NCBI GenBank assembly: GCA_021325275.1
Contig: JAJPHL010000020.1
Location: forward strand, 1 to 55,230
Direction of reading: 5' to 3'
DNA: 55,230 nucleotides
DNA from: Terriglobia bacterium
Lineage (GTDB): Bacteria > Acidobacteriota > Terriglobia > JAJPHL01
Part shown: positions 1-55,230 of the stretch, in pieces
How positions within the stretch are numbered: the first letter of the stretch is position 1
How the letters are laid out: every line of letters begins with the position of its first letter
Translations under genes and position numbers: made by a program
Notes under the pieces: generated by a model
The model's input: only the letters and a program-made list of their open reading frames with translations
Database searches by the model: none
Told to the model about the DNA's origin: nothing

Positions 1-2687
1 CCGCCCGCTTGACCTTCCTCCGGGTTCGCGGCGCCTTGCTCGCCACCTGCGGGAGCACCTTCCGCCGCCGGTGCTGCCGCGCCACCACCACCGCCACGTC
101 CTCCACGACCGCCGCCACCGCCCGCACCTGCGCCGCCGCGACCACCACCGCCACCGCCGCCACCGAATCCGCCGCGACCACCGGCCGCTTGCGGAATTGG
201 CGAGTCTTCACGCAAATCCCAGACCAAGCGATTCACCACTCCGGCTTCGGCGCGCGCGGTCATTTTTCGCACGTTACCGTCCTTGTCTGTTACGGTCACT
301 TGCACCGGTCCCGCCGACTTCGTGTAGTAATCGATCACCGCGCCCTGAGGAGCATTCGGGGCGAAGAACATCGAGTTCCCCACGAAGCTGCGGTAATTCG
401 CCATCTTGTATTCCACCGCTGGACGAGTGGGAAACGCCTTGATGTCCGCGTTCAGCACATCGGAGCTCATGTTTTCAAGCGACGAAATGTTGTCGAGAAT
501 CTGGAACGACCGTCCGTGCGTGGCGAGAATTAAATCGTGCTCGCGCGGATGAACCTGAATGTCGAACACCGGTGTCGTCGCCAAACCATTCTTCATCTTG
601 TGCCACGATCCACCGCGATCGAGCGAGAAGAACAATCCAAATTCGGTTCCGGCGAAGAGCAAGTTCGAGTTGCTGGGATCTTCGCGCACCGTGTGCACCG
701 TGCCCGCTTCCACCGGAATTCCGTTGGTGATGCGCGTGAACGTTTTGCCAAAATCCTTCGTCACGTAGATGTAGATCGCGTAGTCCGACGCGCGGTGATT
801 GTCGAACGCCACGTAAGCCGTTCCCGCGCCTGCGCGCGACGTCTCGATGCGGCTGACATACGCGCCTTTCTTCACGCCCGGAACGTTGGCCACCACGTTC
901 GACCACGTTTTCCCGTCATCCTGCGACACTTGCAGGTTGCCGTCGTCTGTTCCCACCCACAAGATGCCCGGCTTCAACGGCGATTCCGCGATCACCGTGA
1001 TGCACGGCCACGCCACCACGCCATCGTGACGCGAAAGAGTCTCGCGGCTCACGACCTTGCCCATCACTTCGATCTTGTCTCGGTCCGCATTCGAAGTAAG
1101 ATCGGGACCCAGCCGCGTCCAATCGTCGCCGCGGTTCGTCGACTTGAACAAATAGTTGCCGCCGTAATAAATCGTGTTGTGATCGTGCGCCGAAATCATC
1201 AGCGGAGAATTCCACTGGAAGCGATAGCGCGGCGGATTGTCGTTTTCTTCCTGCGGACGAATCGATTTCGATTCGCTCGAGCGCAAGTCGCGCCGCGACA
1301 AGTTGCCGTCTTGCGACTCCGCGTAGATGATGTTGGGATCCACTTGATCGATGCGGTTGTAGAATCCGTCGCCGCCCGCCACGGTGATCCAGTCTTCGTT
1401 GCCGATGCCGAGTTGCTGCTCGGTGGAACTCGGTCCGCACCACGAGTAGTTGTCCTGCGCGCCGCCGCAAACGTGATACGGCTTCTGGAAATCGAACGAC
1501 GCTTCGTAGAATTGTCCAAGCGGGAAATTATTCAAGTGCGACCAATGGCGTCCCATATCGTTGGTGGACCACACGCCGCCGTCGCAGCCGATGATGACGT
1601 GGTCGGAATCGCCGGGATCGATCCAGATGCCGTGCACGTCGCTGTGCACGCCTTGGAAACGCGTCTGCACGAAAGTTTTTCCGCCGTCCTCGGAGAAGTA
1701 GATGTTCACGCCGCCCATCCACATGCGCTGATCGTTGTTGGGATCGACGCGAAGTTGGCTGAAGTACGACGGCCGCGGATTTTCGTTGCCCATGCGCGTC
1801 CAATGCACGCCTTTATCTTCCGACCGGTATACGCCTCCCAGCGTCGCGTGCTCGATGAGCGCGTAGACGATGTTGGGGTTTTTCCGGTAGACCGAGAGCG
1901 CGCAGCGGCCGATATCGCCTTGCGCCGGCAAGCCTCCCGCCACCTTCGTCCAATGCGCGCCCGCGTCGGTGGAGCGATAAATCCCGCTGCCCGGACCGCC
2001 GCCCGAGTATCCGAACACGGTGCGGCGGCGTTGATACGCCGCGGCGTACAAAATGTTGGGGCTCTGCGGATCGATTGCGATGTCGCTGACGCCGGTGTCT
2101 TCGTTGATCGACAGCGTTTGCGACCACGTCGCCCCGCCGTCCATCGAGCGATACACGCCGCGTTCTTTGTTCGGTCCCCAGAGATCGCCGAGCGCCGCCA
2201 CCCACACGTGGTCGGGATTCTGCGGATCGACCACGACGCGACCAATGTGCTTCGATTCCTTCAATCCCATGTGCGTCCACGTCGCGCCGCCGTCGACGGT
2301 CTTGTAGACGCCGTCGCCCCACGACGAACTCTGGCGATTGTTCGGCTCGCCAGTGCCGACATAGACGATCGAGGGATTCGACGGCGCGATGGCGATGTCG
2401 CCGATCGAGGGATTCGGCTGATCGTCGAACAGCGACATCCAGGTCATGCCGGCGTTGACGGTCTTCAGCAATCCACCGGCGGCCGCGCCCACGTAGAAGA
2501 CGCGTGGATCGGACTCGACCGCCGCGATCACGTCGACGCGCCCGCCCATTACGGCGGGTCCAATAGCGCGGAAATGCAAGTTCTTCAGCGCGGTGTCGTA
2601 GGCGGGCTGCGCGGCGGCGCCCGCTGCGGCGAGCGTAAAGACGGCGATCAAAAGGGTGGCGATGCGAAGGGTCTTGCTGGCTGACAT
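1..2687 (-). CDS. Sortilin/VPS10-like secreted beta-propeller protein (3' end outside window)
   Basis: The minus-strand reading frame stays open from an ATG at 2687 to the window edge, giving at least 895 residues. It begins with a signal peptide (MSASKTLRIATLLIAVFTLA then AAAGAAAQPA). The body is built of BNR/Asp-box-like blades such as 'YRSTDAGAHWT', 'YRSEDKGVHWT' and 'QVSQDDGKTWS', typical of the sortilin/photosystem-assembly-factor-like glycosyl-hydrolase fold common in Acidobacteriota. These are exported propellers of unknown substrate. From about residue 834 the chain turns into a Gly/Arg-rich low-complexity stretch (GGRGG-type) and then an Ala/Pro/Gly tail. The C-terminus is not visible. 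A long plus-strand frame overlapping it is an antisense artefact. The family call is firm, the function unknown. Confidence 0.9.
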   Translation of the reverse strand, partial: MSASKTLRIATLLIAVFTLAAAGAAAQPAYDTALKNLHFRAIGPAVMGGRVDVIAAVESDPRVFYVGAAAGGLLKTVNAGMTWMSLFDDQPNPSIGDIAIAPSNPSIVYVGTGEPNNRQSSSWGDGVYKTVDGGATWTHMGLKESKHIGRVVVDPQNPDHVWVAALGDLWGPNKERGVYRSMDGGATWSQTLSINEDTGVSDIAIDPQSPNILYAAAYQRRRTVFGYSGGGPGSGIYRSTDAGAHWTKVAGGLPAQGDIGRCALSVYRKNPNIVYALIEHATLGGVYRSEDKGVHWTRMGNENPRPSYFSQLRVDPNNDQRMWMGGVNIYFSEDGGKTFVQTRFQGVHSDVHGIWIDPGDSDHVIIGCDGGVWSTNDMGRHWSHLNNFPLGQFYEASFDFQKPYHVCGGAQDNYSWCGPSSTEQQLGIGNEDWITVAGGDGFYNRIDQVDPNIIYAESQDGNLSRRDLRSSESKSIRPQEENDNPPRYRFQWNSPLMISAHDHNTIYYGGNYLFKSTNRGDDWTRLGPDLTSNADRDKIEVMGKVVSRETLSRHDGVVAWPCITVIAESPLKPGILWVGTDDGNLQVSQDDGKTWSNVVANVPGVKKGAYVSRIETSRAGAGTAYVAFDNHRASDYAIYIYVTKDFGKTFTRITNGIPVEAGTVHTVREDPSNSNLLFAGTEFGLFFSLDRGGSWHKMKNGLATTPVFDIQVHPREHDLILATHGRSFQILDNISSLENMSSDVLNADIKAFPTRPAVEYKMANYRSFVGNSMFFAPNAPQGAVIDYYTKSAGPVQVTVTDKDGNVRKMTARAEAGVVNRLVWDLREDSPIPQAAGGRGGFGGGGGGGGRGGAGAGGGGGRGGRGGGGGAAAPAAEGAPAGGEQGAANPEEGQAG

Positions 2688-2766
2688 TTTGGTTGTCCCC
2701 CGAAAAAATCAAGGCCATTGTACACAATTACTATGTGGCGGCGCAGGCCGGCGGGGCGTGCCGGTG

Positions 2767-3162
2767 TTAAGAAACGTGAACGCGTCTGATCAGCTCAACG
2801 AGTCGCGAGCGGTGACAGTGCGATTCGTCGTCGCAGAAGCATCCCACGGCAATCGGCGTGCGTTCCGCGAGTGCGGCGAGAAGTTCGATCACGTGGCGCG
2901 GCGCGGGTTGTTGCATTTCGCGCTCGTAAGCCTGAAAGAATCGCTTGCGAATGGCCGCATCGCCGAGATCTTTCCGATAACGGTGGATCAACGCGGCGCT
3001 GGGAGCAATCACGGGAAGCCAAACGTCGAAGAATCCGTCTTCGCGCCAGCGTGACTTCGCTACGCCTCGCGGCGGATGGCGGGCCGCGCCGATCCGCAGT
3101 CCTTCGCCGCGTTTCGGCGGCGCGCCGATTTGGAAGGTCCGAAGTTGGAGCGAGCGCGCCAT
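2767..3162 (-). CDS. DUF488 family protein
   Basis: A 131-residue product starting MARSLQLRTFQIG. It has the DUF488 layout: N-terminal 'RTFQIG', a central conserved 'HPPRGVAKS', and near the end a cysteine/histidine cluster, 'VGCFCDDESHCHRSRLVELI', which matches the family signature of CFC...HCHR type. The frame is open further upstream to 4350, but that part is antisense to the cytochrome gene, so I chose the ATG at 3162 as the start where the homology-like sequence begins. It is divergent from the cytochrome gene, with 33 bp between the start codons. The biochemical role of DUF488 is not established; nucleic-acid-related roles have been suggested. Confidence 0.8.
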   Translation of the reverse strand: MARSLQLRTFQIGAPPKRGEGLRIGAARHPPRGVAKSRWREDGFFDVWLPVIAPSAALIHRYRKDLGDAAIRKRFFQAYEREMQQPAPRHVIELLAALAERTPIAVGCFCDDESHCHRSRLVELIRRVHVS

Positions 3163-3183
3163 GTTCTCCACCCAGAATAACGC

Positions 3184-3189
3184 TAAAAT
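3184..3189 (+). promoter_or_regulatory. -10-like box (TAAAAT) close to the cytochrome start
   Basis: TAAAAT ends 6 bp before the ATG at 3196. A transcript initiated from it would have essentially no leader, and no Shine-Dalgarno sequence precedes the ATG. No clear -35 is visible. Confidence 0.4.
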
Positions 3190-3195
3190 TGCGTC

Positions 3196-4383
3196 ATGAA
3201 GATTTGCAACGTCCTTGTTTTGGCGGCCGTGGCAGTTACCGCACAGGCGCAAAACCATTACGTCGGATCGCAAGCGTGCGCCAAGTGCCATCAGCAGATT
3301 TACGAACACTGGAAGAAAACGCCGATGGCCAACGTGGTGCGCGATCCGCGCGAGCATCCTGATGCGATCATTCCGGATCTGGCCACCAACGACGTGTCGC
3401 CGTTCACGAAGGACCAAGTCGCCTTCGTCTACGGCAGCATTTGGAAGCAGCGTTATTTCACGAAGGTCGGCGAGGATTATTTTCCGCTTCCTGTTCAGTG
3501 GGAGGTTCTGAATCACAAGTGGAGCAAATACCAAATGGCGGCGGGCACCGATTGGTGGACGGCGTTTTATCCGGCGGACAATATGCATCGCCCCACCGGT
3601 CCGCTCTGTGACGGCTGCCATTCGGTCGGTTACGACATTCGCGCGAAGCAAGTGGCGGAGTGGAACGTCGGCTGCGAACGCTGCCACGGACCGGGCAGCG
3701 AACACGCGGCGCATCCCGCGCTTACCAACATCAAGAATCCCGGCAAAATGGATTACGTCGCTGCCAGCGACACCTGCATTCAGTGCCATTCGCAAGGCCA
3801 GCCGCTGGCGAATCCCATCGAGGGCAAGTATTACGATTGGCCTGTCGGCTACAACGCGGGATTGAAACTCCAAGATTATTGGAAACTCGAAGAACACACG
3901 CTCGGCGCGCCGGCCAACTTTTTGCATTTTCCCGACGGCACAGCGCACAAGAATCGCATGCAGGGCAACGATTTCGTGCAAAGCGTCATGTATACGCGCG
4001 GCGTCACGTGTTTCAGTTGTCACGACGTGCATGGCACGGAGAACTACGCGCAGTTGCGCTTGCCGGCCGACAAACTCTGCTTCACCTGTCACGGCCCGAA
4101 ATCGCCGAATGGTCCGCGCACCGCGACGATCGAGCAACACACGCATCACAAAGACGGAACGCCGGGCAGCCGGTGCGTGGACTGCCACATGCCGAAGATC
4201 GAAACCCAAGGTCCTCCGGGCACGTTTGTTCACGCGCATACGTTCAAGTTCATCTCTCCCGCGATGACGGATAAATACAAGATCCCGAATCCATGCACGT
4301 CGTGCCACAAAGACAAGTCGACCGAGTGGGCCACCAACGCGATGCGCCACTGGAGCGAGCGGTCGCCTTGGCGGCTGGAATAA
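3196..4383 (+). CDS. Secreted octaheme c-type cytochrome
   Basis: A 395-residue protein with a signal peptide (first ~19 residues, MKICNVLVLAAVAVTAQAQ). It has eight CXXCH heme-binding motifs, at residues 28-32, 138-142, 160-164, 194-198, 272-276, 295-299, 327-331 and 367-371. It is therefore expected to bind eight covalent hemes in the periplasm or outside the cell and to act in electron transfer. Extra histidines (HTHH, HAH) may be distal ligands. It resembles the cytochrome c-554/NapC-like multiheme proteins of Acidobacteriota, some of which carry C-terminal TPRs; none are seen here. No partner oxidoreductase is adjacent; the DUF488 gene is divergent and an ECF sigma gene follows after 50 bp. 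Confidence 0.93.
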   Translation: MKICNVLVLAAVAVTAQAQNHYVGSQACAKCHQQIYEHWKKTPMANVVRDPREHPDAIIPDLATNDVSPFTKDQVAFVYGSIWKQRYFTKVGEDYFPLPVQWEVLNHKWSKYQMAAGTDWWTAFYPADNMHRPTGPLCDGCHSVGYDIRAKQVAEWNVGCERCHGPGSEHAAHPALTNIKNPGKMDYVAASDTCIQCHSQGQPLANPIEGKYYDWPVGYNAGLKLQDYWKLEEHTLGAPANFLHFPDGTAHKNRMQGNDFVQSVMYTRGVTCFSCHDVHGTENYAQLRLPADKLCFTCHGPKSPNGPRTATIEQHTHHKDGTPGSRCVDCHMPKIETQGPPGTFVHAHTFKFISPAMTDKYKIPNPCTSCHKDKSTEWATNAMRHWSERSPWRLE

Positions 4384-4433
4384 TCGCGCGGGAAGAAACT
4401 GGAGTCGAGCGGCGTCTCATGTAAGGTGGCTGG

Positions 4434-4988
4434 TTGACGAATCATCCGGTGCAGGTGACGACCGAGATTCTCGCCGCGTGCCGCACGGGCGACCGCGACG
4501 CATTCCGCTCGCTCTACGACACCTATAAGGATCGTGTGTATTCGATCGCGCTGTACTTCTTTCACGGCGATCGCGCCGCGGCCGGCGATGCTTCGCAGCA
4601 AGTTTTTCTCAAGCTGCTAACGCAGATCGGCCAGTTTCGCGGAGACGCCGAATTCTCCACGTGGCTGTACCGCATGGTGGTGAACACGTGCGTCGATATG
4701 ACTCGGCGGCGCAAGCGGACGACGGATCTTTCCGATACGCTTCCGGCTCCGGCGCGTCAGCACGAAGAGATCGAGCAGCGACAAGTGGTGGACGCGGTGC
4801 AAGCGGCGGTGGCCGAATTGCCGGAGAAATTCCGCATCGCTGTGCTGCTGCGGCACTTCGATGATCTTTCCTACGAAGAGATGGCCGCGATTCTAAATTG
4901 CTCCGCGGGAACCGTGGCGTCGCGTTTGAGCCGCGGGCATCGAATGTTGGCCGTGCGGTTGAAGAAGTTTCAAGAGAGATGGAAATGA
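4434..4988 (+). CDS. ECF RNA polymerase sigma factor
   Basis: A 184-residue sigma-70 family protein with region 2 at about residues 20-85 ('DAFRSLYDTYKDRVYSIA', 'FSTWLYRMVVNTCVDMTRRR') and region 4 at about 120-175 ('LPEKFRIAVLLRHFDDLSYE', then 'LNCSAGTVASRLSRG'), the classic ECF layout with no region 3. The start is TTG at 4434; the upstream ATG at 4419 is followed directly by a stop, so TTG or the GTG at 4449 must be used. The stop overlaps the next gene's ATG (ATGA at 4985-4988). The FecR-like membrane protein encoded there is the expected cognate regulator. Confidence 0.92.
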   Translation: MTNHPVQVTTEILAACRTGDRDAFRSLYDTYKDRVYSIALYFFHGDRAAAGDASQQVFLKLLTQIGQFRGDAEFSTWLYRMVVNTCVDMTRRRKRTTDLSDTLPAPARQHEEIEQRQVVDAVQAAVAELPEKFRIAVLLRHFDDLSYEEMAAILNCSAGTVASRLSRGHRMLAVRLKKFQERWK

Positions 4989-5827
4989 CCGATCCAGCAG
5001 CCGAGAGATTTGCGCAGTCGATGCTCGCCGAGCTTCCGTTGGTGGAAGCGCCGGAGAGCGTTTGGCGCGGCATCGAGGCCCGCCTCGACGCCGGCGAGCG
5101 GCCGCGCCCGGCGCCGGTGTTCCGGTGGCCGCGATGGGCGTTCGCGATCGCCGCGATTTTCGCGATCGTGGCCGCGATCTTCTGGCGCGCTTCCCAACGC
5201 GGCTGGATCGACACGGGCCACTCCTCGCAGACCATCGCGATCGGGCAAATCGGCACGGTGACGATCGCTCCCGGCACGCGCCTGCGTGTCGTCGCCGATC
5301 GCCCTGAAGAACATCGCTTGGCGTTGCAGCACGGCGAAATTCACGCGAGAATCACCGCGCCGCCGCGATTGTTTTTTGTCGACACGGCGTCCGGAACGGC
5401 GATCGATCTCGGCTGCGAGTACACGCTCACGGCCGACGACCGCGGGGCCGGCGAGTTGCATGTCACGCGCGGTTGGGTCGCGTTTGTGTGGCAAGGCCGC
5501 GAGTCGCTAACACCGGCGGGAGCGATGGTTCGAACGCGGCCCGTTTCTGGTCCCGGGATCCCGTACTTCGAAGACGCGTCGTCTGAACTAAAGCGGGCCG
5601 TGGACGGCCGGCTTGATGTCAATGCGGCCCTCGGAGCCGCGCGCCCCCGCGATACACTCACGCTGTGGCATTTGCTGCAACGCGTTTCGGACACGGATCG
5701 CGCGCCAGTCTACGACCGGATCGCCACGCTCGCGCCGTTGCCCGCGTCCATCGATCGGGAAAAAGTCCTGCGGCTTGATCCCGAGGCGTTGAAGTTGTTG
5801 AAAGAGGAACTGGCTTGGACCTGGTAA
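4985..5827 (+). CDS. FecR-domain membrane protein, putative anti-sigma factor
   Basis: A 280-residue protein starting at the ATG that overlaps the sigma-factor stop. It has a short cytoplasmic N-terminus, one transmembrane segment at about residues 48-66 ('WAFAIAAIFAIVAAIFW') and a periplasmic FecR-like region ('GQIGTVTIAPGTRLRVV', 'HGEIHARI', 'DTASGTAIDLGCEYTL', 'VTRGWVAFVW'). Translational coupling to the ECF sigma gene indicates that it senses or transmits an envelope signal. An earlier in-frame ATG at 4979 would add two residues. No classical zinc anti-sigma motif is present, unlike the second sigma/anti-sigma pair in this window. Confidence 0.82.
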   Translation: MTDPAAERFAQSMLAELPLVEAPESVWRGIEARLDAGERPRPAPVFRWPRWAFAIAAIFAIVAAIFWRASQRGWIDTGHSSQTIAIGQIGTVTIAPGTRLRVVADRPEEHRLALQHGEIHARITAPPRLFFVDTASGTAIDLGCEYTLTADDRGAGELHVTRGWVAFVWQGRESLTPAGAMVRTRPVSGPGIPYFEDASSELKRAVDGRLDVNAALGAARPRDTLTLWHLLQRVSDTDRAPVYDRIATLAPLPASIDREKVLRLDPEALKLLKEELAWTW

Positions 5828-5893
5828 AACCCAGGGAAGAAAAACGGTCGTCCCGGCGTCTTAAGGGTGTCGGCACAGCAAGGAGAACCCAAA

Positions 5894-6349
5894 ATGATGC
5901 GCAGCATTTTGGCATTTCTTGCATTCGCGGCGTTCGCGAATGCACAGGCGTTTTCTTTCAGGATCGGCGCGCCCGTCGCGTCGCAGGACTTTCAGTTCAA
6001 GAGTGCGGCGTTCGTCTTTCGCACCGAAGGATGCGCCGGCGTCGAGAAACTGAAAATCACCGCCGCGGCCGTGGGGCGGGTAAACGGCGAACGGCGCAGC
6101 ATGGACTTGCATGTCGCGGCGTCTTCGTCGCACCCGGGCGTTTTTGCGGTCGCCCAACAGTGGCCGCAGGAAGGGAACTGGGTGGTCTCGCTGAAGGGCG
6201 AATGCGGTGACAAGATCGCCGGCGCCATCGTGCCGCTGAATCGCCAAGGATTCATCCGCGAATCGGCAAAGTTTTTTTCGCGCGCCGCGAAGGACTCTGA
6301 AATCGACGCGGCGCTAAAGGATTTGGCAAAGAAGGAGGAACCAAAATGA
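5894..6349 (+). CDS. Secreted protein of unknown function
   Basis: A 151-residue protein beginning MMRSILAFLAFAAFANAQAF, a clear signal peptide. AAGGAG lies 8 bp upstream of the ATG at 5894, which fixes the start; the frame itself opens slightly earlier. The mature part contains two cysteines ('TEGCAG', 'GECGDK') that could form a disulfide. I recognise no family. The stop overlaps the next gene's ATG (ATGA, 6346-6349), so the two are translationally coupled and probably work together, downstream of the ECF/FecR pair. Confidence 0.72.
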   Translation: MMRSILAFLAFAAFANAQAFSFRIGAPVASQDFQFKSAAFVFRTEGCAGVEKLKITAAAVGRVNGERRSMDLHVAASSSHPGVFAVAQQWPQEGNWVVSLKGECGDKIAGAIVPLNRQGFIRESAKFFSRAAKDSEIDAALKDLAKKEEPK

Positions 6350-7527
6350 CTCGCAAACTCTTTGGGCTATTGCTGGCCGTGGCGGCGGTCGTTGTTCTCA
6401 CCGCGGGATCGCCCGACGACGGCTTGACCGTACACGAGTGGGGCACGTTCACATCGGTCGCCGGCACGAACGGCAAGGCCATCGAGTGGAACGGCCTTGG
6501 TCCGGCGCGCGATCTTCCCCCTTTCGTGGAAGACGCCGGACTTCACTGCACCAAGTGGAGCTTTCTTGCCAGCGTGCGCATGGAAACGCCGGTGATTTAT
6601 TTCTACAGTTCGCGCGAAATGCAGGCCAACGTCAGCGTGAAATTCCCACACGGGCAAATGAGCGAGTGGTATCCCAGCGCTCGCGTCTCGAGCGACCACA
6701 TCACGCCGCAGCCCGCCGACACGCCCGACTTCCAACTTCGCAACACCGTCGGCGGCATCGAATGGCGTGGAATCCGCGTCGAGCCGGGCGTGTCGCCGGC
6801 GCTGCCGAGTGGCGGCGAGGCGAATGACCGTTACTACGCCGCGCGGCAAACCGATAGCGCACCGCTTACGGTCGGCACGCAGCACGAAAAGTTTCTCTTC
6901 TACCGCGGCCTCGCGCATTTCGATGTGCCGCTCACCGCGCGCGTGACGGCCGATGGCAAAATTCTGGTGTCGAACGATGGCGCGACCGTGATCCCCAGTG
7001 CGATTCTGTTTGAAAATCGCGGTGGTCGCGTGACCTATCGCGAACTTGGCGCGATTCCGTTGCACGCGCCGATGGACGCGACGGCGGGTTGGGGAGAAAT
7101 GGGCGACGCCGGACACTCGCTACCGGAGTTGTATCGCGATCTCGAAGAAACGCTCGTGTCGCAAGGACTATTCCGCAAGGAAGCGCACGCGATGGTCGAG
7201 ACGTGGAAGTATTCGTGGTTCGAGGAAGGATCGCGGATCGTTTACGTCATTCCGCGCGCGACCGTCGATGCGCTGCTGCCGCTGAGCGTTCAGCCGCAGC
7301 CCGCGCACACCGAGCGTGTTTTTGTCGGCCGTATTGAACTATTGACAGCGGCGTCGACGCACGACGTTGCGGACGCGGTGAATCGTGGCGACGCCACGAT
7401 CGCGAAGAAATACGGGCGCTTCCTTGAGCCGTTGCTCGCGCGCGTGCCGCACGCCGATCCTGCGGTCGCCGCGAAGGTCCAGCAATTACGGATGAAAATC
7501 GCGCAGCAAGGCGACTTTTGCCGGTAG
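6346..7527 (+). CDS. Secreted conserved protein of unknown function ('VHEWGTFTSVAG' family)
   Basis: A 393-residue protein with a signal peptide (MTRKLFGLLLAVAAVVVLTAG). Directly after it comes 'LTVHEWGTFTSVAGTNG', a motif I recall from a conserved exported family of Acidobacteriota and Planctomycetota without assigned function. Other conserved-looking parts are 'METPVIYFYS' (about residue 79) and 'FLFYRGLAHFDVPL'. It is coupled by a 4-bp overlap to the preceding secreted protein and is the last gene of the apparent sigma-FecR-secreted operon. It ends convergent to the TIM-barrel gene with 61 bp between, where I see no clear terminator. Confidence 0.75.
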   Translation: MTRKLFGLLLAVAAVVVLTAGSPDDGLTVHEWGTFTSVAGTNGKAIEWNGLGPARDLPPFVEDAGLHCTKWSFLASVRMETPVIYFYSSREMQANVSVKFPHGQMSEWYPSARVSSDHITPQPADTPDFQLRNTVGGIEWRGIRVEPGVSPALPSGGEANDRYYAARQTDSAPLTVGTQHEKFLFYRGLAHFDVPLTARVTADGKILVSNDGATVIPSAILFENRGGRVTYRELGAIPLHAPMDATAGWGEMGDAGHSLPELYRDLEETLVSQGLFRKEAHAMVETWKYSWFEEGSRIVYVIPRATVDALLPLSVQPQPAHTERVFVGRIELLTAASTHDVADAVNRGDATIAKKYGRFLEPLLARVPHADPAVAAKVQQLRMKIAQQGDFCR

Positions 7528-7588
7528 CGGAGAGGAAGTCGGCAGAGGCAAGTCCGCCCCACTGTCACGTCGGCTGAAAGAATGATTC

Positions 7589-8446
7589 TTACAGCGTTGA
7601 CGCCTCGATCTGCCGAAACACTTTGAGATTCTTCTCCGCGTCGCCCGACCGATCCGCCGCGGACGCCGCGGTTTCAAAAACGCACCAGCCGTCGTAGCCG
7701 ATGTCGTGCATCGCTTGGATCGCGCCTTTCACGTCGACCTTGCCGGTGCCGAGCAATACCTGGTCCTTGATATGAATTTGGCAGATGCGCTCTTTGCCGA
7801 GCGCGCGAATTTCCGCGGGTACGTCAAAGTGTCCCATGTTCGTCGAGTTGCCGATGTCGTACCAGATCTTCACGGCGTTCGATCCCACGCGATCGAGCAG
7901 GCGCATGTTGTCGGCGGCCGATAGCGTGTTCTCCACGCCCAGGATTACGCCGTCGCGCTCGGCGCCCGGCGCGAGCTCCTGCAAAATGTTCACCAGCACG
8001 TCGAGGTCGGCCGCCTTCAACTCGCAGTTGAAGAAAAACGCCAACTCCACCATGCCGGCGCCGAGCGCCTTCGTCGCTCGGATCGCTTCCTTCACCCACA
8101 TGCGTCCGTCGGGGTTCGATTGCAGGCAATCGCGCAGAAGCACGTCGAGGAAAGTGCTGGTGATCGGGATGTTGTATTCGCGCGAGGCGTCGAGGATTTC
8201 TTTTTGCTTCAAGTTGCCGGAAAGTTCCAGGCGGCCCGGCGCACCGCGTCCCAACTGCACTTGAATCCCTTGGAAACCGATTCGTTGCGCCACGCGAAAC
8301 GCGCCGGGACTCGACGGGTAGCCCAGGATCACATCCATGATGCCGACCCGCAGCGGCGGGTATTTTGCCGCGGGCAACGCGCTAGAAAAAGCAAGCGCGG
8401 CTCCCGTTGTCAGGAAGCCGCGCCGGTTGATGCCGTCGTGTTTCGT
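7589..8446 (-). CDS. Tat-exported xylose-isomerase-like TIM-barrel protein (sugar phosphate isomerase/epimerase family)
   Basis: The mature part ('LRVGIMDVILGYPSS', 'RIGFQGIQVQLGRGAP', 'NIPITSTFLD', 'KALGAGMVELAFFF', 'VKIWYDIGNST', 'ICQIHIKD', 'DGWCVFETAAS') is an AP-endonuclease-2-type TIM barrel with the usual metal-ligand positions (E, D, H, E). The first in-frame ATG (8377) is inside the sequence that follows a twin-arginine signal, 'NRRGFLTTGAALAFSSALPA'. To include that signal the start must lie upstream, yet no ATG, GTG or TTG is in frame there. The best candidate is ACG at 8446, preceded by AAAGGA with 6-bp spacing, 10 bp after the upstream PBP gene's stop. From ACG the protein has 285 residues. 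The start is therefore uncertain: ACG initiation or a point change of ATG. Confidence 0.82.
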   Translation of the reverse strand, partial: TKHDGINRRGFLTTGAALAFSSALPAAKYPPLRVGIMDVILGYPSSPGAFRVAQRIGFQGIQVQLGRGAPGRLELSGNLKQKEILDASREYNIPITSTFLDVLLRDCLQSNPDGRMWVKEAIRATKALGAGMVELAFFFNCELKAADLDVLVNILQELAPGAERDGVILGVENTLSAADNMRLLDRVGSNAVKIWYDIGNSTNMGHFDVPAEIRALGKERICQIHIKDQVLLGTGKVDVKGAIQAMHDIGYDGWCVFETAASAADRSGDAEKNLKVFRQIEASTL

Positions 8447-8456
8447 TGGCGATCCT

Positions 8457-9698
8457 TTACTGTGGATTCTCCACCGCTTCGGTCTTGGTCACCGCCGGAG
8501 TCGATTCCGCAGCCACGTAATTGTGTTCGTACAAATTGCGATAGACCTTGCCGGCCACTTCCGCCGCGTGACCGCCGCCGGCGTAACGTCCGCCGCGCAG
8601 CAACACCACCACGGCCAAGTGCGGATCGCTGGATCCCGAGAACGACGCGAACCAGCCTAGGTGATTGCCGTTGTGCGAGCACGTGCCGGTCTTGCCGTAC
8701 ACCGTGTCGAAGGGGTTTTGCGCGCGCCGCCCCGTTCCGTACTCGACGGCCGCTTCCATGCCCGCGCGCAGATCGCTCAACAGCGGTTGCACGTCGAGAT
8801 GACGTTTCACCATCGGCGTGAACGTTTGTTCTTCCTCGGGCGTCCGCGGACGCTGCAGGTAATACAGCGTTCCACCGTTGCCGATCGCCGAAACGAACGC
8901 GGCCAACTGCAGCGGCGTCACTGAAATCTCCTGGCCGAAGCTCGACATGCGCGCCACACCCCCGAACGAAGGCGGTTGTGCGGGCAGCGTTCCCAATTGT
9001 TCTTCTGGAATGTGATAGCCGGCCAGTTCGCCGAATCCAAATTGCGTTTCGTACTGCTCCACTTTCTCGAAACCCATGCGCGATCCCAGGTTTTCGAAGA
9101 AAGGATTGTTGGAATGCGCGATCGCTTCCACCAAATTCAGGCTCAGGCGGCGAGTCAAATGCACCTGCGTATCGCGATTGATCAGGCCTTCGCTCAACGC
9201 CGCCAACCCCACGGGAAGTTTGATCGTGGAGCACGGTTGCTCGCCGGGCGAAAACGCCAGTCGCTGATTCACGATGCTCAAGATTCGTCCGCTCTTGGGA
9301 TCCGCCACCACCACCGATCCGTTCAGGGGGCCGAGCGCTTCCACCGCGGCGGCGCGGACGGCGGCATCTTCGCCCGTCAGGTCGTCGCCTTCAACCGAAT
9401 TGCCTCGCGACGCGCGGTCGACTACTTCTTTCCAGTTCACACGCGGACGCCGCGCCAGTGCCGCGGCCGTCGACGTACGCACCGGCCTCTTCACCGAGAC
9501 ACCCGTGGTGGATCGCGCGGTCGCCGCCTTGTGCGTGGCCGCTTTGGCCACCGGCCTCTTGACGGTCGTGCTCGAAGCCGTTCTCTTGGCGGTGGTCTTT
9601 TTCTTGGTTGGAGTGGTCTGGGTTTGAGCCCCAAAGCACAGGGCTGAAAGTGCGAGCAGTGAAACTAAAAAAGCCATCCGGGCTCTTGAATCAAGCAT
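8457..9698 (-). CDS. Penicillin-binding transpeptidase domain protein
   Basis: A 413-residue protein with an N-terminal signal or anchor (about residues 8-24), a Lys/Thr/Ala-rich linker (about 25-85), then a serine transpeptidase/beta-lactamase-fold domain. The three catalytic motifs are visible: SxxK as STIK at 157-160, SNN at 196-198 and KTG at 336-338 ('VYGKTGTCSHNG'). It should act in the periplasm as a D,D-transpeptidase or a penicillin-recognising hydrolase. No glycosyltransferase domain is present, so it is closer to class B/D-type proteins. The linker suggests a wall-spanning tether. The downstream TIM-barrel gene starts 10 bp after its stop, so the two are likely cotranscribed. Confidence 0.88.
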   Translation of the reverse strand: MLDSRARMAFLVSLLALSALCFGAQTQTTPTKKKTTAKRTASSTTVKRPVAKAATHKAATARSTTGVSVKRPVRTSTAAALARRPRVNWKEVVDRASRGNSVEGDDLTGEDAAVRAAAVEALGPLNGSVVVADPKSGRILSIVNQRLAFSPGEQPCSTIKLPVGLAALSEGLINRDTQVHLTRRLSLNLVEAIAHSNNPFFENLGSRMGFEKVEQYETQFGFGELAGYHIPEEQLGTLPAQPPSFGGVARMSSFGQEISVTPLQLAAFVSAIGNGGTLYYLQRPRTPEEEQTFTPMVKRHLDVQPLLSDLRAGMEAAVEYGTGRRAQNPFDTVYGKTGTCSHNGNHLGWFASFSGSSDPHLAVVVLLRGGRYAGGGHAAEVAGKVYRNLYEHNYVAAESTPAVTKTEAVENPQ

Positions 9699-9903
9699 GA
9701 AGTAGCGCGTCCTTAACTTAAGAAATTCCCACCGGAATGATGCTGCAATTCTACTGCCAGGGCCCTACGCTCACCACCGTTAGAGCCTGCTAACCTTCCT
9801 TACTTTTCCACAACCTGCAGGCCGAGGTAAAGAGAAATGTTAATCAGACAGTACTGATGGTACCGGGATCGACAACCGCACCCTAGTACCGAGCGCGGCG
9901 GCC

Positions 9904-10272
9904 CTACATCTTACTCAAGGCGTCCATCAACAGCGAAATCCGTTCTTCCACGCGATCCGCTTTGTTCTGCGCCTGGCGATGCAACTCGCGGACTTCGTTC
10001 ACGGTGCGCGAATCGACGGCCCAGATGATGCGGCCTTTTTCGTCGAGCATATTCAGCGTCGGCACCGTGTGGACCTCGATGTCGCCCATCGCGTTGCGCA
10101 GTTCGCTTTTCACCAGGAAGATTCGCAGATAGGTGTGTCCACCGATGTTGACGTGAAACGTGTCCTCTTGCGGAGCCGGTTCCCAGCGCAACTTGCCCAC
10201 GCGCGTTTTTTCGGTAAGCGCCACCACTACGTGGGCGGGGTCGCGAATCGGTTGATGGATTGGAGACGTCAT
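9904..10272 (-). CDS. Hypothetical protein
   Basis: A 122-residue product, start ATG at 10272. It has no signal peptide and no membrane segment. The middle is beta-rich ('EDTFHVNIGGHTYLRIFLVK', 'VPTLNMLDEKGRIIWAVDS') and the C-terminus is a charged helix ('VNEVRELHRQAQNKADRVEE') that looks like a coiled coil. I do not recognise the family. About 205 bp of non-coding sequence separate it from the PBP gene's start (9699-9903); I see no repeat or RNA there. Confidence 0.6.
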   Translation of the reverse strand: MTSPIHQPIRDPAHVVVALTEKTRVGKLRWEPAPQEDTFHVNIGGHTYLRIFLVKSELRNAMGDIEVHTVPTLNMLDEKGRIIWAVDSRTVNEVRELHRQAQNKADRVEERISLLMDALSKM

Positions 10273-10330
10273 CTACAAAGCCCTGCCGCAACTTTCACGA
10301 ACTTAAACGATATCTTAACTCGAATTCCCC

Positions 10331-11194
10331 TCAGGGATGCTCGGGCTTTTTGTCCGCGGCTTTATCGGTATGATCCTCGGCGTGCGAGCGGCCGTCTTCC
10401 CAGGTGCGCTTTTCGGCGTCGGTGCGCGGGATCAACTCATGTTTTTCCTGTGCCGCAGCTTTGGGATCGCGATGCAGATCCGGGAACACATGCACGTAGT
10501 CGGTGCGATTGTTCCAAAAATGCTGAAACGGCGCGCCGGCGATCATCACGGCGTGTTTGTCCCACGCGATCCTGGTGCCCGGCCATCCCCACGCCGCGAA
10601 CGCGGAGACGTTTTCGGTCAGCGTGTAGCGGATCGCCGAACTCGAGCCGCCGCCCATCGCCGGCGCGAGAAAGACCACGCCCGTGGAGTAGATCGGTACG
10701 GCGATCACGTCGGGTTTCGCCACGGTTGGCATAATCAAGATGTAGGCGGGGAACGGCACGATGTTCACTTGTTTGTTGCGTACCAAATATCCGAAATCGG
10801 TGGAGAGCCGCCGCATGCGCTGCACGGCGTCGAGCAATTCGTTGGGATGCGCCATGTACGCCGTGCCAATTTCGCTGGTCCAAGGCATGTCGGCGGCCAT
10901 GTGTTCCAGAACATAAGGAAACGGCAGGAGCGCCTGCACGCTTGGATCCCACGGAACGTTGTCGGCGACGATGGCGGCCGCGAGCGCTTCGCCGCTCAAA
11001 TAATGATGACTGTCGGACCACGCGTACGCCGCGGCGATCTGATCGGGATACGTGGACGCCGCGAGAACTTCGGCCAGCAGCGGATCGGGGTAGAGCGCCA
11101 CGCGCGACACTAAACGTTCCAGGTCGCTGGGGGACATTCTTGGTTGCGCCGCCGCGGATACGGCGATGAGAACGAGGAACAACAACTTTCGCAT
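10331..11194 (-). CDS. DUF3300 family secreted protein
   Basis: A 287-residue protein, start ATG at 11194 (a TTG six bases upstream is an alternative). After the signal peptide (MRKLLFLVLIAVSAAAQ) comes the DUF3300 hallmark region 'LVSRVALYPDPLLAEVLAAS' followed by 'YPDQIAAAYAWSD' and 'WDPSVQALLPFPYVLEHMA'. The C-terminal part contains 'AWGWPGTRIAWDKHAVMI' and ends in a charged tail ('KAADKKPEHP'). The family is exported and its function is unknown. It stands alone: the next upstream features on this strand are the palindromic repeat and the transporter genes. Confidence 0.85.
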   Translation of the reverse strand: MRKLLFLVLIAVSAAAQPRMSPSDLERLVSRVALYPDPLLAEVLAASTYPDQIAAAYAWSDSHHYLSGEALAAAIVADNVPWDPSVQALLPFPYVLEHMAADMPWTSEIGTAYMAHPNELLDAVQRMRRLSTDFGYLVRNKQVNIVPFPAYILIMPTVAKPDVIAVPIYSTGVVFLAPAMGGGSSSAIRYTLTENVSAFAAWGWPGTRIAWDKHAVMIAGAPFQHFWNNRTDYVHVFPDLHRDPKAAAQEKHELIPRTDAEKRTWEDGRSHAEDHTDKAADKKPEHP

Positions 11195-11221
11195 ACGCAA
11201 TTCTTACCACAGAGAAAGGAA

Positions 11222-11303
11222 TTAACCGCCGATAAACGCAGATGAACGCAGATGAACGCAGATTCGTTCTTATCCGCGTTCATCTGCGTTTATCTGCGGT
11301 TAA
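11222..11303. repeat. Gene-less inverted repeat of the GxxExxY-element type
   Basis: An inverted repeat whose arms begin TTAACCGC..GATAAACGC and contain two to three copies of a 10-bp unit (CGCAGATGAA-like). The right arm is the reverse complement with a few mismatches; a short centre (TTCGTTCT) separates them. The same unit, with CGCCGAT instead of CGCAGAT, forms the ends of the GxxExxY element at 19701-20164 and the repeat at 53509-53617. The right arm overlaps the end of the osmoprotectant transporter gene and supplies its last codons and TAA stop. It could also fold as a terminator hairpin. Confidence 0.85.
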
Positions 11304-12798
11304 TTGTTTTGATGAACTCCGCGGCGACATCGCGCGGCTCGCGATGATCCAAATCGACGGCGGCGTTCATCTTCTGCATGGCCGCCGCGGTGATTGTGCC
11401 GGACAACGCCTCCAGCGCCGCGCGGATTTCGGGATGCGCTTCGAGCGCGGCCGAGCGCACCAGCGTCACCGCTTGATAAGGCGGAAAGTAGCGGCGGTCG
11501 TCTTCCAACTGCACCAAGTCGAGCGCGGGGATCAAGCCATCGGTGGAGTTTCCGGCGATCAAGTCCACTTGTCCGCCCGCGAGCGCGCGATAGGTCAGCG
11601 TTAAATCCAAAACTTTCGGCGCGTCCGCGAAGTGCAATCCGTAGACGCGCGACAATCCTGGGTAGCCGTCTTGGCGTTCCATGAATTCGTAGCCGAATCC
11701 GGCATGCCACGTTGAAGACACGGGCGCGGCGTCGGAGATCGTGCGCAAGTGTAAGCGGCGGGCGTCCGAGCCGCGCACGAGAATCGCAAACGTGTTTTCG
11801 AAACCGAGCGACGGCAGCGCCTCGACATGAAATCGCGAGGCGTATTCCAGGCGTACGCGCTCGGCGGCCGCATTGGGATCGGAGATACCCGGCAGTTTCA
11901 GCACGCCTTGCAGCGCCGTGCCGACGTACTCCACGTACATGTCGATCTCGCCGGCTACCAGAGCGTCGTGCGCGATCAGCGATCCCGCGAGATTCAAGCG
12001 GCGATCGACGGGCAGTCCGGTGCGCGATTCAATTTGTTGCGCGAGGATTTCGCCGAGAATCAGTTGTTCCGTGAAATTTTTTCCGCCGACAACCAGCGCG
12101 CGCTGGGAAGATTTCGGCCACGCGGCGATTCCGGCGGCGACGCACAACACCAAAACGACGGCGATCGTGGCAACGGCGCCGCGGTGCGAGCCACGCCGGT
12201 TCATCGCATGTTCCACGCGTCCCAGCGAAAAATCGAGCAGCAACGCGAGCAGCGCCGCGGGAATCGCGCCGGCGAGGATCAGGCGATTGTCCACCATGCT
12301 GACGCCGCGGAAAATGTACATGCCCAATCCGCCCGCGCCGATCGCCGCGGCAATCGTCGCGACGCCGACATTGACCACCGTCGCCACTCGGACGCCCGCG
12401 AAGATCACGCCGCGCGCCAGCGGCAGCTCGACCATCCAAAGCATTTGACGCGGCGTCAAGCCGAGACCGAGCGCGGCTTCGCGCACCGCCGGATCGACGC
12501 CCGCAATTCCCGTCGCCGTGTTGCGGACGATCGGCAGGAGCGCGTAGAGCACAAGGGCCACAAGCGCCGTGCGCGATCCGATGCCGCCGATGAACGGCAA
12601 AGGAATCAGAAAACCAAACAGCGCGAGACTCGGGATCGTCTGTACGACGCCGGCGAATCCCAGGACCCATCGCGCGAATTTTGGGCGATGCGCCGCCGCG
12701 ATTCCCAAGGGCAGGCCGATCGCTGCCGCGGCGAGCGTCGACGCCGCGACCAGCAGCAGGTGCTGTCCGGTGAGCGAGAGGACTTCGCGGGCGTTCAT
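11290..12798 (-). CDS. Osmoprotectant-type ABC transporter, permease fused to substrate-binding protein
   Basis: A 502-residue fusion. Residues ~15-205 are the permease: several membrane segments and the BPD-transport signature ('EAALGLGLTPRQMLWMVELP', 'IGAGGLGMYIFRG'). Residues ~230-500 are an OpuAC/QAT-type quaternary-amine-binding domain ('LVVGGKNFTEQLILGEILAQ', 'DMYVEYVGTAL', 'GNSTDGLI'). The start ATG at 12798 overlaps the stop of the ATPase gene (ATGA); the open frame upstream to 12969 is antisense-like shadow of the ATPase. Such fusions occur in glycine betaine/choline/carnitine uptake systems. The last codons (N-R-R) and TAA stop lie inside the palindromic repeat at 11222-11303. Confidence 0.92.
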   Translation of the reverse strand: MNAREVLSLTGQHLLLVAASTLAAAAIGLPLGIAAAHRPKFARWVLGFAGVVQTIPSLALFGFLIPLPFIGGIGSRTALVALVLYALLPIVRNTATGIAGVDPAVREAALGLGLTPRQMLWMVELPLARGVIFAGVRVATVVNVGVATIAAAIGAGGLGMYIFRGVSMVDNRLILAGAIPAALLALLLDFSLGRVEHAMNRRGSHRGAVATIAVVLVLCVAAGIAAWPKSSQRALVVGGKNFTEQLILGEILAQQIESRTGLPVDRRLNLAGSLIAHDALVAGEIDMYVEYVGTALQGVLKLPGISDPNAAAERVRLEYASRFHVEALPSLGFENTFAILVRGSDARRLHLRTISDAAPVSSTWHAGFGYEFMERQDGYPGLSRVYGLHFADAPKVLDLTLTYRALAGGQVDLIAGNSTDGLIPALDLVQLEDDRRYFPPYQAVTLVRSAALEAHPEIRAALEALSGTITAAAMQKMNAAVDLDHREPRDVAAEFIKTINRR

Positions 12799-13511
12799 GT
12801 TTGCAGAAACTCCCGCACGCGCGGATCGGTGGAATTGCGAATATCCTCGGGTGAGCCGTGCGCGACCAGCTCGCCATCGCCAAGAATTGCGATCCGCGTG
12901 CCGAGCAGCAGCGCCTCGCGCACGTCGTGGGTCACAAACACGACCGTTTTTTTCAACCGATCGCGCCACGCCGCAAACTCGCGTTGGATTTCCGCGCGCG
13001 TCACGGGGTCGAGCGCGCCGAACGGCTCGTCCATCAGCAACACGGGAGGATCGGCGGCCAGTGCGCGCGCCACTCCCGCGCGCTGGCGCTGTCCACCAGA
13101 GAGTTCGTCGGGATATCGCGCCGCAAACTCCGCCGGGTCGAGACCGACCATCGTCATCATCTCTCGCGTGCGCGCGTCAATGCGTTCGGTGCTCCATCCT
13201 TCGAGCGTCGGAACCAATCCAACATTGCGCGCTACCGTGAAATGCGGGAACAATCCCGCCTCTTGAATCACGTATCCCAGCGAGCGACGCAACCGGATCG
13301 TGTCCCAAGCGGTCACCGATTTTCCGTCGACGAGAATTTCGCCGGACTCTTGCCGGCGCAGGCGATTTATCAATTTCAGCGTGGTCGTTTTGCCTGATCC
13401 CGAGCGTCCCAGGAGCGCGAGCGTTTCGCCGGCTTCGACGGTGAGCGAGAGATCGCGCAAGAGTATCGCGCCGTTTGGGAGTACGCATCGAACATGCTTA
13501 AACTCGATCAT
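12795..13511 (-). CDS. Osmoprotectant-type ABC transporter ATP-binding protein
   Basis: A 238-residue ATPase starting MIEFKHVRCVLPNG at 13511. The frame continues upstream but only through a repeat that translates as 'SSEF...PSSE'. It has Walker A 'GRSGSGKTT', the Q-loop 'YVIQEAGLFPHFTV', the signature 'LSGGQRQRAGVARAL', Walker B 'PPVLLMDEPFGALD' and the switch His 'VFVTHD'. The sequence is closest to the ProV/OpuCA group but lacks the C-terminal CBS domains of full-length OpuCA. It is coupled to the fused permease/binding protein by a 4-bp overlap. The gene is divergent from a MerR-type regulator, which may control it. Confidence 0.92.
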   Translation of the reverse strand: MIEFKHVRCVLPNGAILLRDLSLTVEAGETLALLGRSGSGKTTTLKLINRLRRQESGEILVDGKSVTAWDTIRLRRSLGYVIQEAGLFPHFTVARNVGLVPTLEGWSTERIDARTREMMTMVGLDPAEFAARYPDELSGGQRQRAGVARALAADPPVLLMDEPFGALDPVTRAEIQREFAAWRDRLKKTVVFVTHDVREALLLGTRIAILGDGELVAHGSPEDIRNSTDPRVREFLQT

Positions 13512-13512
13512 C

Positions 13513-13584
13513 TGACTCGGGCCTCGGAACTCGGAACTCGGAACTTGGTTTTTGACTCGGGCCTCGGAACTCGGAACTCGGAAC
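13513..13584. repeat. Two exact 32-bp direct repeats in a divergent promoter region
   Basis: The unit TGACTCGGGCCTCGGAACTC plus GGAACTCGGAAC occurs at 13513-13544 and again, without change, at 13553-13584 (period 40 bp). Each unit has internal 8-bp repetition of CGGAACT. A diverged copy lies at about 29215-29249, upstream of the WxcM-like gene. The pair fills the space between the ATPase start and the MerR gene's start, so it could be a regulatory site, but the second location suggests a dispersed repeat. Confidence 0.8.
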
Positions 13585-13599
13585 ACTGCTTCCCCGTGC

Positions 13600-13605
13600 T
13601 ACATT
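13600..13605 (+). promoter_or_regulatory. -10-like box (TACATT) close to the merR-family start
   Basis: TACATT ends 7 bp before the ATG at 13613, where no Shine-Dalgarno sequence is visible; transcription from it would give a leaderless mRNA. No clear -35 element is present because the upstream DNA is the direct repeat. Confidence 0.35.
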
Positions 13606-13612
13606 AACTCTA

Positions 13613-14020
13613 ATGGGCGTGGACATACCGGATAAGCTTTACTTTCGCATCGGCGAGGTCAGCCGTTTGACCCGCACGCCCCAGTATGTGTTGCGATTTT
13701 GGGAGACGCAATTTCCGCAACTGAAAGTTCGCAAGAGTTCCACGGGACAACGCATGTTTCGCCGCCGCGAAGTGGAGATGGTGCTCGAAATCAAAGAATT
13801 ACTCTACAAGCAGGGATTCACCATCGACGGCGCGCGCAAGAAAATGGCGCACGACACGCGTCAACCCGCGTTGCCCTTTCAGAATCCCGACCGCGAGAAA
13901 TTGCTGCGCGTGGGGAATGAGCTGCGCGAACTACTCGCTCTATTGAAAAACGACGGCGCCGGGATCAAACGCACTGGCGTGCTCGATTCTGGGTCCAAGA
14001 AAGCATCGAAGGCCAACTAA
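13613..14020 (+). CDS. MerR-family transcriptional regulator
   Basis: A 135-residue protein with an N-terminal MerR winged-helix domain (residues ~8-78: 'YFRIGEVSRLTRTPQYVLRF', 'WETQFPQLK', 'GQRMFRRREVEMVLEIKELL', 'GFTIDGARKKM'). A short helical C-terminal part ('REKLLRVGNELRELLALLKN') would be the dimerisation coil. No effector-binding cysteines follow, so it resembles the HspR/small MerR type rather than metal sensors. It is divergent from the osmoprotectant transporter and 2 bp upstream of surE; it may be cotranscribed with surE. Confidence 0.88.
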   Translation: MGVDIPDKLYFRIGEVSRLTRTPQYVLRFWETQFPQLKVRKSSTGQRMFRRREVEMVLEIKELLYKQGFTIDGARKKMAHDTRQPALPFQNPDREKLLRVGNELRELLALLKNDGAGIKRTGVLDSGSKKASKAN

Positions 14021-14022
14021 TT

Positions 14023-14799
14023 TTGAATTTCCGAACAAGCTTACCGTGGCTCCTGGCCACCAACGACGATGGTGCCGACGCGATCGGCCTGCATGAACTC
14101 GAACGCGCGTTGCGCCCGCTGGGCGAACTTTACACCGTGGCGCCGGCGCAGGAACGCAGCGGCGCGAGCCATTCGATTTCGGTGCGCCGCGGCTTGCGCC
14201 TGGAATCCGCGCCGCGCGATGGAAGCGAACAACGATGGTCGGTCGACGGCACGCCCGCCGATTGCGTGATCGCCGCGCTGTCGAACGTGCTGGTGTTTCC
14301 GCCGGCGGTGGTGATTTCCGGAATCAATCACGGCGGAAACATGGGGCGCAACATTCACTACTCGGGGACGGTCGGTGCGGCGTCGGAAGCGGCGCTGCAT
14401 GGCATTCCGGCGATCGCAATGTCGCTGTGCGGGAAACCGCCGTCGGATTTCGCGCCCACGGCGCAACTGGCCGCGCGACTCACTGCCGCTGTGCTAAAGG
14501 AAAAACCGCCCGAAGGCACGATCCTCAACGTCAACGTGCCGGTCGGCTGGACCGTTGGGGGAGAAGTGCGCGCCACGCGCGTCTATTGCCGGCAGTCGAA
14601 GACGCTGTTCACCGCGCTCGACGATCGCGAAGGCTTATGGGTGCGCGAGAGCGTCGATCGCGAAACGGCTCCCGCCGATTCCGACTTGCGCGCTATCGAC
14701 GAAATGGCCGCGTCGGTGTCGCTCGTTGAAGTGTACGAGCCGATGAACGGCGAACGGTCGCGGTTTGATTTGGAAAAGTTCTTGTCAGGCGTGCGCTAA
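14023..14799 (+). CDS. surE: 5'/3'-nucleotidase SurE
   Basis: A 258-residue protein starting at TTG 14023, two bases after the merR-family stop. SurE motifs are complete: the metal-binding 'ATNDDG' at residues 12-17, 'VAPAQERSGASHSIS', 'VDGTPADCV', 'ISGINHGGNMGRNIHYSGTV' and 'AASEAALHGIPAIA'. The enzyme is a metal-dependent survival phosphatase that dephosphorylates nucleoside monophosphates. The length is normal for the family. Its 3' end overlaps the convergent aspartyl-protease-like gene by four bases. Confidence 0.95.
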   Translation: MNFRTSLPWLLATNDDGADAIGLHELERALRPLGELYTVAPAQERSGASHSISVRRGLRLESAPRDGSEQRWSVDGTPADCVIAALSNVLVFPPAVVISGINHGGNMGRNIHYSGTVGAASEAALHGIPAIAMSLCGKPPSDFAPTAQLAARLTAAVLKEKPPEGTILNVNVPVGWTVGGEVRATRVYCRQSKTLFTALDDREGLWVRESVDRETAPADSDLRAIDEMAASVSLVEVYEPMNGERSRFDLEKFLSGVR

Positions 14800-15158
14800 G
14801 CGACAATTGTCGGCGTGGCGACGAAGCGATGGGCAATGGTATCGACGGCTACGCCAAAGCCTTCGATTGTTCGCACGCCTAACAGCGTCATGTCGCCGGG
14901 CTCCGCGAATACCACTTCATCCACGGTTTCGAACCCTTCGGCTCGCAGAATCGCGTAGCCGATATCACGCGTGACGAGTTCTTTGGTCGCCGTCGTAAGG
15001 CTACGTTTGCGGAGTGGCGCAATCTGAATACCGGCAAGTAGTTCCTTCGGTAGCCACGTCAACTCAGATTCCGTATCGACGATTGCCTCCACGGGCAGAC
15101 TCATCAGGCTCTCGTCTTTCATGTTTCGCGCGACGATGTTGACACGGAAACTACTCAT
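14796..15158 (-). CDS. Clan-AA (retropepsin-like) aspartic protease-like protein
   Basis: A 120-residue protein, start ATG at 15158 (MSSFRVNIVARN). The region 'LPVEAIVDTESELTWLPKEL' aligns by eye with the bacterial single-domain aspartyl-protease family, in which the active site is D-T/S-G followed by 'A/S-x-L-T-x-L-P'. Here the third residue is Glu (D28-T29-E30) instead of Gly, so activity is doubtful. 'VVFAEPGDMTLLGVRTIEGF' matches the family's second conserved block (LLG...LE..G). The gene converges on surE with a 4-bp overlap. No membrane segment is seen. Confidence 0.75.
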   Translation of the reverse strand: MSSFRVNIVARNMKDESLMSLPVEAIVDTESELTWLPKELLAGIQIAPLRKRSLTTATKELVTRDIGYAILRAEGFETVDEVVFAEPGDMTLLGVRTIEGFGVAVDTIAHRFVATPTIVA

Positions 15159-15189
15159 GGCTTCCAGGGTAGCACGCCAGTGCCCAGCT

Positions 15190-15603
15190 TTACGTCGTCG
15201 CCAGATCAAACCCCTCGTCTTTCCATCCCTCGATTCCGCCGATCATTTTTTTCACCGGACGACCCAATTTCGCCAAGCGAATTGCCGCGCGATCGGCGCC
15301 GTTGCAGTGAGGACCGCCGCAATAGACCACGAACAGCGTGTCGTCGGCGTACGATTCCAAGTTACGTTCGTTGATTCGCGCATGCGGCAAACTCACCGCG
15401 CCCGGAACGTGGCCGGCACGATACAACTCGGGACTCCGCACGTCGAGCACGACAAATCCCGGATGCTTTTCGCTTAGCGCCAGATGAACGTCCCAGCAAT
15501 CGGTTTCGTATCGCAGCAACGCCTCGAAGTGCGCGAGTGCGTCGCGCGACTCGGCGGCAGGAATATCGGTGACAGGTCGTGCTTCGGTGGGAAGCGCAGG
15601 CAT
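15190..15603 (-). CDS. Rhodanese-like domain protein
   Basis: A 137-residue single-domain rhodanese: 'GFVVLDVRSPELYRAGHVPG' and 'AVSLPHARI' in the N-terminal half, then the active-site loop 'VVYCGGPHCNGADRAA' with catalytic Cys95. It then has 'KLGRPVKKMIGGIEGWKDEG', the usual C-terminal block. The six-residue loop CGGPHC fits sulfurtransferase rather than phosphatase geometry. It would move sulfane sulfur in the cytoplasm; the acceptor is unknown. It lies 31 bp upstream of the aspartyl-protease-like gene on the same strand. Confidence 0.9.
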   Translation of the reverse strand: MPALPTEARPVTDIPAAESRDALAHFEALLRYETDCWDVHLALSEKHPGFVVLDVRSPELYRAGHVPGAVSLPHARINERNLESYADDTLFVVYCGGPHCNGADRAAIRLAKLGRPVKKMIGGIEGWKDEGFDLATT

Positions 15604-15672
15604 GTGTGAGACTCCTTTCAGATTCTGCAGGCGATTGCGATCAGCAAAATCGTACCATGCGGAAGCATGGCG

Positions 15673-16029
15673 CTAGTATCGTACCGAGCCATCCTTTTGC
15701 TTGATGAACCTATACGACGGTCTCCAGCGTTGCTTCGTCGGCAAACCATCGATATCGATGCAGAAATAAAGATCGCCGTTGCGGTCGATACGGTAGGCCT
15801 CAGCCGAAAACGAGAGCGTCGCTCCCTCGAATGCTCTCGATCCTGACAATACTTCAGCCGGTGCAAGGAGTGCGTCGTAGGGTTTTGTCTCGAACTCTCG
15901 ACCTATCTCGACTGAGAACCTGCGCATCTTGGCGGAGTTCTCGTCGTGCTCGAACGAACGTTCGACACCGTCGGTATACCACCTGATCAGACGCTCGAGT
16001 TTGTTGCCGGCCCATTCTACGAGTTTCAT
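15673..16029 (-). CDS. Hypothetical protein
   Basis: A 118-residue protein starting MKLVEWAGNKLERLIRWYTD. It has no signal peptide or membrane segment. The second half is beta-rich ('GATLSFSAEAYRIDRNGDLY', 'FCIDIDGLPTKQRW'). Base composition looks less GC-rich than the neighbours, hinting at acquisition by transfer. I do not recognise the family; small proteins of this type are often immunity or accessory proteins, but nothing here supports that specifically. Confidence 0.6.
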   Translation of the reverse strand: MKLVEWAGNKLERLIRWYTDGVERSFEHDENSAKMRRFSVEIGREFETKPYDALLAPAEVLSGSRAFEGATLSFSAEAYRIDRNGDLYFCIDIDGLPTKQRWRPSYRFIKQKDGSVRY

Positions 16030-16249
16030 ATGCCGAGTCCCTCAGCGCGTTGATTACCGTCGATCCTCATTCGTAGGGACCTCTGTGTTATATTAGAGGT
16101 TCCGCGCGGCTCTTGGTCCACTTTCGGAGGACTCTGGCGTCCTTCGCAAACCAGGAGGGGATTTCTCCCTCCATTTTCAGCCAGTTACGTTTTTTTCAAA
16201 CGCTTCAGACTTTTTCGCTAAGACCGGCGTCTTACAGGTCGGAGATCCA

Positions 16250-16852
16250 TTGCTCTTTCGGATCGTCGAGGACAGGGAACTGGTGGAACGCGCCCGGCGC
16301 GGGGACGTGGAGTCGTATAACGTCCTCGTATCGCGCTGGGAAAAGAAGATCTACAACTATCTTTTGCGGCTCACCGGCAACCGGGAGGACGCACTCGACC
16401 TGAGTCAGGACGCTTTTTTCAAAGCGTACCGGAGCCTGGAAACTCTGGAAGATGCCGGGAAGTTCGCGAGTTGGCTCTATCGCATCGCGCACAACCAGGC
16501 GCTTTCCAAGTTTCGCGGCGATACCCGCCGCGGGGAAGAACCAGAAAGCGAGCACGCCGAGCCGCGCACGGGAGACAGCACGAATTTCCCAGACATGGGA
16601 CTCGCCGGCCGCCGGGTTTTTCCTCTGGAACTGGAACTGATCGTCGAGCGGGCGCTTGAAGAATTGTCCGCCGAGCAGCGCGAAGCGGTCCTCTTGAAGG
16701 TGTATCACGGCTTTCTGATCGAAGAGATTGCCGGCATCTTGTCCTGTCCCGTGTCCACAGTGAAGTCGCGGTTGTATTCCGGTTTGGCTCTCTTGAAAAA
16801 GAGTCTCGCGGAAGACGTGGGCACACGCGGCGTGTTTTCTCCGAAGAGCTGA
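16250..16852 (+). CDS. ECF RNA polymerase sigma factor heading the secretion operon
   Basis: A 200-residue ECF sigma factor. Region 2 is at about residues 15-85 ('IYNYLLRLTGNREDALDLSQ', 'DAFFKAYRSLETLED', 'FASWLYRIAHNQALSKFRG') and region 4 at about 130-185 ('LEELSAEQREAVLLKVYHGF', 'IAGILSCPVSTVKSRLYSG'). The start is TTG at 16250 with GGAG five bases upstream. About 150 bp of leader follow a TATATT box at 16089-16094. A palindrome (16862-16944) separates it from the zinc-finger anti-sigma gene, which is followed directly by type II secretion genes, so this pair probably controls that operon. Confidence 0.93.
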   Translation: MLFRIVEDRELVERARRGDVESYNVLVSRWEKKIYNYLLRLTGNREDALDLSQDAFFKAYRSLETLEDAGKFASWLYRIAHNQALSKFRGDTRRGEEPESEHAEPRTGDSTNFPDMGLAGRRVFPLELELIVERALEELSAEQREAVLLKVYHGFLIEEIAGILSCPVSTVKSRLYSGLALLKKSLAEDVGTRGVFSPKS

Positions 16853-16861
16853 GACGAAGTC

Positions 16862-16944
16862 TTAGCCACCGAGACACCGAGAACACCGAGAAAGCCAACA
16901 CCGAGGTTTTGTTTTCTCGGTGTTCTCGGTGCCTCGGTGGCTAA
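16862..16944. repeat. Perfect-type inverted repeat between sigma and anti-sigma genes
   Basis: Arms of about 32 bp: the left begins TTAGCCACCGAGACACCGAG and continues AACACCGAGAAA, and the right is its reverse complement with one mismatch, ending CTCGGTGGCTAA. The arm is three copies of a CACCGAGA-like unit. The loop is about 20 bases. As RNA it would form a very stable hairpin between the sigma and anti-sigma cistrons. It has the same design as the repeats at 11222, 19701, 47005, 48700 and 53509. Confidence 0.9.
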
Positions 16945-16965
16945 ATCAAGATTTGAGGTTGAAAC

Positions 16966-17541
16966 ATGAACTGCGAACAGGCGAACCCCCTTGTCTATGA
17001 ACGCGTGCTCGAAGGCGCCGCCAATGCGGAGTTGGATCGGCATCTGGCGACGTGCGCTTCGTGCCGCGCCGAGTTGGCCGATCTTGAACTGACACAAAAG
17101 CTAATGCGCCAAGCATTGCCGGAAGAAGAACCGCCGCGGCGCATCGCTTTTGTCGCGGAAAAGCCGGCCGCGATGCCCACTTACCATCCGCTGCGATTCT
17201 GGCAGTGGTCGTTTGCGGGAGCCGCGGCGTTCGCATTGCTGTTTGCGGTGCTCGCCGTACGCAAGCCGGCGGCGCCGCCTGCGGGCGACACCTACACGCG
17301 CGCCGAAGTCGAGCAAATTGTCGCGAAGCAAGTGGCGCTGGCGGTCAATGCCAGCGAGCAGCGCCAGCAAGCGCAGATCGCCGCGGTGATCCAAAGCGCC
17401 GGCGAGCGGATGGCCGAGCAGTATCACTACCTGGAGAGCACCCAGACGCAGGTGTATCGCCAGGAAGAACAAAATCGCGCCGAACTGCATCAAGTCGCCG
17501 CGATGGTCGGTGGCGGGCAAGGTGGAGGAGTCCGGCAATGA
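16966..17541 (+). CDS. Zinc-finger anti-sigma factor
   Basis: A 191-residue protein starting MNCEQANPLVYERVLEG. The N-terminal ZAS domain carries C3, H26, C30 and C33 ('LDRHLATCASC'), the zinc-binding H-x3-C-x2-C pattern that holds an ECF sigma factor. One transmembrane segment follows at about residues 80-97 ('SFAGAAAFALLFAVLAV'), then a periplasmic Gln/Glu/Ala-rich coiled-coil region ('VAKQVALAVNASEQRQQAQI') and a Gly-rich tail. It therefore should tether the sigma factor at the inner membrane until an envelope signal releases it. Its stop overlaps the next ATG (ATGA, 17538-17541). Confidence 0.9.
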   Translation: MNCEQANPLVYERVLEGAANAELDRHLATCASCRAELADLELTQKLMRQALPEEEPPRRIAFVAEKPAAMPTYHPLRFWQWSFAGAAAFALLFAVLAVRKPAAPPAGDTYTRAEVEQIVAKQVALAVNASEQRQQAQIAAVIQSAGERMAEQYHYLESTQTQVYRQEEQNRAELHQVAAMVGGGQGGGVRQ

Positions 17542-18080
17542 AAAAGTTCCTATGTGCGCTCGTTCTGGCCGCGTCCGCTCTTACCGCGCAAACACCCGAC
17601 TACCAGAGCGTCAAGAAACAGACGCAACTCTTTGAGACGGTTCTCGACACGGCCGTGCGCCAGCACTACGACCCCGCCAATTTTCTGATGATGCAATCGC
17701 CGCGCGGCGCGTATCTCGAAGGCTACGGCGTGGTCTTCACGCTGGAAGTGAATCTCTACGTGATGCGTTGGGTGAATCCCTTCAATGCCGCGCCCTACTC
17801 GGAAAAGGAAATCGCCGCGGCCAAGGCCGCCAAGCAAGCGCGCATGAAGGAACTGGAAACTTTGATCCGCGATCTGTTGCGCAACAACGGCATGGGTTTG
17901 GATTTCGTGCCGCCGGATGAGAACGTCGCGGTGGTGGTGCATTTGTTCAATCAAGTGGAGCTTCGCGACTTGCCGAGCCAGCTTTCCGTGCAGGTGAAAA
18001 AACAGTGGTTGCAGGAAGCTGCGGGACGCCGTTTGTCCGCCGCGGAGTTCCGGCAAAAGCTTTCCGTCATTTCATTTTGA
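17538..18080 (+). CDS. Secreted protein of unknown function in the sigma/secretion operon
   Basis: A 180-residue protein with a signal peptide (MKKFLCALVLAASALTAQ). The start ATG overlaps the anti-sigma stop by four bases. The mature part has 'MMQSPRGAYLEGYGVVFTLE', 'KELETLIRDLLRNNGMGLDF', and 'ENVAVVVHLFNQVELRDLPS'. I do not recognise a named family. Its position between the anti-sigma gene and gspE, with tight coupling, suggests a periplasmic part of the signalling chain or an accessory of the secretion machine. Confidence 0.75.
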   Translation: MKKFLCALVLAASALTAQTPDYQSVKKQTQLFETVLDTAVRQHYDPANFLMMQSPRGAYLEGYGVVFTLEVNLYVMRWVNPFNAAPYSEKEIAAAKAAKQARMKELETLIRDLLRNNGMGLDFVPPDENVAVVVHLFNQVELRDLPSQLSVQVKKQWLQEAAGRRLSAAEFRQKLSVISF

Positions 18081-18099
18081 CCGTTTCAAAACGTGAAGC

Positions 18100-19692
18100 A
18101 TGAGACTCGGCGAAATTCTCGTTAGCAAAAAACTGCTCGACAGCCAGGAGCTGGAGAAGGCGCTCACGATGCAGTCGTCGCGTCCCGAAAAAATCGGGCG
18201 CATTCTTTCCGACTTGGGCCTGGTCGCTTCGCGCGACGTGCTCGCGGCGCTTTCCGAACAACTCGGCGTGCCGCTGGCGCAGCCGAGCGATTACCCGGCG
18301 GTGACGCCGGAAATCGAAGGACTTTCGCAGCGCTACTTGCGGCAATTCCGCTTCGTTCCGCTGCACGTCGACGATCACACGCTGACCCTGGCGATGACCG
18401 ATCCGCTGGACACCGAAACGATCGCGGCGGTGCGCATGTTCACGCACCTGGATGTGCGCGCCGTGCTGGCGGGCGATACGGAGGTCAACGAAGCGCTCGA
18501 TAAGTTTTATCCGCAGGGCGAGGCGGCGGGGAAATCAGCGGGCATAACGTTCACCGAACCCGGCGAAGCCGACGCCGAAGACATCGAACACCTGCGCGAC
18601 ATGGCCTCGGAAGCGCCGGTGATCCGCTTGGTGAATAACTTGATCGCGCGCGCCGTGGAGCGCCGCGCGTCCGATATTCACTTAGAGCCGTTCGAGCGCG
18701 ATTTCCGCGTGCGCTACCGCATTGACGGCGTGCTCCAGGAAGTCGACGCGCCGTCGCGCGACCTGCGCGCCGCCGTGATCAGCCGCATCAAGCTGATGGC
18801 GCGGTTGAACATCGCCGAGCGCCGCTTGCCGCAAGACGGCCGCATTCAGTTGAAGATTTTAGGACGCGACATCGACCTGCGCGTTTCCACGCTGCCCACG
18901 TTGCACGGCGAAAGCGTGGTGATGCGCTTGCTCGATCGTTCCGCCGGAGACTTCTACGAACTGGCAAATCTGGGATTTCCTCCCCGCTTGTTCGATCGCA
19001 TGACGCACTACATCGCGCGTCCCCACGGGATTTTTCTGGTCACCGGGCCCACCGGCAGCGGAAAATCAACCACGCTGTACTCGGCGTTGAAGCGCATCAA
19101 TCTGCCGGACAAGAAAATCATCACCATCGAAGATCCCGTCGAGTATCAGATGGACGGCATCAACCAAATCCACGTGAATCCGCAAATCGGCTTGACGTTC
19201 GCCGCGGGTTTGCGCCACATCGTGCGCCAGGACCCCGACGTAATCATGGTCGGGGAAATCCGCGACCGCGATACGGCCGACATCGCCATCCGTGCGGCGC
19301 TCACCGGACACTTGGTTTTTTCCACGCTGCACACCAACGACGCGCCGAGCGCGGTCACGCGACTCACCGACATGGGCGTGGAGCCGTACCTGATTGCCTC
19401 CTCGGTGCTGGCGATTCTCGCGCAGCGCCTGGTGCGGGTGCGTTGCAAGGAATGCGGCGGCCAGGGATGCGCGAGCTGCAACAACGGCTATCGCGGACGC
19501 AAGGGAATCTACGAACTGATGGAGATGGACGAAGCCGTGCGGCGCCTGGTGATGCAAAACGCCGACGCCACGCAGATCGCGTCGCAGGCGCGTAAGGCGG
19601 GGATGAAAACGTTGAAAGAAGATGGCCTGGAAAAAGTCGAGCAGGGAATGACGACGATGGAGGAAGTTTTGCGGGTCACGCAGGATTTTTAG
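18100..19692 (+). CDS. gspE: Type II secretion ATPase GspE
   Basis: A 530-residue ATPase. Residues ~1-140 form the N-terminal MshEN-like domain ('MRLGEILVSKKLLDSQELEK'), and residues ~165-530 the motor. Walker A is GPTGSGKS at 316-323; Walker B-like 'DVIMVGEIRDRDTADIAIRA', the His box 'HLVFSTLHTNDAP' and the zinc-binding 'CKECGGQGCASCNNG' follow. It powers pseudopilus assembly from the cytoplasmic face of the inner membrane. PilB is a possible alternative, but the neighbouring genes form a GspE-M/D set. It starts 19 bp after the preceding secreted protein, and its stop is 8 bp before the GxxExxY element. Confidence 0.94.
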   Translation: MRLGEILVSKKLLDSQELEKALTMQSSRPEKIGRILSDLGLVASRDVLAALSEQLGVPLAQPSDYPAVTPEIEGLSQRYLRQFRFVPLHVDDHTLTLAMTDPLDTETIAAVRMFTHLDVRAVLAGDTEVNEALDKFYPQGEAAGKSAGITFTEPGEADAEDIEHLRDMASEAPVIRLVNNLIARAVERRASDIHLEPFERDFRVRYRIDGVLQEVDAPSRDLRAAVISRIKLMARLNIAERRLPQDGRIQLKILGRDIDLRVSTLPTLHGESVVMRLLDRSAGDFYELANLGFPPRLFDRMTHYIARPHGIFLVTGPTGSGKSTTLYSALKRINLPDKKIITIEDPVEYQMDGINQIHVNPQIGLTFAAGLRHIVRQDPDVIMVGEIRDRDTADIAIRAALTGHLVFSTLHTNDAPSAVTRLTDMGVEPYLIASSVLAILAQRLVRVRCKECGGQGCASCNNGYRGRKGIYELMEMDEAVRRLVMQNADATQIASQARKAGMKTLKEDGLEKVEQGMTTMEEVLRVTQDF

Positions 19693-19700
19693 GAAAAATG

Positions 19701-20164
19701 CACCGCCGATAAACGCCGATGAACGCCGATAGATTCGCCCAAGCAGCAGCGACGAAGACCGACCAGCAGCGGATGGATGAGATTTCTCATCTCGTCAACG
19801 GTTGCGCGTTTACCGTGTCCAACACGCTCGGTACGGGCTTCCTCGAGAAGGTCTATGAAAATGCTTTGGCGTATGAAATTCGACTGGCTGGTCTTCGTGT
19901 GGAGCAGCAAAAGTCCGTGGCCGTGAAGTATCGAGAGATCGAAGTTGGCAGCTATCTGGCAGATCTGGTGGTCGAAGATGTCCTGCTCGTCGAATTGAAA
20001 GTGGCGAAGGCCCTCGACGAGGCTCATGTAGCACAGTGCTTGAATTATTTGAAGGCCACGGGTCTCTCTGTTTGTCTTCTGCTGAATTTCGGAAAGTCGA
20101 AGGTTGAGATCAAACGTTTGGTGAGCCACTTCTGATCGGCGTTCATCGGCGTTTATCGGCGGTG
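19701..20164. mobile_element. GxxExxY element with perfect 30-bp terminal inverted repeats
   Basis: Bases 19701-19730 (CACCGCCGATAAACGCCGAT then GAACGCCGAT) are the exact reverse complement of 20135-20164. The single gene inside starts within the left repeat (ATG 19719) and its TGA stop ends on the first base of the right repeat. The element sits precisely in the gspE-gspF junction. Gene-less relatives of the repeat are at 11222-11303 and 53509-53617. No transposase is present. I infer a mobile or formerly mobile unit; mechanism and mobility are not shown by the sequence. Confidence 0.8.
19719..20135 (+). CDS. GxxExxY protein (PD-(D/E)XK nuclease-like family)
   Basis: A 138-residue protein. 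It has the family's defining motif 'NTLGTGFLEKVYENALAYEI' (GxxExxY: G-F-L-E-K-V-Y) at about residues 36-55. The nuclease-like core follows: 'LRVEQQKSVAVKYREIEVG', 'YLADLVVEDVLLVELKVAKA' with D, E-L-K, and 'HVAQCLNYLKATGLSVCLLL', then 'LNFGKSKVEIKR'. D...ExK agrees with a PD-(D/E)XK fold, and the lysine and acids look intact. No biochemical role is established for the family. The first codons (MNADR) are read from the left inverted repeat and the stop touches the right one. It interrupts the gsp operon in the sense orientation. Confidence 0.9.
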   Translation: MNADRFAQAAATKTDQQRMDEISHLVNGCAFTVSNTLGTGFLEKVYENALAYEIRLAGLRVEQQKSVAVKYREIEVGSYLADLVVEDVLLVELKVAKALDEAHVAQCLNYLKATGLSVCLLLNFGKSKVEIKRLVSHF

Positions 20165-20173
20165 CTTTTTCTT

Positions 20174-21403
20174 ATGCCTGAATTTTTTTACAAAGCGATC
20201 AGCGGTGACGGCAAGCTCCTGGAAGGCTCGCTCGTCCGCGATACCGAACGAATGGTGGCGCGCGAGCTCACCATCGGCGGTTTGACGCCGGTGTACGTCG
20301 GCGTCCAGCGACAGAAAGGCGGCGGGAGCCTCTCCTTCGATCCCGCCGCTTTGCTGCGCCGCAAGCCGGGCGCGGCCGATCGTTTGTACTTCACGCAAGA
20401 ACTCGCCACGCTGCTCGAAGCCGGATTGCCGCTCGATCGCGCGCTGTCCATCGCCGCGGAGTTGAGCGAGCGTCCGGCGTTCCGCACTGTAATTCAAGAA
20501 ATTTTGCGCGAGCTCAAGGGCGGCAAATCGCTCACCGATGCGCTCGGCACGCATCCGGAGGTTTTCTCGGAGCTCTATCGCAACATGGTGCGCGCCGGCG
20601 AAGCGTCCGGATCGCTCTCGCAAGTGATGCTGCGGCTCGCGGAATCGGAAGCGGCGTCGACGGAACTGCGCGGCTTCCTGATTTCCTCGATGATCTATCC
20701 GTCGTTGTTGGCGCTGGTCGGCATTGGATCGGTTTCGCTGATGCTCGGCTACGTGATCCCGAAATTCTCCGAAGTTTTCAAGGAATCGGGCTTGCCGATC
20801 CCCGTGCCGACGCAAATTTTGCTGACCATCAGCGAATACACGCAGAGCTACGGCCTGTGGGTATTGGGCGCGGTGATCGCCGCGATCGTCGCGTTTCGTT
20901 TTTGGGTCTCGACCCCAGACGGCCGCATGCGCTGGGACGCGTTCAAGCTGCGCGCGCCGGCCATCGGTCCGATCGTGGTGCGCGCAGAAACGGCGCGTTT
21001 CGCGCGCAGCATGGCGACGCTCGTGGCCAACGGCGTGCCCCTGGTGCAATCGCTGCGCATCGGAAAAAGCATGCTTGGAAACAAAGTGATGGCCGACGCC
21101 GTCGACACCATCGCGCAGGGCGTGAAGCGCGGCGAAGGATTGGCCGCGCCGTTGCGACGCTCGGGCGCGTTTCCGTCGCTGGCCGCGCATTTGTTGCAAG
21201 TGGGCGAAGAAACCGGACGCCTCGACTCGATGTTCACGCGCATGGCCGACATTTACGACGCCGAAACGCGCACGACGGTGCGGCGGGCCACGGCGCTTTT
21301 CGAGCCGGTGGTGATTCTGACCATGGGATTACTCGTGGGATCAATGGTGCTTTCCATGATGCTGGCGATTGTCAGCATGAACGATGTGCCGTTTACGAAA
21401 TAA
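20174..21403 (+). CDS. gspF: Type II secretion inner-membrane platform protein GspF
   Basis: A 409-residue protein with two GspF domains, each with the characteristic helical core: 'LYFTQELATLLEAGLPLDRA' (about residue 70) and 'ARFARSMATLVANGVPLVQS' (about residue 275). Three membrane segments are visible at about 170-195, 215-240 and 378-402. It is the platform on which GspE drives pseudopilin insertion. I chose ATG 20174; no Shine-Dalgarno precedes it. GTG at 20162, formed by the last bases of the GxxExxY element, is in frame (GTG CTT TTT CTT ATG), and the ATG at 19698 next to AGGA would be in frame if the element were removed. Confidence 0.92.
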   Translation: MPEFFYKAISGDGKLLEGSLVRDTERMVARELTIGGLTPVYVGVQRQKGGGSLSFDPAALLRRKPGAADRLYFTQELATLLEAGLPLDRALSIAAELSERPAFRTVIQEILRELKGGKSLTDALGTHPEVFSELYRNMVRAGEASGSLSQVMLRLAESEAASTELRGFLISSMIYPSLLALVGIGSVSLMLGYVIPKFSEVFKESGLPIPVPTQILLTISEYTQSYGLWVLGAVIAAIVAFRFWVSTPDGRMRWDAFKLRAPAIGPIVVRAETARFARSMATLVANGVPLVQSLRIGKSMLGNKVMADAVDTIAQGVKRGEGLAAPLRRSGAFPSLAAHLLQVGEETGRLDSMFTRMADIYDAETRTTVRRATALFEPVVILTMGLLVGSMVLSMMLAIVSMNDVPFTK

Positions 21404-21413
21404 CGGGGTGACT

Positions 21414-21845
21414 ATGCGACGTACAAAACGGAATGAACGCGGTATCACGCTGATTGAGCTGCTGGTCGTGGTGACGATCATTGGATTGTTCGCCGCCTTG
21501 GTGGCTCCGCGCTTGTGGAACAAGGTGAGCGCTGCGAAGACCACCGTGGCGAGACAGCAGATCAATGATTTTGAAACCGCGCTCGGCGCGTACAAGCTCG
21601 ACACGGGACGCTTTCCGACTACCGATCAAGGCCTACAAGCGCTGCGCGTGAAACCGCAAGGCATCGAGCGTTGGGACGGTCCGTATTTGCCGAAGGACAT
21701 TCCGATGGATCCGTGGGGGCGCGCTTACATCTACAAGTATCCCGGCGATCACGGCGATGAGCCGGACATCATGTCGTACGGCGCGGACGGTAAAGACGGC
21801 GGCGAAGGTGAAGACGCCGATATCTGCAGTTGGAAGAGCAAATAA
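21414..21845 (+). CDS. gspG: Major pseudopilin GspG
   Basis: A 143-residue protein with a class III signal: 'RNERG' followed by 'ITLIELLVVVTIIGLFAALV', cleaved after Gly by a prepilin peptidase, with Glu at +5. The C-terminal half is typical of GspG: 'LDTGRFPTTDQGLQALRVKP', 'GPYLPKDIPMDPWGRAYIYK' and 'YPGDHGDEPDIMSYGADGKD', the calcium-binding loop. It builds the shaft of the pseudopilus. Start ATG at 21414, 10 bp after gspF, preceded by a GGGG-type ribosome site. No prepilin peptidase gene (gspO/pilD) is in the window. Confidence 0.95.
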   Translation: MRRTKRNERGITLIELLVVVTIIGLFAALVAPRLWNKVSAAKTTVARQQINDFETALGAYKLDTGRFPTTDQGLQALRVKPQGIERWDGPYLPKDIPMDPWGRAYIYKYPGDHGDEPDIMSYGADGKDGGEGEDADICSWKSK

Positions 21846-21847
21846 CA

Positions 21848-22276
21848 ATGCGACGCGGGATCACACTCATCGAACTGCTCGTGGTCATGACGCTCGTGGG
21901 ATTACTGGCGGCGGTGGCCGCGCCTTCGATCGGCTCGGGCATCGAGACGGTGCGACTGCGCGCATCGGGCGAGCGTCTGGCGTCGACGATGCGGCTGGCG
22001 CGCACGCGTGCGGTGCGCTTGCGCCATTACATGCAAGTGAGTGTCGATCCGAAATCGAACGAAGTTTCCTTACGCGATCTCGAGGGAAATTCGGTGTCCA
22101 CGTGGGAGATTCCGCCGACCGTCGCGGTGTTATCCGATCGTCCCATGGCGTTTTTGGTCTATCCCGATGGCGGCGAGCAAGCCATGCGCGTGGGATTGCG
22201 GAATCAACGGGGACGAACGCTGGAAGTTTCCACCGATCCGTTCACGTTGTTTCCGTCAGTGAGGGAATTGCCGTGA
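21848..22276 (+). CDS. gspH: Minor pseudopilin GspH
   Basis: A 142-residue type II pseudopilin with a short leader (MRRG) and 'ITLIELLVVMTLVGLLAAVA'. A GspH/FimT-like body follows ('ERLASTMRLARTRAVRLRHY', 'MQVSVDPKSNEVSLRDLEG'). It is the minor pseudopilin of the shaft side. The start is ATG 21848, 2 bp after gspG. The stop overlaps the gspI GTG start (GTGA, 22273-22276), so the two are translationally coupled. Confidence 0.88.
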   Translation: MRRGITLIELLVVMTLVGLLAAVAAPSIGSGIETVRLRASGERLASTMRLARTRAVRLRHYMQVSVDPKSNEVSLRDLEGNSVSTWEIPPTVAVLSDRPMAFLVYPDGGEQAMRVGLRNQRGRTLEVSTDPFTLFPSVRELP

Positions 22277-22668
22277 AGAAAGGCTTCACCATTCTCGAAG
22301 TGCTGGTCGCCGTGGTGATCCTCGGCAGCGCGGTCGCGGCGATTTCCGGCGTGCTCTCGACCTCGATGCGCAACATCGGACGCGCCGAGGAGTACGAGCG
22401 TGTCACGTTGCTGGCGCGCGCTCAAATGAACGAATTGTTGGCGCTGCCGGTGTGGCGCGACGGCACGCAGTGGAACGGCCAGTGGGCCGGCGACTATCGC
22501 TGGACCGCGCAGGCCAACGCGATTCCTCCGGCCGACCCGCAAGCGGGCTACTTGCTGGTGCGCATGACGCTGGTCGGCATTTGGAAAACATCGCGCGGCG
22601 AGAAAACTTTCACGCTGGAAACAGCGCGGATTCAAACGCGCGACGAAACGGCGCCTTCCCGTCGATGA
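22273..22668 (+). CDS. gspI: Minor pseudopilin GspI
   Basis: A 131-residue protein starting at GTG 22273: leader MKKG then 'FTILEVLVAVVILGSAVAAI', a canonical pseudopilin N-terminus with Glu at +5. A middle part with 'ARAQMNELLALPVW' and the short length agree with GspI of the tip complex I-J-K. It overlaps gspH upstream and gspJ downstream by four bases each. Confidence 0.87.
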   Translation: MKKGFTILEVLVAVVILGSAVAAISGVLSTSMRNIGRAEEYERVTLLARAQMNELLALPVWRDGTQWNGQWAGDYRWTAQANAIPPADPQAGYLLVRMTLVGIWKTSRGEKTFTLETARIQTRDETAPSRR

Positions 22669-23369
22669 ACAGACGTTCCCAACGCGGCGTAACACTGGTG
22701 GAACTGCTCGCAGCGATCACCTTGCTGGGATTCGTGTCGCTGGCGCTGTTGTTCGCCATGCGCATCGGTGTCAACGCTTGGCAGCACGGCGACCGGCGCA
22801 TGGCGGCGGATCGTAGCGTAGTCGCGGCGGCGGACTTGATCTCCGCGCAGCTGGGAGACGCGCGCGCCCACAACGTCGGTTGGGGGCCGCTCGAGCGCCG
22901 GGTGTCGTTTCTGCTCTTCGACGGCGCTGCCGACCGCTTGCAATTCATCACGCACAATTCGGTCGCGGCGCGCGAGCGCGGCGGATGGTGGTTGGCGGAA
23001 TATTGGTTCGAGCACGACGCGCGTAACAATTGCCGTCTGCTTTACAACGAATATCCTTTCCAGTCGGACGCGGACGCGGCGGCGGTGGTCGATCAAGTCG
23101 GTCCCGGCGCGAACGGGTTGCTCGCGGTTCAGTATCGCGCGCCGAGAATCTCGGCGAACACGCGCGTCCTCTATACCGGGATTCACGATTGCGCCTTCGA
23201 GTACCTGATCGAGCCGCAAGATCAACCGGTCTACTGGGGAAAATTTTGGCCCGGCGACAATTACAAGTTGCCGCGCGCCGTCGCGGTGCGTTTTGCGGGT
23301 GAAGGTGTCAGGGGAATCGCGCCGGTCGCCACGGTGGCGATGATCAACGCGCGGGAGGTGTGGCCATGA
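22665..23369 (+). CDS. gspJ: Minor pseudopilin GspJ
   Basis: A 234-residue protein: leader MNRRSQRG then 'VTLVELLAAITLLGFVSLAL', followed by a larger globular part ('VAAADLISAQLGDARAHNVG', 'RLQFITHNSVAARERGGWWL', 'FEYLIEPQDQPVYWGKFWPG', 'LPRAVAVRF'). Its size and position between I and K identify it as the GspJ tip pseudopilin. Start ATG at 22665 overlaps the gspI stop; its own stop overlaps the gspK ATG. Confidence 0.86.
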   Translation: MNRRSQRGVTLVELLAAITLLGFVSLALLFAMRIGVNAWQHGDRRMAADRSVVAAADLISAQLGDARAHNVGWGPLERRVSFLLFDGAADRLQFITHNSVAARERGGWWLAEYWFEHDARNNCRLLYNEYPFQSDADAAAVVDQVGPGANGLLAVQYRAPRISANTRVLYTGIHDCAFEYLIEPQDQPVYWGKFWPGDNYKLPRAVAVRFAGEGVRGIAPVATVAMINAREVWP

Positions 23370-24226
23370 TTCCAGCGTCACGCCAGAAAGGTTCCGCCCT
23401 TCTCTCGGTGCTGTGGATCACCGTGGTTTTGGGATTCGTAGGCATGGCATTGGCGGCGAATGTGCGATCGGAAGTGGAATCGACGCGCTTGCTCGCCGAA
23501 TCGGAGCAGGGATATTTTCTGGCGCGCGCAGGAATCGAAGCGGGTCTGCTGCGCCTGACCACTCCGCCGGCCGATCCGCGGCAAGCGGAAGCGGAAATGA
23601 CTTTTCGCGCCTACGATTTTCAATTTCAAACCGGCGCCGTTCACATCGACTACGTCCCGGCGTCGGCGCTTTACAACGTGAACGTCGCGCCGCCGGGAAT
23701 GCTCTTCGCGCTGCTTCAGGAATTGGGCGCGCCCGACGCCCAGGCGCGCGCCATTGTCGAGCAGTTGAATCAGTATCGTCATCCGAACAAACAACGGGAT
23801 GCCGCGGCGCTGGAATCCATCGACGAATTGCTGACGCTGCCGGCGATGACGCCGGAATTGTTCTACGGCAGTTTTGTGGCGGGACGCCGCCGCCCCGGCG
23901 TGGAAGACGTGTTGGGCGTGTACGGCGCGGGTGAGACGGTGAACGTGAACTACGCGCACATGGAACTGTTGGCGGTGCTGCCGGGAATGAGCGAAGCGTG
24001 GGCGCGGCAATTCGTGGCTCTGCGGCCGTTCCGTCAACTCGACGCGCGGAAGACGCCGCCGAGCGTGTCGCTGGGCGATTCCAACGCCTTCGCGCTGATC
24101 GCGCACGGCCGCGCCAATATCGGCGGCGTGCCGTCGGACATCGAGCGCGCGATTCGCGCCGACTACGTACGGGATCAGAAATCGCCGCGCGGATTGCGCT
24201 TGATCAACTGGCACGAAGTGAATTGA
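23366..24226 (+). CDS. gspK: Tip pseudopilin GspK
   Basis: A 286-residue protein with leader MIPASRQKG then 'SALLSVLWITVVLGFVGMAL'. As usual for GspK, the +5 glutamate of other pseudopilins is absent. Next come 'AESEQGYFLARAGIEAGLLR', a large insertion and two helix-hairpin-helix-like parts ('LNQYRHPNKQRDAAALESID', 'LLAVLPGMSEAWARQFVALR'), the family's SAM-like domain. It caps the pseudopilus and with I and J starts its assembly. ATG 23366 overlaps the gspJ stop. Confidence 0.88.
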   Translation: MIPASRQKGSALLSVLWITVVLGFVGMALAANVRSEVESTRLLAESEQGYFLARAGIEAGLLRLTTPPADPRQAEAEMTFRAYDFQFQTGAVHIDYVPASALYNVNVAPPGMLFALLQELGAPDAQARAIVEQLNQYRHPNKQRDAAALESIDELLTLPAMTPELFYGSFVAGRRRPGVEDVLGVYGAGETVNVNYAHMELLAVLPGMSEAWARQFVALRPFRQLDARKTPPSVSLGDSNAFALIAHGRANIGGVPSDIERAIRADYVRDQKSPRGLRLINWHEVN

Positions 24227-24234
24227 CCACTCCT

Positions 24235-25473
24235 ATGTTGACTTGGAAAACAGCCATCGGGATCGCGGTACGCGGAGAAGATCTGGAGTTTGTGTGCCTG
24301 AAGCGCGGACTCGGCGGCGTGCGCGAAGCCGGACGCACCGTGCTCAGCGGTTTTCGCGCCCGGCGCGCGGATGAAGCGCGCGCGGCGTACGCGGAGTTTC
24401 TGCGGTCGCAGGGATTATCGGCGGCGAACGCGATCGTCGCGCTCCCGCGCCGGGATGTCCTGCTGCGCACACTGGTGCTGCCGGGCGAAGCGTTAAAGTC
24501 GCTTGATAAGGCCATCGAATATCAGGTCGACAGCTTGCATCCGTTTGAAGAAGGCGGCGTCGACTACGCGTACAGTGTCTTGGGCAACTCCAGCGACGCG
24601 GGCCACGTGCTGGCCGCCGTCGTCATGATCGAGAAGAGTGCCGCCGCGTCGTATTACGAATGGTTTTCCACGGCGGGCATTCCGGTTTCCGGGTTCACCA
24701 CTTCGGCCGCCGTGCTGTATCCCCTGGCAATGGAATCGGCGCCGTCGTTCGTGATTTCCAAGAACGGCCAGACCGCGGAAATTTTGGCGGTATCGAGCCA
24801 CAACCTGCAAAGCCGCGAAGTTCCTACCGCGCATCTCGACCGCGAGTTGCCATTGTGCCGCGCCGAGCTGCGTCTCGCGGAAAACGCCGACGTTCGCACC
24901 GTCGAGCAGCCGGACATCGCCTACGCCGCGGCGCTTTCGGCGCTCGAAAAGCGCCCCTTCACGGTGAATCTGCTGCCGGAAGCGCGGCGCGTCTACCAAT
25001 CGCCGTGGACGCATGCGCTCAGTTTCGCGTTGGCGGGCGTGGTGGCGTTGTTGCTCATGGCGATGGCGGCGCGTCCCTCGATTCAGGATTATTTGTATCT
25101 CCGCCGCGTGAACGCGGAGATTCAGTCGTTGGAACCGCAGTATCGCTATATGCAAAAGCTGGAGGGGAAAGAAGGACGTTCGCTGGTCCGCATCACCGCG
25201 CTCGCCGCGTTGCGTGGACGTACGCCGTCGCGCGTTCGAGTGCTCGCGGAATTGACCCGCCTGCTGCCGCCAACGGCGTCGCTGAACGATGCCGATATTA
25301 CCGACGACGCGGTCACGATCAACGGCTCAGCCGATTCGGCCTCCGGATTGTTGCCGCTGCTGGCCAGTTCGCCGCAATTCCGAAATCCCGAGTTTCTCGC
25401 GGGCGTCACCAAAAACAACGAAGGCAAGGAAGTCTTTCGTATCCGCATGCAATTGACGGGAGGCCGGCCATGA
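24235..25473 (+). CDS. gspL: GspL-like / PilM-PilN-type assembly protein
   Basis: A 412-residue protein. The N-terminal ~240 residues are an actin-like PilM/GspL cytoplasmic domain ('TAIGIAVRGEDLEFVCLKRG', 'ANAIVALPRRDVLLRTLVLP', 'KAIEYQVDSLHPFEEGGVDY'). One membrane segment at about 260-280 ('ALSFALAGVVALLLMAMA') leads to a PilN-like periplasmic ferredoxin-fold part ('LYLRRVNAEIQSLEPQYRYM', 'VRVLAELTRLLPPTASLND'). It should recruit GspE to the membrane. I chose ATG 24235; the frame opens earlier, but that section is out-of-frame gspK. Its stop overlaps the gspM-like ATG. Confidence 0.82.
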   Translation: MLTWKTAIGIAVRGEDLEFVCLKRGLGGVREAGRTVLSGFRARRADEARAAYAEFLRSQGLSAANAIVALPRRDVLLRTLVLPGEALKSLDKAIEYQVDSLHPFEEGGVDYAYSVLGNSSDAGHVLAAVVMIEKSAAASYYEWFSTAGIPVSGFTTSAAVLYPLAMESAPSFVISKNGQTAEILAVSSHNLQSREVPTAHLDRELPLCRAELRLAENADVRTVEQPDIAYAAALSALEKRPFTVNLLPEARRVYQSPWTHALSFALAGVVALLLMAMAARPSIQDYLYLRRVNAEIQSLEPQYRYMQKLEGKEGRSLVRITALAALRGRTPSRVRVLAELTRLLPPTASLNDADITDDAVTINGSADSASGLLPLLASSPQFRNPEFLAGVTKNNEGKEVFRIRMQLTGGRP

Positions 25474-26093
25474 GCGTGACGGTTTCCTCCGGCGCGGGAA
25501 TGAGTGCGCGCGATCGCCGTGCCTTGCTGATCCTGGCGCCTTGCGTGGCGGTGATCTTGTTGGTGCGTTTCGTGCTGCTTCCGCTGTGGGACGCGGCGTC
25601 GGATTCCTCGCAGACCCTGGCGGTGCGCGAGAAAATGCTGCACAAGTATCGCGCCGCGCGGAACGCCGTGCCGTCGCACGAGTTGAGCGCGACGTCGCTG
25701 ACCACCGCGCTCGACGACGCCGAGAAAGGCTTGCTGACCTCGCCGACGCCGCCGCTGCAAAGCGCCGAGGTGCAGCAATTGGTCCGCGACCTGGCGTCGA
25801 ACGCGGGCATCCAACTGCGTTCGGTGGAGTTCACCACGCCGAAGGAATACAGCGAGGACTACATGCTGGTCGGCGTGGCGACGCAGTTCAACGCGCCCAT
25901 CGATCAAGCGATGGCTTTCTTGAATGCGCTCGAAGCGTCGCCGCGGATTTTGGGTGTGGATCATCTGCGGATCAACGCGGCGAACTTGCCGGGCATCGGG
26001 AAGGATCCGGGCAAGAAGCAGGTCGCCGTATCGATCGCCATCTCAGGAGTGGCGCGCGTGCCGGCGTCCGAAAGCAAGGTTGCCGCGAAGTAG
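25470..26093 (+). CDS. gspM: GspM-like / PilO-type assembly protein
   Basis: A 207-residue protein with one N-terminal membrane segment (about residues 20-40, 'LLILAPCVAVILLVRFVLLP'), a coiled region ('LREKMLHKYRAAR'-type) and a ferredoxin-like C-terminal half ('VQQLVRDLASNAGIQLRSVE', 'FNAPIDQAMAFLNALEASPR', 'ILGVDHLRINAA'). This is the GspM/PilO layout, the partner of GspL. The family is assigned from architecture and position rather than from a strong motif. It overlaps gspL by four bases and is followed after 9 bp by the GspC-like gene. Confidence 0.78.
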   Translation: MSVTVSSGAGMSARDRRALLILAPCVAVILLVRFVLLPLWDAASDSSQTLAVREKMLHKYRAARNAVPSHELSATSLTTALDDAEKGLLTSPTPPLQSAEVQQLVRDLASNAGIQLRSVEFTTPKEYSEDYMLVGVATQFNAPIDQAMAFLNALEASPRILGVDHLRINAANLPGIGKDPGKKQVAVSIAISGVARVPASESKVAAK

Positions 26094-26102
26094 GAGACTC
26101 TT

Positions 26103-26876
26103 ATGAGAAAACAAAGCTGGATTATCAACTTGGTGCTGGTGGCGCTGGCCGTTGTGCTGGCCATGAAGTTGCGCGCCGACTGGCAGCGCACCAACGCGCG
26201 ACAAAGCGCCGCCGACGCCATCGACAAATCGCCCGCCGCCGCCGGGGCTGCCGCGCCGAACTCGGCGCCCGCGGCGATTCCCGGCGCCGAACTGATCGCG
26301 CAGAACAATCTATTTTCCACCGACCGCAACAACGTTCAGCCGCAGGTCCAAGAGTTGAAGCCGCAGCCGCCCGATCCGCTGCTGCTGGGATCGATGAACT
26401 TCGGCAGCGGGCCGATCGCGTTCATGGTGGACGGCGCGGCGCAACCCAACACGCCTCCGCACTCGGTGCGCATCGGCGAAATGATCGGCGCGTACAAGTT
26501 GACCAAAGTCAGCGACGGTTACGCGATGGTGGAATACGAAGGCGTGGAAAAACGCATCGAGGCGCAGACTGCGCCGCATCAAGACAATCGCCTGGCTCCG
26601 CCGCCGTCGGTTGCGCAGCGGACGGCGCCCGCGCCTCCGCCGATCACCGGCGTGAAGACGGTCGGTCCCACGTCGAACACGAATGTGGCGGTGTTGCCCG
26701 ACAAAGGAACCAACAGTACAGGAAATCCGAATACTCGCTCGTCCTTCGACATGTTTGGACCGGGCGTGCAAGACAACTACCCCACAGGCACGAACCTGGG
26801 CGGCTGGGTGAAAGTCAGCGTGCCGTGGCCGATGGGTGGAACACGAAGCTGGTGGGAAAAGGCGCCAAAACAATGA
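26103..26876 (+). CDS. gspC: GspC-like inner-membrane linker protein
   Basis: A 257-residue protein with one N-terminal membrane segment ('SWIINLVLVALAVVLAMKL', residues ~5-23), an Ala/Pro linker, and a homology-region-like beta domain containing 'LIAQNNLFSTDRN', which resembles the 'NLFG' entry of PulC/GspC HR domains, and 'PHSVRIGEMIGAYKLTKVSD'. The C-terminal ~100 residues are Pro/Thr-rich and contain 'TRSSFDMFGPGVQDNYPTGT'. It probably links the inner-membrane platform to the secretin. Placing C-D last in the operon is the reverse of the enterobacterial order. Its stop overlaps the gspD ATG. Confidence 0.75.
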   Translation: MRKQSWIINLVLVALAVVLAMKLRADWQRTNARQSAADAIDKSPAAAGAAAPNSAPAAIPGAELIAQNNLFSTDRNNVQPQVQELKPQPPDPLLLGSMNFGSGPIAFMVDGAAQPNTPPHSVRIGEMIGAYKLTKVSDGYAMVEYEGVEKRIEAQTAPHQDNRLAPPPSVAQRTAPAPPPITGVKTVGPTSNTNVAVLPDKGTNSTGNPNTRSSFDMFGPGVQDNYPTGTNLGGWVKVSVPWPMGGTRSWWEKAPKQ

Positions 26877-29170
26877 TCCAAACACTGAAGCCTCGCCAAA
26901 TGAGAATCTCTCTGAAGATCGTTTCCGGGCTGCTGCTGGTCGCGTCGTTTGCGCACTCGCAAGTATTGCCGTATCAACTGCGGCCGCAGCCATCGCAACC
27001 GCAACAGACTCCGCCGCCGGCGCCGGCGCAAACTCCGCCGCCGCAAACTCCGCCGGCGCAAACGCCTGCTGCTCCCGCGCCCCAAACCGCCGCGCCCGCT
27101 GTGCCGGATGGCAATGCCAACATCGATCTGCATCTCACCGGCGCCGACCTCATGATGGTGGTCGACGCCATCGCGCGCGAGTTGAAGATGAACTGGGTCG
27201 CCGATCCGGCGATCAAAGGCTCGGTGACGATCAACACCATGGGCAACCTGAAGCGCAGCGACTTGCAACCGCTGCTCATGGCGATCCTCCGCGTGAACGG
27301 TGCGACGGCGGTCGAGAACAACGGCTTGTGGCGCATCATCCCTATTAAGGATGCGAGTCATGCGGCCATCGCGGCGACGCTCGACGCGAAGCAGTTCCCC
27401 ATCGACGATCGTTTGATGCTCGACGTGATCCCGCTGCACTTTGCCTCGGCCGTCGACATGAGCAAGCTCTTGTCGAATTACCTTTCCGACGCCGGCAGCA
27501 TGGTGGTGCACGAGCAAGGCAACATCTTATTGATCACCGACACCAGCCGCAGTCTCGAGCGTTTGGTCGAACTGATCGGCATGTTCGATTCCGATGCCTT
27601 CGCCGGGCAGCGCGTACAACTGTTTCAGGCGAAAAACTCCACCGCCGAGGCCTTGGCGGTGGATCTGCAAACCGTTTTTGCGGCGTACGCACTCTCCGGC
27701 AAGTCGCCAATTCAGTTTTTACCGGTGGAGCGGCTGAACGGTGTGCTGGTCATTAGCGCGAATCCCGCGTCGTTTCCGGAAGTGGCCAAGTGGGTGGACA
27801 AGCTCGACGTAGTGACGCGCAGCGGCGGATTGCGCAACTACGTTTACAAGGTGCAAAACGCCAAGGCCGAGGACATCGCCAATGTCTTGACCCAGCTTTA
27901 CGGCGGTTTCTCCAACAACATGGGCTCGAACCGGAGAGACGAACGGCGCAGCGGGTATCCCAGCGGCGCGCCGAGTATGGGCTCGACCAACTTGGGTAAT
28001 CCCGCGGCCGGAGCGTTCAGTTCGGGCGGCGCGGGTTCCACCATGTTGCAATCGCAGCCGCAACAAATCGGTTCGCCATCCACGAGCAACAGTTTGGCCG
28101 GCGGTGGCTTCGGACAAGGCGGCGGCTTCGGCCAAGGTGCCGCGGCAAACGCGGCGCCCACGCGGCTGGCGGGAACGCCGCAAGCCAACGGAAACGGGCA
28201 GCAGTATTACGGTCCGCGGATCGTGGCCGACATTGTGAACAACTTGCTACTCGTGCAGTGCACGCCGCAAGAGTGGGAAGACATCAAGGCGGCGCTGAAG
28301 GATTTGGATATATTGCCGCGTCAAGTGTTGATTGACGCGAAAGTCTTTGAAGTGGACCTCAACGGCGAATTGGATTTGGGCCTCAGTGCTTTTCTTCAGG
28401 CGCGCGACTCGGCGAATCGGCAATTCCTGGGATCTTTCGGATCGGCGTCGGGCGGCGCGCCGCTCTTGAGCGCATCCATTGGCACGCTGGTTGGACAATC
28501 GCGCGAGATTCTGGCGTTTCTCACCGCGGTCGACAATCGCAGCCGGATCAAAGTGATTTCCGCGCCGTCCGTGCTGGCCAGCGACAATCAAACCGCGCAC
28601 ATCGAAGTCGGCACCAGCATCCCGATTCTTACTTCGGTGGGATATACGGGCGCGCAGCAAACCGGCGGGGGTTCCATTTTCACGAACGGAATTCAGCAGC
28701 AGGAAACCGGCGTGATTCTCACCGTGACGCCGCGTATCAACTCCGGCGGAATGGTCTCATTGGCGATCAGTCAGCAGGTCTCGACGCCTGGTCCGCCTCC
28801 GTCGACGGCCATTCCTTCGCCGACGATCCAGAATCGCGAAGTCGACACGCAGGTCAGCGTGGAAGACGGGCAAACGATCGCGCTCGGCGGCATCATTCAG
28901 GAAACCAGGACGGTCACCAGCAATCGCTTACCGCTGCTCGGCGACATTCCGTGGATCGGCGGGCTGTTCGGTTCCACGACCACCAGTAAAACGCGGACAG
29001 AACTGATCGTCCTGATCACGCCGCACGTGATCCGCACGCGTCATGACGCGGATCAAATGACCGAAGACTTGAAGCACACGCTGAAGCAAGCCGCGCGGAT
29101 CTTGGGCGACACTCCATCGGAGCGCAAGCTCGATGCGCCGGAAAAACCGGAGAAGCCGGAGAAACCGTAA
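26873..29170 (+). CDS. gspD: Type II secretion outer-membrane secretin GspD
   Basis: A 765-residue secretin, start ATG 26873 (the frame is open much earlier but overlaps gspM/gspC). A signal sequence (MRISLKIVSGLLLVASFAHS) is followed by a Pro/Gln/Ala-rich stretch (~residues 38-78), then N0 ('NIDLHLTGADLMMVVDAIAR') and further N domains ('AVDMSKLLSNYLSDAGSMVV', 'LQTVFAAYALSGKSPIQFLP', 'YKVQNAKAEDIANVLTQLYG'), a Gly/Ser-rich insert (~340-430) and the secretin pore domain ending in 'VEDGQTIALGGIIQE' and 'LPLLGDIPWIGGLFGS'. The tail is an acidic-basic PEKP repeat. It forms the outer-membrane channel. Confidence 0.94.
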   Translation: MIQTLKPRQMRISLKIVSGLLLVASFAHSQVLPYQLRPQPSQPQQTPPPAPAQTPPPQTPPAQTPAAPAPQTAAPAVPDGNANIDLHLTGADLMMVVDAIARELKMNWVADPAIKGSVTINTMGNLKRSDLQPLLMAILRVNGATAVENNGLWRIIPIKDASHAAIAATLDAKQFPIDDRLMLDVIPLHFASAVDMSKLLSNYLSDAGSMVVHEQGNILLITDTSRSLERLVELIGMFDSDAFAGQRVQLFQAKNSTAEALAVDLQTVFAAYALSGKSPIQFLPVERLNGVLVISANPASFPEVAKWVDKLDVVTRSGGLRNYVYKVQNAKAEDIANVLTQLYGGFSNNMGSNRRDERRSGYPSGAPSMGSTNLGNPAAGAFSSGGAGSTMLQSQPQQIGSPSTSNSLAGGGFGQGGGFGQGAAANAAPTRLAGTPQANGNGQQYYGPRIVADIVNNLLLVQCTPQEWEDIKAALKDLDILPRQVLIDAKVFEVDLNGELDLGLSAFLQARDSANRQFLGSFGSASGGAPLLSASIGTLVGQSREILAFLTAVDNRSRIKVISAPSVLASDNQTAHIEVGTSIPILTSVGYTGAQQTGGGSIFTNGIQQQETGVILTVTPRINSGGMVSLAISQQVSTPGPPPSTAIPSPTIQNREVDTQVSVEDGQTIALGGIIQETRTVTSNRLPLLGDIPWIGGLFGSTTTSKTRTELIVLITPHVIRTRHDADQMTEDLKHTLKQAARILGDTPSERKLDAPEKPEKPEKP

Positions 29171-29259
29171 ACAGCTCAAGGTCCGCGGGGAGGGTACGAG
29201 CAAAACGGCGTGCCACTCGGAACTCGGGCCTTGGAACTGGGAACTGAGAGAGCGCGTGC

Positions 29260-29265
29260 TATGAT
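29260..29265 (+). promoter_or_regulatory. -10-like box (TATGAT) before the WxcM-like gene
   Basis: TATGAT ends 14 bp before the ATG at 29280 and would give a leader of only a few bases; no Shine-Dalgarno is seen. It lies just after a diverged copy (about 29215-29249) of the CGGAACT-rich repeat found at 13513-13584. Confidence 0.35.
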
Positions 29266-29279
29266 GGCGCTACATTCTC

Positions 29280-30266
29280 ATGGCCGACGTTTCCGGAAAA
29301 AAGCAGGTGACTTTTTTTCATCCTCAAGCGATCGTGGAAAGCAACTCGATTGGCGAGGGGACCCACATTTCCGCCTTCGCGCACGTCCTTGCGGGCGCGC
29401 GCATCGGCCGCGAATGCCAGATTGGCGATCACGTCTTTATTGAAAGCGACGTCCAGATCGGCCATCACGTCACCATCAAGTGCGGCGTGCAACTGTGGAA
29501 CGGCTTGACCGTGGAAGACGACGTCTTCATCGGTCCGAACGCCACCTTCACCAACGATCCTCCGGTGCATCCATCGCCGGCTTTGGCCCCAACGCCTGCG
29601 CGGACCCCAGCGAGAACCGTTGTCCGGCGCGGCGCGTCCATTGGGGCCAACGCCACGATTCTTCCAGGACTCACCATCGGCGCCGGCGCGATGATCGGCG
29701 CGGGCGCGGTGGTGGTCGGCGATGTTCCGGCGCGCACCGTTGTGGAGGGCAATCCGGCGCGGATCGTCAGTTACATCGGCGCGGCGGTGGAGGTGGAAGG
29801 TCCCTTGGCCGAGCCGCCGCCGCAGGAAGGCGTGCGGGCGTCGCGCGTGAAGGGCGTACAACTCCATCGACTGCCGCAACGGGAAGACTTGCGCGGTCAT
29901 CTTTCATTCGGCGAGGTGCAGCGCCAGATTCCCTTTGAGATCCGCCGCTACTTTTTGGTCTTCGGCGTGTCCGGCGAACACGTACGGGGAGAACACGCCC
30001 ATCGCACGCTGCAGCAATTCTTGATTTGCACGCATGGACGCTGCCACATCGTGGCCGACGACGGCGTGAATCGCGAGGAATTCATTCTCGCCGGGCCGTC
30101 CACCGGTTTGTACCTGCCGCCGATGATCTGGTCGGTGCAATATCGCTTCAGCGCCGACGGCGTTTTGCTGGCGTTTACCTCGGAATACTACGATCCGGAC
30201 GACTATATCCGCGATCACACCGAGTTCTTGGCGCTGGTGCGGGGCTCGGAGGCGGGGGAGATTTGA
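29280..30266 (+). CDS. WxcM-like bifunctional protein: hexapeptide acyltransferase fused to sugar ketoisomerase-type cupin
   Basis: A 328-residue fusion. Residues ~12-170 are a left-handed beta-helix with hexapeptide repeats ('[20 protein letters not shown]', '[20 protein letters not shown]', '[20 protein letters not shown]'), including '[20 protein letters not shown]', typical of sugar N-acetyltransferases. Residues ~185-320 are an FdtA/QdtA-type cupin ('[20 protein letters not shown]', '[20 protein letters not shown]', '[20 protein letters not shown]', '[15 protein letters not shown]'). Known relatives make dTDP-3-acetamido-3,6-dideoxy sugars. No aminotransferase or dTDP-glucose genes are adjacent, so the substrate here is inferred only. 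It lies between gspD and the secreted paralogs. Confidence 0.88.
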
Positions 30267-30737
30267 AAAAACACTATGTGGCCGATGTGTTTTGGCGACT
30301 TTGTGATGCAAAGTGCCGGGAAAGTGCCTATCGAGTAAATGCTTCCCAAAAAAAGGCTTGACACCGCATACCGAAGCTTGGTTTACTGAGAAGCGTCCCG
30401 TGGGTTGGCCTACCGGGACACACGTTAGCGCCCGTTTTGTACCCCGCGCCCGAGCGCCCGTGACTAGGTGGCTAAAAAGCCGTTGACAGCGAACGAAGCA
30501 TATGATAGGTTGTCGACTTTTATAGCCCGGACACGGGTCCAGCCCTAGGGCTGTACCTACGCAATGAAATAAAAGTTTTTCGCAGGACCCTCAATCGTTG
30601 CTGGCCCACCACGACCGTGTGGTAGGCTCGTTACGGCCTTGAGGAAACAACGGACGAAAGAGGACACTCCCCCGGTAGAGGGGCGGCTTCTGAACCAGAT
30701 TTCCAGGAGAACAACGAAGGAGACGGAGAAAAACCAT
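30267..30737. other. Long non-coding leader region before the tandem secreted proteins
   Basis: No convincing gene is present. It contains two TTGACA hexamers (30358-30363 and 30483-30488), a TATGAT (30501-30506) and several GC-rich palindromic stretches (around 30520-30560 and 30600-30640). The region is AT-richer than its surroundings just downstream of 30267 and between 30483 and 30520. It looks like a strong promoter with a long 5' untranslated leader for the gene at 30738. Confidence 0.5.
30358..30387 (+). promoter_or_regulatory. Sigma70-type promoter candidate
   Basis: A consensus -35 TTGACA (30358-30363), an 18-bp spacer and TTTACT (30382-30387). A second candidate is TTGACA at 30483-30488 followed after 17 bp by TAGGTT. 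Either would drive the tandem secreted-protein genes with a long leader. Confidence 0.5.
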
Positions 30738-32300
30738 ATGAGCAAGAAAACAGCCGTAACGAGTTTTCTTATGATTTGCGCCGTGGCTCTTGTCGCAGCG
30801 CCGGCGTTTGGCCAGGGCGTGGCTTTCCAGGCCAGCAGCTTGCCAGTGCAGGTGCGCGGTGAGGGTCTCACGGAGACCATCGGCGCGGTTGTGTTGCAGG
30901 CCACCGGTTCGGGCACAGTCCCGTCTGGATCCAGCATCACGATCGTTTATTCGGGCGCGATCGCCAGCCCGAGTGCATTCACCGCACAGGCAGGTTTGTC
31001 CTGCTCGATCGGCGCCACGCCGTGCACGAATTTTACGGTGAGCGCGACGGGTAGCCAGTACACGGTTCAGGTAAACACCTCGACCTCATTTGTCGCCGGG
31101 AACTACATTGAAGTTTCCCAAATCCGCATGAACATCAATGCCTTGGGATCGGCGACCTCCACGGTGACGGCGACCCTTTCGGGCACCAGCGCTACGCCGG
31201 TGACCAATCCGATCACGTTCACGCAGTCGCAGGTTGTCGTGGCCAGCATCGTCAACCCGTCGGTTAAGGGTTCGGTGGGCAGCACGGTTCCCGCGCTTCA
31301 GACGTGCAACATCGCCGCAGCCAACACGTTCACGGTGACCTTCACTGAGAACTACCCTGCAGCGCTGACCTCCACCGTTGATGAAGGCAACTTCACGGGC
31401 GCGATCTACACGATTACCAATGGCAGCCAGGTGAACGTGGTGGTTTCCAGCGTGCCCTCCGGTTTGTCGGTGCAGGCTCAGACCTACACTGCCAAGGTCA
31501 ACGGTACCACAGTGGGCGGCACCACTGCCCTTGGCGCGGCTGTCTCCGGCGCCCTGACGCTGAACCTGGCCGGCGGCACAGCGGCCTTCCAGACCTCGAG
31601 CGGCGGCGCCCTGACCTATACGTTCTTCGTGACGGGCGATTCTACCGCAGCGATCGAGTCGTTCACCGTTACGTTCGGCATCGGTATTGCCAATAGCGCC
31701 GGCACTGGTTTCAAGGCCTCCAGCCTGCCTTCGCTCGGCACGGTGGTTTCGGCTACGGCGGCTGTGAGTCTGGCACCGAGCAGTGGAGTTGTTTCGTTCG
31801 CCACGAACAATGAGGGCGGCGGCACAGTCGCGAACATCAGCGATTGCGTCACCAACATGCTCTTCCCGTTCGTGACCAACCAGAACGGTTATGACACAAG
31901 CTTCTCGATCGCCAACACGACGAGCGACGATCTGGCCTTCGGCGCCGGCGCCGGCGCGACAGCCCAGAGCGGAAGCTGCACGATGACTCTGTGGCCCACG
32001 ACCGATACGACGCTGACTTCCTCCAGCCCGTTGGGTTCCACGGTTCAATACACCACGCCGACGATCCCCGCCGGTTCGGTGTACGCCTTCTCCATCGGTG
32101 GTAACGGTACTCCCCTTGCCGGCCAGACCGGATACATCATTACGGTTTGCCGGTTCTTGAACGCGCACGGCTTTGCGTTCTTAACCAACGGCTTCGCTCA
32201 AGCGGCTGGTCCGCAGCTCTCCCACGGCTATCTCGGTTTGGTTCTACCCAACCCGGTGGCCGGCCGGACGGCGGCGGGCGGCGAGAGCGCGGTTCAATAA
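30738..32300 (+). CDS. Ser/Thr/Gly-rich secreted protein, paralog 1
   Basis: A 520-residue exported protein, start ATG 30738 (MSKKTAVTSFLMICAVALVA, signal cleaved near 'PAFGQG') with GGAG 9 bp upstream. The mature chain is beta-rich and very rich in Ser, Thr, Gly, Ala and Val, with Cys pairs. A C-terminal block, 'CVTNMLFPFVTNQNGYDTSF' then 'GSCTMTLWPT', 'TIPAGSVYAFSI' and 'GYIITVCRFLNAHGFAFLTN', recalls a conserved C-terminal module of exported proteins in Acidobacteriota and Geobacter relatives. No enzymatic motif is seen. The N-terminal ~155 mature residues are nearly identical to those of the next gene. Likely an abundant surface or secreted structural protein. Confidence 0.82.
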   Translation: MSKKTAVTSFLMICAVALVAAPAFGQGVAFQASSLPVQVRGEGLTETIGAVVLQATGSGTVPSGSSITIVYSGAIASPSAFTAQAGLSCSIGATPCTNFTVSATGSQYTVQVNTSTSFVAGNYIEVSQIRMNINALGSATSTVTATLSGTSATPVTNPITFTQSQVVVASIVNPSVKGSVGSTVPALQTCNIAAANTFTVTFTENYPAALTSTVDEGNFTGAIYTITNGSQVNVVVSSVPSGLSVQAQTYTAKVNGTTVGGTTALGAAVSGALTLNLAGGTAAFQTSSGGALTYTFFVTGDSTAAIESFTVTFGIGIANSAGTGFKASSLPSLGTVVSATAAVSLAPSSGVVSFATNNEGGGTVANISDCVTNMLFPFVTNQNGYDTSFSIANTTSDDLAFGAGAGATAQSGSCTMTLWPTTDTTLTSSSPLGSTVQYTTPTIPAGSVYAFSIGGNGTPLAGQTGYIITVCRFLNAHGFAFLTNGFAQAAGPQLSHGYLGLVLPNPVAGRTAAGGESAVQ

Positions 32301-32359
32301 AGGAGCCGAGTGGAGACTCGGCTCGCAAGAGCTGACGATCCACAAAGGAGAAAAAACAT

Positions 32360-34096
32360 ATGAACAGTTCTAAAATTCAAGGAGGGGCCGAAATGAAGGC
32401 TAAGAACGCAAGGCTTCTGATTAGTTTTATGGCGCTCGCTGTATTCGCGATCGCGGCCGCGCCGGCCTTTGGCCAGGGCGTCGCTTTCCAGGCCAGCAGC
32501 TTGCCAGTGCAGGTACGCGGTGAGGGTCTCACCGAGACCATCGGCGCGGTTGTGTTGCAGGCCACCGGCTCGGGCACAGTCCCGTCTGGATCCAGCATCA
32601 CAATCGTTTATTCGGGCGCGATCGCCAGCCCGAGTTCATTCACCGCACAGGCAGGTCTGTCCTGCTCGATCGGCGCCACGCCGTGCACGAATTTTACGGT
32701 GAGCGCGACGGGTAGCCAGTACACGGTTCAGGTAAACACCTCGACCGCGTTTGCCCCCGGGAACTACATTGAAGTCTCCCAGATCCGCATGAACATCAAT
32801 GCATTGGGATCGGGGACGACGACAGTGACGGCGACCCTTTCGGGCACCAGCGCTACGCCGGTGACCAATCCGATCACGTTCACGCAGTCGCAGGTCGTCG
32901 TGGCCAGCATCGTCAACCCGTCCGTTAAGGGTTCGATTGCTACCAGCCCGACTCCTGTGTTGCAGACGTGCTCGATCGCGGGCGGCGGTTATACCTTCAG
33001 CGTGAAGGCTGGCGAAAACTATCCGGCGGCGGTTACGTCGAGCACGGATGAAACCAACTTCACCGGCGCCATCTACACGATCAGCAACGGCAGCCTTGTC
33101 AACGTTTCGATCGCCAACGTTCCGTCCGGTCTCGCGGTTGCCGTCGGCGGCTACACGGTTACGTTCAACGGTAGCTCCCTGGTGACCACCTCCGGTGGCA
33201 GCACGCCCATCGCGCCACAGGCGCTTGGCTCTCCGCTCTACAACGCCACCACCACGGGCGCCATCTTCAACGGCTCCACGGCGGTTACCACTGCGGCTTC
33301 TTGGCCCGGCAGCTACACGCTGAGCCTCGCCAGTGGCAGCGCGGTCCAAACGTCCTCGGGCGGCACCCTGTCCTGGACGTTCAGCGTGACCGGCGATTCC
33401 ACGAGCGCCGTTGAGGCCTTCACGGTCGGCTTCACCATCGGTTTGCCGACCAGTTCCGGTGCGGCCATTTCCGGCACCACCGGCTCGTTGGCTTCGATCG
33501 GAACCGTTGTGACCGCGACGGCCACGGTTAGCTTGTCTCCGTCCTCCGGCGTCGTTTCCTTCGCCACCAACAATGAAGGCGGCGGCACGGTTGCGACAAT
33601 CGGCGATTGCGTGACGAACCTCCTGTTCCCCTTCTCGACGAACCAGGCTGGCTTCGATACGACGGTCATGATCTCCAACACCTCGGCTGATAAGACTGCG
33701 TTCCCGACGGGCGGTGCGGCGGCTCAGAGTGGCACTTGCACTATGACCTTCTACCCGACCGATCTGACCACGCAGACTTCCAGCTCGTCTGGCACGGCGG
33801 GTACGCCGAGCCAGTTCACCACCCCGACGATCCCGGCGGGCGGAGCTTACTCCTTCGCTCAGTCGACCAGCTCGTTCAAGGGCCAGTCCGGCTATATGTT
33901 CGCCGTCTGCCGCTTCTTGGATGCGCACGCGTTCTCGTTCGTGGTGAATGGCACGCCCAGCACCGGAACGATTTCGCAAGGCCTCTTGGCCCTGGTGATT
34001 CCGAACGGCTCCATCTCCACGGGCCGCTTGGCGAATCCGGGTAACGGTGGCGTTGCCTTCGTCGCCACGGGCAGCTGGGAAGGTCTGGTCCACTAG
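32360..34096 (+). CDS. Ser/Thr/Gly-rich secreted protein, paralog 2
   Basis: A 578-residue paralog of the preceding gene, 59 bp downstream. Two starts are credible: ATG 32360 with AGGAG upstream, and ATG 32393 (MKAKNARLLISFMALAVFAI) with AAGGAGGGG upstream; the second gives a normal-length signal peptide. Bases 32471-32935 match 30810-31274 of paralog 1 with few differences and no gaps. The middle region has diverged and is longer here. The C-terminal module is again present ('CVTNLLFPFSTNQAGFDTTV', 'GSCTMTFYPTD'-like, 'GYMFAVCRFLDAHAFSFVVN'). A strong terminator follows. Confidence 0.82.
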   Translation: MNSSKIQGGAEMKAKNARLLISFMALAVFAIAAAPAFGQGVAFQASSLPVQVRGEGLTETIGAVVLQATGSGTVPSGSSITIVYSGAIASPSSFTAQAGLSCSIGATPCTNFTVSATGSQYTVQVNTSTAFAPGNYIEVSQIRMNINALGSGTTTVTATLSGTSATPVTNPITFTQSQVVVASIVNPSVKGSIATSPTPVLQTCSIAGGGYTFSVKAGENYPAAVTSSTDETNFTGAIYTISNGSLVNVSIANVPSGLAVAVGGYTVTFNGSSLVTTSGGSTPIAPQALGSPLYNATTTGAIFNGSTAVTTAASWPGSYTLSLASGSAVQTSSGGTLSWTFSVTGDSTSAVEAFTVGFTIGLPTSSGAAISGTTGSLASIGTVVTATATVSLSPSSGVVSFATNNEGGGTVATIGDCVTNLLFPFSTNQAGFDTTVMISNTSADKTAFPTGGAAAQSGTCTMTFYPTDLTTQTSSSSGTAGTPSQFTTPTIPAGGAYSFAQSTSSFKGQSGYMFAVCRFLDAHAFSFVVNGTPSTGTISQGLLALVIPNGSISTGRLANPGNGGVAFVATGSWEGLVH

Positions 34097-34120
34097 TTCG
34101 ATCGTTGTCTAAGCTGTAAC

Positions 34121-34158
34121 CGGAAGCGGCTCGATTCGTCGGGCCGCTTCCGTTTTTT
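34121..34158 (+). terminator. Rho-independent terminator
   Basis: A perfect 10-bp stem, CGGAAGCGGC (34121-34130) and GCCGCTTCCG (34143-34152), with a 12-base loop, followed by six T. It lies 24 bp after the second secreted-protein gene and should end that transcript. Confidence 0.9.
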
Positions 34159-34185
34159 CCGCCGCGCCAGAAATGGATTCCACTG

Positions 34186-35016
34186 ATGTCAAAGAACAGT
34201 CTTCCCTCTTCCTTTCGCGGGCTGATCCTCTTCGTTAGTCTCACTATCTTCTGCTCGTCTCCGGCGTGGAGTCAGGCTCTCTCATCTGAGCAGGCGCTGC
34301 GTGCGCGGGTCCAACAGTTCTACACGCACCTGCAGATGGCGCAGTTCTCCGACGCCCTGACGCTGGTCACCAAAGCTACTCGCAACGATTTTCTCAACGG
34401 GCGCCACAATCCGCCGCAAGCTTTCACCCTGGACAAGGTCCGTTTCGATCCGCCCGACGCCCCATCGCCGAAAAAGGCCGAAGTCATCGTCGTGATCGAC
34501 ACCTTCGCGCCGGGTTCCGTTACGCCCGTTAAGATCCCCGAGACTTCCAACTGGGTATTGGAAGGCGGTGCGTGGTGTTTCGAAGCTCCTAAGCCGCACG
34601 TAGCGAGCTTCGGAGATCTTACCAAGGGCGGTCAGAGCAAGTCGGCGGCCCAGGAAGAAGTAACGTTCTCGAATTTCAAGGAAGACATGGGCAAGCTGGC
34701 CATCGGACAAAAAGGCGTAGCCACTTTCTCATTCAAAGTGGTCGCCAGCCATCCCGTGAGCCTGGACGTTTCTACTTTCTGCGACTGCTTGGTCGTCAAG
34801 AACCTCAAGAAGACCTACCAGCCGGGCGAAACAGGCAGCTTCCGCATCGAATTCGATTCGACAAATTACTTGGAGGACTACGGGCAAACCATCGCCGTCA
34901 AGACGATGCCTGGCGGCGGGACCACCAAGCTGCTCGTCACGGGCTTCGTTCGGCGACCCGACGCGCCCAAGCCTGAGAAGGCCGAGACGCCCGAGAAAAA
35001 ACCGTCGGTTCCCTGA
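34186..35016 (+). CDS. Secreted DUF1573-like protein
   Basis: A 276-residue protein with an N-terminal signal (residues ~1-30, ending 'SSPAWSQA'). A SnoaL/NTF2-like first part ('RARVQQFYTHLQMAQFSDAL', residues ~38-130) precedes an Ig-like DUF1573 region ('VTFSNFKEDMGKLAIGQKGV', 'HPVSLDVSTFCDCLVVKNLK', 'YQPGETGSFRIEFDSTNYLE', 'LLVTGFVRR'). DUF1573 proteins are exported and of unknown function. The C-terminus is a Pro/Glu/Lys tail ('PKPEKAETPEKKPSVP'), similar to those of GspD and DinB here. It overlaps prmC if that gene starts at CTG 35013. Confidence 0.75.
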   Translation: MSKNSLPSSFRGLILFVSLTIFCSSPAWSQALSSEQALRARVQQFYTHLQMAQFSDALTLVTKATRNDFLNGRHNPPQAFTLDKVRFDPPDAPSPKKAEVIVVIDTFAPGSVTPVKIPETSNWVLEGGAWCFEAPKPHVASFGDLTKGGQSKSAAQEEVTFSNFKEDMGKLAIGQKGVATFSFKVVASHPVSLDVSTFCDCLVVKNLKKTYQPGETGSFRIEFDSTNYLEDYGQTIAVKTMPGGGTTKLLVTGFVRRPDAPKPEKAETPEKKPSVP

Positions 35017-35852
35017 ATCTGGCAACCGCACTTCGCCAAGCTCACGACTTGCTGCAGCATGGGCAAGTCGCCGCGCCGCAATTTACCGCTGAGTTGCTGC
35101 TGGCCCACGCGGTCCGCGCCGACCGCGTTTACCTGCGCGCCCATTCCGACCGCGAACTAACCGACGTCGAGCAGGTCCACTTCGCGCGATACCTTCGCGA
35201 TCGCCTCGCCGGCGTGCCGACACAATACATTACCGGCCGGCAGGAGTTCTGGGGCCTCGAGATTCGCGTAAACCCGTCGGTGTTGATCCCACGGCCAGAG
35301 ACCGAGCATGTTGTGGAACGATCACTGGCGCTGGCCCGCCGCGAGAGCCTCTCGCGCATCCTGGATTGCGGCGCCGGTTCCGGCTGCATCGCATTGGCCC
35401 TAGCCAGCGAACTCCCTGGCACTTGTATTCTTGCTTCCGACATATCAGCCGCCGCGTTGAACACGGCCGCGGCCAATGCGCAGCGTTTGAACTTGGCGCC
35501 TACCTTCGTATGCGCCGATCTCTTGGAGAGTTTTCGCGACTCCTCCGTGGATCTGCTCGTCTCCAATCCACCCTACATCGCTTTCTCTGATGCGCCCACG
35601 CTGGCGCGGGAAGTTCGCGATCACGAGCCAGCCGCCGCGCTCTTCGCCGGTCCCGATGGCGTAGACGTGTACCGGCGGCTGATCCCCGATGCCGCGCGCG
35701 TGCTTCGTCCCGGCGGTTGGGCGGTTGTAGAGATTGGCCACAACGTCGCCAATGCCGTGCGAGAATTGTTCAGCGCCCCCGTTTGGCGTCCGCTTGGCGT
35801 CGATCGCGATTTGGCCGGCCTCGACCGCGTCATGTATGCGCAACGTGTTTAA
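35013..35852 (+). CDS. prmC: Peptide chain release factor N5-glutamine methyltransferase PrmC (HemK)
   Basis: A class I SAM-dependent methyltransferase with the PrmC signature 'SNPPYI' (NPPY), the SAM site 'ILDCGAGSGCIALALASELP' and 'VLIPRPETEHVVE'. It methylates the GGQ glutamine of release factors. The first ATG/GTG/TTG in frame, TTG 35049, would cut into the N-terminal substrate-binding helical domain. The normal N-terminus ('LNLATALRQAHDLLQHGQVA') reads through from CTG 35013, which overlaps the upstream stop (CTGA) and gives 279 residues, the usual length. Start CTG is therefore inferred. It is probably coupled to the DUF1573-like gene. Confidence 0.88.
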   Translation: MNLATALRQAHDLLQHGQVAAPQFTAELLLAHAVRADRVYLRAHSDRELTDVEQVHFARYLRDRLAGVPTQYITGRQEFWGLEIRVNPSVLIPRPETEHVVERSLALARRESLSRILDCGAGSGCIALALASELPGTCILASDISAAALNTAAANAQRLNLAPTFVCADLLESFRDSSVDLLVSNPPYIAFSDAPTLAREVRDHEPAAALFAGPDGVDVYRRLIPDAARVLRPGGWAVVEIGHNVANAVRELFSAPVWRPLGVDRDLAGLDRVMYAQRV

Positions 35853-35908
35853 CGGCGACCGGCGCTTCGCCGGGAAATCTGTACAATAGTCGCAGAGACT
35901 GATCGTCC

Positions 35909-37990
35909 TTGAAGAAGAAGACTCCATCGAAGCAGAGAACTCAGTCGAGGTCAGCCCCCTCCGCCACCATTGCCGCTGGAGGACCCCAAAGTTCGCTCCG
36001 CTCGCATATGTGGCCCCATCTGCTATTGGTAGCCCTGGCTTTTGGCGTCTATGCCAACGCACTTGGCAACGGCTTTGTCTCCGACGACAACTCTCAACTT
36101 CTGGCCAACCCGCTGGTTACGAACTGGCGGCTCTTCTTCCAGATCTTCCTTCATAACAACTGGGCGTTCACAGGCCAGCAGATCAGCAATTATTATCGGC
36201 CCATCCAAGCGGCGTTTTATCTGCTGTTGTACTATGCCTTCGGTTTCAACGCTTTCATCTTTCACCTGGTGATGGTGTTGATTCACGTTGCGAACACGCT
36301 GCTTATTTATCGCCTCGCTCGGCGATGGTTGCCGTCGGACCGGGCGGCATTGGTCGCAGGAATTCTTTTCGCGGTCCATCCCATTCACAGCGAGGCTGTC
36401 GTCTGGATCGCCGTGCTGCCCGACGTATTGTTGACCTTCGTGGCTCTGACAGCCTTGGGTTTGTTTGTTCGCTGGGAAGCTGCGCCTCGCCGCGGACAAA
36501 TTGCGGTACTCGCGGCGCTATATTTTTTGGCTTTGCTCACCAAGGAACCCGGCGCGATGCTAGCCCCCTTGCTGGCCGGCTACGAATTCTTCTTTTTGGG
36601 ACGGCCCGTGTGGCGTCGGACTCGGACGCAGCCAGGCGATCAGGCTCCGATGCGCCCTCTCCGGGACAACTGGGAGTTCTACGCCTCTCTCACCGGCGTG
36701 TTCGGAATCTACGCACTTTTGCGGATTCACGCCCTCGGTGGGTTCGCGCCTTCGCAAGGTGGTTACAACCACCTGCACGGCAAGGTTCTTCTCCTGAGCG
36801 TAATCTCCATCCTGGGAGAGTATCTCGGCGGCTTGGTGGCTCCGATTCATCTCAACTATTTCCATTTCTTTGAAGCCACCACATCCGTAACGGCCACCGT
36901 GCTCGTCTCGCTAACGGCCGAAGTGGGCATCGTCGCGGCGATCTTCTTGCTGCGTAACGACGGTGCTAAATCGGACTCGGCATTGAGCCGCAACCTACGC
37001 CTCATTTCCTACGGACTTTTTTTCCTTCTCGTTTCCTTGGCGCCGGCTCTCAACATCAACGGTGTGGGCGAAAACGTTGTTGCCGAGCGCTACCTATATT
37101 TTCCGTCCGTCGGCTTCGTAATTGTGGCGGCGGCAGTTTGGGAATGGCTGGCCGCCAAACAACCCAGGATCGCCTGGAGTGTAGTGGCCGCTCTCGTAGT
37201 CGCGTCGATATGGCTGGTGGTGCCGCGCAATCGAGACTGGCACGACGACCTGCGCCTGCTCACCGTCAGCGTCGCAGCCTCACCGAAGTCGGCGACGCTG
37301 CTAGGGAATCTTGGGTCCGTTGAAGCTCAGCGCGGGGACTACGACGCAGCCATCCAGACGGACTTCAAGGCGCTACAAACGCCGGCGCCGCCACTGGAAC
37401 TGGCTTTGTTCCACTACAACTTGGGCAGCGCCTATCTGCACCAGGGGCGCAATCAGGATGCGGTGAGCGAATTGGAGAAGGCCATTGCGTTGAAATCCGA
37501 TTACGCCGAGGCGCGCGTAAACCTGGGGATCGCGCGGGAAGCCTTGGGCGATATTCCGGGGGCTATCGCCGCGGAAGAAGAGGCGTTGGCACTCCGCCCC
37601 AACTATGGCGAAGCGTACAATGAATTGGCTTTGCTTCGCATCAGAGCCAAAGACTATCCCGCGGCGATTACTCTTCTTCAGCGCGCGCTCGCCGTGAATT
37701 CACGACACACCGAGGCCTACATCAATCTCGGCACCGCCTACAACGGCAGTCATCGCTTTCAAGAGGCGTCGGAAGCCTTCCGTAAGGCGATCGAAGTGGA
37801 CCCGGGGCATCCCAGCATTTATATTGCGCACTACGATCTGGGATTGTCGTATTCACATTTGAACTCTCTGGAAGCGGCGGCCTTGGAATTCTCGAAAGCG
37901 TTGCAGTTGAGGCCCGACTATGCGCCCGCCCGGGACGCGTTAGCGCAGACTCAGAACATGCTTCAGCAACAACCGCGCGCCAATCGCTGA
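35909..37990 (+). CDS. TMTC-like GT-C membrane glycosyltransferase with C-terminal TPRs
   Basis: A 693-residue protein. The first ~430 residues contain about ten membrane segments. They carry TMTC/GT-C landmarks: 'GNGFVSDDNSQLLANP' (the D-D motif in the first luminal/periplasmic loop), 'NYYRPIQAAFYLLLYYAFGF', 'VLIHVANTLLIYRLA' and 'LFAVHPIHSEAVVWIAVLPD'. Residues ~450-690 form about seven TPRs ('LGSVEAQRGDYDAAIQTDFK', 'YNLGSAYLHQGRNQDAVSEL'). Eukaryotic TMTCs are protein O-mannosyltransferases; bacterial members are uncharacterised. The start is TTG 35909 before a lysine-rich head; TACAAT at 35882-35887 could be its -10. Possible substrates are the Ser/Thr-rich proteins nearby (inference). 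Confidence 0.8.
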   Translation: MKKKTPSKQRTQSRSAPSATIAAGGPQSSLRSHMWPHLLLVALAFGVYANALGNGFVSDDNSQLLANPLVTNWRLFFQIFLHNNWAFTGQQISNYYRPIQAAFYLLLYYAFGFNAFIFHLVMVLIHVANTLLIYRLARRWLPSDRAALVAGILFAVHPIHSEAVVWIAVLPDVLLTFVALTALGLFVRWEAAPRRGQIAVLAALYFLALLTKEPGAMLAPLLAGYEFFFLGRPVWRRTRTQPGDQAPMRPLRDNWEFYASLTGVFGIYALLRIHALGGFAPSQGGYNHLHGKVLLLSVISILGEYLGGLVAPIHLNYFHFFEATTSVTATVLVSLTAEVGIVAAIFLLRNDGAKSDSALSRNLRLISYGLFFLLVSLAPALNINGVGENVVAERYLYFPSVGFVIVAAAVWEWLAAKQPRIAWSVVAALVVASIWLVVPRNRDWHDDLRLLTVSVAASPKSATLLGNLGSVEAQRGDYDAAIQTDFKALQTPAPPLELALFHYNLGSAYLHQGRNQDAVSELEKAIALKSDYAEARVNLGIAREALGDIPGAIAAEEEALALRPNYGEAYNELALLRIRAKDYPAAITLLQRALAVNSRHTEAYINLGTAYNGSHRFQEASEAFRKAIEVDPGHPSIYIAHYDLGLSYSHLNSLEAAALEFSKALQLRPDYAPARDALAQTQNMLQQQPRANR

Positions 37991-38032
37991 TCGCCACTGG
38001 ATCAACGCCCCGAATCGAATCAAGCACGGCGC

Positions 38033-38038
38033 TATAAT
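38033..38038 (+). promoter_or_regulatory. Consensus -10 box (TATAAT) before dinB
   Basis: TATAAT ends 9 bp before the dinB ATG, so the leader would be at most a few bases; no Shine-Dalgarno is present. No LexA-type box is recognisable nearby. Confidence 0.45.
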
Positions 38039-38047
38039 CAACGCAGC

Positions 38048-39343
38048 ATGATCCTCCACGTCGACATGGACGCGTTCTTTGTGAGCTGCGAAGAGCTCCA
38101 CGACCCGTCGCTCAAGGGAAAAGCGGTCGTGGTGGGCGCGGCGCTCGAGCGACGCCCCGACGGGCGTTTCGTCGCCCCGCGCGGCGTGGTCTCCGCGGCG
38201 TCCTATGCGGCGCGCAAATTCGGCGTGCACTCCGCCATGCCTCTCGTGACGGCGTACAAACTTTGCCCGCAGGCGATCTTCGTGCCGGGGCACTACGATC
38301 GCTACGTCACGATGTCCCGGCGCATCAAGGAAATTTTCCGCCGCTTTTCGCCGGCCGTTTCGATGGCCTCCATCGACGAGGCGTACATCGATCTCGCCGG
38401 CACCGAGCGATTGCATGGCACGGCGTTTTCCGCCGCCGCGCAACTGCACGACATGATCGCCCGCGAAACTACCTTGCCGTGCTCCATCGGCGTGTCTTCT
38501 TCGCGGCTGGTGTCGAAGGTTGCCAGCGACCAAGCCAAGCCGAACGGCGTGCTTTGGATTCCGCCGGGGATGGAAGCGGCGTTTCTCGCGCCGCTGCCGG
38601 TGCGCCGTATCCCGGGGATCGGCAAAGTGGGCGAGCAGCGCCTGGCGAGCGCGGGCATTCGCATTGTCGCCGACGCCGCGGCCGCGGGATCCGAAGCGCT
38701 CGAGCGCGTGCTCGGTGAAAACGGCGCGTCGCTCTTCCGGAAATCGCAGGGAGAAGACGCGGGCGGTTGGTTCTCCTCGCCCGTCGGGGTGGAGGAAGCG
38801 GCGAAATCGATTTCGCACGAGACGACGTTCAACGTCGACAACGCCAATCGCGACGAATTGCTCGCCACGCTCTCGGAACTTTCGCAAATGGTGGGACGCC
38901 GGTTGCGCGAGCAAGAGATTTTCGCGCGCACCATCGCGCTGAAATTGCGCACCTCGGACTTTCACACCATCACGCGCGCCCACACGCTCGCCGAGCCGAC
39001 CAATCTCGATGGCGTGATCTACGAAAACATCCGCCGCCTCTTCGAGGGAGCGTGGCGCGGCAAGGCCGTGCGCCTTCTGGGCGTGCGCACGGCGGACTTC
39101 GCGCATCAACCGTCGCAAATGAATCTGCTGGAAGAACCGGGCCGGCGCAAATGGGAGAAAGCGCTGGCCGCCGCCGACCGCCTCCGCGATCGCTTCGGTT
39201 TCGGCGCGGTGCAACTCGGCGGTGCGCTGCGTCCCGATGGCACGCCGGCGCTGCCGCCCACGCGGGTCCACGAAAATCCCGCCGAGCTGCGCGCGCCGGA
39301 GAAGCCGCGCGCGCCTGAGAAACCGAGAGGGAGTCGTTCGTGA
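38048..39343 (+). CDS. dinB: DNA polymerase IV (Y-family)
   Basis: A 431-residue Y-family polymerase. Palm motifs are intact: 'ILHVDMDAFFVSCEEL' (D7, D9) and 'SMASIDEAYIDLAG' (D-E). The helix-hairpin-helix thumb 'VRRIPGIGKVGEQRLASAGI' and the little-finger domain ('KSISHETTFNVD') follow. It performs error-prone bypass of damaged templates. The C-terminus lacks an obvious beta-clamp peptide at the very end and instead carries a repeated 'APEKPRAPEKPRG' tail. The stop overlaps the GTG of the CCA-adding enzyme (GTGA, 39340-39343), so the two are translated together. Confidence 0.95.
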   Translation: MILHVDMDAFFVSCEELHDPSLKGKAVVVGAALERRPDGRFVAPRGVVSAASYAARKFGVHSAMPLVTAYKLCPQAIFVPGHYDRYVTMSRRIKEIFRRFSPAVSMASIDEAYIDLAGTERLHGTAFSAAAQLHDMIARETTLPCSIGVSSSRLVSKVASDQAKPNGVLWIPPGMEAAFLAPLPVRRIPGIGKVGEQRLASAGIRIVADAAAAGSEALERVLGENGASLFRKSQGEDAGGWFSSPVGVEEAAKSISHETTFNVDNANRDELLATLSELSQMVGRRLREQEIFARTIALKLRTSDFHTITRAHTLAEPTNLDGVIYENIRRLFEGAWRGKAVRLLGVRTADFAHQPSQMNLLEEPGRRKWEKALAAADRLRDRFGFGAVQLGGALRPDGTPALPPTRVHENPAELRAPEKPRAPEKPRGSRS

Positions 39344-40662
39344 GCCGCGAACGCGCGCTCGAAATCGCGCGACGGCTCCGCGAGGCCCGATTTCGCGCGT
39401 TGTTCAACGGCGGCTGCGTGCGGGATCAGCTCTTAGGCGTGCGGGCTAAGGATTACGACATCGCCACCGACGCAAGACCCGAACAGGTTACCGCGCTTTT
39501 CCCCAACGCCCTGCAAGTGGGCGCGCAGTTTGGCGTGGTCTTTGTGCCGGAAGAGAATTCGCGGGGCATCGAAGTGGCCACCTTTCGCGCCGACGGCGAT
39601 TATCTCGATGGCCGGCGTCCCGAGAGCGTGTCCTACACCGACGATCCCGCCATCGACGCGCGGCGCCGCGATTTCACGATCAACGGCATGTTTCTCGACC
39701 CCAAGTCGGGCGCGATTCTCGACTTCGTCGGCGGCCGCGACGACCTGCGCGACAAAATCGTGCGCGCCATCGGCGATCCCGAACGGCGATTTGCCGAGGA
39801 CAAGCTGCGCCTGCTGCGCGCCGTGCGATTCGCCGCGCGCCTCGGCTTCACGATCGAGCCGGCGACGCTCGCGGCCGTCCGCCGGCGTCATTCTGAAATC
39901 TCGGAGGTCAGCGCCGAGCGCGTGCGCGATGAACTGACGAAAATGCTCACGGAAAATCACGCGCGCGCGGCGTTCGAGTTGCTCGAGTCCACGGGATTGC
40001 TGGAGGACACGCTGCCGGAAATTGCCGCGATGCGCGGCGTCGAGCAACCGCCGCAATTTCATCCCGAGGGCGACGTGTGGACGCACACGCTGATGATGCT
40101 CGAAGGATTGCGCGACGCGTCGCCCACGCTCGCCTGGGGGGTGCTGCTGCACGACGTCGGCAAGCCGCCGACCTTCACGCCGCCGCAGTACGCGGGCGAT
40201 CGTATCCGCTTCAACACGCACGACACCGTAGGCGCGCGCATGGCCGAAGCGATCTGCGACCGCCTGCGGTTTTCCCGCCGCGACACCGAGCGCATTGTCG
40301 CGCTGGTGGAGAATCACATGCGATTCAAGGATGTGCGCGACATGCGCGAATCGAAGCTGAAGCGTTTCCTTCGCACCGATGGTTTCGACGAGCACATGGC
40401 ATTGCATCGCCTCGATTGCGGATCAAGCCACGGCGATCTTTCCGCCTATCGATACGTAGAGGAGAAACTCGCGGAGCTCACCGTGGAGCAAGTTTCCCCG
40501 CCGCCGCTCGTCACGGGCGACGATTTGATTGAAATGGGATATCGGCCCGGCAAGGAATTTCGGGAAATGCTGCAAGCCGTGGAAGACGCGCAATTGGAAG
40601 GAGCGGTGCACACCAATGCCGATGCGCGCGCGTGGCTGCGTGAGCGCTATCCGAGTGTTTGA
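39340..40662 (+). CDS. CCA tRNA nucleotidyltransferase / poly(A) polymerase family, with HD domain
   Basis: A 440-residue protein starting at GTG 39340. The class II nucleotidyltransferase head ('RFRALFNGGCVRDQLLGVRA' then 'KDYDIATDARPEQV') has the GG and DxD motifs. Further parts are 'RRRDFTINGMFLDPKSGAIL', the RNA/head-binding 'PERRFAEDKLRLLRAVRFAA', and an HD domain ('HTLMMLEGLRDASPTLAWGV', 'LLHDVGKPPTF', 'ALVENHMRFKDVRDM'). It likely adds or repairs the CCA end of tRNAs, but poly(A) polymerase is possible within this family. It is coupled to dinB. Confidence 0.92.
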   Translation: MSRERALEIARRLREARFRALFNGGCVRDQLLGVRAKDYDIATDARPEQVTALFPNALQVGAQFGVVFVPEENSRGIEVATFRADGDYLDGRRPESVSYTDDPAIDARRRDFTINGMFLDPKSGAILDFVGGRDDLRDKIVRAIGDPERRFAEDKLRLLRAVRFAARLGFTIEPATLAAVRRRHSEISEVSAERVRDELTKMLTENHARAAFELLESTGLLEDTLPEIAAMRGVEQPPQFHPEGDVWTHTLMMLEGLRDASPTLAWGVLLHDVGKPPTFTPPQYAGDRIRFNTHDTVGARMAEAICDRLRFSRRDTERIVALVENHMRFKDVRDMRESKLKRFLRTDGFDEHMALHRLDCGSSHGDLSAYRYVEEKLAELTVEQVSPPPLVTGDDLIEMGYRPGKEFREMLQAVEDAQLEGAVHTNADARAWLRERYPSV

Positions 40663-40675
40663 GATCGATCAGGAA

Positions 40676-40816
40676 CTAAGACGCGATGGTGTGGGAGATC
40701 AGGAAGTAGACAACCCCGGCTACTCCCACCAACCCCGCCACGATCCATCCGACTTCGACGAGCTTTTCTTTCCGCTCGGCGGCATCGGGCTTCTCATCGT
40801 TGAGCATTTGGAACAT
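40676..40816 (-). CDS. Small single-span membrane protein (46 residues)
   Basis: A short minus-strand gene: ATG at 40816, preceded by GGGAGGA with 5-bp spacing, and TAG at 40676-40678. The product MFQMLNDEKPDAAERKEKLV continues with 'EVGWIVAGLVGVAGVVYFLI' and 'SHTIAS'. A charged amphipathic head is followed by one hydrophobic helix (residues ~24-42). The strong ribosome site and the clean head/helix layout support it as real. The function is unknown. It converges on the CCA-adding enzyme with 13 bp between the stops. Confidence 0.7.
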   Translation of the reverse strand: MFQMLNDEKPDAAERKEKLVEVGWIVAGLVGVAGVVYFLISHTIAS

Positions 40817-40998
40817 AACGTCCTCCCACGTGCGGTATGGACGGAGCCGTTATAAAGGTGCGGCTCAATGCCCTCGACCCCTCGCGAGTCTTGGGCGAAA
40901 CGTGCAGATCGCCGGGAAGGCCTCACCGGCGCCTCAGTGCTACCCCTACACATCTCACGCTAGCCCCCTGGAGGATGAATGTCAAGCGGCTTCCAGAA

Positions 40999-41207
40999 GT
41001 ATCTCAGTTTGAATTCTAGCGGCTCCGCCGCTGCTTTGTGCGGAAGGGCTAGGCCCTTCCGCGAAGCACCTTCGTTAGGATTGCGAGGCTATGTCTTGCT
41101 CAAGCAAGACATAGCCTCGCAAGAAGGTGGCTCTAGTCCTTCGGAAAGGCACAGCCTTTCCGCACAAAGTAGCGGCGAAGCCGCCAGAAATTTCAACCTA
41201 TGACACC
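40999..41207. repeat. Palindromic dispersed element, copy 1
   Basis: An imperfect inverted repeat: the ends read AGTATCTCAGTTTGAATTCT..GCGGCTCCGCCGC on the left and GCGGCGAAGCCGC..AGAAATTTCAACCTATGACACC on the right. Nested hairpins (GGAAGGGC/GCCCTTCC; GGAAAGGC/GCCTTTCC) flank a central perfect palindrome of two 20-bp arms at 41081-41100 and 41103-41122. About 65 bp at 41129-41192 match 43250-43314 of copy 2 nearly exactly. It lies just upstream of the CoA-ligase gene. No coding potential is seen. Confidence 0.85.
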
Positions 41208-41240
41208 GCCCGGCTTCCAAAAGCCCGCGCCTTGAAGCCG

Positions 41241-41246
41241 TATAAT
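41241..41246 (+). promoter_or_regulatory. Consensus -10 box (TATAAT) before the CoA ligase
   Basis: TATAAT ends 10 bp before the ATG at 41257 and overlaps an earlier in-frame ATG (41245), which argues that the later ATG is the true start on a very short leader. Confidence 0.45.
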
Positions 41247-41256
41247 GGAATTCCCG

Positions 41257-42783
41257 ATGCCTGCGCGTGTGTTGCCCTTTCCCGATCGTTTCAACGCCGC
41301 GGAGTTTTTCGTGGATCGCGCGGTGACCGAGCATGGATGGGGCCAGCGCACCGCGTTTCGCTACCAAGGCCGTTCGATCACCTATCAAGAAACGGCCGAG
41401 ATGGTGGCGCGCGCGGCCGGCGCCCTGCTCGCGTCCGGAGTTCGCGCGGAACAGCGCGTTCTGCTGGCGCTGCCAGACTCTCCCGATTTTGTCACCGCAT
41501 TTTTTGGCGCGATCAAGGCGGGAGTGGTGCCGGTGCCGGTGAACACGTTTCTCGACGGGCGCGACCTGCGCTATTACCTCGACGATTCGGGAGCGGCGGC
41601 GCTGATTGTCCATCGCGACCTTGTGGATCGCGTGAAATCCGCGCTGCCGTCGTTGACGATCGTTGCTGGAGAAGGCGGGGATTGGGAGCTGCGCCTCGCC
41701 ACGGCTTCGCCGCTCACCGGCGCCGCGTCCACGCATCCCGACGACATGGCGTTTTGGCAATACACTTCGGGATCCACGGGCGCGCCGAAAGGCGCGGTGC
41801 ATTTGCACCGCGACATGGTGTACGCCGCGGACGTTTACGCGATCCCCACGCAGCGGCTCACGCCGGAAGACCGCATTTTCTCGGCGTCGAAAATGTTTTT
41901 TGCTTATGGATTGGGGAACTCCCTCTTTTGTCCCCTGCGCGCCGGAGCGAGCGCCCTGCTCGCGCCCGAGCGTCCGACGCCGGAAATGTGTTTGCGTACC
42001 ATCGAATCGGAGCGTCCCACGATTTTCTACGCCGTGCCGACACTCTACGCCGCGATCCTGAATCATCCGGGCAATTACGACACGTCGTCGCTGCGTCTGG
42101 CGGTGTCGGCCGGTGAAGCGCTTCCCGCGGAAATCTTCCGGCGCTTCCAAGACCGCTTCGGTGTGGAAATCATCGACGGCATCGGCTCGACGGAGATGGC
42201 ACACGTTTTCATCAGCAACCGTCCGGGCGAGTGCCGTCCCGGGTCAAGCGGACGATTGGTCGACGGTTACGACGCGCGCATCGTGGACGAGGCCGGCTGC
42301 GATGTGGCCGACGGCGAGATCGGCAACCTGCTGATTTCGGGCGGCAGCGCGGCGGCGTTCTACTGGCGCAAGGCGGCGCAAACGCGCTCCACGATGCTCG
42401 GCGAATGGTTGCGCACCGGCGACAAATATCGCCGCGACGCCGACGGATACTATTGGTACTGCGGACGCTCCGACGACATGATGAAGTCGAGCGGGCAATG
42501 GGTGTCACCGGCCGAAGTGGAAGGCGCGCTGCTCGAACATCCCGCGATTCTGGAGTGCGCGGTCGCGGCGGTCGCGGGCGATGACGGTGTCGCGCGGCCG
42601 CGCGCGTTTATCGTTTTGCGCGACGCCGCCACCCAGCCGAGCCAAGAAGCGTTTCGCGAGTTCCTTCGCGCGCGCATCGCGCACTTCAAAGTACCGCACA
42701 CTTTCGAAGTCGTCACGGAATTGCCGAAAACGGCGACCGGAAAGATTCAGCGCTTCAAGCTTCGCGAGCAAGGTCCGCGCTAG
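41257..42783 (+). CDS. Benzoate-CoA ligase family AMP-forming acyl-CoA synthetase
   Basis: A 508-residue ANL-superfamily enzyme. Motifs: A3 P-loop 'WQYTSGSTGAPKGAVHLHRD' (TSGSTGxPK), A5 'IDGIGSTEMAHVFISNRPGE', A7 'WLRTGDKYRRDADGYYWYCG', A8 'RSDDMMKSSGQWVSPAEVEG' and the A10 lysine in 'LPKTATGKIQRFKL'. The 'GIGSTEM.HIF' type A5 and 'DDMMK.SG.WVSP' type A8 are those of benzoate-CoA ligases, but the exact aromatic acid is not decided. It activates an acid with ATP and CoA in the cytoplasm. It stands alone between two palindromic elements, with no ring-reduction or transport genes nearby. Confidence 0.85.
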   Translation: MPARVLPFPDRFNAAEFFVDRAVTEHGWGQRTAFRYQGRSITYQETAEMVARAAGALLASGVRAEQRVLLALPDSPDFVTAFFGAIKAGVVPVPVNTFLDGRDLRYYLDDSGAAALIVHRDLVDRVKSALPSLTIVAGEGGDWELRLATASPLTGAASTHPDDMAFWQYTSGSTGAPKGAVHLHRDMVYAADVYAIPTQRLTPEDRIFSASKMFFAYGLGNSLFCPLRAGASALLAPERPTPEMCLRTIESERPTIFYAVPTLYAAILNHPGNYDTSSLRLAVSAGEALPAEIFRRFQDRFGVEIIDGIGSTEMAHVFISNRPGECRPGSSGRLVDGYDARIVDEAGCDVADGEIGNLLISGGSAAAFYWRKAAQTRSTMLGEWLRTGDKYRRDADGYYWYCGRSDDMMKSSGQWVSPAEVEGALLEHPAILECAVAAVAGDDGVARPRAFIVLRDAATQPSQEAFREFLRARIAHFKVPHTFEVVTELPKTATGKIQRFKLREQGPR

Positions 42784-42787
42784 AGAG

Positions 42788-43327
42788 TGGTGTCTCAGTT
42801 TGAATTTCTAGCGGCTCCGCCGCCCTGTAGTTTGGACATTTCTCGTGCCACGTTGGCGAGCGTTCGGTTACATTCTGTCCCCGAGCCTGCGCAGCAGGCG
42901 GTACAACGTTAGCCCCAGGCGTCAGCCTGGGGGAAACCCAGCAGCAACAATGAGCCTGCGAAGCGGGCGGCACAAACGCTTCACCATTTTGGCCGTCAGG
43001 TCCACACGTGTTTCTCTTCGAACTCGATTCCGTGCGCGCCACAACTCTCTCGGGACTCGTCCTCGAAGGCCATGCTTCGATGGTGCTGCTGCTGGCGCCT
43101 GGCAAGGTGTTTGTGCCGCCAGCTTCGCAGGCTCGTTCTGTTGGTCCGTCTTCCCCAGGCTCACGCCTGGGGCTAACGTTGTATCGCCTGCGATGCAGGC
43201 TTAGGGGACGCCGTCTTCCACCGCAAGTCGCCTGCTACGCAGCAAGGTGGCTCCAGTCCTTCGGAAAGGCAAAGCCTTTCCGCACAAAGTAGCGGCGAAG
43301 CCGCTAGAAATCCAAACTGAGACACCA
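42788..43327. repeat. Palindromic dispersed element, copy 2 (540 bp, near-perfect terminal inverted repeats)
   Basis: The outer ~36 bases match as inverted repeats with about two mismatches (left TGGTGTCTCAGTTTGAATTT.., right the complement ..AAACTGAGACACCA). Inside, long arms repeat in inverse: GAGCCTGC..GCAGGC, AACGTTAGCCCCAGGC..GCCTGGGGCTAACGTT and CCTGCGAAGC..GCTTCGCAGG, around a unique centre near 43000-43110. No significant reading frame is present. The right end shares about 65 bp with copy 1. It fills the space between the CoA-ligase gene and the minus-strand secreted protein. Confidence 0.87.
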
Positions 43328-43344
43328 TCCGCTAGAGCCAAAGA

Positions 43345-44709
43345 TTACATCTTCCCAATTCCCTCGATGATCGCCGCCAGCGCCTCACGGAATTTCTCGG
43401 GCGAATCGGCGTCCATGATTTTCGGCTTCAGCGGTTTCAACAAATCGTGCATCGGGACCGTCTTGTCGTCGAGCGATCCCGGTCCAAAATCACTGTCCGG
43501 TATCGTGCCACCGAGTCGCCCCGCGCGGCCGCTACTTACGTCATCGTTCGAATTTAATACCGAAATGCGCGGCGGCGCGCCGGCGGGCGGAAGCAGGTGC
43601 GTCATCATCGGCGGATGATAGCGTAGAAAAAAGAATTTGCCGTCGCGCGATCCCTCAATCGCGGCGGGTTTTCCGGCGCGCCCCACCGATCCCGGCGCCG
43701 TGAGCATGATAATCACCGGCGCCGCGTCGCCGCGCCGCTCGTCACCCTCGAGATTCGGCCGCACTCGTTTGCGAATTTCCGCCGTCGCGAAGTCGGCGTC
43801 TTCGCCGGGCTTCTCGAGAGCATGCACGTCGATCACGTTGGGATTCGATTGGTCGAGTGCCACGCGCAATTCGCTCCATGAAATCGCGCCATCTTGGACC
43901 GGCACGGCTACGGCGCGGCGATGTTGCACGTCGAGCAGCGTGATGTTCACCGTGCCGTTGGTCAGCGACATTTGCGCCAGCACCTTCATCCGCGCCACGA
44001 GTGCCGCCATCGACTCGCGATAAAACTGATCGCCCGCCTGCGTGCGCGGCAAGTTCACGATCACCTCCACGCGCACCGCACGCTTGGAAGCCACCGAGAG
44101 CCGGACGTGGTCCGTGGCGTCGGGATGAAACCACTCTTCGGTCTGTGTTTCCTTGCCCAAAATCTCCGCCGGCGTCATTCGCTCCCACAGATTCGGCAGC
44201 GGATCGTTTTTCAATGGCGCCACGTGCACCGACGTACGGCTGAAATCGTGCTCGCCCGTGGCGCGATGCAACATGGCCATCGTGAATTCGTAGTCGCCGG
44301 GTATGACTAGCGCGCTGTGCGTGTAGACGAACTCGGCGTGGCGCACGTCGTCGTCCGCTTCGCTCAGCGGAACGTTGGTGTGTCCTTGATAGACGTGGCC
44401 GCGGCTGTCTTTGATTTGCAGCAGCATCAGCAAGTCGTCGTCTTTTGTGCTGGAACGCTTGGCGAGATTCTTTCCGTCGATCGTGGCCGTCGCGGTCACC
44501 AGGAATCGCTGGTGCTCGTCGAGAACCGGGGACGAAATCTTGGTTCTCCACGGGACTTCCGCGCGATCGCCTTGCGCTTCCCATTGATCGAAGGGAATGG
44601 TGGAGAAAATCGCGTCTCGCGCGTCGCCCGGCGGCGCTTGCGCACAGACCGGCAGGGCCATCAGAATCGCGGCCAACCAGACGGGCCGGTGCGGAACGAG
44701 CCTGAACAT
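43345..44709 (-). CDS. Secreted protein of unknown function
   Basis: A 454-residue protein with a signal peptide (first ~24 residues, ending 'MALPVCAQA'). The first half looks like an Ig/propeller-type beta structure ('KISSPVLDEHQRFLVTATAT', 'VPGDYEF'-like, 'YTHSALVIPGDYEFTMAMLH'). The middle ('VRVEVIVNLPRTQAGDQFYR', 'VARMKVLAQMSLTNGTVNIT', 'LLDVQHRRAVAVPV') and 'VIIMLTAPGSVGRAGKPA' recall the VWFA-related exported proteins frequent in Acidobacteriota, but a clear MIDAS motif is not visible. The start ATG 44709 is 24 bp from the divergent kinase start. Function unknown. Confidence 0.75.
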   Translation of the reverse strand: MFRLVPHRPVWLAAILMALPVCAQAPPGDARDAIFSTIPFDQWEAQGDRAEVPWRTKISSPVLDEHQRFLVTATATIDGKNLAKRSSTKDDDLLMLLQIKDSRGHVYQGHTNVPLSEADDDVRHAEFVYTHSALVIPGDYEFTMAMLHRATGEHDFSRTSVHVAPLKNDPLPNLWERMTPAEILGKETQTEEWFHPDATDHVRLSVASKRAVRVEVIVNLPRTQAGDQFYRESMAALVARMKVLAQMSLTNGTVNITLLDVQHRRAVAVPVQDGAISWSELRVALDQSNPNVIDVHALEKPGEDADFATAEIRKRVRPNLEGDERRGDAAPVIIMLTAPGSVGRAGKPAAIEGSRDGKFFFLRYHPPMMTHLLPPAGAPPRISVLNSNDDVSSGRAGRLGGTIPDSDFGPGSLDDKTVPMHDLLKPLKPKIMDADSPEKFREALAAIIEGIGKM

Positions 44710-44721
44710 CTACTCTTACTG

Positions 44722-44727
44722 TAAACT
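44722..44727 (+). promoter_or_regulatory. -10-like box (TAAACT) before the histidine kinase
   Basis: TAAACT ends 6 bp before the ATG at 44734. Only 24 bp separate the two divergent start codons, so at least one of the genes must use a leaderless transcript or a promoter inside its neighbour. Confidence 0.35.
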
Positions 44728-44733
44728 ATCCGC

Positions 44734-45636
44734 ATGGATGTGGGCGGACGTCGTAAATCGATAGCCGTCTTCATTACGCTTTGCGCCGTCACCGTCATAC
44801 TCGCTGTGGCGTTGCAAGTCGGCTGGAGCGTAGTGAATTGGCGCACGGCGTGGATGCTGGTGCTGGGCACGCTTCTGTTTCCGCTGATCATCGCGGGCAT
44901 CGTGCTGAACACCACGTTCCTGGTGCGCGAAATCCGCCGCAACGAGCAGCACAACAGTTTCATCAATGCGGTGACGCACGAGTTGAAGACGCCGGTAGCG
45001 TCGATTCGCTTGTATCTGGAAACGCTGCGCACCCGCAACGTGGACGACGTGCGCCGCCAGGATTTTTACCGCATCATGCTGGAAGATAGCGACCGCTTGC
45101 TCGGCACCATCGAGCAAGTATTGCGCGCGGGATCCACCTCGCAGGCCAGCCGCAAGCTGCATCTTACGCCCGTGGACATGCGTGAGATGGTCCGCGATTG
45201 CATCGCGCTGGCGCGCACGCGTCACCATTTGCCCGAGGACGCACTCGACTACATCGAACAACTCACCGATCCCGAGCAAGCCACGGTGATGGGCGATCTT
45301 GAGGACCTGAAAGCCGCGATTTCCAATTTGCTCGACAACGCCATCAAGTATTCCGGAGAAAACGTGCAAGTGCTGGTGGAAGTGGCCGCCGATCCCAAGG
45401 GCGTCACGGTGCGCGTGAAGGATCACGGCGTGGGAATTCCGCGCGACGAACTGAAGCGTGTCTTCGAGCGCTTTTATCGCGTGCCCGGCGCGATGAAATC
45501 GCGTGTGCCCGGCGCGGGCTTGGGACTTTCCATTGTGGAGTCGGTGGTGCGCAAGCACGGCGGCAAAGTGGAAGTGTCGAGCGACGGTCACGACCGCGGC
45601 AGCACGTTCACGCTGACGTTGCCGGCCATGAAGTAA
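44734..45636 (+). CDS. Sensor histidine kinase without adjacent response regulator
   Basis: A 300-residue kinase with two membrane segments (~residues 10-30 and 38-62) and almost no periplasmic loop, so it probably senses the membrane itself or a partner. The HisKA domain has the H-box 'FINAVTHELKTPVASIRLYL' (phospho-accepting His about residue 84). The HATPase part has N 'NLLDNAIKYSG', G1 'VKDHGVGIPRDEL', F 'VFERFYRV' and G2 'GAGLGLSIVESVV'. No HAMP domain is seen. No receiver-domain gene is next to it; the following gene is an HExxH membrane protein 7 bp downstream, likely cotranscribed. Confidence 0.92.
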   Translation: MDVGGRRKSIAVFITLCAVTVILAVALQVGWSVVNWRTAWMLVLGTLLFPLIIAGIVLNTTFLVREIRRNEQHNSFINAVTHELKTPVASIRLYLETLRTRNVDDVRRQDFYRIMLEDSDRLLGTIEQVLRAGSTSQASRKLHLTPVDMREMVRDCIALARTRHHLPEDALDYIEQLTDPEQATVMGDLEDLKAAISNLLDNAIKYSGENVQVLVEVAADPKGVTVRVKDHGVGIPRDELKRVFERFYRVPGAMKSRVPGAGLGLSIVESVVRKHGGKVEVSSDGHDRGSTFTLTLPAMK

Positions 45637-45643
45637 AACCCGT

Positions 45644-46210
45644 ATGGATCTTCTGTTCGGCTATTCGATTCCCGGCGCTGAATACGATTGGAAACGCGTC
45701 TCGAAACCGGCGTGGATCGCCTCGACGGTGTTCTTCATCTTTACGATTTGGATGTATCGTCCCAACGGGACGCCCTATCTCGACGCCGTTCATTTGGTGA
45801 CGCACGAAGCGGGGCATCCGTTGTTTTCGTATCTCCACAACTACGTTCTTACCGTCGCCGGCGGGACGATTTTCCAACTCTTTGTGCCCGCGGCGCTGAC
45901 GATTTGGTTTGCCTACACCGGTCAAACCACGGGCACGGCATTTTGCGGGTTCATGTTTTTCAATTCGTTCATCAACATAGGCACGTACATGGCCGATGCC
46001 CGCGCGCGCGTGCTGCCGCTGGTGGCGCCGGGCATGTCGTCGGACGAAATTACCGAGCACGACTGGAATACTCTTTTCGAACAAGCAAACCTGCTGCGCC
46101 ACGACGTACAAATCGGCAACGCGACCAAGTTAATCGGGTACCTTGGAATGGTTGCGATGATCGTGTGGCTGGCATGGATGAAAAAGAATCTCGACGAAAA
46201 CGCTGAGTGA
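45644..46210 (+). CDS. Multispan membrane protein with HExxH motif
   Basis: A 188-residue protein with about four hydrophobic segments ('WIASTVFFIFTIWMY', 'GGTIFQLFVPAALTIWFAYT', 'AFCGFMFFNSFINIGTYMA', 'LIGYLGMVAMIVWLAWM'). 'AVHLVTHEAGHPLFSYLHNY' contains H-E-A-G-H, a zinc-metalloprotease-type HExxH at a membrane face. Together with 'FFNSFINIGTYM' and a later 'HDWNTLF' it recalls small site-2-like (M50-type) conserved proteins, but the third ligand is not certain. It lies between the kinase and an SDR gene on the same strand. Role unknown; membrane proteolysis is an inference. Confidence 0.72.
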   Translation: MDLLFGYSIPGAEYDWKRVSKPAWIASTVFFIFTIWMYRPNGTPYLDAVHLVTHEAGHPLFSYLHNYVLTVAGGTIFQLFVPAALTIWFAYTGQTTGTAFCGFMFFNSFINIGTYMADARARVLPLVAPGMSSDEITEHDWNTLFEQANLLRHDVQIGNATKLIGYLGMVAMIVWLAWMKKNLDENAE

Positions 46211-46226
46211 TGGCGCGGGGTGAAAT

Positions 46227-46994
46227 ATGGGGCACTCTCTGGACGGACAAGTTGCACTGGTGACCGGCGGCGCGCGCGGTTTGGGCTACGACATTTCCCG
46301 CGCCTTGATCGCGGAAGGCGCGACGGTGGTGATGATGGCGCGCGATCCCAACATCACCGCTGCGGCCGCGGCGGAATTGGGAGCGGTCGCGATGCCGGGA
46401 AGCGTGACCAGCGAACAAGATGTCGCGGGCATTTTCGCCGCGATCAACGAACGCTTCGGCCGTTTCGACATTTTGGTGAACAACGCCGGCATCGGCGGGC
46501 CGGCCGCGCCCGTGGAGCAAGTCACCGCCGCGCAGTGGTCGGAAGTGATCGATATCAACTTGACCGGCGCGTTCCTCTGCGCGCGCGAAGCGGTGAAGAT
46601 GATGAAGCCGGCGCAACGCGGACGCATCGTGAATATTTCTTCGATGGCGGGACGCATCGGCTACGCGCTGCGCTCGCCCTACGGCGCGTCGAAGTGGGGC
46701 ATGATCGGATTTTCGCGCGCGCTGGCGGCGGAACTGGGCGCCTACAACGTTTGCGTGAACTCCGTGCTGCCCGGCGCGGTGGAAGGCGATCGCATCGACC
46801 GCGTGATTCGCGATCGCGCGGCCGCGATGGACGTGCCGGAATCCGCAGTGCGCGGCGATTACGTAAAGGCTGCCGTGCTGCGCCGCATGGTGCGCGCTTC
46901 CGATATTTCCGCGATGGTGGTTTTCCTGTGCGGCGAAGGCGGTGCGAATATCACCGGTCAAGCGATTGAGATCAGCGCCGGCAGTTACCTATAG
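46227..46994 (+). CDS. Short-chain dehydrogenase/reductase
   Basis: A 255-residue classical SDR: the Rossmann entry 'ALVTGGARGLGYDISRALIA' (TGxxxGxG), 'DILVNNAGIGG' (NNAG), 'IDINLTGAFLCAREAVKMM', and catalytic 'IVNISSMAGRIGYALRSPYG' then 'ASKWG' (S...Y-x3-K). It ends in 'ITGQAIEISAGSYL', the family C-terminus. The cofactor preference is not decided by eye. It oxidises or reduces an unknown alcohol or ketone. The start ATG 46227 is 16 bp after the preceding membrane protein gene. Confidence 0.92.
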   Translation: MGHSLDGQVALVTGGARGLGYDISRALIAEGATVVMMARDPNITAAAAAELGAVAMPGSVTSEQDVAGIFAAINERFGRFDILVNNAGIGGPAAPVEQVTAAQWSEVIDINLTGAFLCAREAVKMMKPAQRGRIVNISSMAGRIGYALRSPYGASKWGMIGFSRALAAELGAYNVCVNSVLPGAVEGDRIDRVIRDRAAAMDVPESAVRGDYVKAAVLRRMVRASDISAMVVFLCGEGGANITGQAIEISAGSYL

Positions 46995-47004
46995 CCCAAA
47001 GATT

Positions 47005-47079
47005 TTGTCACCGCAGAGACGCAGAGGAGGCAGAGAAAACCAACTCGGAGTTTTTCTCTGCGTCTCTGCGGTGAAAAAA
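47005..47079. repeat. Inverted repeat (CACCGCAGAGACGCAGAGG type), probable bidirectional terminator
   Basis: The left arm is TCACCGCAGAGACGCAGAG, the right arm CTCTGCGTCTCTGCGGTGA, with A/T runs on both outer sides (TTTTG before, AAAAAAA after). It lies between two convergent genes (SDR and M28 peptidase). It shares the arm design of the other palindromes here but has a different unit (CGCAGAGA). Confidence 0.88.
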
Positions 47080-47089
47080 ACCGCCGGTA

Positions 47090-48676
47090 TTACTTTGCGA
47101 ATCGCTTGAAGAAACTCGCGTCCTTCCACTTCGGACGTTCCGCGCGATCCGCGACCGTCGCCGCGATTTCTCCCAGAACGCGATTGAAATCGGCGGCGGC
47201 CTGCTTGTCGACCGGTTGTTGCAAATCATCCGACGGCGCGTGATAGCGTTCCGCGATCCATTTGCGTGAAATCTCCGCTTGCGGCGAGCCGGGCTCGTAG
47301 CCGTCCTTAAACGCCAGCGACGGAATCCCTTTGCGAATGAAACTGTACTGATCGCTGCGCACGAAGCGATTGCGTTGAGGCTCGAGATCGGCCTGCACCG
47401 CGACACCCGCTTGCTTCGCGACTTCGCGCGCCACATCACCCAGGTCCGATTCATCGAGCCCCAAAACCATCATGATTTTGAACGGAAACAGCGGCAGAAA
47501 CATGTCCATGTTCAAGTCCGCGACGATCGGTCCGTTCACGGTGGGATGGGCCGCGTAATAGCGCGATCCGAGCAAGCCTTTCTCTTCGCCGGTCACGGCG
47601 ACGAAAACGATCGAGCGCTTGAACGCGCGCTTGCGATCGTGAAAACTCTGCGCCATGTCGATGAGTGACGCCACGCCCGACGCGTTGTCCATGGCGCCGT
47701 TGTAGATTCTGTCGCCGTTAATGGGCTGCCCGATGCCCAAGTGGTCGAGATGCGCGGAAATCGCCACAAATTCGTTTTTCAATCGCGGATCCGTCCCCGG
47801 CAGCACGCCCGCGACGTTTTGCGACGTAACCTGCGACGTTTCCATTTTCACGCGGGAGCGAATCGTGCCGGGAATCGCGAAATGCGGTAACGCTTCCCCG
47901 CGATCCGCAATCGCCAGCAGTTCGGCGATGGTGTGTCCGCTGCCTTCCAGCAATTTGTCGGCGTGCTTGGCGTTGAAGTTCACGGCGATCTTCATCCCGT
48001 CGCCTTCGTTCAGCGCCGCTTCGGCCAAACTCATCGCCGGTTGCAGGCGCGCGAGCGTGGCGCGTTCCCACGGAACGTCGGTGATCTTCGGGTTGGCGAT
48101 CGTGATCGTGCCAACGGCGCCCGACGCCTTCAGAAACTGTCCGCGCTCGCCGGCGGAAGAAAAATGGGCCAGCAACGGTCCCGGAATTTGCTTCGGTCCG
48201 CCGGTGATGTACACCACGACTTTGCCTTTCAGAGGCAGACCTTTGAAATCGTCGAAGGAAAGATCGGGAACCGTGAGTCCATAGCCGACAAAATAAAGCG
48301 GCGCCTCCGCCGCCGGAGCGGGTGCGCCGCGCGCCGCGATGTTGGCCTCTTCACCGAGCTTCAGTGCTTCCGCTTTGCCGTTGCGCACCAGTTCCAGGCT
48401 CGATTGCTCTTCGATCACTTTACGCACGTCGAATTTCACCGGCTGGATGAATCCGTTTTTTCCGGATGTGTCGCCTGCGGGTTGCAGTCCCGCCGCGGCG
48501 AATTGCTGCGCGACATATTCGGCGGCCTTGCGATGTCCTTCGCTGCCCGTGTTGCGACCCTCGAGGTCGTCGGAAGCGAGAAACGAGACGTGCTTCCACC
48601 AACGATCGGCGTCTTGCGCGCGCGCCAGGACAAAGCAGCCGGCCAGCATCAAGGTCGAGAGGAGAATGCGCTTCAT
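47090..48676 (-). CDS. Secreted M28-family zinc aminopeptidase
   Basis: A 528-residue exported peptidase, start ATG 48676 (MKRILLSTLMLAGCFVLARA). After 'HVSFLASDDLEGRNTGSEGH' comes a PA-domain insert ('KGKVVVYITGGPKQIPGPLL'). The M28 catalytic part has 'FVAISAHLDHLGIG' (H and D ligands), 'NGAMDNASGVASLIDMAQSF' (bridging D), 'IVFVAVTGEEKGLLGSRYYA' (catalytic E-E), 'VADLNMDMFLPLF' and 'YQFI'-like 'SDQYSFIRKGIPSLAF'. It would remove N-terminal residues from peptides outside the cytoplasm. An open extension upstream of 48676 runs into the intergenic repeat and is not used. Confidence 0.93.
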   Translation of the reverse strand: MKRILLSTLMLAGCFVLARAQDADRWWKHVSFLASDDLEGRNTGSEGHRKAAEYVAQQFAAAGLQPAGDTSGKNGFIQPVKFDVRKVIEEQSSLELVRNGKAEALKLGEEANIAARGAPAPAAEAPLYFVGYGLTVPDLSFDDFKGLPLKGKVVVYITGGPKQIPGPLLAHFSSAGERGQFLKASGAVGTITIANPKITDVPWERATLARLQPAMSLAEAALNEGDGMKIAVNFNAKHADKLLEGSGHTIAELLAIADRGEALPHFAIPGTIRSRVKMETSQVTSQNVAGVLPGTDPRLKNEFVAISAHLDHLGIGQPINGDRIYNGAMDNASGVASLIDMAQSFHDRKRAFKRSIVFVAVTGEEKGLLGSRYYAAHPTVNGPIVADLNMDMFLPLFPFKIMMVLGLDESDLGDVAREVAKQAGVAVQADLEPQRNRFVRSDQYSFIRKGIPSLAFKDGYEPGSPQAEISRKWIAERYHAPSDDLQQPVDKQAAADFNRVLGEIAATVADRAERPKWKDASFFKRFAK

Positions 48677-48699
48677 GGTCTCATTTGTATCACGGCGGA

Positions 48700-48775
48700 T
48701 TGAGCCAGAAAAAGACAAAGGATACAGAGAGCGAATCGGTTTTCTTTGTGTTCTTTGTGTCTTTGTGGTTCAATG
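48700..48775. repeat. Degenerate inverted repeat (CACAAAGA type)
   Basis: The right arm (about 48741-48775) is the complement of TTGAACCACAAAGACACAAA followed by GAACACAAAGAAA; the left arm (about 48700-48732, TTGAGCCAGAAAAAGACAAA..) is a diverged copy. The unit CACAAAGA repeats three times per arm, the same arrangement as the CACCGAGA repeat at 16862. It lies between the divergent peptidase and permease genes, directly before the permease start. Confidence 0.7.
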
Positions 48776-48780
48776 CACTC

Positions 48781-50085
48781 TTGCCCGCTCCCGCGCTCGC
48801 TCGACGCCTCGGGTTGTTCGACGCCACCATGATCGTGATGGGCGGCATCATCGGCTCGGGCATCTTCATCAATCCTTACGTTGTGGCGCGGCAGGTTCAC
48901 ACGCCATTTCTGATTTTGGGCGCGTGGATTTTCGGCGGCGCGGTGGCGTTGGCCGGCGCGTTCGTTTACGCGGAGCTCGCGGTGCGCGCGCCCGCGGCGG
49001 GTGGACAGTACGCGTACTTGCGCGACGCGTTTCATCCGTCGGTGGCGTTTCTCTATGGTTGGGCGTTGCTTCTGGTGATCCAAACCGGCGGCATGGCGGC
49101 GGTCGCGGTGACGTTCGCCCGATATTTCCTGGAACTCACGGGCTGGCACGCGCCCGAGCGCCTGGTGGCGGCGATCGCGCTCGCGGTGCTTACGGCCGTG
49201 AATTGTCTCGGCGTACGCGCCGGCGCGCGGGTGCAGAATTTTTTGATGCTCACGAAGATCGGCGCGATCGTCGGCATGGTGGCGTGCGGATTTTTCTTTG
49301 CGCATCCGGCGTCGAGTACCAGCGCGATTCTCGATCGTCCTGTATCGTTCGACTTGCTCACGGCATTCGGCGCGGCGTTGACTCCCGTGCTGTTCGCCTA
49401 CGGCGGATGGCAAACGGCCAGTTTCGTCGCGGGAGAAATGCGCAGTCCCGAGCGCGACTTGTCGCGCGGCGTGCTGATCGGCGTGCTGGGCGTGATCGCG
49501 CTCTACGTGTCTGTCAGCTTTGTCTGCTTGCATGTGCTCGGTGCCGAAGGGCTCGCGGCCACCATGACGCCCGCGACGGCGGTGATGCGCGCGGCGCTGG
49601 GCGATCGCGGGGCGGCGTTGATCGCGGCGGGCATCGCGATTTCGACGCTCGGTTTCTTGAGTCAAGGGATGCTCACCGCGCCGCGCGTGTATCACGCGAT
49701 GGCCGTCGACGGCGTGTTTTTCAAACGCATCGCCGGCGTGAACGCGCGCACGGCCGCGCCCGTAGCGGCGATTATTCTGCAAGGCGTGTGGGCGATCGTC
49801 GTCGCCTGCTCGGGAAAGTACGAACAGATTCTCAACTATGTGGTGTCGGTCGATTTCATTTGGTTCGGCTTGACCGGCTGCGCCCTTTTCGTTTTTCGCA
49901 AACGCGATCCCGATGCCGCAGGCTATCGCGCGCCGGGACATCCTTTCACCACGCTCTTTTTCACAGCGTGTTGCTGGTTGGTGGTGATCAACACGATCTT
50001 CAAGTATCCTGAGAATAGCTTGATCGGCATTGTGATTCTGCTGACGGGAATCCCGGTGTATTTCCTTTGGAAAAGAAAATCATGA
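48781..50085 (+). CDS. APC-superfamily amino acid permease
   Basis: A 434-residue transporter with about 12 membrane segments. APC landmarks: 'LGLFDATMIVMGGIIGSGIF' (GxGIF), 'AYAELAVRAPAAGGQYAYLR' type segment with E and PxxGG, and 'AYGGWQTASFVAGEMRSPER' (E in 'GEM'). The start is unclear because the palindromic repeat runs up to it: TTG 48781 gives a normal N-terminus, while in-frame GTG 48748 and 48757 lie inside the repeat. It would exchange or import an amino acid. Its stop overlaps the ATG of the aminotransferase gene, suggesting that the imported substrate is transaminated. Confidence 0.9.
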   Translation: MPAPALARRLGLFDATMIVMGGIIGSGIFINPYVVARQVHTPFLILGAWIFGGAVALAGAFVYAELAVRAPAAGGQYAYLRDAFHPSVAFLYGWALLLVIQTGGMAAVAVTFARYFLELTGWHAPERLVAAIALAVLTAVNCLGVRAGARVQNFLMLTKIGAIVGMVACGFFFAHPASSTSAILDRPVSFDLLTAFGAALTPVLFAYGGWQTASFVAGEMRSPERDLSRGVLIGVLGVIALYVSVSFVCLHVLGAEGLAATMTPATAVMRAALGDRGAALIAAGIAISTLGFLSQGMLTAPRVYHAMAVDGVFFKRIAGVNARTAAPVAAIILQGVWAIVVACSGKYEQILNYVVSVDFIWFGLTGCALFVFRKRDPDAAGYRAPGHPFTTLFFTACCWLVVINTIFKYPENSLIGIVILLTGIPVYFLWKRKS

Positions 50086-51173
50086 CGACGCGCACGATGA
50101 GTTCGGAGTACATGCTGTGGGCGAAAACGCAGCAAGCCGCGCGATTCACGCTGGCAGTGAGTGGAATGCCGTCGCTGAAACTCGCGGATCTCGGTGCGAC
50201 GCTCGACGACCTGGAGCTATCGCGCCCCGGCGCGTACGGATACCCCCCGTTGCAAGAGGCGCTCGCCGCGAAATGCGGCGTCTCGGCCGATTGCGTCGTC
50301 GCGGCGGAAGGCACGTCGTTCGCGAATCATCTGGCGATGGCCGCGATCATCGAAGCGGGCGATGAAGTGTTGTGCGAGCATCCGGTATACACGCTGCTCA
50401 CCGACACGCTGGCGTATCTCGGCGCGCAGATTCGTTTGTTCGATCGCCCGGCGGAAAACGGCTTCGACCTCGACCCTGAACGCATCGAACGCGCCCTCAC
50501 GCCGCGCACGAAATTGATTTGTCTGACGAACCTGCACAATCCTTCGAGCAGTTTCATGCCGGAAGAAACGCTTGCGCATGTCGGCGCCATCGCCAGGAAA
50601 GCCGGCGCACGCGTGCTTGTCGACGAAGTGTATCTTGATGCGGTGTGGGAGCCTGCTCCACGCTCCGCGTTTCACCTGGGCCCTGAATTTGTAACAACGA
50701 ATTCGCTCACCAAGATCTACGGACTTAGCGGACTGCGCTGCGGATGGATTCTCGCGGAACCGGAACTGGCGCGACGCATGTGGCGATTGAACGATTTGTT
50801 CGGCGTGAACGCCGCGCATCCCGGTGAGCGCTTGAGCGTGGTCGCCCTGCGCAAGCTGCCGGAAATCGCTGGGCGTGTTCGTGCCTTGCTGGAAACGAAT
50901 CGTGCGCTGCTGAACGAATTCCTCGCGTCGCACGAGGAAGCGATCGAATGCCGGCCACTACAATTCGGCACCGTCTGCTTCCCACGCCTGCGCCGCGGAA
51001 ACGGCGATGCCTTCTGCGCCATGCTGCGCGAACGCTTTGAAACGTCGATTGTCCCAGGCCGCTTCTTCGGAATGGCTGGTCACTTCCGTCTCGGGATCGC
51101 CCAGGATACCGCGCAACTCCGCGAGGGTCTCAGCCGATTAGGCGAAGCACTGCGCAGCCACTCTGCGATATAA
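50082..51173 (+). CDS. PLP-dependent class I/II aminotransferase
   Basis: A 363-residue fold-type I enzyme. It has 'YGYPPLQEALAAKCGVSADC', 'AAEGTSFANHLAMAAIIEAG', 'TKLICLTNLHNPSSSFMPEE' (N-x-H-N-P-S), 'VLVDEVYLDAV' (D-E-x-Y) and the PLP lysine in 'TTNSLTKIYGLSGLRCGWIL'. The C-terminal 'FRLGIAQDTAQLREGLSRLG' includes the substrate-carboxylate Arg. The start ATG 50082 overlaps the permease stop. The exact amino-acid substrate is not clear. Confidence 0.92.
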   Translation: MTTRTMSSEYMLWAKTQQAARFTLAVSGMPSLKLADLGATLDDLELSRPGAYGYPPLQEALAAKCGVSADCVVAAEGTSFANHLAMAAIIEAGDEVLCEHPVYTLLTDTLAYLGAQIRLFDRPAENGFDLDPERIERALTPRTKLICLTNLHNPSSSFMPEETLAHVGAIARKAGARVLVDEVYLDAVWEPAPRSAFHLGPEFVTTNSLTKIYGLSGLRCGWILAEPELARRMWRLNDLFGVNAAHPGERLSVVALRKLPEIAGRVRALLETNRALLNEFLASHEEAIECRPLQFGTVCFPRLRRGNGDAFCAMLRERFETSIVPGRFFGMAGHFRLGIAQDTAQLREGLSRLGEALRSHSAI

Positions 51174-51174
51174 T
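51169..51174 (+). promoter_or_regulatory. Consensus -10 box (TATAAT) before the BON lipoprotein
   Basis: TATAAT lies in the last codons of the aminotransferase gene, 43 bp upstream of the ATG at 51218. A good ribosome site, TAGGAGGGGG at 51205-51214, follows, so this gene has a conventional leader unlike several others here. Confidence 0.45.
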
Positions 51175-51217
51175 CAAAAAAACTAGGGCTCGAGCGGTTG
51201 AATTTAGGAGGGGGACC

Positions 51218-52075
51218 ATGCGCTCGAGAATTGCACTTGCCACTTTGCTTTTGACACTCGCCGCCTGCGGGAAGAGCGACGACGTACTCGCCAACGACAT
51301 CAAAGCCAAGCTGTTTTCCGATCCGGACCTGAAGGCCGCCACGCTCGACGTGTCGGTGAAGAGCGGCGTGGCCACGGTCGCCGGATCGGTTTCGCAACCG
51401 GCGCTGAAGCAGCGCGCGTTGCAACTGGCGCAATCGGAGCCCGGCGTGAAGAGCGTCAACGATCAAGTCAGCGCGCCAGGATCGCCACCCGCGGGCGCGC
51501 CGGGAGCACCTCCGCCCACCGAGCAGCCGGTGACGGCGCAGATTCCCGCGGACACATTGCTGCCGGTCCGCACCGAGCGCGCGATCGATTCGTCGCTCGA
51601 TCACGCCGGCCAAACGTTTCCGGCGTCGCTCTCCGATCCCGTGGCGGTCGCCGACTTCGTGCTGCCGCGCGGCACGCCGCTGACCTTATTGCTGGCGCTC
51701 GATAAGCGCGCCGGACACTTCAAGGGCCGCAGCGAAGTGGAAGTCACGTTAACCGGCCTCACGTTTCAGGATCAGAACTATCAGATCGCCAGCACCTACG
51801 TGGATGAGCGCGGAAAATCGCGCGGCAAAAACACCGCGGTGAAAACGGGAATCGGCGCGGCAGCCGGCGGGATACTAGGCGGTGTTTTCGGTGGCGGGAA
51901 AGGTGCGGCCATCGGACTTGCGGCCGGCGCCGGAGCGGGAGCAGGATCGAACTTTTTCACACATGGACAAAAGGTTCGCATCCCCGCCGAGGCGCGACTC
52001 GATTTTCGTTTGCGCGACCCCGTGACAATTACGTATTACCGGAGTAAGCTGGCACCTACCAGCAATGCGCAATGA
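51218..52075 (+). CDS. BON-domain lipoprotein with glycine-zipper segment
   Basis: A 285-residue protein with a lipoprotein signal ('TLLLTLAACGKSDD', lipobox L-A-A-C). Residues ~24-88 are a BON domain ('DIKAKLFSDPDLKAATLDVS', 'VKSGVATVAGSVSQPALKQR', 'EPGVKSVNDQV'), which binds phospholipid in known proteins such as OsmY/DolP. After a Pro/Ala linker, a second half contains a beta region and a Gly-zipper hydrophobic stretch ('AAAGGILGGVFGGGKGAAIG', ~residues 209-245), as in SLT/Rick17-type outer-membrane proteins. Its 3' end overlaps the start of the next gene by 11 bp. Confidence 0.85.
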   Translation: MRSRIALATLLLTLAACGKSDDVLANDIKAKLFSDPDLKAATLDVSVKSGVATVAGSVSQPALKQRALQLAQSEPGVKSVNDQVSAPGSPPAGAPGAPPPTEQPVTAQIPADTLLPVRTERAIDSSLDHAGQTFPASLSDPVAVADFVLPRGTPLTLLLALDKRAGHFKGRSEVEVTLTGLTFQDQNYQIASTYVDERGKSRGKNTAVKTGIGAAAGGILGGVFGGGKGAAIGLAAGAGAGAGSNFFTHGQKVRIPAEARLDFRLRDPVTITYYRSKLAPTSNAQ

Positions 52076-53501
52076 CAAAACTTTCTCCTTTGTAATCACG
52101 GTTGCACTGCTCGCGCTGCAAGCCGGCTTGATCCCCGCTCACGCGGCGGACTGGCCGCGATTTCGTGGACCGAACGGCTCGGGCGTCGCCGACACTTCGG
52201 CGCTGCCCGATTCGATTGGTCCCACGAACAACGTGATTTGGAAAACCTCGTTGCCGCCGGGACACTCGTCGCCGGTGTTGAGCGGCGATCGCATTTTCCT
52301 CACCGCGTTCGAAGGCGACAAGCTTTTCACGATTGCCCTGGATCGCAAGACGGGCAAGATTCTATGGCGCAAGGAAGCGCCGCGCGACCGCCACGAGAAA
52401 ATGTTCGAACAGAATAGTCCGTCGTCGCCGACGCCGGTGGCCGACGGCCGCAACGTTTATGTTTTCTTTGGCGACTTCGGACTGCTCTCCTACGATTTCG
52501 AAGGCAAGGAGCGTTGGAAGATTCGCCTGGGACCGTTCGATAGCATCTACGGCATGGGAGTCTCGCCGATTCTGGCGGGCGACAACGTGATCCTGGTAAT
52601 CGATCAGAGTCACAATTCCTTCGCCGCGGCTTATTCCCAAGCGGACGGAAAACAAGTGTGGAAGACTCCGCGGCCCGAAGCATTGAGCGGACCCGCCACG
52701 CCGATCCTGTACCGTCCTCGATCGGGCGGCATGCAGATTCTCGCGCCTGGGTCGTTCCGCTTGGACGCCTACGACGCGGCGACGGGAAAAATCGTTTGGT
52801 GGGTGGAGGGCTTGGCCTCCGAAATGAAATCGGTGCCGGTGCTCGACGGCGACACGATCTACACCAACGGCTACTCGTCGCCCTTCAACGATCCCGGCAA
52901 GCACGTCGAGATTCCGCCCTTCCCGGAAATGCTGGCAAAATACGACGCCAACAAAAATGGCACGCTGGAGGAATCGGAAATGCCGGCGGGTCCGATGAAA
53001 CAGTTCTTTTCCTTCGAAGATCTCGACAACGACGGAAAAGTCACCGACAAAGAGTGGACCATCTTCCAAGCCACGATGGCGGCGGAGAACGGACTGTTCG
53101 CTCTGCGCGCGGGCGGCTCGGGCGACATGACGTCCAAGGCGCTGATCTGGAAATATCAGCGCTCGATCCCGCAGCTTCCCTCGCCGTTGCTCTATCGTGG
53201 CGTGCTTTACATGATCAACGACGGCGGCATTCTCACGACGGTCGATCCGGCCACGGGCAAGCCGTTGAAGCAAGGCCGTCTGCGCGGCGCGGTGGACAAA
53301 TACTTCTCGTCGCCGGTGGCGGCCGACGGGAAAGTTTTTTTCGTGGGCAATTCCGGCGTCGTGACGATCCTGAAAGCCGGCGCGGATCAGGAAATCCTTT
53401 CCGTCAACGAGCTCGACGACCAGTGTTTTGCGACGCCGGCGATCGCCGACGGCCGCATCTACATCCGCACGCGCGGCACGCTTTATTGTTTCGGCTTGTA
53501 A
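52065..53501 (+). CDS. Secreted PQQ-like beta-propeller protein with EF-hand insert
   Basis: A 478-residue exported protein (signal ~1-27, 'QAGLIPAHAADWPRFRG'). Propeller blades of the PQQ/BamB type repeat ('LFTIALDRKTGKILWRKEAP', 'LLSYDFEGKERWKI', 'LDAYDAATGKIVWWVEG', 'TVDPATGKPLKQG'). Inserted at about 285-335 are two canonical EF-hand loops, D294-E305 ('DANKNGTLEESE') and D319-E330 ('DLDNDGKVTDKE'), which should bind calcium. Redox PQQ-binding residues are not evident, so it is more likely structural or regulatory. It overlaps the BON lipoprotein gene by 11 bp. Confidence 0.9.
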   Translation: MRNDKTFSFVITVALLALQAGLIPAHAADWPRFRGPNGSGVADTSALPDSIGPTNNVIWKTSLPPGHSSPVLSGDRIFLTAFEGDKLFTIALDRKTGKILWRKEAPRDRHEKMFEQNSPSSPTPVADGRNVYVFFGDFGLLSYDFEGKERWKIRLGPFDSIYGMGVSPILAGDNVILVIDQSHNSFAAAYSQADGKQVWKTPRPEALSGPATPILYRPRSGGMQILAPGSFRLDAYDAATGKIVWWVEGLASEMKSVPVLDGDTIYTNGYSSPFNDPGKHVEIPPFPEMLAKYDANKNGTLEESEMPAGPMKQFFSFEDLDNDGKVTDKEWTIFQATMAAENGLFALRAGGSGDMTSKALIWKYQRSIPQLPSPLLYRGVLYMINDGGILTTVDPATGKPLKQGRLRGAVDKYFSSPVAADGKVFFVGNSGVVTILKAGADQEILSVNELDDQCFATPAIADGRIYIRTRGTLYCFGL

Positions 53502-53508
53502 GAGCAAG

Positions 53509-53617
53509 AAAAAGCAACCGCCGATAAACGCCGATGAACGCCGATAGGAGGCGTCGAGGGCCGGCGCGCCGCGTTGATCTTATCTGCGTTTATCGGCGTT
53601 CATCGGCGGTTGCTTTT
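53509..53617. repeat. Gene-less inverted repeat of the GxxExxY-element type
   Basis: The left arm AAAAAGCAACCGCCGATAAA continues CGCCGATGAACGCCGAT. The right arm is the complement with one unit changed (CGCAGAT), and a GC-rich centre of about 30 bp separates them. Arms match the terminal repeats of the element at 19701-20164 over nearly their full length. T-runs on both sides make it a plausible bidirectional terminator between convergent genes. The right arm supplies the last codons and the TGA of the alkA-like gene. Confidence 0.88.
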
Positions 53618-54238
53618 TTTGTAAGCGCCTTCGAGATAGTGCCAGCGCCAGCAATACCACGATCCGACTGTCGCGTAGGGACTCCACTTGGCGGCAATCT
53701 TGCGCATACGCGTTTTGTCGGGCAATTTGCGCAGCCCGTAAATCCTTTGCATCGCGGTGCGCACGGCGAGATCATCGTGCGGGAAAACGTCGGGACGGCC
53801 GAGCGAGAAAATCAGGAACATTTGCGCGGTCCAAACGCCGATGCCTTTCACCGCGATCATCCGCTCGATGACCACTGCGTCGGAAAATCTTCCTAGTTGA
53901 TTCAGCGGCAATTCGCCCGATTGAACCTTTCCCGCCAGGTCAAGAAGGTACGCGATTTTCTGGCGCGAGCATCCGCATTCGCGTAATCCTTTTTCCCCGA
54001 GACGCAGAATCGACGCGGGCGTAATCCCAGCGGGCTTGCATCGCGCGGCGATGCGCATGCGGATCACTTTGGCAACATGCGCGGAAATTTGCTGCGCAAG
54101 AATCGCGCGGACCAGCGCGCCGAAGCGATCTTGCCGGCGCTGCAGCAGGCATGGTCCCGCGCGCTCGATCCATGCGGCCATGATGGGGTCGGCGGTGCGA
54201 AGATGCGCGATGCCGGCTTCACGAATGTGACGTTTCAT
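53600..54238 (-). CDS. DNA-3-methyladenine glycosylase II family protein
   Basis: A 212-residue HhH-GPD glycosylase. 'RFGALVRAILAQQISAHVAK' (helix with the QQ-S motif), the hairpin 'LGRFSDAVVIERMIAVKGIG' then 'VWTAQMFLIFSLGRPDVFPH', and the catalytic Asp in 'VFPHDDLAVRTAM' match AlkA. It removes alkylated bases. The length fits the AlkA-catalytic core without the N-terminal TATA-like domain. The ATG 54238 overlaps the PIN gene's stop (ATGA). The last codons S-N-R-R and the TGA stop come from the palindrome at 53509-53617. Confidence 0.9.
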   Translation of the reverse strand: MKRHIREAGIAHLRTADPIMAAWIERAGPCLLQRRQDRFGALVRAILAQQISAHVAKVIRMRIAARCKPAGITPASILRLGEKGLRECGCSRQKIAYLLDLAGKVQSGELPLNQLGRFSDAVVIERMIAVKGIGVWTAQMFLIFSLGRPDVFPHDDLAVRTAMQRIYGLRKLPDKTRMRKIAAKWSPYATVGSWYCWRWHYLEGAYKKSNRR

Positions 54239-54636
54239 GCGATCTCTAGGAACGCGGCGGAAGTAAGAATGCGAATGCCTTCGAATGGGTCAAGCACCAA
54301 GAGGTCATCGTCGCCGCTCACGATGCAATCGGCGTGTCCGCTCGTAGCAAGATCGAGAAGCATGTTGTCTTTGGGGTCGCGGCAAACTTTGTGTTTCCGC
54401 TCCACCGAGACCCATTCCGTCCTCGCAACGAGTTCGTCGAGGAAGCCCAACACCTTTTCCTCGGTAAAGTACTTTCGCAACTTGGGGCGGTCCAATACTG
54501 CTCTCAACTCCCGCCATAAATCGATAGACATCAACACGGTGTGCCTTTCGCTCGCCACCTTTAGAGCGCGAGCGGGCGTTGAATGAGGAGACATGGCGGC
54601 ACTCACCAACACGTTTGTGTCGAAGGGCGCTCGCAC
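54235..54636 (-). CDS. PIN-domain protein, putative toxin
   Basis: A 133-residue PIN-fold protein starting at GTG 54636. It has 'FDTNVLVSAAMSP' (first acidic residue), 'ELRAVLDRPKLRKYFTEEKV', 'CRDPKDNMLLDLATSGHADC' (D-P-K-D-N) and 'IVSGDDDLLVLDPFEGIRIL' (G-D-D/D-L), the acidic triad of the COG1569-type toxin PIN ribonucleases. The GTG lies 4 bp after the stop of a small antitoxin-like gene. The stop overlaps the alkA-like ATG. A ribonuclease toxin function is inferred from the family. Confidence 0.88.
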   Translation of the reverse strand: MRAPFDTNVLVSAAMSPHSTPARALKVASERHTVLMSIDLWRELRAVLDRPKLRKYFTEEKVLGFLDELVARTEWVSVERKHKVCRDPKDNMLLDLATSGHADCIVSGDDDLLVLDPFEGIRILTSAAFLEIA

Positions 54637-54640
54637 CGCA

Positions 54641-54880
54641 TTACTTTTCGTCGAGGATTTCTTGAAGAAGCTCGGGAGTCAACCCGCGCGCTTGTGCTTC
54701 TTTGCCGATTTCGTCCATCAGGGCAAAGAACTCCTCATTCGACAGGCGTCGGCCCTTACGGTGCCTCCGGACGTCAACTGCGACGTCGAACGCAACCGCC
54801 TCGAGTTCTTCAGGTGACAGTTCGCGAAACCTCTTCGCGGTTTCTGGATCCACCGGGATGGAAATGGTTTCCTGCTCCAT
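54641..54880 (-). CDS. Putative antitoxin of the PIN toxin
   Basis: A 79-residue acidic, helical protein starting MEQETISIPVDPETAKRFRE. 'ISIPVDPETAKRF' resembles a ribbon-helix-helix DNA-binding N-terminus, and the C-terminal half ('LSNEEFFALMDEIGKEAQAR', 'GLTPELLQEILDE') is of the kind that wraps a PIN toxin. It lies 4 bp upstream of the PIN gene, the usual antitoxin-first order. It starts 2 bp after the hslU stop. Assignment is by size, composition and position. Confidence 0.8.
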   Translation of the reverse strand: MEQETISIPVDPETAKRFRELSPEELEAVAFDVAVDVRRHRKGRRLSNEEFFALMDEIGKEAQARGLTPELLQEILDEK

Positions 54881-54882
54881 GG

Positions 54883-55230
54883 CTACAGTATATACCTGCT
54901 CAAATCCTGGTCCTTCACCACGTCGGCGAGCTGTTTCTGCACGTAGGTCGCGTCGATCTTTACGGTTTTCTTCTTCAGGTCCGGGCCCTCGAAGCTGATC
55001 TCGTCCAAAATCTTTTCCATGATCGTGTGCAGACGGCGCGCGCCGATGTTTTCGGTGCTTTCGTTCACCAGCGCCGCGAAACGCGCGATCTCATTCAGCG
55101 CGTCGTCCGAAAAACTCAGCTTGATTCCGTCGGTTTCGAGCAGCGCCGTATATTGCTTGATCAGCGCGCTCTGCGGCTCTTTCAAAATCCGTACGAAATC
55201 CTCCACCGATAGACTCTTCAACTCCACGCG
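54883..55230 (-). CDS. hslU: ATP-dependent protease ATPase subunit HslU (C-terminal part; 5' end outside window)
   Basis: The last ~115 residues of HslU/ClpY: '[20 protein letters not shown]', '[20 protein letters not shown]', '[20 protein letters not shown]' (sensor-2 type G-A-R-R), '[17 protein letters not shown]' and the C-terminal '[12 protein letters not shown]' that inserts into HslV. The frame continues past the window edge. HslUV degrades misfolded or regulatory proteins in the cytoplasm. The stop is 2 bp before the antitoxin start, and the final codons contain a TATACT box on the same strand. Confidence 0.95.
54887..54892 (-). promoter_or_regulatory. -10-like box (TATACT) inside the last hslU codons
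   Basis: Read on the minus strand, TATACT spans the Tyr-Ile-Leu codons of hslU and ends 6 bp before the antitoxin ATG at 54880. Transcription from it would give a leaderless antitoxin-toxin-glycosylase mRNA independent of hslU. The -35 region would lie further inside hslU. Confidence 0.4.

Follow-up and report, generated by a model that had tools for sequence, protein, structure and literature searches.

GxxExxY genes, triple-word inverted arms and gene-less palindromes: a probable new family of selfish DNA elements

The stretch of DNA analysed in this study (the window) is 55,230 nt of a contig from a Terriglobia bacterium. It carries long palindromes of several sequence classes and, among them, a gene of the GxxExxY family. 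This raises the question of what these palindromes are, and of whether the GxxExxY protein has a part in their spread. Five gene-less palindromes and one gene-bearing element were found in the window:

11215-11310, unstranded: gene-less palindrome of the CGCCGAT/CGCAGAT class, unit spacing 10, with 39-nt arms that are 90% complementary.
16862-16944, unstranded: gene-less palindrome, CACCGAG-A-CACCGAG-AA-CACCGAG, unit spacing 8,9.
19690-19730, plus strand: left arm of the gene-bearing element, CGCCGAT-AAA-CGCCGAT-GAA-CGCCGAT, units at 19704-19730.
19719-20135, plus strand: GxxExxY gene, 138 aa, predicted PD-(D/E)XK nuclease.
20135-20174, minus strand: right arm of the gene-bearing element, units at 20135-20161.
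47003-47079, unstranded: gene-less palindrome, CGCAGAG-A-CGCAGAG, with 24-nt arms that are 96% complementary.
48700-48775, unstranded: gene-less palindrome of the CACAAAG class with a degenerate left arm.
53509-53618, unstranded: gene-less palindrome, CGCCGAT-AAA-CGCCGAT-GAA-CGCCGAT, with 41-nt arms that are 90% complementary.

The arms are tandem arrays of 7-bp units of the general form C-R-C-N-R-A-D. The first-pass annotation had listed palindromes at most of these places; those at 16862 and 53509 were recovered there, those given as 11222 and 47005 begin at 11215 and 47003, and the one at 48700 has a clean arm only on its right side (CACAAAG-A-CACAAAG-AA-CACAAAG, 48744-48767, minus strand). 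A sixth, at 19701, proved to be the left arm of the gene-bearing element. The same annotation described one layout, with three units per arm joined by A and then AA. Three units are indeed usual, but the left arm at 11215-11310 has four (CGCCGAT, then three CGCAGAT) and the third unit at 47003-47079 is degenerate (GGCAGAG). The linkers are common to CACCGAG, CACAAAG and, roughly, CGCAGAG, all with spacing 8,9, but not to CGCCGAT/CGCAGAT, with spacing 10,10. At 16862-16944 the arms are 92% complementary over 37 nt, with 9 nt between them. A strict scan found 10 arms in the window, versus 0.4 in random sequence matched for dinucleotide composition, so the window arms are not a product of chance. 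They are denser here than in the other sampled parts of the genome, where 363 kb yielded 13 arms, and class counts for the source genome rest on samples of it. The window also contains a perfect 20-bp inverted repeat, TTGCGAGGCTATGTCTTGCT, at 41081-41122 with 2 nt between its arms, which is unrelated to the units.

Folded as single strands, the window hairpins lie 7.5 to 15 SD below shuffled sequences; neither Rfam RNA families nor rRNA were detected in the window. Such very stable predicted RNA hairpins could be regulatory, acting as terminators or mRNA stabilisers, with GxxExxY acting on them as a regulator or processing enzyme; two of the window palindromes do lie between convergent genes, and some copies have flanking A/T runs. 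However, other copies are located inside operons and between divergent genes, their positions vary between close species, and different classes replace each other at one site. A regulatory origin is thus very improbable in our judgement.

In the gene-bearing element (19690-20174), the gene starts within the left arm, where its ATG is located, and ends with a stop codon that touches the right arm; the neighbouring genes are T2SSE on one side and T2SSF on the other. That many GxxExxY proteins begin with residues encoded by such units, as had been proposed, applies to 23 of 111 loci, where an in-frame ATG lies in the arm (e.g. MNHKDTKDTKK), but not to the others. The protein encoded at 19719 is a member of TIGR04256 (GxxExxY; 135.3 bits, curated cut-off 35) and matches PF13366 (PDDEXK_3; 8.9e-40), PDDEXK_3/GxxExxY alone being above cut-offs. 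The residues E, D, ExK, Q and Y are conserved among GxxExxY proteins, which fits the predicted PD-(D/E)XK catalytic set. A sequence search for homologues in the PDB returned none. The structure model, built with 49 relatives, has a pLDDT of 93, and its core is nearest to the Cas4 protein SSO0001 (Z 11.3, 100 residues, 3.2 A), with weaker matches to the Hjc Holliday resolvase (Z 8.7) and LHK exonuclease (Z 8.2). The protein is therefore predicted to have the fold and catalytic residues of a PD-(D/E)XK nuclease. If the enzyme worked on cruciform or hairpin DNA in the manner of a resolvase or exonuclease, a palindrome would be a fitting substrate, although the shared fold alone is no proof of such a function.

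The source genome contains seven GxxExxY genes, with arms of the classes CACAAAG (L001), CACCGAG (L002), CGCAGAG (L003 and L004), CGCCGAT (L005), CACAGAT (L006) and CACGGAA (L007); in L004 the palindrome lies entirely upstream of the gene. The CACAAAG, CACCGAG and CGCAGAG classes, which were first noticed as gene-less palindromes and might have had no connection with the family, thus each bracket or adjoin a GxxExxY gene. Among relatives and the wider phylum, a scan detected arms in 79 of 103 full-length loci. A second, independent set comprised 80 named loci from the GLLE side of the family, spread over at least 16 phyla and including an archaeon; a strict triple-unit C-R-C-N-R-A-D arm was present within 350 bp in 68 of them, and on both sides in 37. 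At some loci (L011, L021, L037, L061, L062 and L094) the gene stands beside rather than inside the palindrome, with the nearest arms reversed or with whole palindromes arrayed on one or both sides. Phylum labels change 33 times on the protein tree (48 with shuffled labels; the minimum possible is 15), indicating frequent crossing between phyla. GxxExxY was present in 0 of 50,697 phages and 7 of 72,556 plasmids; a phage or plasmid origin was rejected on these counts, and the spread looks chromosomal. A search of the literature on GxxExxY, TIGR04256, PF13366 or the unit sequences, with preprints and most subscription papers outside it, returned no report of flanking arms. Together, the GxxExxY genes, the triple-word arms and the gene-less copies suggest a family of selfish DNA elements that has not been described before.

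If these are related elements whose ends have diverged along with their proteins, as had been suggested, the unit class should follow the protein. For cross-genome pairs below 60% protein identity, unit distance was correlated with protein identity at a Spearman coefficient of -0.52 (Mantel test; null SD 0.046; reached in 0 of 1000 permutations), and spacing at -0.24 (0 of 1000). On the protein tree of 161 pairs, the unit changes 73 times versus 113 with shuffled labels, the spacing 50 versus 99, and the last base of the unit 8 versus 29. This last base follows the deep GFLE/GLLE split: T-ending units pair with the GFLE/NYLK clade (24 of 26 loci), and G-ending units with the GLLE/TYLK clade (about 125 of 130). 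Restricting the comparison to the named loci weakens the unit signal to -0.17 (1 of 1000) and gives -0.29 for spacing (0 of 1000). A per-residue specificity scan mainly recovered the deep clade split and identified no contact residues. Judged by sequence comparison, unit class and spacing track the protein lineage across genomes. This agrees with the proposal that each unit class has its own GxxExxY clade, as an association in which the two phylogenies match in part. The GxxExxY protein may accordingly be what reads the arms.

The arms of resident genes recur in the gene-less palindromes, spacers included and several of them exactly. In the window, the arm at 53519 is identical to that of L005, and the arm at 48744 to that of L001; elsewhere, the arm at L141:2735 is identical to that of L006, and the arms of L144 are like those of L107 and L052. 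The palindrome at 16862-16944 has the same arm as gene L002, that at 47003-47079 has arms like those of genes L003 and L004, and the unit array at 53509-53618 is the same as in the arm of the gene at 19719. In genus g71, palindromes at two fixed sites match the arms of the resident genes better than those of random gene sets (3 of 5000 permutations); in G241 and G185 the residents do not match the local palindromes. In G045, a one-contig genome (L063-L078), a gene-deleted derivative that keeps both CACAAAA arms and the last 43 codons of the GxxExxY gene has been amplified to at least 15 copies, and it sits in a larger mosaic repeat with further arm classes nested around it.

Arms also occur in some gene-negative genomes. 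By the strict (8,9)-GAG pattern, at least one match was found in 12 of 35 gene-positive versus 6 of 26 gene-negative genomes, so that mere presence is unassociated with the gene (Fisher 0.40); at least three matches were found in 10 of 35 versus 1 of 26 (p 0.017), and total matches were 229 versus 24, 16 of the latter in G005. When ten gene-negative genomes were sampled over 200 kb, no arms were found. The idea that palindromes occur only where the gene is was rejected by the genome-wide pattern search, and with these exceptions the claim was lowered to arms being more abundant with the gene. The gene-negative arms checked in G005 (L400, L416), G029 (L402, L418), G013 (L403) and G057 (L399) were unpaired; G014, with no detectable GxxExxY gene, has kept paired arms.

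Orthologous sites were compared at three gene junctions of genus g71 in up to 31 species and at one junction of genus g78. Depending on the species, a junction is empty or is occupied by a gene element or by a palindrome, the class of which varies. At g71 site 3, ten species have a bare junction of exactly 45 bp; three have a GxxExxY element of class CGGTGAT. G109, which lacks the gene, is empty at g71 sites 1 and 2 and has kept a palindrome at site 3. The g78 junction holds, in some species, a roughly 480-560 bp insert whose arms consist of GATTCCA-type units, and one such insert contains a short protein stretch with a weak Pfam match to the 23S-IVP family. At three g71 sites, one g78 site and one g15 site, neither a certain target-site duplication nor a clean excision joint was found, and the G016/G024 comparison showed a degenerate remnant left behind. 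At g71 site 3 (L431, L433 and L439), CTCAG(G) flanks the insert on both sides in three species; it may be a target duplication of 5-7 bp, or a ribosome-binding site and stop codon that mimic one.

Such differences could also arise by homing or conversion, if the palindromes were old fixed sites and GxxExxY cut palindromes of another class or without a gene; repair of the break from its own copy would then rewrite the class and insert the gene. Different classes do stand at the same sites in sister species, and G356 has one class at two sites, matching its gene. However, homology-directed conversion explains neither the exactly empty sites of the ten species nor inserts with unrelated arms at the same site, and we consider this route unlikely.

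A different protein family also has arms of this kind. About 23 of 30 loci with four-helix-bundle genes (TIGR02436/PF05635; L296-L325, e.g. L303, L301, L297, L307 and L311) show inverted arms of tandem 7-mers with period 7, whose units are unrelated in sequence to those of the GxxExxY arms. The intervening sequence (IVS) in the 23S rRNA of Coxiella encodes a four-helix-bundle protein, has three tandem GACAGAT heptamers before the ORF, and is suspected to be a relic of transposition (PMC4990558). Since an unrelated family shows a like layout, the nuclease may not be the mover of the element. This parallel is the strongest reason to doubt the nuclease as the lone mover; it also widens the finding. 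The mover could be a transposase acting in trans, or host enzymes acting on hairpin-prone DNA, with the GxxExxY and four-helix-bundle proteins as cargo or helpers. That four-helix-bundle genes lie in unrelated 7-mer arms, that an insert of their type occupies the same orthologous site, and that arms persist in genomes without a GxxExxY gene would all be expected from this. Against it, the unit class follows the GxxExxY lineage, and the five Y1_Tnp genes of the source genome lack such arms, bar one dissimilar, chance-like match. We hold a separate mover to be rather unlikely. Movement as REPINs by a RAYT was rejected, as the Y1_Tnp genes present in the genome are without these arms.

These palindromes are probably selfish elements, whose gene-bearing form encodes a class-specific GxxExxY nuclease and whose gene-less forms are its non-autonomous derivatives. 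The full-length form would consist of a GxxExxY gene between two inverted arms of three (sometimes four) 7-bp units, 8-10 bp apart, and the short form of both arms without the gene. The protein would recognise the unit array of its own class and cut or nick the palindrome as duplex, cruciform or hairpin; host repair or replication would then copy the element to, or remove it from, the space between genes, and short forms of the same class would ride along, as REPINs do with RAYTs. To our knowledge, no nuclease-only transposase is known.

It is possible, and we put it forward tentatively, that GxxExxY represents a novel type of mobilising enzyme, a stand-alone PD-(D/E)XK nuclease acting on palindromes of its own class of 7-bp words, and that together with the IVP genes it forms a large pan-bacterial group of heptamer-armed selfish elements, which would explain many heptamer and palindrome repeats between genes that have so far lacked an explanation. 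The finding provides a concrete substrate hypothesis for an orphan nuclease family that is very widespread, and dozens of natural unit/protein pairs become a possible source for reading a recognition code. GxxExxY and the 23S-IVP four-helix bundle, two unrelated small proteins, are linked by one repeat architecture, and the origin of intergenic heptamer and palindromic repeats, an old question, becomes testable.

Among known systems, REPIN/RAYT is the closest analogue (PMC3116915, PMC8266576). Both consist of short, intergenic, hairpin-forming palindromes of two inverted repeats in many copies, and in both the repeats that make up the short copies also flank a gene, with the repeat class paired with the protein; REPINs have been proposed to stem from the termini of a full-length selfish element (PMC3116915, PMC8266576). 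Unlike REPIN/RAYT, the elements described here encode a predicted PD-(D/E)XK nuclease instead of an HUH/Y1 transposase, their arms are arrays of 7-bp units, and several gene classes occur per genome. The 23S rRNA IVS (S23p/IVP) likewise places a small gene in a stem with tandem heptamers and is under suspicion as a relic of mobility (PMC4990558), but its units have period 7 without spacers and its known cases are in 23S rRNA (PMC4990558), whereas the protein here is GxxExxY, not PF05635, and the element lies between T2SSE and T2SSF genes. With Cas4/RecB-type nucleases and Hjc resolvases the protein shares a predicted fold and catalytic layout; unlike the case of Cas4, the window offers no CRISPR/cas or recombination gene context, and the similarity to Cas4 profiles is weak. 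As in MITEs and DNA transposons, terminal inverted repeats are common to the long and short forms, but here without a DDE transposase.

What the first reader, a model, noticed from the sequence alone, without database searches (positions are those of the whole stretch)
29280..37990. Possible secretion-and-glycosylation route for surface proteins
Next to the T2SS operon lie a WxcM-like sugar acyltransferase/ketoisomerase, two Ser/Thr-rich secreted proteins behind a strong promoter and terminator, and a TMTC-like GT-C enzyme with TPRs. Eukaryotic TMTCs O-mannosylate beta-sandwich cadherin domains; the paralogs here are Ser/Thr-rich beta-type proteins. The cluster could make and display O-glycosylated surface proteins. 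This combination is, to my knowledge, not described as a system.
Basis: inference. Interest (0 to 1): 0.6.

Follow-up and report, generated by a model that had tools for sequence, protein, structure and literature searches.

The report
Type II secretion locus with glycosylation genes
Next to a bacterial protein-export machine sit two secreted surface-type proteins and a sugar-attaching membrane enzyme; the export machine and the secreted protein stay together in many related bacteria, and in several branches enzymes of the kind that attach sugars to proteins have joined them, which suggests, but does not prove, that the exported protein is sugar-coated first.

Summary
The secreted family (SEC) belongs to the T2SS: gspD lies within 4.5 kb upstream in 24 of 44 loci with enough flank, and an orthologous gspD is in 5 of 6 SEC+ but 1 of 20 SEC- genomes. 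A TMTC-like GT-C gene lies within 7 kb of SEC in 10 of 52 other SEC+ genomes against 0.47 expected, confined to two families (4 of 6 and 6 of 8) plus the window; 28 genomes of the largest family have none. In all four positive f3 loci and part of f8, a lipid-phosphate-mannose-synthase-like GT2 gene lies beside the TMTC genes, a donor-plus-transferase set. The adjacent TMTCs are not one clade. The window is the weakest example: prmC intervenes, no synthase is nearby, and its enzyme is one of 22. Verdict: real T2SS-SEC module with a lineage-restricted, probable protein-glycosylation extension; the acceptor is inferred.

The parts
18100..29170 (+). Type II secretion operon (gspE-like, F, G, H, J, K, L, M, C/N-like, D)
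   Evidence: Pfam: T2SSF, T2SSG, N_methyl/GspH, N_methyl, T2SSK, PilN/T2SSL, T2SSM, Secretin + GspD N0; gspE by ORF reading only
29280..30266 (+). WxcM-type bifunctional sugar enzyme (hexapeptide acyltransferase + FdtA ketoisomerase)
   Evidence: 4mzu E 7e-98 over almost the whole length; not found at other SEC loci
30738..32300 (+). SEC1, secreted tandem beta-sandwich protein, 520 aa
   Evidence: 26.5% S+T
32360..34096 (+). SEC2, paralog of SEC1, 578 aa
   Evidence: AF2 model all-beta, pLDDT 64; structural matches
34121..34152 (+). intrinsic-terminator-like hairpin after SEC2
   Evidence: 14 pairs, 10 G-C, then TTTTTT
34186..35016 (+). DUF1573/Ig-like protein, conserved neighbour of SEC
   Evidence: PF07610 E 4e-11; downstream of SEC in 25 of 67 loci with flank
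35016..35852 (+). prmC (release-factor glutamine methyltransferase), housekeeping
   Evidence: TIGR03534 278 bits over cut-off 199; prmC-dinB-cca order recurs in relatives
35909..37990 (+). TMTC-like GT-C membrane glycosyltransferase with C-terminal TPRs, 693 aa
   Evidence: PMT_2 E 2e-9 and TPRs; DD, YRP, KE and ERxxY motifs

Best explanation
The window holds the core T2SS-SEC-DUF1573 module of Terriglobia plus a lineage-specific sugar extension. SEC proteins enter the periplasm by a signal peptide, fold as tandem beta-sandwich (adhesin/pilin-like) proteins and leave by the neighbouring T2SS as its dedicated surface or extracellular product. In several lineages a TMTC-like GT-C enzyme, with its active site and TPRs on the periplasmic side, transfers a sugar from a polyprenyl-phosphate donor to SEC before export; the linked DPM-synthase-like GT2 makes that donor in f3 and in part of f8, while in the window the donor would be made elsewhere and WxcM would supply an unusual sugar. 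Shown by computation: gene content, SEC-T2SS linkage, enrichment of TMTC near SEC, linked synthase-like genes. Inferred: T2SS export of SEC, topology, the donor, and SEC as acceptor.
For: SEC follows gspD within 4.5 kb on the same strand in 24 of 44 loci with enough upstream sequence; orthologous gspD in 5 of 6 SEC+ and 1 of 20 SEC- genomes (Fisher p 5e-4). TMTC within 7 kb of SEC in 10 of 52 SEC+ genomes, own excluded, expected 0.47; 0 of 40 control prmC loci hold a TMTC-like gene. Repeated, non-orthologous recruitment: SEC-adjacent TMTCs need 9 label changes on the tree, at least 7 forced by well-supported branches. f3 operon: SEC, DUF1573, GT2, TMTC, TMTC, SDR, GT4, one direction, overlapping or within about 35 bp from DUF1573 on; the GT2's best solved relative is dolichol-phosphate-mannose synthase 5mlz (E 1e-12). 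f8 genus g8: DPM-synthase-like GT2 with GtrA/DPMS TM domain (5mlz E 1e-49), Alg9-like GT22, three TMTCs, SEC. The SEC model resembles streptococcal antigen I/II domains and pilins (best Z 10.6).
Against: No TMTC within 7 kb of SEC in f5 (0 of 28 genomes), f7 (0 of 5), f4 (0 of 1), f12 (0 of 1) or f9 (0 of 3; about 9 kb away in two). In the window prmC intervenes, the TMTC-like gene sits inside the prmC-dinB-cca block, its nearest relative is an own paralog on another contig, and no close DPM synthase exists in the genome (three weak GT2 hits). P0006 misses the TMTC DUF1736 model and lacks the TMTC RxD arginine and the EL4 Asp by alignment. SEC S+T does not track TMTC clearly; g8 SECs with adjacent TMTCs have only 15-16%. 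The 7 kb cut was chosen after seeing the loci, and genomes within a family are not independent.
Confidence: 0.45

Rival explanations
1. In this window the TMTC-like gene is an incidental neighbour: one of 22 GT-C/TPR genes, inserted into the prmC-dinB-cca block, acting on something unrelated, while T2SS-SEC-DUF1573 works without glycosylation.
For: 22 paralogs, sister to a paralog on contig C16, prmC between, f5 has T2SS-SEC without TMTC. Chance of a TMTC within 7 kb in this genome is only about 4%, but the finding was picked because of it.
Against: Does not explain the enrichment in f3 and f8 and the linked synthase-like genes.
Confidence: 0.25
2. The linked GT-C and GT genes modify an envelope lipid or polysaccharide (as ArnT- or GtrC-type enzymes do), and the locus is a surface hub; SEC is not the acceptor.
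For: f8 and f9 loci also carry GT4 enzymes, a GFO/IDH dehydrogenase, a hexapeptide acetyltransferase and SDR enzymes as in polysaccharide loci; PMT_2 covers both enzyme types (recalled); the GT22 beside TMTC in g8 belongs to a lipid-linked-sugar family (recalled).
Against: TPR-bearing GT-C enzymes in eukaryotes act on proteins (PMC7801869, abstract and passages read); in f3 the genes run in one direction right behind SEC and DUF1573.
Confidence: 0.2
3. The TMTC-like enzyme modifies the T2SS itself (pseudopilins or GspD) or another exported protein such as the TIG protein of f9.
For: The genes are linked to the whole T2SS operon, so linkage alone cannot name the acceptor.
Against: In G031 three TMTCs lie beside a SEC copy (L163, contig C99) in whose fetched stretch no gsp gene was found, though only 1.1 kb upstream of that SEC is held; the copy beside the T2SS (L164, contig C80) has no TMTC in the 3.6 kb held downstream.
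Confidence: 0.1

Closest known systems
Actinobacterial Ppm1-Pmt protein O-mannosylation (Streptomyces coelicolor; PMC5882110, only the start of the abstract in the listing seen)
   Same: Polyprenyl-phosphate-mannose synthase plus a GT-C protein mannosyltransferase acting outside the cytoplasm
   Different: Here the GT-C enzymes carry TPRs, lie in diderm Acidobacteriota, are linked to a T2SS and one secreted family, and in the window no synthase is linked
Eukaryotic TMTC1-4 cadherin O-mannosyltransferases (PMC7801869, abstract and passages read)
   Same: GT-C core with DD, YRP, KE and ERxxY motifs followed by TPRs; beta-sandwich proteins as putative acceptors
   Different: No DUF1736 match for P0006, RxD arginine and EL4 Asp missing, acceptor and sugar unknown
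Classical type II secretion with substrate genes near gsp genes (recalled)
   Same: Operon with secretin; linked secreted protein
   Different: The linked protein is a tandem beta-sandwich family with a conserved C-terminal E-x-L-x-[HNQ] tail and a DUF1573 neighbour
WxcM / FdtA-type sugar enzymes (4mzu, 2pa7)
   Same: Both domains, near full-length match
   Different: No aminotransferase partner seen beside it

Membership tests
Type II secretion system | gspE/F, pseudopilins, K, L, M and secretin in one operon | tested here: met
   for F, G, H, J-like, K, L/PilN, M, D; gspE by reading the ORF
Type II secretion system | exports SEC | not testable with these tools
   only linkage and co-occurrence
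TMTC (eukaryotic O-mannosyltransferase) | GT-C core followed by TPRs | tested here: met
   PMT_2 at 102-238 and TPRs in the C-terminal third
TMTC (eukaryotic O-mannosyltransferase) | DUF1736 segment (PF08409) | tested here: not met
   absent for P0006 at E 0.1; 2 of 18 members of A2 match, best 5e-5
TMTC (eukaryotic O-mannosyltransferase) | motifs M1 DD, M4 KE, M7 ERxxY | tested here: met
   D59-D60, K212-E213, E393-R394-x-x-Y397 (motifs from PMC7801869)
TMTC (eukaryotic O-mannosyltransferase) | motifs M3 RxD and M5 DW Asp | tested here: not met
   VLPD in place of RxD; LNYFHF where relatives have LDY
TMTC (eukaryotic O-mannosyltransferase) | transfers mannose to protein | not testable with these tools
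   no assay
Ppm1-Pmt type O-mannosylation | lipid-phosphate-mannose synthase linked to the transferase | tested here: not met
   not in the window and no strong hit in the genome; synthase-like genes linked in relatives of f3 and f8
WxcM-like | hexapeptide acyltransferase fused to FdtA ketoisomerase | tested here: met
Adhesin/pilin-like tandem beta-sandwich (SEC) | fold of antigen I/II C-terminal domains or pilins | tested here: inconclusive
   Z 8-10.6 on a model with pLDDT 64; no sequence family

The most novel reading that the evidence does not exclude
Acidobacteriota hold a T2SS-coupled protein O-glycosylation system: TMTC-type GT-C/TPR enzymes, fed by a linked polyprenyl-phosphate-mannose synthase, decorate one dedicated beta-sandwich surface protein in the periplasm before the neighbouring T2SS exports it, a bacterial counterpart of the TMTC-cadherin pathway that has been assembled several times from different TMTC paralogs.
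Probability: 0.3. Interest if true: 0.8.

Novelty: new variant of a known kind. Interest (0 to 1): 0.58.

Why it matters
It gives a concrete candidate acceptor, donor synthase and transferase for bacterial TMTC-like enzymes, which are abundant (22 in this genome) but whose acceptors I know of no study naming; and it names a conserved candidate product of an acidobacterial T2SS. Seven library searches listed no paper that I recognised as describing the combination; most listed papers were seen only as listings.

Tried and rejected
Single-protein search with P0003 in 61 genomes gave only 10 carriers; the profile A1 in 151 class genomes gave 56, some of them N-terminal domain only. A first TMTC model was built from a small set that included doubtful ORFs and was replaced. 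Considered and rejected: that TMTC near prmC is conserved (0 of 40 prmC loci); that SEC-adjacent TMTCs are one orthologous clade; that Ser/Thr-richness tracks TMTC linkage; that WxcM is part of the conserved locus. AF2 of the TMTC-like protein had a poorly modelled GT-C half, so I ran no fold search with it; the A2 profile found no PDB sequence match. No Rfam match at 29100-38100. The second Fisher test used hand-entered locus numbers (10 of 62 against 0 of 40) and is not relied on. In one search I merged split matches by hand (G018 16 to 14, G076 4 to 3).
Full report
What is there. The window (55,230 bases; contig C59 of a 6.86 Mb genome, 97.6% complete) carries a T2SS operon ending at 29170, a WxcM-type enzyme at 29280-30266, two secreted paralogs here called SEC1 and SEC2 (30738-32300, 32360-34096), a terminator-like hairpin (34121-34152), a DUF1573/Ig-like protein (34186-35016), prmC (to 35852) and a TMTC-like GT-C/TPR gene (35909-37990), then dinB and a cca-type gene (named by eye). 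Records of SEC relatives carry Acidobacteriota names: Terriglobia, Bryobacterales, Solibacter, group 11 and others; one matching contig is labelled Acidimicrobiia in its title. The labels f1, f3, f8 and so on are the unnamed family numbers of the genome search tool.

SEC family. SEC1 and SEC2 match no Pfam or NCBIfam family. A nine-sequence profile finds relatives in 56 of 151 class genomes, some by the N-terminal domain only; a stricter search of 247 genomes drawn from the phylum finds 6 (own included). The C-terminal half is best conserved (FPFVTNQ-type block). Of 74 C-terminal-domain ORFs counted, 55 end in E-x-L-x-[HNQDSR] and 7 more have E five residues from the end; 12 do not. An AF2 model of SEC2 from 17 sequences has pLDDT 64 and is all-beta; aligned to the PDB it resembles tandem beta-sandwich surface proteins, best the streptococcal antigen I/II C-terminal domains (Z 10.6, rmsd 6.2 over 264 residues) and Gram-positive pilins (Z about 9). 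Z values of this size are middling, so this is a hint of an adhesin-like build, not a family assignment.

SEC goes with the T2SS. In 24 of 44 loci with at least 4.5 kb upstream, gspD lies within 4.5 kb upstream on the same strand (f8 5 of 5, f9 2 of 2, f7 2 of 3, f3 1 of 2, f5 10 of 24, f12 0 of 2, named 4 of 6). In 26 genomes searched with the window's GspD, a full orthologous match (E below 1e-60) occurs in 5 of 6 SEC+ genomes (not G140) and in 1 of 20 SEC- genomes (G026); the rest give only weak secretin hits. DUF1573 lies within 2.5 kb downstream in 25 of 67 loci with flank (f3 5 of 6, f4 1 of 1, f7 4 of 5, f8 6 of 8, f9 3 of 3, f5 6 of 30, f12 0 of 2, named 0 of 12).

TMTC near SEC. I counted TMTC-like GT-C genes in 53 SEC+ genomes and their distance from SEC. 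Own genome excluded, 10 of 52 genomes have one within 7 kb of SEC; 0.47 are expected from gene number and genome size (P about 3e-11 if genomes were independent, which they are not). By family: f3 4 of 6, f8 6 of 8, f1 the window; f5 0 of 28, f7 0 of 5, f9 0 of 3, f4 0 of 1, f12 0 of 1. The cut of 7 kb was set after looking; at 5 kb one f8 genome (G045, 6.4 kb) drops out. In two f9 genomes three TMTCs start about 9 kb from SEC (positions). With the same model, 0 of 40 prmC loci carry a TMTC-like gene. On a tree of 83 TMTCs the adjacent ones need 9 label changes (at least 7 forced by supported branches), so the linkage arose several times with different paralogs; the window's gene is sister to a paralog on another contig.

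A donor synthase. In f3 the genes follow each other in one direction: SEC, DUF1573, GT2, TMTC, TMTC, SDR, GT4 (L170; the GT2 also in L161, L168, L171). The GT2 resembles archaeal AglJ and dolichyl-phosphate hexose transferases below their cut-offs, and its best solved relative is dolichol-phosphate-mannose synthase (5mlz, E 1e-12). In f8 genus g8 (L163) the order is GT2 with a GtrA/DPMS membrane domain (5mlz E 1e-49), an Alg9-like GT22, three TMTCs, and SEC facing them; parts recur in L156, L166 and L195. In f9 (L149, L151) SEC-DUF1573 is followed by a TIG protein (L149), a GFO/IDH dehydrogenase, a hexapeptide acetyltransferase, an SDR enzyme and a GT2-like frame. Of the 40 prmC control loci none has the synthase, GT2 or Alg9 relatives; 5 have an SDR hit. 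This is the strongest reason to read the extension as a protein-glycosylation set, but polysaccharide loci hold some of the same gene types.

The window itself is the weakest case. prmC lies between; prmC-dinB-cca is an old gene order in relatives and the TMTC-like gene sits inside it; no TM-type DPM synthase is found in the genome (three weak GT2 hits). P0006 keeps DD, YRP, KE and ERxxY but not the RxD arginine nor the EL4 Asp described for TMTCs (motifs from PMC7801869, passages read), and not the DUF1736 model. SEC Ser+Thr content is 22.4% with and 19.9% without adjacent TMTC (11 and 48 loci, p 0.07).

Judgement. T2SS-SEC-DUF1573 as a functional unit: about 0.8. TMTC as a glycosyltransferase for SEC in f3 and f8: about 0.5. 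The same in the window: about 0.35. The literature library listed no paper that I recognised as describing the combination; a 2016 survey reports very few T2SS outside Proteobacteria (PMC4793230, passages read).

Noticed in passing
L016:1381-2391 (own genome, contig C51, - strand): A SEC-type C-terminal domain relative sits at the end of a protein with an N-terminal TIR_2 domain (E 2e-7) and no evident signal peptide: an unexpected, seemingly cytoplasmic use of the domain.
   Followed up: partly
window 30810-31290 and 32471-32950: SEC1 and SEC2 share about 94% of bases (449 of 480) just behind the signal peptide, then diverge abruptly: recent gene conversion or duplication.
   Followed up: partly
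window 19719-20135: A GxxExxY-type ORF (named from memory, not searched) lies between gspE and gspF.
   Followed up: no
L011 (contig C4) and L012 (contig C3), own genome: SEC N-terminal domain at the start of long ORFs, a TIG-type match in L011, on short contigs of 7.3 and 3.9 kb.
   Followed up: no
L195:7642-8694, L164:12175-13227, L156:14866-15918, L216:20534-21508, L137:3-746: A cyclase (PF04199 in L195) and look-alikes by eye recur near SEC or TMTC loci of family f8.
   Followed up: partly
own genome G000: 22 TMTC-like GT-C genes, the most among the 73 genomes counted.
   Followed up: no
L163:3285-9116 (G031): Three TMTC-like genes in a row that group closely on the tree, next to a SEC copy with no gsp gene in the fetched stretch (1.1 kb upstream held).
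   Followed up: partly
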